From an uncultured Lachnospiraceae bacterium (GTDB taxonomy: Bacteria; Bacillota; Clostridia; Lachnospirales; Lachnospiraceae), in NCBI GenBank assembly GCA_946615865.1, contig CAMOIJ010000025.1, forward strand, positions 1-38,454: 38,454 nucleotides of DNA, written 5' to 3'. Below, in pieces: positions 1 to 38,454 of this stretch. The position numbers and the translations under genes were made by a program. The notes under the pieces were generated by a model. That model ran no database searches. It saw only the letters and a program-made list of their open reading frames with translations, and was not told the origin of the DNA. Numbering within the stretch: the stretch's first letter is position 1; each line of letters starts with the position of its first letter.

Positions 1-52
<52 letters not shown>

Positions 53-332
53 ATATTGTAAGGCTTCCGTCTCACGGAAACCTTGGATTCAAGTTCAATA
101 CTGTCACAGTTCAAACGTTAACGTCTAAATCTGCTCCGTAATTTGCTTGGTTTGGTTCGTTCTGAATTATTCTGTTTGAAGGCCGTTCTTAAACGATCGG
201 TCCCGGTCTTCTTTTAGGAATATATTCAGGGTTGCATTTCTGTTAAGTTGTCATATATTCGATTGTGATGGTCTTTCGGACGCCTGTCTGGCAGGTTGTC
301 CGTGTCGCTTCTGTTTCATCAGCAACTCTGAT

Positions 333-361
333 ATCATATCTCAGAATCAGGAGTTTGTCAA
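333..361 (-). promoter_or_regulatory. rRNA operon promoter, proximal
   Basis: On the minus strand there is a perfect -35 box TTGACA (356-361), a 17-base spacer and a -10 box TATGAT (333-338). It points into the 16S leader. This is a near-consensus sigma-A promoter and is most likely the proximal rrn promoter. Confidence 0.85.
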
Positions 362-449
362 CGTCTTTCTCAGAAAGATTTGCGATTATTTTTTAACTCA
401 ACTTTACGATTGTGTTAATTTTGTTTCGCTTTCATCAGCGGCGTATTTA

Positions 450-478
450 ATAGTAACACTACTGATATGTATTTGCAA
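450..478 (-). promoter_or_regulatory. rRNA operon promoter, distal
   Basis: A second minus-strand promoter has TTGCAA (473-478), 17 bases, then TACTAT (450-455), with TG just before the -10. It lies 117 bases upstream of the proximal promoter in the same direction, the usual tandem arrangement of rRNA promoters. Confidence 0.7.
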
Positions 479-484
479 GCACTA

Positions 485-522
485 TTTTGGATTTTTTGAG
501 AAGATTTTTGAGATGATTTTTG
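485..522 (-). promoter_or_regulatory. A-tract region, possible UP element
   Basis: Immediately upstream of the distal rRNA promoter the minus strand carries three to four A-tracts spaced about 12 bases apart (T-runs on the plus strand at 485-488, 492-497, 505-509 and 517-521). Such A/T tracts upstream of rRNA promoters commonly contact the RNA polymerase alpha subunit or bend DNA. The function is inferred from position only. Confidence 0.45.
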
Positions 523-645
523 ATATCACTCATGCTGAGTTTTCGTCGGCAATGTACCCGCGGACGACTTCGTCGATCAGGGTTTTACGTGCCTTTCGAT
601 AATACAAATCCTGCATCAGTCAGATAGGCTTATTTCATATACGGT

Positions 646-708
646 CATAAAAAGAGAGCGCTGTCCCTGCTGATTATTGATCATTGACAGGGCACAACGC
701 TCCTTTTG
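646..708 (-). terminator. terminator after the dnaX-cvpA operon
   Basis: An imperfect hairpin pairs 656-669 (GAGCGCTGTCCCTG) with 688-702 (CAGGGCACAACGCTC), followed on the minus strand by a five-T run (649-653). It is about 330 bases downstream of the last gene of the leftward operon. The plus-strand side also ends in a T-rich run, so it may work in both directions. Its left arm is nearly identical to that of the terminator at 26486-26540. Confidence 0.7.
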
Positions 709-732
709 TGTAATCAGTATAGTTTTTTCCCT

Positions 733-946
733 GTATCCACTAAAAACCAGTGTTGCTTCATTTCATAAGTCGCTTTTCAAAGACCGACTCCACCAGAAAT
801 CAAGAGTTCCCAGTTCTTATAGGGTAATTTTCGGGCTTCGATTCAACCAGAAATCAATAAATCCCAGATTTCGTAGGGAAATTTCCGCGCTATAACTCTA
901 CCAAAACACAAGATTTCTTTATTTTAGTCGGAACTCCAACTTGTTT
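733..946. repeat. degenerate tandem repeat, about 54 bp period
   Basis: Four consecutive degenerate units start near 733, 785, 839 and 893. The best pair (785 and 839) share ACCAGAAATCAA at the same offset and then variants of TCCCAG, TAGGG and AATTTYCG. The third and outer units are weaker. The array fills most of the gap between the cvpA-family stop codon and its terminator, so it would lie in the 3' untranslated part of that transcript. I saw no credible gene between 709 and 1036. Confidence 0.6.
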
Positions 947-1036
947 TTTCCCGTACGAAAGTAATGGAAAGGGGGACCTTGGTGGAACAACTCCCCTACA
1001 ATCCTTCCACCAAAACCTCAGAAATCCGGGACAATC

Positions 1037-1426
1037 TCACACCATTACGAAATACCTCAGGATAGAATCCGCCAGGTACAGGATCACGGCTCCTTCGATA
1101 AAGCCGCCGAAGACGCCCAAGATGTTGTCTACGATTCTGATCACCGGGAGCCTGGAGAATATGTGGAGTGAGGAGAAGAGCAAGTGAAAAAGACCGAAGG
1201 CGCACACCACCACTACCATGAGCAGTACGCCTGTCAACGCTGAGGAGATGTCTCCCGTCGAGTAGTTGGCGGCGAGGCCTGCTGCCAGGTTATAGCATGC
1301 CGCGGCGCAGACAAGAGTCAGGACTGTATTGAGCGACTGGACCAGACCGTTCTCTGATCCCTTCTTAATACAATATCCCCACACCAGTACGCCCACTATA
1401 ATAAGAATCCAGAAAGTCATGCTCAT
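1037..1426 (-). CDS. CvpA family membrane protein
   Basis: A 129-residue protein with four hydrophobic segments (about residues 3-18, 28-50, 62-86 and 100-125). The pattern fits the CvpA/colicin V production family, a small integral membrane protein of uncertain biochemical role; the stretch LPVIRIVDNILGVFGGFIEG matches the family's conserved C-terminal part. The ATG at 1424-1426 has AAAGGAG about 10 bases upstream; a second Met at codon 3 is possible. It is the last gene of the leftward dnaX-recR operon, 19 bases after the DUF5711-like gene. The family call is from pattern memory, not a search. Confidence 0.75.
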   Translation of the reverse strand: MSMTFWILIIVGVLVWGYCIKKGSENGLVQSLNTVLTLVCAAACYNLAAGLAANYSTGDISSALTGVLLMVVVVCAFGLFHLLFSSLHIFSRLPVIRIVDNILGVFGGFIEGAVILYLADSILRYFVMV

Positions 1427-1445
1427 TGACCTGCTCCTTTATCCT

Positions 1446-2801
1446 TTACCGAAGTTTGATCTTATCGATCTCATTTTCCGAGACTGCCCCCAGACCGCTC
1501 AATACTTTGGAGGGGATCAGGACTTTCACCGCCCTGTCGAACCCGCCGTTAAAGATTTCTCTTCCATTTACCGTATAGATCTGCATGGACCGCTCGTTGT
1601 TGATATATACCTTGTTTCCCTTGATCTGAATATCGTTGTATACCAGGGTAAAGCCTACGCTTCCCTCTTTTTTGCCATCCCGGCCGAAAAGATCGAGGCG
1701 ATACAGGTTCTCTCTGGTCAGGTCAGTGAATAAAAGGCCGATGCGGTTCTCGCTCTCAAAGATTCCCTGGAGATTCTCTGTCAGCATGTTGTTGAAGCTG
1801 TTCTGCGGCTCAACCGCACTTGTGTCAAAAACCACCAGGCGGGAGTCCGACGCGGCTGCGCACGATTTATTGCCCAAAAACTTAACATAGGGAAACACTT
1901 CGTTTGTATATTCAAAGTATCCGACCAGATTCTGGTCATATTTTTTGCCCGCTTTTCCGAAATTGTAGAAGCTCAGATTGGAGACGACCGAGTCGTCTTT
2001 CATCAGAAGGCTTGAGACGCATACCTTCTCGCCGTCCGGTGACACTGCCACATCCATGGGGAAACCGTTTTCCTCCATTGAGCGGATGAAATAAGCGATC
2101 TCCTTGCCCTCTTTTGAATAGAGTCTGATCCAGCTTTTTGTGCTGTCGTTGAGGATCGCCGCCACTCCGCCGCTTTCCGACACGCCGACCTTGTGGATAG
2201 GTATGCTGGTATTTACTGTGTAGAGCTGCTTCTTGACGCTCATCACGTAAATAGTTGTCCCGCCGTAGTCAGCGATCGCCGCCACTCCGCCGCTCATGCT
2301 CACGATCGGCTGATCCATCTCATATGTAATGCTCCACCTGACGCGCCCGTTCGCATCCGCGCACGTAGCGCCGTTGGGTCCATACTGCAGCACGCGGCCG
2401 TCAAAATTTACACAGACCGCTCCTTCTTCCGCGGGGAAGTCTCTGACCTTCACGATCTCAGCTCGGTTATAATGCCTGGTCGTGAAAAAGAGCACCGTGA
2501 GCAGGACCGCGATCACAGCGATCAGCGCACCGAAAATACGGTAGATCCGGATCCGGTCCCTGTGCTTTTTGATCTGCTCTTTATAGGTCGGTTTTTTGCC
2601 CTGATCTGCCGTCTTTTCTCCCGCCGGTTCCCGGGCAGAATTCTGCCCGGTACTGCTTCCCATCAGGAGGCTGTCGTCGGGCATAGCGGAATTTCCCTGC
2701 CTTCTGCCCGTACCGAAGATTTCGCGGGTCTTCTGGTCTTTAATATTATCTGTTATTCCGTTCTCTCCGGACTGATCCGGAAACTGTTCAACTTTAGCCA
2801 T
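1446..2801 (-). CDS. DUF5711-like single-pass membrane protein with propeller-like exterior
   Basis: This 451-residue protein has a polar, low-complexity N-terminal part (residues 1-80), a basic stretch, one transmembrane helix at about 90-108 and a large presumed extracellular part. That part has repeated beta-strand units ending in aromatic and glycine residues (for example VSPDGEKVCVSS and FLGNKSCAAASDSRLVVFD), as in WD40/PQQ-like propellers. This matches proteins grouped as DUF5711 in Lachnospiraceae; no biochemical function is known to me. The start is the ATG at 2799-2801 behind GAGGGA. It lies 11 bases after galM and 19 before the cvpA-family gene, so it is co-transcribed. The DUF name is from memory. 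Confidence 0.7.
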   Translation of the reverse strand: MAKVEQFPDQSGENGITDNIKDQKTREIFGTGRRQGNSAMPDDSLLMGSSTGQNSAREPAGEKTADQGKKPTYKEQIKKHRDRIRIYRIFGALIAVIAVLLTVLFFTTRHYNRAEIVKVRDFPAEEGAVCVNFDGRVLQYGPNGATCADANGRVRWSITYEMDQPIVSMSGGVAAIADYGGTTIYVMSVKKQLYTVNTSIPIHKVGVSESGGVAAILNDSTKSWIRLYSKEGKEIAYFIRSMEENGFPMDVAVSPDGEKVCVSSLLMKDDSVVSNLSFYNFGKAGKKYDQNLVGYFEYTNEVFPYVKFLGNKSCAAASDSRLVVFDTSAVEPQNSFNNMLTENLQGIFESENRIGLLFTDLTRENLYRLDLFGRDGKKEGSVGFTLVYNDIQIKGNKVYINNERSMQIYTVNGREIFNGGFDRAVKVLIPSKVLSGLGAVSENEIDKIKLR

Positions 2802-2812
2802 TTATCCCTCAA

Positions 2813-3856
2813 TTACCTGCATGCGGGGAAGCGGTAGACCGTCGTCTGCACATAGTCCCTGCCGGGTCCGAAGATCGCCTTCGGAAAATTGTCGTGATGC
2901 ACGTTGTCGGGGAAGAACTGGGTCTCAAGCGCATAAGCAGATCTGGGACCGTATGTGCGGCCATTCTTGCCGCCCTCTACCACCATAGTATTTGCCGTAT
3001 AGAACTGGATGCCGGGCACTGTCGTCAGGACTTCCATGACACGTCCGCTCGCGGGATCATATACTTCGCCCGCCATAAGAAGGCTGCCGTCTCCCTTATA
3101 GCCGTCGATCACGAAGTTGTGATCATAGCCGCCGCCGAATACCATCTGCTCGTCGTCGGAATCGATATCCTTTCCGATCAGTTTGCTTTCTCTGAAGTCA
3201 AAAGGCGTCCCCTCCACGGATACGATCTCGCCGGTAGGAACCAGGTCAGATCTCACCTTTGTGGTGAAGCTGCTGTTCAGTTTAAGGTACTGATCGCCAA
3301 CACTGCCGTTGTCTTCTCCGGCAAGGTTAAAATAGGAATGATTAGTGAGATTGATGACCGTCTTTTTGTCGGAGACCGCCTTATAGTCGATCCTCAGGTC
3401 CTCTTCTGTCAGCGTATAGGTGACAGCGAAATCTCTGTTGCCCGGGAAACCTGCATCGCCGTCCGGAAGGTGCAGCCTGAAGGTCACGCTGTTGTCTCCA
3501 ATCTGCGCTTCGTGCAGTCTCTTATAGAACATTTTGTCAGAGTGGAGATTATTTCCCTTCTGGTTTACAGGAATATGAAACTCTTCACCGTCAATAACAA
3601 AGGAGGCGCCTGCGATCCTGTTGGCGCTGGGGCCTACGACTGCTCCGAAGCAGCTGGGGTTCTCAAGATAATGCTCAACATCCTCGAATCCGAGAACGAT
3701 GTCCTTCATGTTCCCGTCTCTGTCAGGTGTCTCGAGGCGCACCAGCACTGCTCCCAGATCCGTCACTTCCGCGTACAGGCGGTCCGTCCGGATCTTATAC
3801 AGGGAAACTTCCCTTCCGTCCGCGAGTCTGCCAAAATATTCCTTTACTACACTCAT
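2813..3856 (-). CDS. galM: aldose 1-epimerase
   Basis: The 347-residue product interconverts alpha and beta anomers of galactose/glucose (mutarotase). It shows the galactose mutarotase-like fold motifs: GAVVGPSANRIAGASF with the substrate-binding NR pair near residue 80, the family segment NLTNHSYFNLAG with its catalytic His, GGYDHNFVID, and a C-terminal ALETQFFPD with the catalytic Glu. The ATG at 3854-3856 is chosen because AAGGAGG sits 7 bases upstream; an in-frame TTG two codons earlier would overlap the ribosome binding site. No other galactose gene is near. It sits between recR and the DUF5711-like gene in a mixed housekeeping operon. Confidence 0.93.
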   Translation of the reverse strand: MSVVKEYFGRLADGREVSLYKIRTDRLYAEVTDLGAVLVRLETPDRDGNMKDIVLGFEDVEHYLENPSCFGAVVGPSANRIAGASFVIDGEEFHIPVNQKGNNLHSDKMFYKRLHEAQIGDNSVTFRLHLPDGDAGFPGNRDFAVTYTLTEEDLRIDYKAVSDKKTVINLTNHSYFNLAGEDNGSVGDQYLKLNSSFTTKVRSDLVPTGEIVSVEGTPFDFRESKLIGKDIDSDDEQMVFGGGYDHNFVIDGYKGDGSLLMAGEVYDPASGRVMEVLTTVPGIQFYTANTMVVEGGKNGRTYGPRSAYALETQFFPDNVHHDNFPKAIFGPGRDYVQTTVYRFPACR

Positions 3857-3885
3857 CCCCAAACCTCCTTAATATATGCACAGTA

Positions 3886-4485
3886 TTAAATTTCTGTTCT
3901 TCCTTCCAGAGCCCTGAGCAGGGTGACCTCGTCGATATACTCCAGGTCGCCGCCGACAGGCACGCCGCTGGCGATACGCGTCACTTTGATGCCGGAGGGC
4001 TTGATCAGTTTGCTTACATACATCGCCGTCGTCTCTCCCTCGAGGCTCGAGTTCGTGGCGATGATCACTTCGGAGACTTCTTCCTCTCCCAGCCTCTTGA
4101 TCAGTTCCTTGAGCTTGATGTCTCCTGGTCCGATCCCGAGCATCGGGGAGATCGCGCCATGCAGGACATGATAGACGCCCTTATACTTGCCCGTCTTCTC
4201 GTAGGCGGCCAGATCTCTGGAGTTCTCCACCACCATGATAGTACTGTGGTCTCTGTTTGCATTTCCGCAGATCGGGCACACCTCTTCGTCGGTCAGGTTC
4301 TGGCACACCTTGCAGTAGGTCACATGCTCCTTGGCATTTACTATCGTATCCGCAAGATGCTTCACTCTCTGGGGAGACATTCCGATAATATAAAAAGCGA
4401 GGCGCTGTGCCGATTTGTTTCCAATTCCGGGCAGCGCCGCCAGCTCATCGATTAATTTATTGATATATCCGCTGTAGAGTTCCAC
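3886..4485 (-). CDS. recR: recombination protein RecR
   Basis: RecR acts with RecO and RecF to load RecA at gaps during recombinational repair. The 199-residue length is typical. It has a helix-hairpin-helix ([14 protein letters not shown], residues 18-31), a C4 zinc finger (Cys58, Cys61, Cys70, Cys73) and a Toprim domain from about residue 81 (TIMVVEN, then [10 protein letters not shown]). Translation starts at a GTG (4483-4485), as the family N-terminus ([12 protein letters not shown]) requires. It lies only 3 bases after ybaB, so translational coupling is likely. The order dnaX-ybaB-recR is conserved across Firmicutes. Confidence 0.97.
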
Positions 4486-4488
4486 GTG

Positions 4489-4812
4489 TTAAAAACCACC
4501 CATGCCTCCGAAAAGCTTCTCGCTCTCCGCATCTACCTGTTTCGTAGCCTCGCCCATAGCAGCGATGATCATGTCCTGCAGCATCTCCACATCGTCGGGA
4601 TCCACCGCGTCCGGAGAGATCGTCAGGGATTTCAGCTCTTTTTTGCCGTTAATGACTACTTCAACAGCGCCGCCGCCTGCGGATGCAGTGAATTCCTTCT
4701 CCTCAAGGGCCTTCTTATTCTCTTCCATCTGGCGCTGCATTCTCTGCGCCTGTTTCATCAGATTATTCATATTGCCGGGCATACCGCCGGGAAAACCGCC
4801 TCTTCTTGCCAT
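4489..4812 (-). CDS. YbaB/EbfC family nucleoid-associated protein
   Basis: A 107-residue protein of the YbaB/EbfC family, small dimeric DNA-binding proteins linked to nucleoid structure and encoded between dnaX and recR in most bacteria. It has the Gly/Met-rich N-terminus (GGFPGGMPGNMNNLMKQAQ), the central GGGAVEVVINGKKELKSLTI and the acidic DPDDVEMLQDMIIAA helix. The C-terminus is the usual GGMGGF. AGGAGG lies 8 bases before the ATG. Gaps to dnaX and recR are 3 bases each. Confidence 0.95.
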   Translation of the reverse strand: MARRGGFPGGMPGNMNNLMKQAQRMQRQMEENKKALEEKEFTASAGGGAVEVVINGKKELKSLTISPDAVDPDDVEMLQDMIIAAMGEATKQVDAESEKLFGGMGGF

Positions 4813-4815
4813 CTT

Positions 4816-6477
4816 CTATTCCTCCTCTATCTTCATCTTGACAATATCGGATAAATCAACGTAATTGTCCGTGAATTTCTGACCCTTGTCAAGTGCCTTG
4901 TACTCTATTTCAACATCCTTTCCCGAACACTGCCTGAGAAAATACCGCAGCCTGTTTCTGTATCCCTCGTCGTGGATAAAGTGATCCGCCGTCACATAAT
5001 TACTGAACACGATCACAAGCTGGCCGTGGTCTCCTACGCTGTGTTTCGCTCCAAGGAGCGATACTCTTGTCATTCCGGGAGGAAGCTGGGAGATATATTT
5101 TGTCCAGTTGCGGACGATATCCGCGACGTCCTCGGGAACCGCTTTAGGATACTGTTTCTTCACGGCAGGTTTCGCCTGCGCGGGCTGTCCCACGGCGGCT
5201 GCTTCCTGCCGGCCTGCGCCCGAGGTCTGTCCGGGGTCTGACCCCGCTCCCCAGCCATTGCCCGAAGGTCTCTCCGCAATCTTCTTCTCGTCGTCGAGAA
5301 GTCTCTGTTCGAGTTCCCGGATCCTGTTTCTGAGGGTATCAAGTTGGTCTTCAGCGCCCATGTCGGCGCCTCCCATTCTTCCTCTGGCCGCCCTGATGAT
5401 GGCCATTTCCGTCAGGATCCTCCTGCTTGCGCTGTAGCGGATCTGCTCGACGAGCGAGGAGAATATCCTGATCTCCCTCATGATCTCGGAAAGTTCCGAC
5501 TTTCTGGCGTCTTCGATCATCTGCGCCAGATTATCCGCGGAGATATCCAGCGAATCCTTTGTGCTCTCGGAAGCGCACAGGAGCATGAGGTTTCTGAGAT
5601 ACCACAGGAAATCCGCCACGAACTGCATCATTTCCCGTCCCTGCATCAAAACATCTTCGAGCACTTTCAGCGCTTCGGCCGTATCTCCCTCGTGAATGTG
5701 GTTATAGAGTTTGCTGAACACTCTGGTGTCCACCGCGCCGAGGATCTCCAGAGTCTTTTCATAGGTGAGGATCTCGTTTCCGTAGTTGAAGGCGTTGCAC
5801 TGATCAAGGAGACTGAGTCCGTCGCGCATGGAGCCGTCGGCAGCGCCGGCGATGTAGCGAAGCGCCTTGTCCTCAACGCGGAGTTCTTCAGCGTCCGAGA
5901 CCTCCCGCAGCCTCCCCTCGATCGTCTCCGTGGAGAGTCTTCCGTAATCGTACCTCTGGCAGCGGGACAAAATAGTGACCGGCAGCTTGTTGGGCTCTGT
6001 CGTCGCAAGGATAAAGATCGCATAGGACGGGGGCTCCTCCAGGGTCTTGAGCAGAGCGTTGAAAGCCGCCGTAGACAGCATGTGGACTTCGTCGATGATA
6101 TAGACGCGGTATTTCCCCTGAGTGGGGGAATAGGCCACCTGGTCGATGATATTTCTGATATCGTCGACGCCGTTGTTGGAAGCCGCATCCATTTCCACTA
6201 CATTCAGGCTCGCGTCCGCTCCGATCGCTCTGCATGAAGGACACTCGCAGCAGGGACTGCCGTCCTGCGGGTTCTCACAGTTCACGGCCTTGGCGAAGAT
6301 CTTCGCGATCGTCGTCTTGCCCGTGCCCCTGGTTCCGCAGAAGAGATAGCTGTGAGCGATCCTCCCGGATACGATCTGGTTCCTGAGTGTCCTTACGATG
6401 ACATCTCTGCCTCTCACATCCTCAAATGTGCGCGGCCTGTATTTTCTGTATAGTGCCAGATAGTGCTGATCTGCCAT
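4816..6477 (-). CDS. dnaX: DNA polymerase III subunit gamma/tau
   Basis: The 553-residue clamp-loader ATPase of the replicative polymerase. It shows Walker A GTRGTGKT (48-55), a zinc module with Cys67, Cys76, Cys79 and Cys82, Walker B IIDEVHML, the TLEEPP segment and the SRC sensor motif (LSRCQRYD). A disordered linker (about 385-450, rich in Ala, Gly and Gln) precedes a C-terminal tau-like domain. I chose the ATG at 6475-6477 because GGAAGG is well spaced before it and the protein then starts as homologues do. A GTG 13 codons upstream is possible but lacks a clear ribosome binding site. A TATAAT (6522-6527) just past the pfkA terminator could be its promoter; the -35 is poor. It heads the six-gene leftward operon. 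Confidence 0.97.
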   Translation of the reverse strand: MADQHYLALYRKYRPRTFEDVRGRDVIVRTLRNQIVSGRIAHSYLFCGTRGTGKTTIAKIFAKAVNCENPQDGSPCCECPSCRAIGADASLNVVEMDAASNNGVDDIRNIIDQVAYSPTQGKYRVYIIDEVHMLSTAAFNALLKTLEEPPSYAIFILATTEPNKLPVTILSRCQRYDYGRLSTETIEGRLREVSDAEELRVEDKALRYIAGAADGSMRDGLSLLDQCNAFNYGNEILTYEKTLEILGAVDTRVFSKLYNHIHEGDTAEALKVLEDVLMQGREMMQFVADFLWYLRNLMLLCASESTKDSLDISADNLAQMIEDARKSELSEIMREIRIFSSLVEQIRYSASRRILTEMAIIRAARGRMGGADMGAEDQLDTLRNRIRELEQRLLDDEKKIAERPSGNGWGAGSDPGQTSGAGRQEAAAVGQPAQAKPAVKKQYPKAVPEDVADIVRNWTKYISQLPPGMTRVSLLGAKHSVGDHGQLVIVFSNYVTADHFIHDEGYRNRLRYFLRQCSGKDVEIEYKALDKGQKFTDNYVDLSDIVKMKIEEE

Positions 6478-6538
6478 GTATAGATCCTTCCTTGCCTCTT
6501 TATTTTGCATGATCACTACCTATTATAACCAAAACACA

Positions 6539-6573
6539 GGAAAGGTGCACTGCCATTCGCAGCACACCTTTCC
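6539..6573 (-). terminator. pfkA terminator
   Basis: GGAAAGGTG (6539-6547) pairs perfectly with CACCTTTCC (6565-6573), with extra pairing inside the loop. The minus strand continues with a T-rich but interrupted stretch. It separates pfkA from dnaX, so these are probably separate transcription units. Confidence 0.65.
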
Positions 6574-6608
6574 GAAACATTTCTTAAACAATAAGCTCTT
6601 TACGCGGA

Positions 6609-7685
6609 TCAGTCGCCGAAACTGATGCCCACCATCTTCGCTTCTTTGATGATGCTCGACTTGGGATCCACAGTCTTAAGCTTGCCGGCAACCTCACTGA
6701 GCGGAACCTTGACCATCTCGCGGTTCTTATAGCCGACCATGTAGCCATATTCCTTCTTGAGGATCAGCTTGCCTGCCTCTGCGCCGACCCTTGTCGCGAA
6801 TACGCGATCGTAGGGATCCGGAGCGCCGCCGCGCTGTGTGTGTCCGGGGACAGTCACGCGGACTTCGCGGCCCGTTGCCTTTGTGATCGCGTCAGCGATC
6901 TCATAGGAAACTGAAGGATATTTGTAATTAGCGAGTTTCTTCTTATATTCTTTCTTGGAGAGCTTGGCGTCCTCTTTGGAGATCGCGCCTTCCGCGACAA
7001 CGATGATCGTGAAGCGGCTGCCGCCCTTGTCTCTCTCCTCGATAGCCTCGACAACCTTGTTGATGTCGTAGGGGATCTCAGGGAGCAGGATGATGTCCGC
7101 GCCGCCCGCGATGCCTGCGTTGAGAGGAAGCCATCCAACTTTGTGGCCCATGATCTCCACAATAAAGACGCGGCCATGGGAGCTCGCTGTCGTGTGAATG
7201 TCATCGATGCACTTTGTCGCGATATCAATTGCGCTCTGGAAGCCGAAGGTCATGTCCGTGCCCCACAGATCGTTGTCGATGGTCTTGGGAAGAGTGACTA
7301 CATTGAGCCCTTCTTCACTGAGCAGGTTGGCCGTCTTGTGAGAGCCGTTGCCGCCGCCCATGACCAGACAGTCAAGCTGCAGTTTGTGATATGTCTGCTT
7401 CATTGCCGCCACTTTGTCGATTCCGTTCTCATCGGGCTCGCGGATCGTCTTGAAGGGAACGCGGCTTGTTCCGAGGATCGTGCCGCCTCTTGTAAGAATG
7501 CCCTTAAAATCCTGTCCCGTCAGAATGCGGAACTTGCCGTAGATCAGGCCCTTGTAGCCGTCTTCAAATCCGTAGAACTCCACAGGTTCCTTGGCGTTGT
7601 TGACGATGCATTTGAATACGCCGCGCATCGCGGCATTGAGCGCCTGGCAGTCGCCGCCGCTTGTCAGAAAACCGATTCTCAACAT
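6609..7685 (-). CDS. pfkA: 6-phosphofructokinase
   Basis: The 358-residue protein phosphorylates fructose 6-phosphate in glycolysis. It has LTSGGDCQALNAAMRG at the N-terminus, TRGGTILGTSR (65-75), GGGNGSHKTA (110-119), the catalytic loop PKTIDND (133-139, base Asp137) and MGHKVGWL. The phosphoryl-donor signature is mixed: the residue matching E. coli Gly104 is Gly114 (ATP type), the residue matching Asp103 is Asn113, and the one matching Gly124 is Lys134 (seen in PPi-dependent and group III enzymes). ATP use is the likelier reading, not proven. The ATG at 7683-7685 is preceded by AAGGAGGAG; the in-frame upstream extension lacks a ribosome binding site and is not family-like. It has its own promoter and terminator. 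Confidence 0.93.
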   Translation of the reverse strand: MLRIGFLTSGGDCQALNAAMRGVFKCIVNNAKEPVEFYGFEDGYKGLIYGKFRILTGQDFKGILTRGGTILGTSRVPFKTIREPDENGIDKVAAMKQTYHKLQLDCLVMGGGNGSHKTANLLSEEGLNVVTLPKTIDNDLWGTDMTFGFQSAIDIATKCIDDIHTTASSHGRVFIVEIMGHKVGWLPLNAGIAGGADIILLPEIPYDINKVVEAIEERDKGGSRFTIIVVAEGAISKEDAKLSKKEYKKKLANYKYPSVSYEIADAITKATGREVRVTVPGHTQRGGAPDPYDRVFATRVGAEAGKLILKKEYGYMVGYKNREMVKVPLSEVAGKLKTVDPKSSIIKEAKMVGISFGD

Positions 7686-7827
7686 CTCCTGCTCCTCCTT
7701 GATCATTAATGATTTATAACATCTGTACCGGATTCCCTCTTCCGGCTGCTGCACAGAACCTATAGTGCGGATCCCCGCCTCCGTTTTGGCAGAAATCTAC
7801 AATAATTCTATGTTTTGACACACTCTG

Positions 7828-7856
7828 ATTATACACTTAATCCATAATTGTAACAA
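7828..7856 (-). promoter_or_regulatory. pfkA promoter
   Basis: On the minus strand TTGTTA (7851-7856), 17 bases, then a perfect TATAAT (7828-7833). The predicted leader of about 135 bases holds two short hairpins: CCGG/CCGG at 7728-7745 and GCAC/GTGC at 7751-7768. No known riboswitch class is recognised in it. Confidence 0.75.
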
Positions 7857-7878
7857 GGTACCTGCCGCTAAAGGCATC

Positions 7879-7912
7879 AAAAAACCTGCTGTTGTTAACA
7901 AACAGCAGGTTT
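7879..7912 (-). terminator. tRNA-Ser terminator
   Basis: AAACCTGCTGTT (7882-7893) pairs with AACAGCAGGTTT (7901-7912) around a 7-base loop, and the minus strand ends in six Ts. It lies 5 bases past the tRNA 3' end and fits a rho-independent terminator. Confidence 0.9.
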
Positions 7913-7917
7913 ACGCG

Positions 7918-8006
7918 CGGAGGACATGGGATTCGAACCCACGCGCCGGTATTAGCGGCCTATCGCATTTCGAGTGCGACCTCTTCGACCTCTTGAGTAA
8001 TCCTCC
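7918..8006 (-). tRNA. tRNA-Ser(CGA)
   Basis: The minus strand folds as an 89-base class II tRNA. The acceptor stem pairs GGAGGAT with GTCCTCC and the discriminator base is G. The anticodon stem TCGCA/TGCGA closes the loop CTCGAAA, giving anticodon CGA, which reads UCG serine codons. A long variable arm (around CCGCTAATACCGG) and the T-loop GGTTCGAATCC are present. The 3' CCA is not encoded and must be added after transcription. It stands alone between its own promoter and terminator. Confidence 0.95.
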
Positions 8007-8018
8007 ATATCGCAATCC

Positions 8019-8048
8019 ATTATATGGCAGGTTGCGGTTTAAAGGCAA
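8019..8048 (-). promoter_or_regulatory. tRNA-Ser promoter
   Basis: On the minus strand TTGCCT (8043-8048), 18 bases, TATAAT (8019-8024), ending 12 bases before the mature tRNA 5' end. This agrees with a short 5' leader. Confidence 0.75.
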
Positions 8049-8085
8049 GAAGAATTTATTTTTAAAGACTATATATTCGCTGGCA

Positions 8086-8094
8086 TGATATACT
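8086..8094 (+). promoter_or_regulatory. possible extended -10 promoter for the ABC operon
   Basis: TGATATACT is an extended -10 box (TG, one base, TATACT) located 30 bases before the start codon of the ABC gene. No good -35 box is present. It is the only plausible promoter between the divergent tRNA and this gene. Confidence 0.4.
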
Positions 8095-8124
8095 GTAGAG
8101 AAGAATGCGCAAGGAGGAGATCCA

Positions 8125-9465
8125 ATGCAAATAATTGATTTTTCTTTTATCGACGCCATAAGTTTCATGATATGGCTGATCGCGTCCTACGGTCTCTCGA
8201 AGATCTTCAGGAAGTTTAATATAGAGGGCTGGTGGGCCTTTATTCCCGGCGCCCGTATATACTGGCTCGGGCGCTGCGCGGACAGAGAGGAAGACGGCAA
8301 GATCGCCATGATCTTTGAGATCCTGACTTACCCGATCCTGCTTGCCGGGCAGCTCATCAATTACGACCTTCAAATTGCCAAATATCTGGCGCTTCTCAAT
8401 ATTTTCTTCGGGATCGTGTGTATGATCTACAAGGCGAGGATCTGTATAGATCTGTGCGGCGACCTGAAGGTGAACAAGAACTGGGCGTGGCTCTGGGTCT
8501 TTGCGGAGATCATTCCCTGCCTTGTATGGGCTTACAATGACAAGTACACGCCCAGCAAGACGCTTCTTCGCTATAACGGTCTTGACCCCATTCTCGACGA
8601 CGACCTTCTTAGGTCCCTCGATGAAAATGTGGATACTGCAGATTCCGGTCTCGCGGTAAAGATCAAGGACCGCACGGTCCGCAATTTCCTGGACAAGCGC
8701 TATCTCCTGCGAGAGATCTTCATGAACGTGCCGGCCGGGCACATGGTCCTTCTGCTTGGCGGATCCGGCGCCGGCAAGACAACCTTTATCAACGCGGTGA
8801 CCGGTTATGAAAAGGCGAACGCGGAGATTCTCCTGGACGGCATGAACGTCTATGACAAATATGACAAGATGAAATATTCGATCGGATTCGTTCCCCAGAT
8901 GGATCTGATCCGCAGCAACGATACTGTTTACAGAACTCTCTACGACGCCGCTCTGCTGCGTCTTCCGGCAAGCACCACTTTCTCTGAGATCGGCAGCCGG
9001 GTAAATGAAGTCCTCGAGCAGTTCGGACTTTCCTCTGTCAAGGGAAGCCTCGTCGAGAAGCTTTCCGGCGGTCAGAGAAAGCGTCTGTCCATTGCTATGG
9101 AATACATTTCCGACCCTTATCTCTTCGTCCTGGATGAACCCGACTCCGGTCTGGACGGCGTCATAGCCAGAGATCTGATGCGCCGGCTGCGCGCCATCGC
9201 GAACCAGGGCAAAATAGTGATCGTCATCACGCATACCCCGGACCGCGTAGTCGATCTCTTTGACGACGTCATAGTACTCGCCAAGGATTCTAAGAGAACA
9301 GGCCGTCTTGCGTTTTACGGCAGTATCGATGAAGCGCGGGAGTTTTTCGGGCAAAATTCCATGGAGGGGATCCTTCGCCTGATCAACCAGAAAGATGAAG
9401 GAGGCGAGGGACGCTCCGACGAATTCGTCCTCAAATATGCGGAAAGGCAGGTGGATACCAAATGA
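8125..9465 (+). CDS. ABC transporter ATP-binding protein with N-terminal membrane domain (ABCG-like)
   Basis: The 446-residue protein has two parts. Residues 1-135 hold about four hydrophobic segments with a GWWAFIPGARIYWLGR motif, resembling the small membrane domain grouped as DUF5684. Residues 170-446 form an ABC ATPase: Walker A GGSGAGKTT (about 211-219), Q-loop VPQMD, signature LSGGQRKRLS (about 312-321), Walker B LFVLDEPDSGLDG and switch His in VITHTPD. The sequence is of the ABCG/WHITE type, as is the downstream permease. ABCG proteins usually fuse ATPase and permease; here the ATPase carries a different membrane domain. The ATG has AAGGAGGAG upstream. It overlaps the permease gene by 4 bases. 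The substrate is unknown; export is inferred. Confidence 0.85.
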   Translation: MQIIDFSFIDAISFMIWLIASYGLSKIFRKFNIEGWWAFIPGARIYWLGRCADREEDGKIAMIFEILTYPILLAGQLINYDLQIAKYLALLNIFFGIVCMIYKARICIDLCGDLKVNKNWAWLWVFAEIIPCLVWAYNDKYTPSKTLLRYNGLDPILDDDLLRSLDENVDTADSGLAVKIKDRTVRNFLDKRYLLREIFMNVPAGHMVLLLGGSGAGKTTFINAVTGYEKANAEILLDGMNVYDKYDKMKYSIGFVPQMDLIRSNDTVYRTLYDAALLRLPASTTFSEIGSRVNEVLEQFGLSSVKGSLVEKLSGGQRKRLSIAMEYISDPYLFVLDEPDSGLDGVIARDLMRRLRAIANQGKIVIVITHTPDRVVDLFDDVIVLAKDSKRTGRLAFYGSIDEAREFFGQNSMEGILRLINQKDEGGEGRSDEFVLKYAERQVDTK

Positions 9466-10454
9466 AAAATGAAGCAAACTCCGGTGTTTCTTCCAATAAT
9501 AGTTCTCCCCGCCGCTCCCCCTTCAAGCTTATGACAGGAGGACACCGCGGACGTCTTGCGCAGATCCCGATCTATCTGGGTAAGGATTTCCGCATGTTCA
9601 TCTTCCAGAATGACTGGAAGGTCCTTCCCATGTCCGCTCTGATCGCCGCGCTGATCGCGCTGGTTGTAGGCCAGAATATGTACGTCACTATGGAGGGGCA
9701 GTTCCAGTGTTCCCTTGCGCTTACATGCGTCTGTATCTGGAACGGTTTCTTCAACTCCATCCAGTCGGTGTGCAGGGAGCGGCCTATTATCAAGAGAGAG
9801 CACAGATCCGGCATGCATATTTCATCCTATGTGATCGCGCACCTGATCTATCAGATGTTTCTGTGCGCCATGCAGGCCCTGATCACAGTAGCCGTCTGCA
9901 AGATCGTCGGCATAAAATTCCCCACGAAAGGCTTCATCACTCCCTGGTTCCTGCTTGATATCTGGATCACGATATTCCTGATCACTTATGCGTCGGACAT
10001 CACATCACTGTTCATCTCATCCGTTGTGCACACCACAACTACAGCGATGACAGTCATGCCCTTCATGCTGATCTTCCAGCTGGTCTTCTCCGGAGGAGCC
10101 TTCACTCTCTCCGGGCCCGCCGCCTGGCTGACAAACCTGACTATCAGCAAGTACGGGCTTGTGGCGCTCTGCGCCCAGGGCGATTATAACTCCCTTAAGT
10201 CCGTCACTCTTTGGAATACGATCTTCAGGATCAGGGACAGCAGTCCTGAGCTCAAGGAAGCCCTCTATCAGATCGAAAAGGCCGGACAGCTCGAAGAGAT
10301 CCTGGCCCGCAGCGGCGAAGCCATGCAGGAGGCAGCCTATACCATGTCCAAGGCCAATATTTATTCCTGCTGGGCCCATCTTGTGATGTTCGCCGTCATC
10401 TTCGCCGTTTTATCCATTATCGTCCTGGAGTTCATTGACAACGACCGCAGATAA
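9462..10454 (+). CDS. ABC-2 type permease (ABCG-like)
   Basis: A 330-residue membrane protein with about six transmembrane helices (starting near residues 58, 82, 122, 155, 185 and 303). The segment SVCRERPIIKREHRSGM after the second helix matches the conserved ERxxxxRE region of ABCG permeases. The roughly 80-residue loop before the last helix corresponds to the extracellular loop of that family. The start codon overlaps the stop of the ATPase gene (ATGA), so the two are translationally coupled and very likely form one exporter. The transported molecule cannot be told from sequence. Confidence 0.85.
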   Translation: MKNEANSGVSSNNSSPRRSPFKLMTGGHRGRLAQIPIYLGKDFRMFIFQNDWKVLPMSALIAALIALVVGQNMYVTMEGQFQCSLALTCVCIWNGFFNSIQSVCRERPIIKREHRSGMHISSYVIAHLIYQMFLCAMQALITVAVCKIVGIKFPTKGFITPWFLLDIWITIFLITYASDITSLFISSVVHTTTTAMTVMPFMLIFQLVFSGGAFTLSGPAAWLTNLTISKYGLVALCAQGDYNSLKSVTLWNTIFRIRDSSPELKEALYQIEKAGQLEEILARSGEAMQEAAYTMSKANIYSCWAHLVMFAVIFAVLSIIVLEFIDNDRR

Positions 10455-10506
10455 GCGCATAGGCCGGAAAGGTACCGGATCATAATAGTATTGAGGAGGC
10501 AGCAGA

Positions 10507-11988
10507 ATGTTAAAGGATTTTGTCAAACCCGTTGAGCCGGGTGAGGAAGAACTGAAAAAAGAACTTAAGGAAGCCCAGGAGAAACTGGCGTCTTATCAGA
10601 TGGAGATCAAAAACGCTAAGCTTCCTGTAATAGTCATCTTCGAGGGCTGGGGCGCCGCAGGAAAAGGAAGCGTGATTGGCAGGGTCATCAAGAGCATCGA
10701 TCCCCGCTTCTTCCGCGTCCGGACAATGACCTCCCCGACCGAAGAAGAAAAGCGCTATCCTTTCCTCCACAGGTATCTGCTCGAGATCCCGGAGGCCGGA
10801 AAATTCACATTTTTCGACACCTACTGGATGAACGAGGTGGTCACGCAGCATATGGAAGGCGAGCTGGATGAAAATCAGTACAAGCATCGCGTGCGCAGTA
10901 TCAACACCGCCGAGCGCTCTCTCACCGACAACGGCTACCTGGTGATGAAGTTCTTCTTCCACATCAGCAAAAAAGAGCAGAAAAAGCGTCTGGACGACCT
11001 GATGGAGGACAAGAATACCCGTTGGAGAGTGAACGACGACGACCTGCACGAGAACAAGCATTACAAGGAGTATCTGGACGTATACGAGCAGTATCTCGAG
11101 GACACAGACCGCGCTGCGGCCCCCTGGTACATAATTGACGCCAGCAATAAGAAATGGGCTGAACTGCAGGTCCTGCGCTTCCTCAACCAGGGCATTGACA
11201 CCGCCCTCAAAAACCATTCGCTCGCCGCGCCGATCCGCCAGAATATATTCCAGCTTAATCCAATTCCCAAGCTCTCTGAAGTGTCTCTGGATGACAAGAC
11301 TATAAGCAAAGAGGAGTACGATAAAGAACTGGATAGTCTGCAGAAGGAACTGCGGGATCTGCACAATGAGCTCTACCGCAAGAAGATCCCGGTCATTATC
11401 GCCTATGAGGGATGGGACGCTGCCGGCAAGGGCGGCAATATCAAGAGGATCACCAGCGCTCTGGATCCCCGCGGCTATGAAGTACATCCCATCGCCAGCC
11501 CTGAACCCCACGAGAAGTCCAGGTACTTCCTTTGGCGGTTCTGGAACAGGCTTCCCAAGGACGGCCACATCGCGGTCTTTGACCGCACCTGGTACGGGCG
11601 CGTCATGGTGGAACGCATTGAAGGCTTCTGCAGCGAGAATGACTGGCAGCGCGCCTATAACGAAATTAACGAATTTGAAAAGGAACTGGCTGACTGGGGC
11701 GCCGTAATCATCAAATTCTGGGTGCAGATCGACAAAGACACACAGCTCGCGCGCTTCAACGACCGTCAGAACACTCCCGAAAAACAGTGGAAGATCACCG
11801 ATGAGGACTGGCGCAACCGCGAGAAGTGGGATCAGTACGAGTCTGCCATCGACGAGATGCTCCAAAAGACTAACACCACTTTCGGGCCGTGGTATATTTT
11901 GGAATCCAACGACAAGAAATACGCCCGTATCAAAGCCCTTAAGATCGTCGTAGAGGCGCTTAAAAAGGCTTGCAAAGAAAAAGCGTGA
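10507..11988 (+). CDS. pap: polyphosphate:AMP phosphotransferase (tandem PPK2 domains)
   Basis: The 493-residue protein is a two-domain PPK2 enzyme (class II), which uses polyphosphate to phosphorylate AMP to ADP. Domain 1 has FEGWGAAGKGS (residues 45-55) and domain 2 has YEGWDAAGKGG (about 299-309). Domain 2 keeps the lid/Walker B segment FDRTWYGRVMVER, whereas domain 1 has FDTYWMNEVV, lacking the DR and R residues. The C-terminal half is therefore probably the catalytic one, as reported for other two-domain members. The length matches the class (about 495). GAGGAGG precedes the ATG. It starts 52 bases after the permease and may be co-transcribed with the exporter. Confidence 0.93.
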   Translation: MLKDFVKPVEPGEEELKKELKEAQEKLASYQMEIKNAKLPVIVIFEGWGAAGKGSVIGRVIKSIDPRFFRVRTMTSPTEEEKRYPFLHRYLLEIPEAGKFTFFDTYWMNEVVTQHMEGELDENQYKHRVRSINTAERSLTDNGYLVMKFFFHISKKEQKKRLDDLMEDKNTRWRVNDDDLHENKHYKEYLDVYEQYLEDTDRAAAPWYIIDASNKKWAELQVLRFLNQGIDTALKNHSLAAPIRQNIFQLNPIPKLSEVSLDDKTISKEEYDKELDSLQKELRDLHNELYRKKIPVIIAYEGWDAAGKGGNIKRITSALDPRGYEVHPIASPEPHEKSRYFLWRFWNRLPKDGHIAVFDRTWYGRVMVERIEGFCSENDWQRAYNEINEFEKELADWGAVIIKFWVQIDKDTQLARFNDRQNTPEKQWKITDEDWRNREKWDQYESAIDEMLQKTNTTFGPWYILESNDKKYARIKALKIVVEALKKACKEKA

Positions 11989-11993
11989 AGTCT

Positions 11994-12022
11994 TTGACCA
12001 CAGAGATATACTGCAATATACT
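11994..12022 (+). promoter_or_regulatory. promoter of the lipoprotein gene
   Basis: TTGACC (11994-11999), 17 bases, TATACT (12017-12022). It begins 5 bases after the pap stop codon and points at the lipoprotein gene, with a leader of about 60 bases that contains a short GGCT/AGCC hairpin at 12054-12065. Confidence 0.7.
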
Positions 12023-12090
12023 GTAATTGTAGTTATTTGTTCAGACGAAAAACGGCTCTGTGAGCCATCCGGTCCGAAGGGAGGAACTTT

Positions 12091-12873
12091 ATGAAAAACA
12101 AACTCAGACTGACCGCGATACTGGTCGCGGTCGCAATGCTGTCCGTCTCTGCACTCATTGGATGCGGCGGCAGCGTCTCAGACAACAAGAAAGAGACCGG
12201 AGAAACTGCGTCAATGCAGGAAGAGCAGACTCAATCCGAAGCCCCGGCGGTGGCAGAAGCCGCAAAGGAAGAAACCGCAGCAGCTGAAACACCGAAGTCA
12301 GATACTCCTACTGCGGAAGATGCAAAGGCTTATGTCAAAGCAGTCTTGGATATCATATGTACCGGTGATTATGATCACTCGATCAAGCTCTCAGACATTG
12401 AAGAGGGAAAAGAATCTGAATTGCGAGATCAGTCGATTCAGAATGCCATCGACGTAATCGCAAGTGGCTCCGGCTTGAATGAAGAAGTTAAGGCTGACTT
12501 CACCGACGCTATGCACGAAGCCTTTTCAAAGACCAAATATACTGTCGGAGATGCAGTACCCACTGAAGACGGCGGATATGATGTCACCGTCACCGTTGAG
12601 CCGCTGAAACTTTATGCAGGCACCAGAGCTAAATTGCCTCAAAAGATTAACGCAGATGACGCCGCTGGGTTGAACGAAGAAGAGCTCAACAACTTGATCT
12701 TTAGCACAAGTGCGGAGATCATCCGTGAAAATATGGAAGCCCCCCAATACGACGAGCCTCAGGATATCGTTATTCACTATGGCATTTTGGACAAAGAGAA
12801 CAATCTTTGGGGAGTCAGCGAAGAAGAGGCCGAAAAAATCGCAATGATTCTGTTCTCCGAAGACATGGAATGA
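12091..12873 (+). CDS. putative lipoprotein of unknown function
   Basis: A 260-residue secreted protein with a lipoprotein signal peptide: basic MKNKLR, a hydrophobic core, and the lipobox LIGC with Cys25 as the lipidated residue. An acidic Gln/Glu/Ala-rich linker (about 30-70) follows, typical of surface lipoproteins. A globular part (75-260) then has predicted helices and the strand-rich segment YDVTVTVEPLKLY. It resembles the DUF5105-type lipoproteins of Clostridia, but I am not certain of the family. GGGAGG precedes the ATG. It has its own promoter and terminator, so it is monocistronic. Confidence 0.8.
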   Translation: MKNKLRLTAILVAVAMLSVSALIGCGGSVSDNKKETGETASMQEEQTQSEAPAVAEAAKEETAAAETPKSDTPTAEDAKAYVKAVLDIICTGDYDHSIKLSDIEEGKESELRDQSIQNAIDVIASGSGLNEEVKADFTDAMHEAFSKTKYTVGDAVPTEDGGYDVTVTVEPLKLYAGTRAKLPQKINADDAAGLNEEELNNLIFSTSAEIIRENMEAPQYDEPQDIVIHYGILDKENNLWGVSEEEAEKIAMILFSEDME

Positions 12874-12900
12874 TCCATCACACAAGTACATATTTCAGAG

Positions 12901-12938
12901 ACAGCCGGATTCACGAAAGAACCCGGCTGTCTTTTCTT
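12901..12938 (+). terminator. lipoprotein gene terminator
   Basis: ACAGCCGG (12901-12908) pairs with CCGGCTGT (12923-12930), followed by CTTTTCTTTC. It separates the lipoprotein gene from the potassium operon. Confidence 0.85.
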
Positions 12939-12949
12939 TCTTCCAAATC

Positions 12950-12966
12950 TTTATATCATCTTTATA
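12950..12966 (+). promoter_or_regulatory. predicted KdpE binding site
   Basis: The direct repeat TTTATA-TCATC-TTTATA has an 11-base repeat spacing. It resembles the E. coli KdpE operator (TTTATA, five bases, TTTACA, from memory). It lies about 35 bases upstream of a -35-like TTGACT (13001-13006) whose -10 (TAAAAG, 13023-13028) is poor, as expected of an activator-dependent promoter. The gene for a KdpE-like regulator is the fourth gene of this operon, so autoregulation is likely. This is inference; no binding data. Confidence 0.5.
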
Positions 12967-13000
12967 CCTTTCCTAATACCCTTATCCCTGTTTTATGTCA

Positions 13001-13028
13001 TTGACTGTAAACTGAATAAACATAAAAG
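13001..13028 (+). promoter_or_regulatory. weak promoter of the potassium operon
   Basis: TTGACT (13001-13006) with a 16-base spacer to TAAAAG (13023-13028). The -35 is good and the -10 matches only four of six consensus bases. It is the only candidate between the lipoprotein terminator and ktrB. The leader is too short to hold a c-di-AMP riboswitch. Confidence 0.45.
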
Positions 13029-13054
13029 GACCGATCTACACAGAGGAGGCATCT

Positions 13055-14386
13055 ATGCGAATCACTAAACTGCTGAGGATCTCTTCTTTCCAGATCATAA
13101 TAGGAAGTTTTCTGGCCGTAATACTGACAGGCACATTTCTGCTGATGCTGCCCGTCTCTTCTGCGGAAGGTGCTGCGACTCCGTTTTGGGACGCTCTTTT
13201 TACCTCAACGTCCGCAGTCTGCGTCACAGGCCTGGTAGTACACGATACATTCCGCTACTGGTCTCTTTTTGGCCAGCTTTGTATACTGCTCCTGATCCAA
13301 ATCGGAGGTCTGGGAACGATCACGCTCGCCACCGTTGTCACTATGCTGGCAGGGCGCAAGATCAGTCTGTTTCAGCGAAGCATCATGAAAGATGCGGTAT
13401 CCGCTGATCAGATCGGCGGCATTGTCCGCTACACATTATTTATTCTGTCGGGTACCCTGGCAGTGGAGTTTCTGGGAGTTATCACTCTCTTCCCCATTTT
13501 CTTCCGGAAGTATTCACTGTCCAGGAGTATTCTATATTCCGTTTTCCATTCTGTATCAGCATTCTGCAACGCAGGATTTGATCTGATGGGAAAGGATCAG
13601 CCGTTTTCCTCTCTCACCGGATATGCGGGAAGTATTCCGGTCAACCTCACGATCATGACACTTATAGTGGTGGGCGGCCTCGGTTTCAGGACCTGGAGTG
13701 ATATTGGAAAGAACAGGACACACCTTCACAAATACCCCCTGCAGACCAAACTGATCCTGACCACAACGGCGATCCTGATCTTTGTTCCCGCTGTTTTATT
13801 TTTCATCATTGAATACCAGGGCTATCCTCTTAAAGAAAGGATCCTGGCCTCTCTGTTTCAGTCCGTGACTACCAGAACTGCCGGATTCAACACCACGGAC
13901 TACAACAATTTTACAGACGCCGGCAAATTCCTGAGCATTGTGCTGATGCTGATCGGCGGATCTCCCGGATCCACAGCCGGCGGCATGAAGACCACAACTA
14001 TTGCGGTCCTCCTCCTGAACGCAAACGGAACTTTCCGCCACAGGGACGAAGCCTCCGCCTTTTCCCGAAGGATCAGCGACCAGACGGTCAAAATAGCGGC
14101 GACCATCTTCGCTCTCTATCTGACCCTGTTCACTGTCAGTTCCATGATCATCAGCCTTGTGGAATCCCTCCCCCTGCTTACTTGCATGTTTGAGGCGGCT
14201 TCCGCGATCGGAACAGTAGGGCTGACCCTCGGGATCACCCCTAAGCTGGGGCTTATCTCCCGGGGAATACTGATCTTTTTGATGTATTTTGGCAGAGTCG
14301 GAGGATTGACCCTGATCTACGCAGCCGTTCCTTCCCGCAGGATGCGCAACCAGCGCCTGCCTCTTGAGAACATCACTGTAGGCTGA
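13055..14386 (+). CDS. ktrB: TrkH/KtrB family potassium channel subunit
   Basis: The 443-residue ion-conducting subunit of a Trk/Ktr K+ uptake system. Four pore loops are visible: TSTSAVCVTGLVV, HSVSAFCNAGFDL, QSVTTRTAGFNT and EAASAIGTVGLTLG, each with the filter glycine. About ten hydrophobic helices are present. The length fits KtrB (about 440-460). The ATG at 13055 has AGAGGAGG upstream. It is the first gene of a four-gene operon with its gating subunit and a KdpDE-like two-component system. Confidence 0.95.
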   Translation: MRITKLLRISSFQIIIGSFLAVILTGTFLLMLPVSSAEGAATPFWDALFTSTSAVCVTGLVVHDTFRYWSLFGQLCILLLIQIGGLGTITLATVVTMLAGRKISLFQRSIMKDAVSADQIGGIVRYTLFILSGTLAVEFLGVITLFPIFFRKYSLSRSILYSVFHSVSAFCNAGFDLMGKDQPFSSLTGYAGSIPVNLTIMTLIVVGGLGFRTWSDIGKNRTHLHKYPLQTKLILTTTAILIFVPAVLFFIIEYQGYPLKERILASLFQSVTTRTAGFNTTDYNNFTDAGKFLSIVLMLIGGSPGSTAGGMKTTTIAVLLLNANGTFRHRDEASAFSRRISDQTVKIAATIFALYLTLFTVSSMIISLVESLPLLTCMFEAASAIGTVGLTLGITPKLGLISRGILIFLMYFGRVGGLTLIYAAVPSRRMRNQRLPLENITVG

Positions 14387-14458
14387 GACCGCATTTCTGC
14401 GGCCCCGCGCAATCAGTTCTGCTGATTCGCGGAAAGCTATATTGTGGAGGTATTATCG

Positions 14459-15103
14459 ATGAAAACAGTTTTACTTATAGGACTTGGAAGATTCGGAAGG
14501 CATTGCGCCAGAAAACTCAGCGAGCTGGGACATCAGGTCATGGCCATTGATGTCCGCGAGGACCGGGTTGATGCCGTCCTTCCCTTTGTAACGGACGGCC
14601 TCATTGGCAACAGCACACGCTCGGATTTTATGAAAACTCTGGGCGTACGCAATTATGATGTCTGTATTGTCGCGATTGGCGACGACTTCCAGAGCTCTCT
14701 GGAGACCACGGCGCTTTTAAAGGACCTGGGCGCGCAGCATGTAGTGGCAAGAGCCGCAAGAGATGTCCATGCGCGGTTCCTTGCAAGAAACGGCGCCGAT
14801 GAGGTGATCTATCCCGAAAGACAACTTGCCGAATGGACCGCAATACGATATAGTTCAAACCATATTTTAGACTACACTCCTCTCAGCGAGGAATATGCAG
14901 TCTATGAGATCTCGATCCCCGACAACTGGATAGGAAAGTCTCTGGTATCCCTGGATCTGCGGCGCAAGCACAAGATCAACGTCTTCGCCATCAAACAGGG
15001 TGAACTTCTGATCACCGACATCAACCCCGATGCCCCTCTTCGAAACAACCAGACTCTCCTGGTCATAGGAAAAAATAAGGACATCGATAAATGTTTGAAC
15101 TAA
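14459..15103 (+). CDS. ktrA: KtrA/TrkA family potassium uptake gating subunit
   Basis: The 214-residue cytosolic regulator forms a ring on KtrB and gates it by nucleotide binding. It has an RCK-N Rossmann fold (LLIGLGRFG then Asp in MAIDV, residues 4-34), GNSTRSDFMKTLGV, and an RCK-C domain from about residue 135 (YAVYEISIPDNWIGKSL). I chose the ATG at 14459 because TGGAGG lies 8 bases upstream; an in-frame GTG at 14444 would fall inside that ribosome binding site. The 3' end overlaps the histidine kinase gene by 13 bases. Confidence 0.95.
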   Translation: MKTVLLIGLGRFGRHCARKLSELGHQVMAIDVREDRVDAVLPFVTDGLIGNSTRSDFMKTLGVRNYDVCIVAIGDDFQSSLETTALLKDLGAQHVVARAARDVHARFLARNGADEVIYPERQLAEWTAIRYSSNHILDYTPLSEEYAVYEISIPDNWIGKSLVSLDLRRKHKINVFAIKQGELLITDINPDAPLRNNQTLLVIGKNKDIDKCLN

Positions 15104-16719
15104 AAAACACGGATTCAAACTTCAGTGATCTTCGCCGCATAGCGGCGTCGCTCATTCCCCGGAACGCTAGAAGCAGCAGAAACCTGGCCCTCGATTTTTT
15201 GATCTGTAATGCCGTACTCGTAGTCTGTACGCTCATCGGCATTCTCTTTCGATGGTTCGGTTTCTCGGACGCGACGATCATCTCCGTCTATATTTTGGGA
15301 GTGCTGCTCTCCGCAGTGCTGGTCACCGGCTATTTAATAAATTTCATTGTTTCCTTCGAAGCGATGATCGTGTTCAATTTCTTCTTTACAGAACCGCTGT
15401 TCACACTGCACGCCTACGACGCGGAATACCCGGTCACCTTTGTAGTAATGCTGATCGTCTCTCTTATCGCAGGCTCGATCGCGGCAAGGCTCAAGGCAAG
15501 CGCTGTACAGTCCGACCTGATGTACGCGCGCACAAAGCTTCTGTCTGACACCGCGAGCCAGCTTCACAAGCTGAGCGATTACAATGAGATCCTCAGCACA
15601 ACCGGCGGGCAGCTCACCAAGCTCACTAACAAGCCGGTACATCTGTATGACAGGAACAGGGGCCCCGAAACCTGTTTGCTCTTTTCTCCCGGAGAAACCG
15701 CTCCGAAGGAGATCCCGACGGACAATAAGAGCCTGGCTGCCGTCAAATGGGTCTTTTTAAAAAATGAACGGGCGGGAAACGGTACTACGATGTTTCCGTC
15801 ACGCCCCCTTCGCTTTCTTCCGGTGAGCAGCAACGATCACGTATACGCCGTAGCCGGATATGATCCCGTGGAAGAACAGGCAGATCCTATGGATCCTACC
15901 GGGCAGCCCGGGCAGTTCGACCATTCGCTGATCGTATCGATCCTCGGCGAATGCTCCATGTCCCTCGAAAAAGAGCGGATTCAGAGGGAGAAGGAAGAAA
16001 CGGAGCTCAGACGCAGAAATGAGAGATTAAGAGCCGATCTCCTGCGCTCCATATCCCACGATCTGCGCACGCCGCTGACTTCCATATCCGGAAACGCCAG
16101 CAATCTTCTCAGCTCGGGCGACAACTTCGAGGAAGAGACACGGCATAGGCTCTATGCGGATATTTACGACGACTCTGTCTGGCTGATCAGCCTGGTGGAG
16201 AACCTTCTGGCTGTCAGCCGCATCGAGGACGGCACCATGAAGCTCCACCGCAAACTGGAGCTCCTTGATGACATAATATCGGAAGCGCTGCTGCACATAG
16301 ACAGAAGGGCCTCCCAGTATACGATCATCGCGGAGCCCTCCGAAGAGACGATCCTGATCGAAGTGGACGGACGCCTGATCGTGCAGGTTCTCATAAACCT
16401 TATCAACAACGCGATCCAGTACACTCCCCCGGGCTCCACGATCCGGATCAGCAGCGTTAACATGGGCGACTGCGCCAAAGTTATCGTAGCAGACGACGGG
16501 CCGGGAATCCCGGATTCAGAGAAAGACAGCGTATTCACGATGTTCTACAGCGGGAGCAAAAAAGTGACGGATTCCAAGCGCAGTCTCGGCCTTGGACTCG
16601 CCCTGTGCCGGTCCATCATAAGGGCGCACGGCTGCGAGATCATGCTGGACGAAAACATCCCACACGGATGTGTATTTTCCTTTACTCTGCCCATGAAGGA
16701 GGTGACACTGCATGAATAA
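15091..16719 (+). CDS. kdpD: KdpD-like sensor histidine kinase (lacks the N-terminal KdpD and UspA domains)
   Basis: The 542-residue kinase starts with about three to four membrane helices of the DUF4118 type (residues 28-140), followed by a coiled segment, a GAF-like region (about 155-290), and a kinase core: SHDLRTPLTS with His323, N-box NLINNAIQYTP, G1 DDGPGIP and G2 GLGLALCRSI. E. coli KdpD is about 890 residues with an N-terminal KdpD/UspA region; that region is absent here, so turgor or K+ signals must enter through the membrane/GAF parts. It overlaps ktrA by 13 bases and kdpE by 8. No kdpFABC is present in the window, so the K+ pump it serves is probably the adjacent KtrAB. Confidence 0.9.
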   Translation: MFELKNTDSNFSDLRRIAASLIPRNARSSRNLALDFLICNAVLVVCTLIGILFRWFGFSDATIISVYILGVLLSAVLVTGYLINFIVSFEAMIVFNFFFTEPLFTLHAYDAEYPVTFVVMLIVSLIAGSIAARLKASAVQSDLMYARTKLLSDTASQLHKLSDYNEILSTTGGQLTKLTNKPVHLYDRNRGPETCLLFSPGETAPKEIPTDNKSLAAVKWVFLKNERAGNGTTMFPSRPLRFLPVSSNDHVYAVAGYDPVEEQADPMDPTGQPGQFDHSLIVSILGECSMSLEKERIQREKEETELRRRNERLRADLLRSISHDLRTPLTSISGNASNLLSSGDNFEEETRHRLYADIYDDSVWLISLVENLLAVSRIEDGTMKLHRKLELLDDIISEALLHIDRRASQYTIIAEPSEETILIEVDGRLIVQVLINLINNAIQYTPPGSTIRISSVNMGDCAKVIVADDGPGIPDSEKDSVFTMFYSGSKKVTDSKRSLGLGLALCRSIIRAHGCEIMLDENIPHGCVFSFTLPMKEVTLHE

Positions 16720-17407
16720 ATTTGTGGTCCTGGTTGTAGAGGACGATAAGCTGATCCTGAATCTGATGACTACAACTCTCGGTATTCACAACTATAAGTA
16801 TCTGACCGCAGCTTCAGCCTCTGACGCTCTCCTGCAGATCACATCCCACAACCCTGACGTCATCTTCCTTGACCTTGGACTGCCGGATATGGACGGCGTG
16901 GACCTGATCCGCAAGATCCGCACCTGGTCCGCTGTTCCGATCATCGTCATCAGCGCGCGGAGCGAGGACACTGACAAGATCGAGGCCCTGGACGCGGGAG
17001 CAGACGATTACCTGACAAAACCCTTCTCCGTGGATGAACTTCTGGCAAGGCTGCGGGTCACCCAGAGACGTCTTGCCGCCGCTTCCCAGGCCAATATGAA
17101 CTCCCATATCTTCGAAAACGGAGATCTGAAGGTAGATTTTGCCGCGGGAACCGCTTACATGAACGGAGAGGAACTGGCTCTCACTCCCATTGAGTACAAA
17201 CTGCTGTGCCTGTTCTGCAAGAATATTGGCAAAACACTTACTCACACCTACCTGACAGACGCCATCTGGGGCAATACTTTTGACAGCGATCTCGCTTCCC
17301 TCAGAGTCTTCATGGCGTCCCTCAGGAAAAAAATAGAAAAAGACACCACACATCCTCAGTACATTCAGACCAGAATCGGCGTCGGATACAGAATGAACAG
17401 GCTCTGA
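16712..17407 (+). CDS. kdpE: KdpE-like response regulator
   Basis: The 231-residue OmpR-type regulator has an acidic pocket (Glu10, Asp11, Asp12), phosphoacceptor Asp54 (IFLDLGLPDMDG), the conserved Lys in LTKPF (about 104) and a C-terminal winged helix (about 130-231, LTPIEYKLLCLF and RVFMASLRKKIE). Similarity to KdpE and pairing with a DUF4118 kinase support the name. AAGGAGG precedes the ATG inside the end of the kinase gene. A direct repeat upstream of ktrB (12950-12966) is its likely target. Confidence 0.92.
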   Translation: MNKFVVLVVEDDKLILNLMTTTLGIHNYKYLTAASASDALLQITSHNPDVIFLDLGLPDMDGVDLIRKIRTWSAVPIIVISARSEDTDKIEALDAGADDYLTKPFSVDELLARLRVTQRRLAAASQANMNSHIFENGDLKVDFAAGTAYMNGEELALTPIEYKLLCLFCKNIGKTLTHTYLTDAIWGNTFDSDLASLRVFMASLRKKIEKDTTHPQYIQTRIGVGYRMNRL

Positions 17408-17454
17408 GCGGCCTATACCGCCGGATGCCCCCACAACCTTGTAAGGAGGACCCC

Positions 17455-17529
17455 ATGCGCGAACTGTTTTTATTCCTGTTTTTTATTCTTGATGCTTCTG
17501 TTGTCGGCTTCATGCTGTGGAATATCTGA
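17455..17529 (+). CDS. 24-residue membrane micropeptide, candidate NSS small subunit
   Basis: A short reading frame of 24 codons starts at ATG 17455 behind a strong ribosome binding site (GTAAGGAGGA, 6 bases away) and ends at TGA 17527-17529. The product begins MREL, has one hydrophobic helix (FLFLFFILDASVVGFMLW) and ends NI. It lies 47 bases after kdpE and 71 before the NSS transporter gene. Some bacterial NSS transporters (MetP of Corynebacterium) need a tiny one-helix partner, MetS, encoded beside them. By position this could be an analogue. The sequence is not recognisably MetS. Translation is inferred from the ribosome binding site and composition only. Confidence 0.55.
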   Translation: MRELFLFLFFILDASVVGFMLWNI

Positions 17530-17600
17530 AAAATATGGATTTTATTCCAAAACTGTTATATGATTGAGAGACTGACTGGATTTTAAGGAGGCTAACAGTT

Positions 17601-18968
17601 TTGGAACAGAATAATCGTGGTTCATTTACAGGTAAGCTTGGATTTGTCCTTTCCGCTGCCGGCGCGTCCGTCGGTCTGGGCAATATCTGGAGATTTCCTT
17701 ATCTGGCTGCTAAATATGGCGGCGGCGCTTTTCTACTTGTTTACATCATCCTTGCCCTCACATTTGGCTACACGATGATCATCGCCGAGACGGCGATCGG
17801 ACGCTCTTCGCAGAAAAGTCCTGTGGGCGCGTTCAAGTTTTTCAGTGATTCCCCCTGGGCGAAGGCGGGCGGCTGGATCAACGCGATCGTTCCGATACTG
17901 ATCTGCCCCTACTATTCCGTCATCGGCGGCTGGGTATGCAAATATCTCTTTGCGTTCCTCACTACTGATATGAATGCGATCGCTACAGACACATTCTTCA
18001 CGGACTTCATCACAAACAGCGCTTCCGCTGAACTCTGGTTCTGCGTCTTCGTAGCCCTCAACCTTGTGATCATCTATATGGGCGTGGAAAACGGAATTGA
18101 GCGTGTTTCCAAGTTCATGATGCCGATCCTTCTGGTACTGGCACTTGTCATAAGCGCCTACTCGATCACCCGTCCCGGCGCGATGGCGGGCGTCTCCTAC
18201 ATGCTGATCCCTCACCTTGAGAACTTCTCCTGGATGACCGTGGTCTCCGCAATGGGCCAGATGTTTTACTCGCTGTCCATCGCCATGGGTATCCTGATCA
18301 CCTTCGGATCCTATATGAAGAAGGAAGTCAGCATCGAGGACTCCACCGTTCAGGTCGAGATCTTTGACACGGGCGTCGCTATTTTGGCCGGCATGATGAT
18401 CATCCCCGCTGTATTCGCATTTTCGGGCGGTGATCCTGAGCAGCTGGGCGCAGGTCCCTCTCTCATGTTCATCACAATGCCCAAGATCTTCGCAAGCATG
18501 GGAATCGGCCGCATTATAGGCGTACTGTTCTTCACACTGGTGCTGTTCGCGGCACTCACGAGTTCCATCGCGCTGACTGAAGCGGCTGTCTCCACTATCT
18601 GTGATGAGTTTAAATGGAGCCGCACAGTGTGCACTACTGCCATGGCCGTGGTCATGCTCGCTCTGGGAACGCTCTCCTGCCTCGGCTACGGACCGCTTTC
18701 CTTTATCACCATCATCGGAATGCCTTTCCTGGACTTCTTCGATTTCCTGACCAATTCCGTGATGATGCCCATTGCGGCCTTCGCGATCTGCGTGCTCGTC
18801 ACCAAATGCATAGGGATTTCCCGTATCGAGCAGGAAGTGGAAATGGACGGACATCCCTTCCGCCGCAAGAAGGTCTTCAGTGTCGTGATCAGGTATATAG
18901 CGCCTGTATTCGTACTGATCATTCTGCTGAGTTCAATTGCGAATGCGTTTGGATTGATCTCGCTGTGA
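17601..18968 (+). CDS. neurotransmitter:sodium symporter (NSS) family amino-acid transporter
   Basis: The 455-residue protein has about 11-12 helices and the NSS hallmark ASVGLGNIWRFPYLAAKYGG in helix 1 (the Na+ and substrate site), preceded by GKLGFVLSAAG. The unwound helix 6 region reads MGQMFYSLSIAMG and helix 8 has LFAALTSSIALTEA. Such transporters import amino acids (Leu, Met, Ala, Tyr or Trp) with Na+; the substrate is not predictable here. Translation starts at a TTG (17601) with TTAAGGAGG 9 bases upstream, matching the usual N-terminus. The preceding micro-ORF may be its partner. A strong terminator follows. Confidence 0.93.
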   Translation: MEQNNRGSFTGKLGFVLSAAGASVGLGNIWRFPYLAAKYGGGAFLLVYIILALTFGYTMIIAETAIGRSSQKSPVGAFKFFSDSPWAKAGGWINAIVPILICPYYSVIGGWVCKYLFAFLTTDMNAIATDTFFTDFITNSASAELWFCVFVALNLVIIYMGVENGIERVSKFMMPILLVLALVISAYSITRPGAMAGVSYMLIPHLENFSWMTVVSAMGQMFYSLSIAMGILITFGSYMKKEVSIEDSTVQVEIFDTGVAILAGMMIIPAVFAFSGGDPEQLGAGPSLMFITMPKIFASMGIGRIIGVLFFTLVLFAALTSSIALTEAAVSTICDEFKWSRTVCTTAMAVVMLALGTLSCLGYGPLSFITIIGMPFLDFFDFLTNSVMMPIAAFAICVLVTKCIGISRIEQEVEMDGHPFRRKKVFSVVIRYIAPVFVLIILLSSIANAFGLISL

Positions 18969-18990
18969 CATTAGCAAATTAGTTATATAA

Positions 18991-19024
18991 GGGGCGTGCC
19001 GCCATTGGCGGCATGCCCCTTTTG
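18991..19024 (+). terminator. NSS transporter terminator
   Basis: GGGGCGTGCCGCC (18991-19003) pairs with GGCGGCATGCCCC (19007-19019, one G-T wobble) around a 3-base loop, followed by TTTT. It is a strong rho-independent terminator. The GGGGCRTGCCGCC motif recurs in the terminator at 19263. Confidence 0.92.
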
Positions 19025-19058
19025 CTTGGCGCTCATTTGGGCGTTTTAATCTTGCTTT

Positions 19059-19248
19059 CCATCGGATTCAGATGAAGTCATATTGGGATGGGGCTTGTTT
19101 TGGCGTTTTAAGGCTTACTCTCCATCGGATTCGACTAAAGGTCATATGTGGATGGAGCGTTTATGCTAAACAGGCATTTCATGCTCCATCGGAATTGACG
19201 ACAAGCCAAAATGGTTGGAAAACTTGTCCCAACAAGTCTGCCCAACCA
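19059..19248 (+). repeat. 63-bp tandem repeat array 1 (3 units)
   Basis: Units start at 19059, 19122 and 19186 with CCATCGGA and carry GGATGG (or GGTTGG) about 28-32 bases later; the remainder is variable. The array sits between the terminators of two convergent genes (NSS and cydC). Unit 2 shows CTCCATC...GATGGAG, which can form a 7-bp hairpin stem. The same family recurs at 26036 and 36177 in the same orientation. I see no gene in 19025-19262. Confidence 0.85.
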
Positions 19249-19262
19249 GCCAATGTAACTTT

Positions 19263-19326
19263 AAAAGGGGCATGCCGCCAAGCGTAGGCTTTAAACCTTC
19301 ACGCTTAATGCGTCATGCCCCTTTTT
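19263..19326 (-). terminator. cydC terminator, probably bidirectional
   Basis: AAAAGGGGCATG (19264-19275) pairs with CATGCCCCTTTT (19314-19325), with an inner helix AAGCGT/ACGCTT. T-runs are available on both strands. It lies about 18 bases past the cydC stop codon. Confidence 0.85.
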
Positions 19327-19343
19327 GTGGCTCACAATTCATA

Positions 19344-21038
19344 TCACATCTGTATCTCCACATCCGCCACTCTCATAGTAGACTTCCTGTGGGATACGAG
19401 CAGTACAGTTTTTCCCTTCGCCTCATCCCGAAGCGCCTTGAGAATGACCGCCTCATTGAGGCTGTCAAGATTGCTGGTCGGCTCGTCCAGCAGCATGAAG
19501 GGCGCGTCGTGCAGGAATGCTCTGGCAAGTCCGATCCGCTGGCGCTCTCCGCCTGACAGTGTGTCGCCGAGCTCGCCGACATCTGTTTCGTAGCCGTCGG
19601 GCAGCGTCATGATCCAGTCGTGCAGAGAAGCTTTGCGGCAGGCCGCTTCCACCTCCTCTTTCGTCGCATCAAGTTTCCCGATCCGGATATTGCCCGCAAT
19701 AGTATCCTTGAACATCTGCGTATCCTGAGTCATGTAACTCTCCATGTCTCGCAGATTAGACGTGTTAATCTCGCTAAGATCAATATCCCTGTAAGCGGCA
19801 GCCTCAGAATCCTTGGGAATATCTACAATGCCGATCCTGCCCTTATTCACAGCCCAGAACCGCATAAGGAGTTTGAGCAGCGTCGACTTTCCGCAACCGC
19901 TCTCGCCCACGATCCCGATGATCTGGTTTTCATGGATACTCAGGGAGAAGTTTCTCAGCACCGGTGTGCTGCCATAGCCGAAGGAGACCTTGCGGCACTC
20001 CGCTCCGTGGAATCCGACTTCCGGTTTTCCCGTGATCTCTTCTGTCTCAGGCTCTTCGTCGAGGATCGCAAGTACACGCGCACCGGAGGCGACTGTATTT
20101 TGCAGAGTCGTTCCCAGGCTCGCCAGTGCCGAAACCGGACCAAAAGAGGAAAGGAGCGCCAGTACCGGGATCAGAAAGCCGTCAAAACCCACCTTTCCGG
20201 TCGTGTAGAGCCACCCGGCGCAGACTGTCATCAGCACATCAAATACCAGTATAAAGGTATTGGCGATCGCCAGGTTAAGGCCAGTCAAGCGGTTCAGCGA
20301 ATTCTGGTGCCACAGAAGGACTTTGGATTGCTTGTGCATGGCAGCCATACGGCTGCGGCTGCTGTCATACTGGATCGTCTCATCGAGACCGCGGATATTC
20401 TCCAGAACGCAGGAGGCGAGGTCCGCGGAGTGCTTGCGCACTTTCTCTCCCATGCTGCCGCTGATCCCGGAGATAATAAGAGGAACAACAATGCCGACAC
20501 ACAGATAGGCGGCCAGAGCCAGAAGCCCCAGGCCTGTATGGAATGTGCCGATATAGACACACATGATCGTCGAGGTCACAAGCGCGATGCAGATCGGCGA
20601 GATCGTATGCGCGTAGAACACCTCAAGAAGCTCCACGTCGGAAGTGATCAGGGCGACAAGGTCTCCCTTGTCCTTTCCCTCGAGTTTGGCCGGGCAGAGT
20701 CTTCTGAGCGCGCCGAACACTTTGTCCCTCACGAGCGCGAGCAGAGTAAAGGCAATATAGTGATTGAGACGCTGCTCCGCGAACCGGAGGACCGCCCTTA
20801 AAAGCGCAAGGACAGGAAGGAGGATCCAAATAGTTCTGATCGGGATCGGGACGTCCAGGCCGAGCCCGCTCAGGATCGCGTATCCTCCGAGGATCGGAAT
20901 GAACTGGACAGCCAGGAATGCAAGAGTTCCGGCCACTACTGCCAGGATCATATAACTGGTCAGTGGTTTGACCACTCCGAGCATTCTCAAGAGAGTACCT
21001 ATCTTGGAGGGTTTGCGCTTTTTTGTTCTCTTACTCAT
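19344..21038 (-). CDS. cydC: CydC-like ABC exporter subunit
   Basis: The 564-residue fused permease-ATPase is half of a heterodimeric type IV ABC exporter. About six helices fill residues 20-320. The ATPase has Walker A GESGCGKST (about 376-384), signature LSGGERQR, Walker B FMLLDEPTSNLD and VSHR. With CydD, this family exports cysteine and glutathione in E. coli, where it is needed for cytochrome bd assembly. No cydAB is in this window, so the substrate here is open. The ATG at 21036-21038 is supported by AAAGGAGGGG; an in-frame extension upstream overlaps cydD and is unlikely. It overlaps the cydD stop by 8 bases. Confidence 0.85.
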   Translation of the reverse strand: MSKRTKKRKPSKIGTLLRMLGVVKPLTSYMILAVVAGTLAFLAVQFIPILGGYAILSGLGLDVPIPIRTIWILLPVLALLRAVLRFAEQRLNHYIAFTLLALVRDKVFGALRRLCPAKLEGKDKGDLVALITSDVELLEVFYAHTISPICIALVTSTIMCVYIGTFHTGLGLLALAAYLCVGIVVPLIISGISGSMGEKVRKHSADLASCVLENIRGLDETIQYDSSRSRMAAMHKQSKVLLWHQNSLNRLTGLNLAIANTFILVFDVLMTVCAGWLYTTGKVGFDGFLIPVLALLSSFGPVSALASLGTTLQNTVASGARVLAILDEEPETEEITGKPEVGFHGAECRKVSFGYGSTPVLRNFSLSIHENQIIGIVGESGCGKSTLLKLLMRFWAVNKGRIGIVDIPKDSEAAAYRDIDLSEINTSNLRDMESYMTQDTQMFKDTIAGNIRIGKLDATKEEVEAACRKASLHDWIMTLPDGYETDVGELGDTLSGGERQRIGLARAFLHDAPFMLLDEPTSNLDSLNEAVILKALRDEAKGKTVLLVSHRKSTMRVADVEIQM

Positions 21039-22902
21039 GCTGACTCCCCTCCTTTCCAATCTGTCCCGTACTTCCGACGCGCCCGGTATTGCCGATCCTG
21101 CCGGTGGCTCCAAGATCCCCTGTCGCGGCGATCTTCTCGATCTCTCCGGTCAGCCATTCCTCGCCTGAGTCTTCATCTCTTCCCAGTCGCTCAAGCTTCT
21201 GCTGCGTCCTCCACAGGGCGGAGTATGTGCCGGCCCACTTCATCAGTTCTCTGTGCGTGCCGCTCTCCGCTATTTTGCCCTTGTCTATTACGAAAATGCG
21301 GTCAGCGTCACGTGTATTCACAAGGCGGTGCGAGATCAGGATGATAGTCTTCTGCCCTCTCATCTTGCGGATGCGGTCAAGGATGATCTTCTCGCTCTCC
21401 ACATCGATGTTGCTGGTCGCCTCGTCGAAAATATAGACCGGGCTGTCATGCAGAAGAGCCCTTGCAAGGGCAAGCCTCTGTCTCTGACCGCCGGAAAGGT
21501 TCTGGCCGTTCTCGGTCAGCTGTGTGTCCAGGCCGTCCGCTCCTTTAAGGAACTCATCCATTCTGCACTCTGCCAGGACTTTCCAGAGCCTGTCGTCGTC
21601 TGCCTTTGGATCTCCCATCAAAAGATTGTCCCTGACAGTCCCCTTGAACAGATAAGAACTGCTGCCGATATATGTGATCCCCCTCATACGGCTCTCTTCC
21701 GAGCACTCCGAAAGGTGATCTGGGCCGATCATGATCGTGCCGCTCTCCACGGTATTGCGCCCGATGAGAAGAGACGCGATGGTGGATTTGCCGCTGCCGC
21801 TCTCCCCCACAATGCCCGTAAAACTGTTCTTAGGGATCTGCATGTTGATCTTGTGCAGGACTTCCCTCTCTCCGTCGTAGGAGAAGCTGACGCTCTTAAG
21901 CAGGAAATTGCCGCCGTTTTTCGGGAACTCGCCGGTCTTCGCTTCCGGCTCTTCCAGTTCCAGGAATTTGAAGATCCTGTCGCTGGCCGCCATACCGTTC
22001 ATTGCCACGTGGAAGTAGCTGCCGAGCCTTCTCATGGGAAGGAAGAAATCCGCTGACAGAAGGATCATGAACAGGCAGGGCGCCAGTTCGAGAGTCCCCG
22101 CCACGAAGGAGTGTGTCGCCAGTACGATGCCGAACGCCGCGCCTCCATAGGCGAGAAGGTCCATGATAATGATGGAGTTGAGCTGCATCGTCAGGACTTT
22201 CATAGTCACGACGCGGAAATGCTCAGATTCCTTATTCATCTGCTCATGCTTATAGCCGTCCGCCTGATAGATCTTAAGGGTGGTCATTCCCTGCAGGTTC
22301 TCGAGAAAAGTGCTGCCGAGTTTCGTGTACTGGTCCCAATATTTTGCCAGGATCTTCTTGGCGATCTTCTGCACCATCATGATCGTGCCCGGGATCAGCG
22401 GGACGCACAGGAGCAGGATCAGGCCGGTCTGCAGGCTTCCCGCCGCCGTAAAGAGAATAAACAAGGTCACCGGCGCGATAAAAGCGTAGAAGAACTGGGG
22501 TACATATTGGCCAAAATAGCTCTCCAGCTGGTCTACTCCCTCCACCGATTCCTGTACGATCTCCGCGGTGGTCGCCTTCTCCCTGTAGCTCATGCCGAGC
22601 CTTAACAGCTTTTTATAGATAAGGTCACGAAGCTTGCGCTTCACGGTGCGGGACGCCAGATAGCTCATCCGCACCGCGTATCTCGCCGCAAAGAAACGGA
22701 TCACTATGGTAATTGCAATGACTATTATGGCCGGCGCCGCGTTCTGCGGCGTCAGTTCGCCCCGGTAAAGCTTCTCCGCCGAGACGGCGATGAGACCGAT
22801 CATCACGGCGTTCATGCAGAGCTCGATCCATTGCAGGATGACATTTCCCACAATGTATTTTTTGCTCTCCGGGCACAGGGCCGTCAGTCGTTTGTCAAAC
22901 AT
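21031..22902 (-). CDS. cydD: CydD-like ABC exporter subunit with a Gly-rich C-terminal tail
   Basis: The 623-residue partner of CydC has six helices (about 15-300) and an ATPase domain: Walker A GESGSGKST (about 363-371), signature LSGGQRQRLALAR, Walker B VYIFDEATSNID and ISHR. CydD-like features include YFGQYVPQFFYAFIAP and LENLQGMTTLKIYQADG. Unusually, residues after about 593 form a six-residue repeat with TG at the start and G at position 5 (TGDLGA, TGRIGN, TGRVGS, TGQIGK), encoded by an 18-base repeat. Typical CydD proteins end shortly after the ATPase. GGAGG precedes the ATG. It lies 27 bases after nadE. Confidence 0.85.
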   Translation of the reverse strand: MFDKRLTALCPESKKYIVGNVILQWIELCMNAVMIGLIAVSAEKLYRGELTPQNAAPAIIVIAITIVIRFFAARYAVRMSYLASRTVKRKLRDLIYKKLLRLGMSYREKATTAEIVQESVEGVDQLESYFGQYVPQFFYAFIAPVTLFILFTAAGSLQTGLILLLCVPLIPGTIMMVQKIAKKILAKYWDQYTKLGSTFLENLQGMTTLKIYQADGYKHEQMNKESEHFRVVTMKVLTMQLNSIIIMDLLAYGGAAFGIVLATHSFVAGTLELAPCLFMILLSADFFLPMRRLGSYFHVAMNGMAASDRIFKFLELEEPEAKTGEFPKNGGNFLLKSVSFSYDGEREVLHKINMQIPKNSFTGIVGESGSGKSTIASLLIGRNTVESGTIMIGPDHLSECSEESRMRGITYIGSSSYLFKGTVRDNLLMGDPKADDDRLWKVLAECRMDEFLKGADGLDTQLTENGQNLSGGQRQRLALARALLHDSPVYIFDEATSNIDVESEKIILDRIRKMRGQKTIILISHRLVNTRDADRIFVIDKGKIAESGTHRELMKWAGTYSALWRTQQKLERLGRDEDSGEEWLTGEIEKIAATGDLGATGRIGNTGRVGSTGQIGKEGSQHE

Positions 22903-22929
22903 GTAAAGATTCCTCCGATTCCGCTCCCT

Positions 22930-23709
22930 TTACGCCCTCGTCTCTTCGGCAGGCTCATAAGCCGGCATCAGCTGGAGCTTGTGGAGGTTGATCCTGTGCA
23001 GGCGGTCGATCTTCGCCTTGATCGTCTCGTCCTCACACTCGCCGGTGAGCACGTATTTGTCCAGCATGGCGTATGTGAATCCGAGCTTCTGCTCGTCGTC
23101 CTGTCCGCTGAGTCCGTCGGACGGCGTCTTGTGCACGAGGTCGTAAGGAAGGCCCAGCGTATCGCCGATCTGCCTCACTTCATGCACCAGCAGGTGGGAA
23201 AGGGGGCTGAAATCGCCGGCAGCGTCGCCGTATTTGGTGGAATAGCCGACATAGTCCTCGGAAGCGTTGCAGGTATTGACGACTCTCGCTCCGCCGGGCA
23301 GCATCTGTCCCACCGCGTAAAGCGTAGACATCCTGAGCCTGGGCGGGAGGTTGATCTCAGTGTCTCTGGTGATCCCGTCTGTGCCGCTCAGCGCAAGGAG
23401 ATCTTTGTTCGATGTCAGCATCTCTTTCATGGCCTGGAAGGCGCCGCCGATGTTGAGCTCCACATAAGGGATCCCGAGGAATTCCACGAGCTTAACGGAG
23501 TCGGAGATATCGCTCTGCACGCCGTTGGGCATCAGAACGCCGACCACTCTGTCTTTGCCGAGGGCTTCCGCGCACAGCGCTGCCGCAATACTGGAATCCT
23601 TTCCGCCGGAAATGCCGATCACAGCCTTGCATCCCTTCCCGTTCTGTTCAAAATATTCCCTAATCCACTCCACAATTTCGTTTTTGGTCTTGACCGGATC
23701 CTTGAGCAT
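22930..23709 (-). CDS. nadE: ammonia-dependent NAD+ synthetase
   Basis: The 259-residue enzyme makes NAD+ from deamido-NAD+, ATP and ammonia. It has the N-type ATP pyrophosphatase P-loop SGGKDSS (34-40), TCNASEDYVGYSTKYGDAAGDFSP for substrate binding, and KTPSDGLSGQDDEQKLGFTY. There is no glutaminase (nitrilase) domain, so free ammonia is the donor. CAGGAGG precedes the ATG. It is the first gene of nadE-cydD-cydC and is divergent from the 23846 gene. Confidence 0.95.
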   Translation of the reverse strand: MLKDPVKTKNEIVEWIREYFEQNGKGCKAVIGISGGKDSSIAAALCAEALGKDRVVGVLMPNGVQSDISDSVKLVEFLGIPYVELNIGGAFQAMKEMLTSNKDLLALSGTDGITRDTEINLPPRLRMSTLYAVGQMLPGGARVVNTCNASEDYVGYSTKYGDAAGDFSPLSHLLVHEVRQIGDTLGLPYDLVHKTPSDGLSGQDDEQKLGFTYAMLDKYVLTGECEDETIKAKIDRLHRINLHKLQLMPAYEPAEETRA

Positions 23710-23845
23710 GATTCTGTGCCTCCTGTTTTATTTCATTCAATTCTTTTTCCGTGTATACCAAAAGTTCCAACTGTCTGTATAATAGCATTAATGAAAAGAT
23801 TTGAAAATCGGATGTGCGAATCCGGATACAGAAAGGAGCCCCCCT

Positions 23846-24442
23846 ATGGCCGACTTCAGTGACCTGTTAGAATCCTATTATGAGGAGATAGATCCCGATA
23901 AGAGGAAGAAGATTCTGGACGATTATCTTGCCGCCGGCGACAGCGATCCGGCCGCCGCCTACCGCAAAGCGCTATATGAATACCGCTTCGTTGATCCCGC
24001 GGATCCCCAGAGGAAACTGGACCGCTTCATGCTCGCGTTCCTGGATTTTCTCTATCTGTACAGAAGCAGCCGTGTCCTTCCCGGCAGGTATGTGAAAGAA
24101 GTGGAAGCAACGATCGGAGCCCTCGAACTCGACGAGAGAGTCCACACGGATCCTCTGTTTGCTGAAGCCTTTAGCCTGGAGGTACGAAACGCGGCAAGGC
24201 GATATTTTGATACCTGCAAGACGGACGGCTACCACAGAAAATTCTTCGGCATCGCCGCTTCCAAGCCCGAGGAGAAGGAAAAACAGCGCTGTATCGATGT
24301 CTGGCGCATGTCCTACGGCCTTGCGGAGCGCCTGGACCTCGAAGAAGAGATGGATCTCTTCTGCAGGGCGCTGAGCGAAGCTTACAGGCTCTCGAGAGTC
24401 GACGGACTCACTCTGACGGAGGCGTACCGCTCTTATAAGTGA
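23846..24442 (+). CDS. conserved-looking hypothetical protein, helical
   Basis: A 198-residue soluble protein I do not recognise with confidence; it may belong to the DUF6553 group. It is predicted nearly all helical: an acidic N-terminus (MADFSDLLESYYEEIDPDKR), YEYRFVDPADPQRKLDRFML near residue 45, and many paired Arg/Glu residues. No catalytic motif is evident. The ATG at 23846 follows AAAGGAG at 8 bases. A TATAAT at 23779-23784 upstream could be its promoter, with a poor -35. It is divergent from nadE. Codon use resembles its neighbours. Confidence 0.75.
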   Translation: MADFSDLLESYYEEIDPDKRKKILDDYLAAGDSDPAAAYRKALYEYRFVDPADPQRKLDRFMLAFLDFLYLYRSSRVLPGRYVKEVEATIGALELDERVHTDPLFAEAFSLEVRNAARRYFDTCKTDGYHRKFFGIAASKPEEKEKQRCIDVWRMSYGLAERLDLEEEMDLFCRALSEAYRLSRVDGLTLTEAYRSYK

Positions 24443-24524
24443 TACACGGAAACGCTCTGATTTGTTGTATAATGAAATGTCACTGTTTGGCTGACGAAAA
24501 TTCACTGATCCTGGAGGAAACCGG

Positions 24525-25505
24525 ATGAAAACGCCGCTGATCTCTGTTGTGCTCCCGATTTACAATATAGAATCTTATCTGGACCGCTGTATGAAAGCGG
24601 TGCTGAACCAGACTTACAGTAATCTTGAGATCCTCATGGTCGACGACGGTTCGCCTGACAACTGCCCGCAGATCTGCGACCGCTATGCGGAGCAGGACTC
24701 CCGCGTCAGAGCTCTCCACAAGGAGAACGGCGGCCTCTCCGACGCCCGCAATTACGGCATCGCCCGCGCGCGCGGCGAATACATCACCTGCATCGATCCC
24801 GACGACTACGTGGATCCCGACTATGTCGAATATCTCTACAGGCTGATCGACAAGTACGAAACCAGAATGTCCATCTGCCAGCATGTCACGGAATACGACA
24901 ATGGCACCGTAAAGGACCACGGCTCTTCGGGCGACGAACTGATGGACATCGAGACCTGCCTGCGCAGAATGCTCTATCACAATGTGATCGACACTTCCGC
25001 CTGGGCCAAGCTCTACCACCGCAGCCTTTTCGACACAGTATGCTATCCTGTGGGAAAGATCTTCGAGGATATCGGCACGACCTACGCCCTGATGATGCAG
25101 TGCGACACCGGCATAGCCGTCGGCTACGAGTCAAAATATCACTACATGTACCACATGAACTCCATCGTCAACAGCAGTTTCTCGCCCCGCAAACTTGATC
25201 TTCTGGAGATGACCGACAAGATGGGCCATGAGGTCATTAAGGCCTACCCTTCCCTCAGACAGGCAGTCCTTCGCCGGCGCGTCTACGCACGCTTCAGCAC
25301 GCTCAACCAGATGCTGGGAACCGATGACTACAAGAAGGAGCGCGAGAAGATCATCCGTTTTATCCTGCACCACAAAAAGAGAATCCTGAAGGACCCTCAC
25401 GCGCCCAGGCGCGACAAGATCGCGATCCGGCTTCTGTCCGTGAGCTACGGCTTGTATAAGGCCTTCTGGAGGACTTACCAGGGGGCGATATTTAAGAAGA
25501 ATTAA
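24525..25505 (+). CDS. family 2 glycosyltransferase
   Basis: The 326-residue protein has a GT-A domain: VVLPIYNIESYLDRCM at the start, ILMVDDGSPDNCPQI, NGGLSDARNYGIARARGEYI and the metal-binding IDPDDYVDP near residue 90. GT2 enzymes of this type transfer sugars to capsule, exopolysaccharide or glycolipid acceptors. There is no membrane segment. It is not in a polysaccharide cluster, so the acceptor is unknown. CTGGAGG precedes the ATG; TATAAT at 24468-24473 may be its -10. A strong terminator follows. Confidence 0.9.
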   Translation: MKTPLISVVLPIYNIESYLDRCMKAVLNQTYSNLEILMVDDGSPDNCPQICDRYAEQDSRVRALHKENGGLSDARNYGIARARGEYITCIDPDDYVDPDYVEYLYRLIDKYETRMSICQHVTEYDNGTVKDHGSSGDELMDIETCLRRMLYHNVIDTSAWAKLYHRSLFDTVCYPVGKIFEDIGTTYALMMQCDTGIAVGYESKYHYMYHMNSIVNSSFSPRKLDLLEMTDKMGHEVIKAYPSLRQAVLRRRVYARFSTLNQMLGTDDYKKEREKIIRFILHHKKRILKDPHAPRRDKIAIRLLSVSYGLYKAFWRTYQGAIFKKN

Positions 25506-25520
25506 GCCCTTAGAATTATG

Positions 25521-25568
25521 GAGGGGCATATCAGAGGATTTCATTCCTTGATATGCCCCTCTTTATTA
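25521..25568 (+). terminator. glycosyltransferase gene terminator
   Basis: GAGGGGCATATCA (25521-25533) pairs perfectly with TGATATGCCCCTC (25549-25561), followed by TTTATTATTTG. A clear rho-independent terminator. Confidence 0.92.
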
Positions 25569-25614
25569 TTTGTTGCTCTTTTTGATTCCTTGGCCTGTTG
25601 GTGCAGAGTTTTAC

Positions 25615-26011
25615 TGCCGCTTAAGTGCCCTTTGAAGTACCTTAGGGGCACTCGAGCGGCAATTTCTTTCATTTTCCTTCTTTTTGCCCTTTTAGTGCCC
25701 TTTGAGATTCTTCAGCGGCACTCAAACGGCAATCTCTTTCATTTTCCTTCTTTCTGCCTTTTCAGTGCCCTTTGAGATTCTTTAGGGGCACTTAAACGGC
25801 AATTTCTTTCATTTTCCTTCTTTCTGCCTTTTCAGTGCCCTTTGAGATTCTTTAGGGGCACTCAAACGGCAAACCATTCTCTTTTCCTTCTTTTTGCCCT
25901 TTTAGTGCCCTTTGAGATTCTTTAGGGGCACTTAAACGGCAATTTCTTTCATTTTCCTTCTTTTTGCCGTTTCAGTGCCCTTTAAGATTCTTCAGCGGCA
26001 CTCAAACGGCA
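25615..26011. repeat. tandem palindromic array, exact 70-bp period (6 units)
   Basis: Six units start at 25615, 25685, 25755, 25825, 25895 and 25965, each exactly 70 bases apart. Each has a left arm TGCCNTTTYAGTGCCC, a loop of about 14 bases (TTTGAGATTCTTTA type) and a right arm GGGCACTYAAACGGCA. Units are joined by a pyrimidine-rich linker (ATTTCTTTCATTTTCCTTC). The last unit pairs at 15 of 16 stem positions. In unit 1 the stem has GCT/AGC where others have GTT/AAC, a paired change. The linker of unit 4 differs. No gene is credible here. Confidence 0.92.
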
Positions 26012-26035
26012 GAAATTAAGGTGCTGTGGCAGTTT

Positions 26036-26470
26036 CCATCCGATTTGATCAGGTCAAAAAAAGGATGTAGTTCTTTAAGGCATTCTTGTATAAACCCTCC
26101 ATCGGACTTGATTAAGTTCCAAAAAGGATGGAGCCTTTTTCGTCGTTCTTGCATGAACCCTCCATCGGACCAGATGAAAAGTCAAATAAGTTGGAGTAAT
26201 ATGTGGTAAGAAATTCTTCACAGACCATCGGATATGGCAATAAAGCGGAATGGTTGTAGAAGTTGTGTCAGAGTGTCGTTTCGAGCCCCATCGGATTTTG
26301 GCAGCAGGCCAGAGTGGATGGAGAGTTCATGCAGGACTGGTATTTTTCCCTCCATCCATTTTCTGATGTTCTTAAGTTTGATGGAGTCTTTTCGCTTAAG
26401 ATGTATAATCGCTCCATCGATTCTATAAGAATTTCTGAAAGGATGGTCTCCACACTACCAGGTCTTTTTA
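26036..26470 (+). repeat. 63-bp tandem repeat array 2 (7 units)
   Basis: CCATC-type unit starts lie at 26036, 26099, 26162, 26225, 26288, 26352 and 26414 (periods 63, 63, 63, 63, 64, 62). Most units have CCATCGGA at the start and GGATGGAG or a variant about 28-33 bases later. Unit 2 pairs CTCCATC with GATGGAG. The array directly follows the 70-bp array, between convergent genes. Orientation is as in arrays 1 and 3. Confidence 0.88.
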
Positions 26471-26485
26471 AAGCATGAATTTGAC

Positions 26486-26540
26486 CCAAAAAGAGAGCGC
26501 CGCCCCTGCTGATTAATCAGCAAGATGCGACACCCTCTTC
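26486..26540 (-). terminator. terminator of the DUF4132 gene
   Basis: A long imperfect hairpin (about 26492-26540) is centred on the perfect palindrome GCTGATTAATCAGC, with outer arms AAGAG/CTCTT. The minus strand continues with five Ts (26488-26492). From 26488 to 26515 it matches the terminator arm at 649-676 at 26 of 28 bases. Confidence 0.75.
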
Positions 26541-26550
26541 GATTTGCCCC

Positions 26551-26607
26551 AAATACGTTGTCTTAATTCAAATACAATGTCTTAATTCAAATACGTTGTC
26601 TTAATTA
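26551..26607. repeat. 19-bp direct repeat, three perfect-period copies
   Basis: AAATACGTTGTCTTAATTC is repeated at 26551, 26570 and 26589 with a 19-base period and only two or three changes in total. The last copy runs through the stop codon (26605-26607) of the 1811-residue gene. Each copy read on the minus strand carries an in-register TAA, so copies could have arisen by slippage at the 3' end of the gene. Confidence 0.85.
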
Positions 26608-29600
26608 CCGTAACTGCTGCAAAACATACGGATCCTTTATCTTCTGGTCCTCCGCCAGCAGCAGGATCTTGGACAGGATTTCTGCCGTCTTGGGATCTTC
26701 GTCGATGAATGGCAGGAAGATCTTCCCTCTCTGCTGGGAGTGGACCGGCAGGATATTTACCATTCCGCCGCTCTCCTTGTGGATCACACCACTGCCAAGC
26801 TGAATGTTGTAGTTCCCCATTGTTCCCTTTATGAACGCGTGCGTTCCTTCGAAGGTCACATTTGTGAGTCCGAAGAGTTCCATGTTGAACTCGAAGATCG
26901 CCTTGCGCATCTCGATCGTGGAGTGGCTGGTCTCCGGATCTACGCCGCCCGCGTGGGCCACACTTACCGCAAGATCCACATCACGCATGACTTCTGAGTA
27001 GAGGATATCCGGTACTTCGGAGAGTTTCTTCTGCTTGTAAGTCTTTCTGTCATAGAAAGAGACATATTCAAGTGTAGGGCACTCAGTATCGGCCGGCGAG
27101 AACCAGTCTGCCAAAGCATAGATCGTCGCAGCAATGTTCTGTTTGAAGAAAATCTTCTGCAGGCCTTCGTCGTAGTCCGCCACCCATCTGCGTCCGCGAA
27201 GCGCTGCCACTGTCTTCTTGGGCTGGATCTGATAGCCTGCAAACAACCTGGAATCAAGGGCGTCCTTTTCCTCTTCCAACTTGGGATAGAATTCTCTGAA
27301 CACCTGCTTGAAGGGCTGCTTTGTGCCATTCGCCTGCTGCTTTTCGAAGAAAAGTCTCTGATACTTCGGCAGTACGCCGAGCCTGTAGAGTGTGATAGGA
27401 TGAGCCACAAGAAGCTTCGTATCCTCTGCAAGCGCAGGATCTATAGCCGCAAGTTCCTCTAAAGTGCCGACCAGCGTGTTTGAAGAACTGCCCGCACTGT
27501 CAGCGGCCTCAGAGGTGTTCGCTTCCGGCGCACCTGCCGCAACGCCAGTCGTTCCCGAAGCTGTCTCAACCGAGACTGCTGCCGAAGCCCCCACAAACAC
27601 CAATCTCCCGAGAATTCCCGCAGTTACAGGATTCCGGCACAGCTGCTGCAGCTCGCCATAGCTGTATGCGTCCTCCTCTTCCATCGCCCGCTCGAACATC
27701 GCCGCGCAGCGCGAATACTGGTTCTTGAGCTTTGAGGCGAACTCTTTCACGTCGTTAAAAGTCTCGTCTTTCTTGAGCGCCGCGGGTACGGATTTGACTG
27801 CCTTGCCCTTCTTAAAGAGTTTCAATTCTGACTTTCCGTCCGCGTCCACGAGGATCTGCGCAACGTAGTCGCCGATCGCAATGCCGTCAAAATATTGCTG
27901 GTTCGACGTCACAAGCTCCGTCTCCATGGCGAGCGTCAGCCGCAGTTCATCCGCGTAGCCCGCCGTGGTCGCCATATTCTTCATAGCGTACTGCACGCAC
28001 TGGGCCTCGCTGGCCCTTCTCTGCGCGCCGAACTGTTTGCTCTCCTTAAGGAATTTCTGCAGGAATTCGTAGCGGTGCAGAGAATCCTGTCTGTCCTTCA
28101 TCGGGATCAGACCGTAGCTCATAAGAAGATCCTTGTTGCGCTTATCCGCGATGGTCTTCTCGAGTTCGTCGCGGTCCACTTTGCCGGTGGCGGCGTCTGC
28201 GTACTTGCGCGCGCGGGTGTGCTTGCTGCCGTCCGCGATATATTTTGCCGCCTTGTAGAGCTTCGAGAAATTCTTCTCGCCCAGTTTCTCATACACTTCG
28301 AAGAACCAGTTCGTGTCGAAGCACCCGTTATTGAGTTCTTCAGGCGACAGAGGCGTGTATCTGGCGATCACAGCTTTCTTGCGGTCGTCAAACCGCTCGT
28401 TCATGTGCGCCATGAAGTAATAGCAGCCGCTCTTAAAGCCGTCGATCCCCAGCACTTCTTCGGCCAGGTCCAGCCACTGGGGCGCGTACATCGCGACCTC
28501 GATCAGGCGGTCTGTGCTGACTTTGTTCGCTTTGACAGCCTTTTTCAGGTCAGCCGCCGTCTCTGAGTCAGCCGGCCAGCAGACCTTCAGCAGATGCGAA
28601 AGGCTCTCCTTCTTGCTCGTTCCGCCGTTATATGAGTAATAGGTGTTCCTGTCCAGAGGGTCAGATCCCATCGCGCGCAGGATTTCCATAAGGCGCGGGA
28701 TGCCCTCGATCCGGGAGATGCGGCTGACCGCGTCCGAGAAGACTGTAGGAGTGTCGCCGCGCTTGAGTTCCACGTTCAGGATAAGGTTGACTATATTTTC
28801 GTAGATCTCCTTGCCCAGTTTGTAAAAGCTGTTCTGTGTGTCCAGTGTCTTCTTCTCCATATCCACCGGCATGTAGAACTGCAGCTGCCTGAGCGCATAG
28901 ATCGTGACATTCGAAAGGAACAGGCTGCCCAGGTCTCCCACCGCGTACTTGAGCCCGACCAGCTCGAAGGCCGCTTTATACAGGAAGTCTTTGGTGATCA
29001 TCCCCAGTTCGCGCGCCTTCACATAGGAGAGGATCGAGAGGATGTTGGAAGAACTCCTGCCATAGGTCGTATTCGGCTCGTGCGCGTCAAACTGATAGAC
29101 CCTGTCCACGTGGTAGAGCAGAGGGAATACTCCGCGGAACTCCTCGTCGTTCTCATAATGAGACGCGCGGGACAGCATCGACCGGAACTTGTTCGAGCGC
29201 ACGAAGCAGAGCGGCCGCTGTGCGTAATAGGAGGCATATTTTGACGGGGCTCTCTCCATCCAGCGGATCTGTTCAGGGAGCTCTGTCGCCGCGAGAACCG
29301 CTGCCTGAGCGATCTCAGCGGGCAGTACCAGATGCTGCTGGCTCGCGATGATATCCAGGATCGTCTGGTAAGTGCTGTGAGCATGGCGCCCGCCCATATA
29401 CTTGGGATCGGCGTAGTGATAGCCGGAATATGCCTCTCCGAAGATCGTCTTCTCAGCTTTCAGGTATGCGTTAACATCTTTGACATCCGTTTCATCGTAG
29501 CCGTCGCGCGCCGCGAAGTACAGATTGTACAGCACCTTGGGGTTCTTGATGATCGTCTCATAGACCTCGATCCAGAGTTCCGGGAAGGGATAGCGCGTCT

Positions 29601-32040
29601 CAATGGCGCCGCTGTAGTCGTAATTGATCAGATACAGGCCGTTCTCCAGGAGCTGCCTGTCGCCGTTCACGCTCGTGTACTCGAGTTTCCCGTGTGCCTC
29701 GATAAACGCCTTGATCTTGTCAAAATACTGATCCATCTCCTTCGCGCTCAGACTGAAATAGTCTTTGAGAAGCTTCTTCGTGTCGCTCATTCCCAGAGAA
29801 TTCTTCAGTATCTGAAGGCCTTTTTTAAGGCCGGACGATGACTGCGCGCCCGCGGTTCCCCGAACCTTAAGTTCCGGTTCGTATGTCGCCTTAGGGTCAT
29901 ACAGGCCGTACCCTTCCGTATTCAGGATGCTGCCTGATCCCTCGCTGCCCGCGATCTCTTCGTAAAGAACTTTTTCTTTGTCGGACAGTTCAGAGGCGTC
30001 CGGAATGACTTCCCTGAGCAGCGCCGCGCACTCCTTCTTCGCGGCTTCGCTCTCTTCGCTGCGGCGCTTGAGCATGTCGAGACCTGCAAGGCGCATCTGC
30101 TCCCGGTCTGCCGCGGAAGGAGCCTTTTTCTTCCCCTTAGCGGCAGTCTCTTTTTTGCCCTCGTCAGGCTCTTCGCCTCCGAGGAGCCTGCGGATACTGG
30201 CGTAGACACCCTCTTTGTCCTGTTCCTCCAGAATCTCGATGATAAAGCGTCTCGACTCCTCGTTCTTGAGCCTCAGATACCCTTCAAGCTGACGATACTC
30301 GTCCTGTGTGAGATGCTTTGACGTATCCGGATCCGACTGCAGCTTTTTGAGAATCTGGTAAGCAGCTTTTCTCGTGAAGCTCTCCTTCTCCGCCACGTAC
30401 CCGATCAGCGCATCCCGCTGGACCTGCGTCCTCGGGGCGTGCAGAAGTACCCTCAGATAATAACTGCGGGTGTTGTAGTAGGAATCCATGATATCAGTCA
30501 GACGCACGCAGGCTTCGTCGATCAGGGTGTCGTCCTGCAGCGCGTAGGCGATCACAGCCATCCTCTGCGTGAGGTCGCTCTTGTCGAGGACATCCCCGTA
30601 CCAGGGGAAGATCATGGGATTGTACTCTATTTTGCGCTTCTTCATGGAATCAGCGAGATTCTTCAAAATACTGTAGTGCAGCCGCGCCTGCTCCTCGCTG
30701 TCAAATATCTCACTGACCGGCAGAGGATCGTAATGGACGTCCGCCTCGTCCGCCATATAGACAGACTGATTCTTACTGTTGCGGATGCAGCCGCGGACGA
30801 TCGTATCCACAGCGTCCAGATAAGTGGGCATGAAGGCAGCCGCCATCTGCTGGTCATCAGGGTAAGTCTCGAGGATCTTCCTCGCGGCCTGCTCGCTGTA
30901 ATCGGAGTGCTGCATGTACCTGTTGTAGTAAGAGATCGTCAGGCGCTGGTTCTTCGTGCCGCTCTCCACGATCTGCAGCATGCGTCCTACGGCGTCCTGA
31001 GCCTCGTAGAAGCCCAGTGCCCACAGTCCTGTAACAATCTGCACACTGTCGTCTGTCTGCGTCATTTCAAAGGCTCTGGCGCGGTCACGGACCGCTTCGC
31101 TGACGCCTGCCAGAAGCTTGTCCGACACCCGGTCCATAGCGTCGACGCTGCAGATGCCGGTCCATGTGGCGATGGCGCGCTTAACGCCTGAAAAGCGGAT
31201 CAGGTCGTTCTCCTCGATCGCGCTCAGGATCGTCAGAAACGCCTCCGCCCTGCCGCAGTCCGCGTTCTCGCAGACCGCCTGGCGCACGCCCTCCTGGAGT
31301 CTTGCGGCGACGAGGAACTTTGCCAAAAGATCGTGCAGCTCCGTATTCTTGGACTTCACGATTCCTCTGATGAGCGGCACTGTGACGATCACGGTATTGG
31401 TGTCGCTCAGGATCGCCTCTTTGCACCCCTCGATCACCTTGCTGTCCCCGTTGTCGATCCGCGCCGCGAGAATATCGTCGAACTGCACCATATGCAGGTC
31501 GCGGGTATAAGTGTCGTTTCGCTTGAAATCGAGAAACTCCTCATCGAGGCCGGCACCTCCTGCCGTTCTCTCCGCGAGGTACTCAAAAGGCGTCACGCCA
31601 TAGATCCCCAGCACTTTATAAGCCTGCATCAGGCCGAAAGCATCGAGCATATGCGCAGCCGGATCCTTCGTGCGCACCGTGGGGCGAAACAGCGACCTGG
31701 AGTACTGATAATTCACATACTGATCCAGCAGGTACTCGTAATCCGCGCGGTATTCTGCCGGCACAAAGATCTCGATGAGATCTGCGCACTCCGAGAGAAT
31801 AAGCTCTTTGAGCGTCTTCAGGCTCTGTGTCGTCCTGTCCCCGCCGGCCCCGAGTTTCTCCCGGGTCCACTTGCGGATCACAGGAAAGCCGCAGTACTGA
31901 TAAGAACTGAAATATCGGACCTCATCAAAGAGCTCCTTCTTCGCGGCCGAAAGCTTCCCTATCTGCTTCTCGTGCTCTTTGTTCCAGCGCTCCAGCCGTG
32001 CCTTTTCCCATTTCGTCCTTGAATTGTAATCAAAAGCCAT
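26605..32040 (-). CDS. giant DUF4132 (MolR/YehI-like) protein
   Basis: A soluble 1811-residue protein. Residues 1-650 are helical and repeat-like. A charged linker follows at about 640-690 (GKKETAAKGKKKAPSA). The C-terminal 250 residues carry the DUF4132 pattern: LRGRRWVADYDEGLQKIFF, SEVMRDVDLAVSVAHAGGVD, ETSHSTIEMRKAIFEFN and QRGKIFLPFIDEDPKTAE. A low-complexity Ala/Ser/Gly/Thr stretch (about 1480-1528) interrupts the middle. Relatives include E. coli YehI/MolR (about 1200 residues), encoded near a MoxR ATPase and VWA proteins; neither is present here. Its molecular role is unknown. GGGGGGGAT precedes the ATG. It is co-transcribed with the 152-residue gene 17 bases upstream. Confidence 0.85.
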   Translation of the reverse strand: MAFDYNSRTKWEKARLERWNKEHEKQIGKLSAAKKELFDEVRYFSSYQYCGFPVIRKWTREKLGAGGDRTTQSLKTLKELILSECADLIEIFVPAEYRADYEYLLDQYVNYQYSRSLFRPTVRTKDPAAHMLDAFGLMQAYKVLGIYGVTPFEYLAERTAGGAGLDEEFLDFKRNDTYTRDLHMVQFDDILAARIDNGDSKVIEGCKEAILSDTNTVIVTVPLIRGIVKSKNTELHDLLAKFLVAARLQEGVRQAVCENADCGRAEAFLTILSAIEENDLIRFSGVKRAIATWTGICSVDAMDRVSDKLLAGVSEAVRDRARAFEMTQTDDSVQIVTGLWALGFYEAQDAVGRMLQIVESGTKNQRLTISYYNRYMQHSDYSEQAARKILETYPDDQQMAAAFMPTYLDAVDTIVRGCIRNSKNQSVYMADEADVHYDPLPVSEIFDSEEQARLHYSILKNLADSMKKRKIEYNPMIFPWYGDVLDKSDLTQRMAVIAYALQDDTLIDEACVRLTDIMDSYYNTRSYYLRVLLHAPRTQVQRDALIGYVAEKESFTRKAAYQILKKLQSDPDTSKHLTQDEYRQLEGYLRLKNEESRRFIIEILEEQDKEGVYASIRRLLGGEEPDEGKKETAAKGKKKAPSAADREQMRLAGLDMLKRRSEESEAAKKECAALLREVIPDASELSDKEKVLYEEIAGSEGSGSILNTEGYGLYDPKATYEPELKVRGTAGAQSSSGLKKGLQILKNSLGMSDTKKLLKDYFSLSAKEMDQYFDKIKAFIEAHGKLEYTSVNGDRQLLENGLYLINYDYSGAIETRYPFPELWIEVYETIIKNPKVLYNLYFAARDGYDETDVKDVNAYLKAEKTIFGEAYSGYHYADPKYMGGRHAHSTYQTILDIIASQQHLVLPAEIAQAAVLAATELPEQIRWMERAPSKYASYYAQRPLCFVRSNKFRSMLSRASHYENDEEFRGVFPLLYHVDRVYQFDAHEPNTTYGRSSSNILSILSYVKARELGMITKDFLYKAAFELVGLKYAVGDLGSLFLSNVTIYALRQLQFYMPVDMEKKTLDTQNSFYKLGKEIYENIVNLILNVELKRGDTPTVFSDAVSRISRIEGIPRLMEILRAMGSDPLDRNTYYSYNGGTSKKESLSHLLKVCWPADSETAADLKKAVKANKVSTDRLIEVAMYAPQWLDLAEEVLGIDGFKSGCYYFMAHMNERFDDRKKAVIARYTPLSPEELNNGCFDTNWFFEVYEKLGEKNFSKLYKAAKYIADGSKHTRARKYADAATGKVDRDELEKTIADKRNKDLLMSYGLIPMKDRQDSLHRYEFLQKFLKESKQFGAQRRASEAQCVQYAMKNMATTAGYADELRLTLAMETELVTSNQQYFDGIAIGDYVAQILVDADGKSELKLFKKGKAVKSVPAALKKDETFNDVKEFASKLKNQYSRCAAMFERAMEEEDAYSYGELQQLCRNPVTAGILGRLVFVGASAAVSVETASGTTGVAAGAPEANTSEAADSAGSSSNTLVGTLEELAAIDPALAEDTKLLVAHPITLYRLGVLPKYQRLFFEKQQANGTKQPFKQVFREFYPKLEEEKDALDSRLFAGYQIQPKKTVAALRGRRWVADYDEGLQKIFFKQNIAATIYALADWFSPADTECPTLEYVSFYDRKTYKQKKLSEVPDILYSEVMRDVDLAVSVAHAGGVDPETSHSTIEMRKAIFEFNMELFGLTNVTFEGTHAFIKGTMGNYNIQLGSGVIHKESGGMVNILPVHSQQRGKIFLPFIDEDPKTAEILSKILLLAEDQKIKDPYVLQQLR

Positions 32041-32057
32041 TTCCTATCCCCCCCTTG

Positions 32058-32516
32058 TCACCACATGCGGCCCGCCAGGAACGTGAGCCGGATGAAAGTC
32101 ACTTCACTGAGCTCCTTCAGAGCTATCTTTTCTTCTCTTTCCGTATACCGGACACCGTCCGCGAACAGAGCCACCATCCCGTCGTCAAAACATTGCAGAG
32201 CGTTCTCCACGGCCTTTTCCTCATCGGCTTTCCTGCCGTCCATCGGATCGCCGTATGCGACTTTTCCGGAAGCGGCGCTGTTTTGAATATGTTCTTCGAA
32301 CTGCTCATTCAGAGGCCTGTTCTTCCCGCCTTCATTTGAAAAAAGGCGCAGTATCTCCGCCGCGTCTTTTCTTGCATTATATTCCCTTACATTCTGTCGG
32401 ACCGTCTCCTCGAGAAACTCTTCCACCGTCATCTGCCTGTCCGGATAGTCACAGGTCATCTGTACGATCGCCGCTTTTTTTCGCGAGGCGCCCTTGACGT
32501 TTATTCTGATCTTCAT
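32058..32516 (-). CDS. 152-residue protein paired with the DUF4132 gene, unknown function
   Basis: A small soluble protein I do not recognise. It starts with a strand-like basic segment (MKIRINVKGASRKKAAIV), continues with an acidic helix (MTVEEFLEETVRQNVREYN), a loop rich in Gly/Asp (GKVAYGDPMDGRKADEEKA) and ends in ALKELSEVTFIRLTFLAGRMW. The distinctive C-terminal sequence and full-length codon structure support a real gene. CAGGAG lies upstream of the ATG (32514-32516). It ends 17 bases before the DUF4132 start, so the two form an operon and may act together. No motif suggests an enzyme. Confidence 0.8.
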   Translation of the reverse strand: MKIRINVKGASRKKAAIVQMTCDYPDRQMTVEEFLEETVRQNVREYNARKDAAEILRLFSNEGGKNRPLNEQFEEHIQNSAASGKVAYGDPMDGRKADEEKAVENALQCFDDGMVALFADGVRYTEREEKIALKELSEVTFIRLTFLAGRMW

Positions 32517-32672
32517 ACTGCTCCTGCCTTAAAAATCTTATATTTGCGCAGCCGCATACCTATTAATATTTTATCACAATTCATGCTTTTCCTTGACAAA
32601 CATAGCGGATTATCTTTCAATGGATTTGTTTATCGCGATTTTGTGTTGGGACTGTCTCTACTGACTTTCTTG

Positions 32673-32681
32673 TGCTATAGT
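32673..32681 (+). promoter_or_regulatory. extended -10 promoter, start almost at the ATG
   Basis: TGCTATAGT (TG, one base, TATAGT) ends only 10 bases before the first ATG of the EamA gene (32692). Transcription would start near 32688, leaving a leader of a few bases. No good -35 is present. Confidence 0.45.
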
Positions 32682-32691
32682 TAGAAACACT

Positions 32692-33558
32692 ATGATTAAA
32701 ATGAATTCCAAGAAAAACACCAAATTCCTCGGCACAACATGCATGCTCGCCGCCTCTTTGTGTTTTTCGACAGGCGGCCTTCTCATGAAGTTGATCCCAT
32801 GGAATCCTCTTGCGATCAACGGGGCAAGAAATGTGATCGCGGCAGTCGTGATTGGACTCTATATTTTGGCTACGAAGCATAAGCTCAGGTTTAATCCGAC
32901 CGTACTTGTAGGCGCCATTTCCATGGCAGGCGTGACGACTCTGTACTCGATCGCCAACAAGCTGACCACAGCAGGCAACACGATCATCCTGCAGTATACA
33001 GCGCCGATCTGGATCGTGATCCTGATGTTTCTGATCTTCGGCCGGAAACCTTCACGGTCAGCACTCATTTCCATCCTGATCGTCTTCGCGGGAATCCTCT
33101 GCTTCTTCTTTGAGGGGCTCTCCACGGGAAAGTGGCTGGGCGACCTGCTGGCACTTTTGTCAGGCATCTTCTATGCGGGAGTTTTCATGCTGAACAGCTT
33201 TGAGAAGGGGGACGCGCTGTCTTCGGTGTTCTTCGGACAGCTCGCCTGCGGGATCTTCCTGTCGCCGCTTGTCCTTCGGGAGACCGTATTTACTGCTCCG
33301 GTTCTGCTTTCAGTCTTTCTGCTGGGCGCAGTCCAGGTGGGTCTGGCGTATATCTTCTTCACGACGGGCACCAAATACACTGATCCTGTCACAGCTTCCA
33401 TCATCAATGCATTGGAGCCGATCCTCAATCCCATCCTGGTCGCCGTTTTCTACGGAGAGATGCTTGGAAAGCTTTCCCTTGTAGGTGCGGTTATCGTGCT
33501 TGCCGGGATCCTGTATTATAACCTGCGCATCACCATGTCCCCTGCTCAGGGAGACTGA
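32692..33558 (+). CDS. EamA family (DMT) transporter
   Basis: A 288-residue protein with ten hydrophobic helices in two EamA repeats; repeat 1 ends near residue 140 and repeat 2 has LGAVQVGLAYIFFTTGTKYTDP and LEPILNPILVAVFYGE, a typical signature near the last helices. DMT family members export or import small metabolites; the substrate is unknown. The start is either ATG 32692 or ATG 32701. Neither has a ribosome binding site, and the likely promoter lies 10 bases upstream, so the mRNA may be leaderless. A second EamA gene follows 49 bases later. Confidence 0.88.
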   Translation: MIKMNSKKNTKFLGTTCMLAASLCFSTGGLLMKLIPWNPLAINGARNVIAAVVIGLYILATKHKLRFNPTVLVGAISMAGVTTLYSIANKLTTAGNTIILQYTAPIWIVILMFLIFGRKPSRSALISILIVFAGILCFFFEGLSTGKWLGDLLALLSGIFYAGVFMLNSFEKGDALSSVFFGQLACGIFLSPLVLRETVFTAPVLLSVFLLGAVQVGLAYIFFTTGTKYTDPVTASIINALEPILNPILVAVFYGEMLGKLSLVGAVIVLAGILYYNLRITMSPAQGD

Positions 33559-33607
33559 ACGCCATCCCGTGATTTAGTACACAGCATTTAGAAATCAGGC
33601 TTTTTAT

Positions 33608-34519
33608 ATGAAAAACACAAATAAAGACTTCGCCTTATCCGCCGCCATGGTCATCGCAAGCGCAGTGCTATGGGGCTTGTACGGCACTTTCGTGACAATA
33701 CTGAGCTCAATGGGGCTGTCCGGCAACGCACTCGTATTTCTTCGTATGTTTGCCACCTCAGTCCCGGTGGGTTTACTGATCGGCATGACGGACCGTTCCG
33801 CCTTCAGGGTGCGGCTCGCAGATATACCGCTCTTTATCGCCAACGGGCTGCTCAGCCTTCTCTTTTTCACAGCCTGTTACACCGCAGCCATCAAGGTCAC
33901 CAAGATTGCGACTGCAGCAGCCCTTCTCTACACTGCGCCGGCCATCGTTATGGTGCTCTCCGTGATTCTGTTCCACGAGCGCATGACAGCCCGCAAAGTG
34001 TTATGCTGTGTGCTCGCAGTCATCGGATGCGCCTTTGCCTCCGGCATAGGCGGAGAATTGTTCGCAGGGCCGTCTTCCGGGAATCTGATCACCCTTTCAG
34101 GGCTCCTGCTGGGGCTGGGAGCAGGCTTAGGCTACGCGCTGTACAGTATTTTCAGCCGCATTATTCTAAACCGCGGTTACTCCGTATACACAAATGTGTT
34201 CTACAGTTTCGGCGTCGCAATGCTGGGATTTTTTCTTCTCTCCTGCCTTGATGGGAGCATCGGTCAGGTTTTCGAAAACCCTGCCAGGACGGTGCTCGCC
34301 CTTCTGTGCGGGCTTCTCACCGGAAGCCTCGCCTATGTCCTGTATACCGCCGGAATGAAAGGCATGGAAACCTCCAGGGCCGCCCAGCTCACCACCATCG
34401 AGCCGGTCACCGCCGCAATCCTCGGAAGCCTGCTCTTTCACCAGCCTCTCTACTTCTTGGAGATCCTGGGAATCGTTATGGTCATCGGATCAGTCGTGAT
34501 GATGAACAGCGGAGACTGA
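33608..34519 (+). CDS. EamA family (DMT) transporter, second copy
   Basis: A 303-residue protein with ten helices and the EamA double repeat: LWGLYGTFVTILSSMGLSGN near the start, ATAAALLYTAPAIVMVLSVI and the repeat-2 end TTIEPVTAAILGSLLFHQPL. It is related in topology but not closely in sequence to the gene before it, so tandem paralogy is old or the two came together. The ribosome binding site is weak (CAGG 9 bases before the ATG). The 49-base gap suggests co-transcription. Confidence 0.88.
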   Translation: MKNTNKDFALSAAMVIASAVLWGLYGTFVTILSSMGLSGNALVFLRMFATSVPVGLLIGMTDRSAFRVRLADIPLFIANGLLSLLFFTACYTAAIKVTKIATAAALLYTAPAIVMVLSVILFHERMTARKVLCCVLAVIGCAFASGIGGELFAGPSSGNLITLSGLLLGLGAGLGYALYSIFSRIILNRGYSVYTNVFYSFGVAMLGFFLLSCLDGSIGQVFENPARTVLALLCGLLTGSLAYVLYTAGMKGMETSRAAQLTTIEPVTAAILGSLLFHQPLYFLEILGIVMVIGSVVMMNSGD

Positions 34520-34575
34520 CAACTTGCAGAGATGTTGAAAGATGCGGGTTCAATGTCCTGCTGCGTTTTCCAAAG

Positions 34576-34604
34576 TTGTTTTTTCCTCTCAAAAAGCATA
34601 TCAT
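34576..34604 (+). promoter_or_regulatory. candidate promoter of the C69 dipeptidase gene
   Basis: TTGTTT (34576-34581), 17 bases, TATCAT (34599-34604), 39 bases before the chosen ATG. It falls inside an in-frame upstream extension of the gene, supporting the shorter start. Confidence 0.5.
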
Positions 34605-34643
34605 TTGTTTTACTACACATTTTACGAAAAAGAGGTACACTCA

Positions 34644-36131
34644 ATGTCCTGCACAACACTTCTGATCGGCAAAAAAGCCAGTTACGACGGCTCCACCATG
34701 ATCGCGCGCAACGACGACGCATCTGCCGGCCGTTTTACACCTAAGAAACTCACGGTCGTTCTGCCCGGGGATCAGCCCCGGCACTACGTATCCGTCATCA
34801 GCCGGGTCGAGATCGATCTTCCCGACAACCCGATGCGCTACAGCGCAGTGCCCAACGCCCTCGAAGGTGAAGGCATCTGGGCCGGCGCCGGCATCAACGC
34901 TGCGAACGTCGCGATGACTGCCACAGAGACCATCGCCTCCAACGAGAGAGTTCTGGGCGCGGATCCTCTGGTCGTCTATCACCCTGCCACGGAGGAAACT
35001 CCCATGCAGCCCGGCGGGATCGGCGAAGAGGACCTCGTCACCATCGTTCTGCCTTATATCCACAGTGCGCGCGAAGGCGTACTGCGCACCGCCTCTCTCC
35101 TCGAGAAGTACGGAACCTATGAGATGAACGGCATCGCCTTTGCAGATGTAAATGAGATCTGGTGGATGGAGACCCTCGGCGGACACCACTGGATTGCCAA
35201 AAGAGTGCCCGATGACCGCTATATCGTCAATCCCAATGAGTCCGGCATCGACAGTTTCGACCTGGAAGATGCACTGGGAGAAGGCGTTAACCACCTCTGC
35301 AGCGCGGACCTGAAGGAATTCATTACAGACAACCACCTCGATCTCTCCATGGACGGCAGTCTTAATCCCCGGGAAGCTTTCGGTACACAAAGCGACGCAG
35401 ACCATGTATATAACACGCCCCGCGCGTGGTTTATTCTCCGCCATTTTAACCCCCGCAGCGCAAAATGGGACGGCCCTGACGCCGATTTCGGCCCCTGTGA
35501 CAATAACCTCCCCTGGAGCATGGTCCCCGAGCGCAAGATCACCGTGGAGGACGCTAAATACGTTCTCTCCAGCCATTTCCAGGGAACCCCCTATGATCCT
35601 TACAGTGAATGCGGCGACCCTTCCATGCGCGGCGCTTACCGCTCCATCGGCGTCAACAGAACTGATTTCCTCGCGCTGCTGCAGCTGCGGCCTTATGTGC
35701 CTCAGTCTGTTCAGGCCGTCGAGTGGCTGACTTTCGGCTCCAATGTGTTCAACACATTTGTGCCTTTCTACACAAACACTGAGAAAGTGCCGGCCTACCT
35801 CTCCACTACTGAAGAGGAAGTTGATACAGGCAGCTTCTATTGGAACTGCCGGCTGATCGCGGCGCTTGCAGACGCACAATTTAAGCCTTGCAAGATCCAC
35901 ATCGAGCGTTACCAGATCAGGACTATGGCGGAAGCCCACCAGATCCTGAACCAGGCGGACCGCCTGGTCGGTGAACTGCTTGAAGTCGGTGCTAATCCGC
36001 AGTCTGTCATTGATTCTGCAAACGAGGCGCTGGCAGAGATGCTGCAGAAACAAACTTCCGATGTCCTCGGCAAGGTTCTCCACGAGACCAGCAACAAGAT
36101 GAAAAACGCGTATGCGAGGTCAGACGCGTAA
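34644..36131 (+). CDS. C69 family dipeptidase (PepD-like)
   Basis: The 495-residue enzyme hydrolyses dipeptides in the cytosol and belongs to the Ntn-hydrolase fold family C69/U34. The N-terminus is MSCTTLLIGKKASYDGSTMI, with Cys3 the presumed nucleophile freed by processing, then IARNDD. Later are GIWAGAGINAANVAMTATET, NEIWWMETLGGHHWIAKRVP and FSYW-like FYWNCRLIAALAD. The ATG at 34644 puts Cys3 in the family position and has AGAGG upstream. An ATG at 34542 would add 34 unlike residues containing the promoter. Nucleophile assignment is by family analogy. Confidence 0.9.
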   Translation: MSCTTLLIGKKASYDGSTMIARNDDASAGRFTPKKLTVVLPGDQPRHYVSVISRVEIDLPDNPMRYSAVPNALEGEGIWAGAGINAANVAMTATETIASNERVLGADPLVVYHPATEETPMQPGGIGEEDLVTIVLPYIHSAREGVLRTASLLEKYGTYEMNGIAFADVNEIWWMETLGGHHWIAKRVPDDRYIVNPNESGIDSFDLEDALGEGVNHLCSADLKEFITDNHLDLSMDGSLNPREAFGTQSDADHVYNTPRAWFILRHFNPRSAKWDGPDADFGPCDNNLPWSMVPERKITVEDAKYVLSSHFQGTPYDPYSECGDPSMRGAYRSIGVNRTDFLALLQLRPYVPQSVQAVEWLTFGSNVFNTFVPFYTNTEKVPAYLSTTEEEVDTGSFYWNCRLIAALADAQFKPCKIHIERYQIRTMAEAHQILNQADRLVGELLEVGANPQSVIDSANEALAEMLQKQTSDVLGKVLHETSNKMKNAYARSDA

Positions 36132-36176
36132 AGTTGTGGGCTGGCCTGGGCGCATCTTGCTTTCATTTGGGTTGGC

Positions 36177-36613
36177 CCATCGGATTTGGCTGAGAGCGTA
36201 AATGGATGTATTGAATATGAGCGTTTCTGAGCAGATGCTCCATCGGATATGGCTGAAGGCGTGATTGGATGTAGTGACTGTTAGCATTTCTGGCAGGTAC
36301 ACCATCGGATTTGATCGAATGCGTAGATGGATGTATTAAATTTGATCATTTCTGGGTGGGCACACCATCGGATATGGCTGAAGACGTAATCGGATGTAGA
36401 GTTTGTGCCAGGCAAGCTTTTTTCATACCATCGGATTCTGTTGAGACCGAAATCGGATGTAGCGAAAGTGCCAGATAAGCTTTCGAATACCATCGGATTC
36501 GGATCAAACCGAAGATGGATGTATGATTTGTGCCAAGCAAGCATTTTCCAGCCCATCGAATTTAACCGAAGTCGGAAGAGGATGGAAAGCTTGTGCCAGA
36601 CAATTCAACACAA
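36177..36613 (+). repeat. 63-bp tandem repeat array 3 (7 units)
   Basis: Units start at 36177, 36240, 36302, 36365, 36428, 36490 and 36553 (periods 62 or 63). Consensus parts are CCATCGGATTYGGYTGAA at the start and TGGATGTA about 28 bases later; units 4-7 add TTGTGCCAGGCAAGC-like sequence. This is the best conserved array of the three. It lies between the C69 gene and the convergent PHP gene. Long open frames cross it on both strands because the unit length is near 63, but shifts by one base break register. No gene is supported in 36132-36667. Confidence 0.9.
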
Positions 36614-36662
36614 CAAAAAAAGTGCCGCTGCCCCGAAAGCATTTCACAGGGCAGCGACACCT
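36614..36662 (-). terminator. PHP gene terminator, probably bidirectional
   Basis: GTGCCGCTGCCC (36622-36633) pairs with GGGCAGCGACAC (36649-36660, one mismatch). Seven Ts follow on the minus strand (36615-36621), and CTTTTCTTC follows on the plus strand. Confidence 0.88.
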
Positions 36663-36667
36663 TTTCT

Positions 36668-37438
36668 TCATCCTATCTCCATCACATCGATCAGTCTCTC
36701 TCGCGGAATTCCGCACCGCTCCAGGAACCGGTCCGCCTTGGCGACGACCTCAGGCGAATTCATATGCGCCGCGTGGTGCGCATCCATGCCGTAGATCACG
36801 GAGTTTCCTTCCCGCGCGGCGATCTTCCAGAAGAGTTCGCGGGGATAATTTCTGTCCTCGCGCACGCCTAGCAGGTTGATTTCCAATGGCATATCAATCT
36901 TCTTGCAGAATCTGCACAGTTTCGTCATTTCCTCTTCATAAATCTCATCCGGTCCCGTGAACCATACCACATCCGGATGGGCAAAATAGAGAAACTTCCC
37001 GGTCTCCAAAGCTTCCCTGGTCTGCGCACAGTACTGCCTCAGATAATCTGCGCTAGACGTCCTCTCACCGCAGAACGGCGCATTGATTCCGTCTCCCAGA
37101 TAGTGCTGTCCCAGAATCATATACTCGATGGGATAAGGCTCGATCAGCCGCATCAGCGGCTCCCACAGCGTGTAGAGGTATTCCACTTCCAGCCCCAGAT
37201 GGATCTCGATATCGCTCTTATACTCCCGCTTCAGGTCAAGAACCGTATCCACATACCCCTCGAGCTCTTCCGGCAGCATCTTGACCGGACAGACGTATCC
37301 TCCCGGATACACCTGCGGTGTATGGTCCGAAAATCCAAGGATTTTAAGCCCCGCTTCAATGGCTGTCTCAACGTATTCTCTCTCCGTGCCGTCCGCATGG
37401 CGGCAGCGCCATGTATGTGTGTGATAGTTAGCGATCAT
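36668..37438 (-). CDS. PHP-domain histidinol-phosphatase-like protein
   Basis: A 256-residue metal-dependent phosphoesterase of the PHP superfamily, HisK type. Metal ligands are visible in NYHTHTWRCRHADG (His6, His8), GFSDHTP, a Glu in LGLEVEYL, YMILGQHYLGD, FAHPDVV and a C-terminal YGMDAHH. Histidinol phosphate is the family substrate, but there are no his genes in the window, so another phosphomonoester is possible. The ATG at 37436-37438 has GGAGG 9 bases upstream; the longer in-frame start lacks one. A TATAAT just past the rpe terminator may be its -10. Confidence 0.85.
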   Translation of the reverse strand: MIANYHTHTWRCRHADGTEREYVETAIEAGLKILGFSDHTPQVYPGGYVCPVKMLPEELEGYVDTVLDLKREYKSDIEIHLGLEVEYLYTLWEPLMRLIEPYPIEYMILGQHYLGDGINAPFCGERTSSADYLRQYCAQTREALETGKFLYFAHPDVVWFTGPDEIYEEEMTKLCRFCKKIDMPLEINLLGVREDRNYPRELFWKIAAREGNSVIYGMDAHHAAHMNSPEVVAKADRFLERCGIPRERLIDVMEIG

Positions 37439-37481
37439 AGTGTAAATCCTCCGTCCCTCTGCCCATCCATTATATGACAAA

Positions 37482-37530
37482 AAGCAAGGCCGAAACATCT
37501 GATCATCAGAAAAGCCAGATGTTTCGGCCT
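37482..37530 (-). terminator. rpe terminator
   Basis: AGGCCGAAACATCTG (37487-37501) pairs perfectly with CAGATGTTTCGGCCT (37516-37530). The minus strand continues with TTGCTTTTTG. It ends the rpiB-rpe transcript. Confidence 0.92.
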
Positions 37531-37574
37531 ACGTACTATTGTCAACTTAACAGGAGGAAATCCTCCGTATCAGC

Positions 37575-38279
37575 CTATGCCAGGATCTCCATGAACGCGC
37601 GGGCTTTCTCCATCGCGTCGTCGCCGCCCAGAACAGCGCTGCCTGCGACGATCGTATCGGCGCCGGCGTCCAGCACTGTTTTGACATTGTTTACCTTGAT
37701 GCCGCCGTCCACCTCGATGCGGAGCGTAGGATTGCTCCTGTTTGCTTCCTCGCGGATCGCGCGGATGCGGTCCAGAGACTCGGGGATAAATGCCTGTCCG
37801 CCGAATCCGGGTTCCACCGACATGACCAGGACCATGTCAACGAACGGGATGAGGGGCTTTAAGACTTCCCAGGGAGTCTTAGGCTTAATGGAAATGCCCG
37901 CCTTCATGCCGGCTTCGTGGATCTTTCCTATGAGGCGGATAGCTTCCTCGATAGCCATATCGGGATCGTTGATCCCGCCGTACGCGAAAGCGCCGCCGGG
38001 CATTACCTCATAATGGAAGGTGAGCATCTGCGCGCCGCCCTTTGCGACCGCTTCGACATGGTCCGCAGGGTTATACACCATCAGATGCGCGTCCACAAAC
38101 AGGTCCGAGATCGCGGAGACGCTGCGCATCACGGGCTCTCCGAATGAGATCTCCGGCACGAAATGGCCGTCCATAACATCGAAGTGGACCCATTTGGCGC
38201 CGCCTTCCTTTATTGCGTCGAGCTGCTGTTTGAGCCGTCCGAAATCCGCCGACAGTATAGAAGGAGCTAAAATATTCAT
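37575..38279 (-). CDS. rpe: ribulose-phosphate 3-epimerase
   Basis: The 234-residue TIM barrel enzyme interconverts ribulose 5-phosphate and xylulose 5-phosphate in the pentose phosphate pathway. Motifs: ILAPSILSADFGRL at the start, VHFDVMDGHFVPEISFG with metal ligands His and Asp, LMVYNP, FHYEVM, VLVMSVEPGFGGQAF and RIEVDGGIKV, followed by GSAVLGGDDA. The ATG at 38277-38279 has AAAGGAAG upstream. It lies 49 bases after rpiB, which makes its substrate, so the two are functionally linked. Confidence 0.96.
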   Translation of the reverse strand: MNILAPSILSADFGRLKQQLDAIKEGGAKWVHFDVMDGHFVPEISFGEPVMRSVSAISDLFVDAHLMVYNPADHVEAVAKGGAQMLTFHYEVMPGGAFAYGGINDPDMAIEEAIRLIGKIHEAGMKAGISIKPKTPWEVLKPLIPFVDMVLVMSVEPGFGGQAFIPESLDRIRAIREEANRSNPTLRIEVDGGIKVNNVKTVLDAGADTIVAGSAVLGGDDAMEKARAFMEILA

Positions 38280-38328
38280 CTGTCTTCCTTTCTCTTCTCC
38301 ATTTGGCACTAAATCACTCTGTGAAGTC

Positions 38329-38454
38329 TCACTTAATAGGAGCGTCAGCGTATCCGTAGTCCCTCTCGATCTGTGTGATCATTTCGACTCTGTTGGCGTG
38401 ACGGCCGCCCAGTTCTTCCGCTTCAAAGAAATTGTCAACGATCATCTTGGCCAG
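38329..38454 (-). CDS. rpiB: ribose 5-phosphate isomerase B, C-terminal part
   Basis: The last 41 codons of a gene that runs off the right edge, ending at TGA (38329-38331). The product contains EELGGRHANRVEMITQIE, the conserved C-terminal EGGRHxxRV region of RpiB/LacA/LacB proteins. RpiB converts ribose 5-phosphate and ribulose 5-phosphate. Location before rpe fits RpiB better than the tagatose enzymes LacA/LacB, but the N-terminus is not visible. Confidence 0.85.
   Translation of the reverse strand: MAKMIVDNFFEAEELGGRHANRVEMITQIERDYGYADAPIK

Follow-up and report, generated by a model that had tools for sequence, protein, structure and literature searches.

The window, that is, the whole stretch of 38,454 nucleotides that we analysed, contains three convergent gaps according to an ORF-based gene caller (18969-19343, 25506-26604 and 36132-36667). 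Each gap holds one tandem array of a degenerate repeat with a period of 62-64 bp, and all units lie on the plus strand. The features are as follows.

18990..19023, plus strand: terminator-like hairpin upstream of array 1, identified by reading the sequence
19059..19231, plus strand: array 1, 3 units, between the genes for an NSS (SNF) transporter and an ABC transporter (the latter called cydC in the initial annotation)
19263..19326, no strand assigned: terminator-like hairpin downstream of array 1, also a dispersed sequence (query 952-1027)
26036..about 26447, plus strand: array 2, 7 units, the final two degenerate, between a GT2 gene and a DUF4132 gene
36177..36603, plus strand: array 3, 7 units, between a peptidase C69 gene and a PHP gene
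36428..36461, plus strand: example of a unit core, with box 1 (CCATCGGAT), a variable middle of 18 bases and box 2 (GGATGTA)
36553..36603, plus strand: terminal-type unit (GATGGAAA...GTGCCAGACAA), of a type recurring at array 3' ends
36613..36666, no strand assigned: bidirectional terminator-like hairpin, kept where array 3 is absent

The units of array 2 were recognised by profile (four), by repeat search (one, at 26162) and by eye (the final two). An unrelated 70-bp tandem array (25624-26011) fills part of the second convergent gap. The strict pattern CCATCGGA-N15..25-GGATGKA occurs nine times in the window, whereas 100 dinucleotide shuffles gave no occurrence. The initial annotation had described the arrays of 3, 7 and 7 units as one repeat family, which the repeat search and the profile confirmed. 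It had also placed one array in each of exactly three convergent gaps and had seen no copy in the divergent or co-directional ones. This description holds with our own gene calls and with a genome-wide model of the unit, whose window units fall only in these three gaps.

Structure of the repeat unit

Each unit carries two inverted boxes, CATCSRAT and GGATGKA, whose divergence is about half that of the remaining sequence. Across 17 orthologous pairs of arrays (85% to just under 100% identity), 29 of 1472 box sites differed, compared to 153 of 3870 sites in the rest (p=0.0003), where units detected in either genome were counted and pairs sharing a locus are not independent. The ratio for the 15 closest pairs was 0.70, which is not significant (p=0.12). 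Given their slower change, the boxes are probably recognised by some protein. Measured between unit starts, 86 of 98 intervals are 62-64 bp long. The units within one array are strongly diverged along their whole length, and the near-identical repeats and unique spacers of a CRISPR are absent; hence that assignment was rejected.

The last units of arrays resemble one another. In 14 of 21 cases the last unit was closest to the last unit of another array (permuted mean 4.0; reached in 0 of 2000 permutations), a likeness that may come in part from the copying of whole arrays. The first units showed no such effect (6 of 21, equalled in 429 of 2000 permutations).

Distribution in the genome

With a cut-off of E<=0.5, the genome-wide model matched 131 times, spread over 25 places, 24 of which have at least two matches. 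The sole place with a single match (C22) holds more units by pattern and profile, and no solitary unit was found. Twenty control stretches were included, one of which (L235) proved to contain a variant array. We classed 26 arrays of this draft Lachnospiraceae genome by junction type: 10 are convergent, 14 co-directional and 2 divergent. One of the divergent arrays, between a TSCPD-domain gene and a pyruvate kinase gene, is there in three species. At least one gene 3' end precedes 24 of the 26 arrays, and none of 114 profile-detected units is centred inside a called gene.

The proposal that the family is restricted to junctions where two transcripts meet therefore fails genome-wide, where the convergent-only rule is broken by 16 of the 26 arrays, the co-directional and divergent ones. 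What survives of it is an enrichment: 10 of 26 arrays sit in convergent gaps, compared to 17 of the 151 gaps used as controls (p=0.0014). An even spread across junction types, or copies inside genes, had been named as the outcome that would contradict the proposal; the arrays are spread unevenly and lie outside genes, yet many are not convergent. Of the earlier interpretation, a single intergenic family and a link to convergent gaps are supported, and the restriction to one kind of junction is not.

Presence and absence among relatives

Matches were found in 6 of 61 same-genus genomes, with the family confined to five of these plus one stray array in the sixth. The stray array (G045/G068, UBA4260) and an array on G000:C93 share 312 bases at 97.8% identity, together with part of a neighbouring gene; transfer and binning error may each explain it, since contig C93 is just 4.6 kb.

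At some conserved junctions an array is found in one species and none in another; the genomes compared are drafts, and most regions of the relatives were chosen for carrying arrays, which overstates how often sites are filled. None of the four relatives compared has array 2 at its junction. Copies of its sequence lie at unrelated loci, with 91-94% identity over 273-406 of 455 bases (L037, L047, L205, L206 and L207, where L205 and L207 represent a single junction seen in two species). Array 3 is missing in RUG14002 and RUG12657 and present in two relatives, with flanks 90-94% identical. Array 1 has six units in RUG14002, UBA6998 and RUG12657, three here and none in RUG13037. A nearly empty site with an apparent unit remnant was seen at L040 in RUG13037, and part of the presence and absence would on this account be loss. 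Compared with UBA6998, 4 of 6 arrays reached at least 99% identity, as did 5 of 171 control windows. We gave no weight to array identity above that of the flanks, since the other three genomes showed no clear excess (1 of 7, 1 of 6 and 0 of 9).

Element type

The flanks of 25 arrays showed no terminal inverted repeats overall, with own pairs of flanks ranking at a mean of 0.62 against swapped pairs, unlike what a MITE would have. A strong flank pair at L031:8847 was discarded because it is made of CCCAGAGGTC palindromes. By eye, there was no target-site duplication at three filled and empty junctions. No transposase was found among the array-flanking genes scanned against Pfam, and no unit rose above noise within about 1.5 kb of the three Y1 transposase genes of the genome. 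Terminator-like GC-rich stems occur in 7 of 25 5' flanks and 6 of 25 3' flanks, compared to 7 of 100 random stretches, which is only suggestive of terminator hairpins adjoining arrays. Among the literature matches listed, no title or abstract opening names the family.

Discussion

The 63-bp family is a new one of a known kind, probably the modular interspersed repeats. Mycobacterial MIRU and other minisatellite VNTRs are likewise intergenic tandem units of comparable length that change in copy number; in the 63-bp family, unlike these, copies of arrays are dispersed, unit order is kept and the last units are alike. Its closeness to the BOX element of Streptococcus pneumoniae and S. suis is one of description, with no BOX consensus aligned. 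In the part of the published account drawn on here (PMC3049150), BOX is interspersed, intergenic, limited to a clade and in excess in convergent gaps, has a variable number of middle modules and encodes no mover. The 63-bp family differs in the strong divergence of units within each array, in the absence of solitary units among those found, and in showing no distinct first module. The analogy with REP/BIME made in the initial annotation is a fair one: the GTAG- or CGTC-tagged palindromes, in the portion of the source used (PMC3733652), also have palindromic ends and cluster in intergenic, mostly unidirectional or convergent gaps. The present family departs from them in its 63-bp unit, its mostly head-to-tail order, and the want of a consistent GTAG tag and of a repeat-flanked transposase gene.

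We consider it rather probable that each array is one copy of an interspersed repeat of a BOX-like type, modular and non-autonomous, which is tolerated mainly behind genes. Each copy would be an ordered string of 63-bp units, usually ending in a distinct last unit. Whole arrays would spread among gene ends by transposition or recombination, sometimes with neighbouring terminator or gene DNA; slippage or unequal recombination would afterwards add units to them and remove others. Survival would be mostly behind genes, chiefly between convergent genes, because insertions there would break no promoter or reading frame. The boxes may be kept because they are recognised by a protein, which could be a DNA-binding protein of the host or the enzyme responsible for moving the element. 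In the part of the pneumococcal study consulted (PMC3049150), BOX, RUP, SPRITE and IS elements likewise have a convergent excess, which is ascribed to tolerance. Given this published bias and the presence and absence among close relatives, tolerance of insertions would be the simpler cause of the location bias.

Alternatively, the host itself could use the arrays: a nucleoid, gyrase or insulator protein would bind the dyad CATCSRAT...GGATGKA of each unit, with 63 bp corresponding to six helical turns, and protect neighbouring genes against read-through transcription or supercoiling. The slow change of the boxes in orthologous arrays, the regular spacing and the position of nearly all arrays behind a gene are consistent with this possible but unlikely reading. 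However, close species lack arrays at several conserved junctions, few genomes of the genus have matches, two arrays are divergent, and tandem duplication alone also gives fixed spacing.

The alleles of an array at one junction are 54% to 100% identical while their flanks are 85-99% identical, and at one junction a different, unrelated tandem array replaces the 63-bp array in two species. It is conceivable, if quite unlikely, that in this clade the 3' ends of genes serve as slots for swapped tandem-array cassettes, the 34-bp core with its inverted boxes being the site for a putative recombinase.

A transcribed 3' UTR element, in which each unit would fold as RNA into a hairpin and protect the 3' end from decay or aid termination, is very unlikely. 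Four whole arrays folded slightly better than shuffles (z -1.9, -3.3, -3.8 and -2.2), many terminal units read as near-perfect palindromes, and the top covarying pair of positions (15-22) was mostly pairing-compatible in units pre-filtered for intact CATC and GATG, where the box columns are uninformative. In contrast, six single units folded as DNA gave z of 0.4 to -1.5. Two hairpins showed no excess covariation over 88 distinct cores (92 and 226 of 500 shuffles reach the score), the weak exception being cells with changes on both sides (16 of 500 shuffles), and the outer pair was non-standard in 45 of the 88. The co-directional arrays sorted by hand (12 of 14) are split evenly, six sense and six antisense. 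No array in the window matched Rfam at gathering score, and a search with array 3 only, admitting E values up to 5, found two matches far below the cut-off (E 1 and 4).

A REP/BIME moved by the RAYT-like Y1 transposase of the genome (G000:C20) is highly improbable. Of the 61 genomes, exactly the five rich in arrays carry one copy of the gene at 90-100% identity, but the same would be expected of any gene of the clade. Homologues of 54-71% also turn up in array-free genomes, the neighbourhood of the gene has a different palindrome (CCCAGAGGTC) and lacks the 63-bp unit, none of the three Y1 genes is flanked by the repeat, and a rough regular expression that may under-count finds a GTAG foot in only 31 of 120 units. 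The RAYT link is uninformative, since the distribution of the enzyme tracks the clade and its gene has other palindromes.

With the arrays read as a tolerated interspersed repeat, the family is an apparently young one in uncultured gut bacteria. As sites that are empty in one genome are filled in a close relative, both the way it moves and the reason for its gathering at gene ends are open to direct test. An arrangement that in a single window suggests a role in convergent transcription can instead mark the places where insertions are tolerated.

Arrays in the window and across the genome

The source genome is a 2.68-Mb draft in 106 contigs, contig 25 being the window. Three head-to-tail arrays of degenerate, roughly 63-bp units lie in it between genes:

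19059-19231, array 1
26036-about 26447, array 2
36177-36603, array 3

Gene calling from ORFs places exactly three convergent gaps in the window, each with one array, as the initial annotation had it. Its flanking-gene names are matched by Pfam (SNF transporter, ABC transporter, GT2, DUF5724/DUF4132, peptidase C69, PHP), with cydC agreeing at the level of an ABC transporter only. Terminator-like sequences that recur at many loci in relatives lie 3' of genes at 26470-26539 and 19251-19326. A 19-bp unit, CAAATACGTTGTCTTAATT, is present three times where the DUF4132 gene reaches its stop codon (26550-26606), and a 54-bp unit occurs twice between the end of the 16S gene and the first called gene (785-891).

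A strict pattern (box-1 sequence, 15 to 25 bases, GGATGKA) had nine matches in the window against none in 100 shuffles, and 58 genome-wide against none for the reversed control pattern. The sequence model of the core, with 150 of 1068 first-look candidates scored, returned 131 units at E<=0.5 in 25 places of the genome; contig C22 had one model match, further units there being found by pattern and profile. A tandem-repeat search over 700 kb of the genome revealed variant arrays that the model had missed (e.g. L235:1469-1614, L denoting a fetched stretch), and the 25 places are therefore a lower bound.

These places and L235 make up 26 classed arrays, of which 10 are in convergent, 14 in co-directional and 2 in divergent gaps, where outside the window Pfam covered 20 gene calls located at arrays or next to them, and the remaining flanking genes are those of the gene caller. 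One array (L047), first counted as co-directional, is classed as convergent, since the gene on the reverse strand matches zinc-dependent phospholipase C. Control gaps of at least 60 bp, from 20 stretches on contigs without strict-pattern hits, numbered 17 convergent, 107 co-directional and 27 divergent. Against these controls, arrays are significantly in excess in convergent gaps (p=0.0014), and their lower share in divergent gaps does not reach significance (p=0.26). The proposal that the family is confined to convergent junctions, carried over to the whole genome, holds as enrichment and fails as restriction. One divergent array, between TSCPD-domain and pyruvate kinase genes, occupies the same place in three species, and the second adjoins tsaE. 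None of 114 units is centred in a called gene. A variant 63-bp array at L040:9419-9551 is back to back with the main array there and lies on the other strand.

Unit sequence and constraint

The core consensus from 94 aligned cores is CACCATCGGATTTGGC..GAAACCG.AA.TGGATGTA, in which two inverted boxes, CATCSRAT and GGATGKA, are conserved; the middle and the spacer after the core vary. From the start of one unit to the start of the next the distance is 62-64 bp in 86 of the 98 intervals. Since single units (n=6) folded no better than shuffles, whole arrays (n=4) only moderately better, and two candidate hairpins had no excess covariation, one weak measure excepted, recognition of the DNA sequence is likelier than an RNA fold. 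With a unit counted if it was detected in at least one genome of the pair, the boxes differ at 29/1472 sites and the rest at 153/3870 (p=0.0003) across 17 orthologous pairs whose identity runs from 85% to just under 100%; in the 15 pairs above 93% identity the box ratio is 0.70, not significant. These counts lend modest support to the boxes probably being maintained.

Last units resemble the last units of other arrays (14/21, permuted mean 4.0, far above chance); first units have no such likeness beyond chance (6/21). The 60 bp 5' of arrays are rich in G+T (0.573) and the 60 bp 3' poor (0.426). No terminal inverted repeats general to the arrays were found.

Turnover among relatives

The nearest records by the C69 protein are the uncultured Lachnospiraceae MAGs RUG14002, RUG12657, RUG13037 and UBA6998, RUG standing for rumen. 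Among 61 genomes of the same genus, sampled from a larger group, six have matches: our own (104 units), these four and UBA4260 (30, 62, 75, 83 and 2 units among the five). The five assemblies were tied to the named records by the agreement of their match coordinates. The UBA4260 array, single, of two or three units and in a convergent gap, is 97.8% identical over 312 bases to one on a small contig of our genome, together with part of a neighbouring gene.

When arrays were compared by their flanks among our genome and the four relatives, the best pairings numbered 119, a total that counts reciprocal and redundant loci: 93 with units and 26 without. The latter come from seven loci, among them L235, the variant array missed by the model. 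The array 1 site is empty in RUG13037 and holds six units in three relatives against three in our genome. The array 3 site is empty in RUG14002 and RUG12657, the L031:2270 site in RUG12657 and RUG13037, and L040:9119 is nearly so in RUG13037. The array 2 junction has 63-bp units in none of the four, 70-bp units being kept in two; copies of the array 2 sequence, 91-94% identical and with the unit order preserved, stand at other loci. At the L031:8847 junction, RUG12657 and RUG13037 have an unrelated tandem array (CCACTAAG...) between the same flanks in place of the 63-bp array. This array, of a further tandem family (GGATTCCACTAAGATGCAGGGCTTGCTGGCTTTTGTCGGA...), lies in the two relatives at:

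L195, about 1360-1650
L194, about 8130-8450

Array identity spans 54% to 100% over 46 orthologous pairs, the lowest possibly including misalignment, against 85-99% for DNA more than 320 bp from arrays (28 own-genome comparisons). Taken together, the filled and empty sites, the copies of array 2 elsewhere and the identity range relative to the flanks point to whole arrays moving or being exchanged, and also being lost.

There are other repeats as well. A 70-bp intergenic tandem family, unrelated to the 63-bp units (window 25624-26011, L036:9604-9936, L232:18736-19333), has terminator-like hairpins in its units, and those in L036 and L232 are strong; a 72-bp family with a GAGCCCTTAG...CTAAGGGCTC hairpin is likewise intergenic (L041:1061-1404, L222:6745-7198). 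On contig C20 of our genome, a RAYT-like Y1 transposase gene (L214:1468-2223) sits amid CCCAGAGGTC palindromes, which also adjoin the array at L031:8847. At L031:1869-1958 a dispersed repeat of roughly 90 bp, with many copies in relatives, adjoins an array.

Relation to known repeats

Passages of one study describe the pneumococcal BOX, RUP, SPRITE and IS elements as over-represented between convergent genes and read this bias as the mark of parasitic elements tolerated there (PMC3049150); REPs, in part of another account, also favour unidirectional and convergent gaps (PMC3733652). The 63-bp family resembles all of these in gap preference. As a family it is new, as a kind of element already known; it would be spread by a putative mover, and its boxes would be bound by a putative protein.
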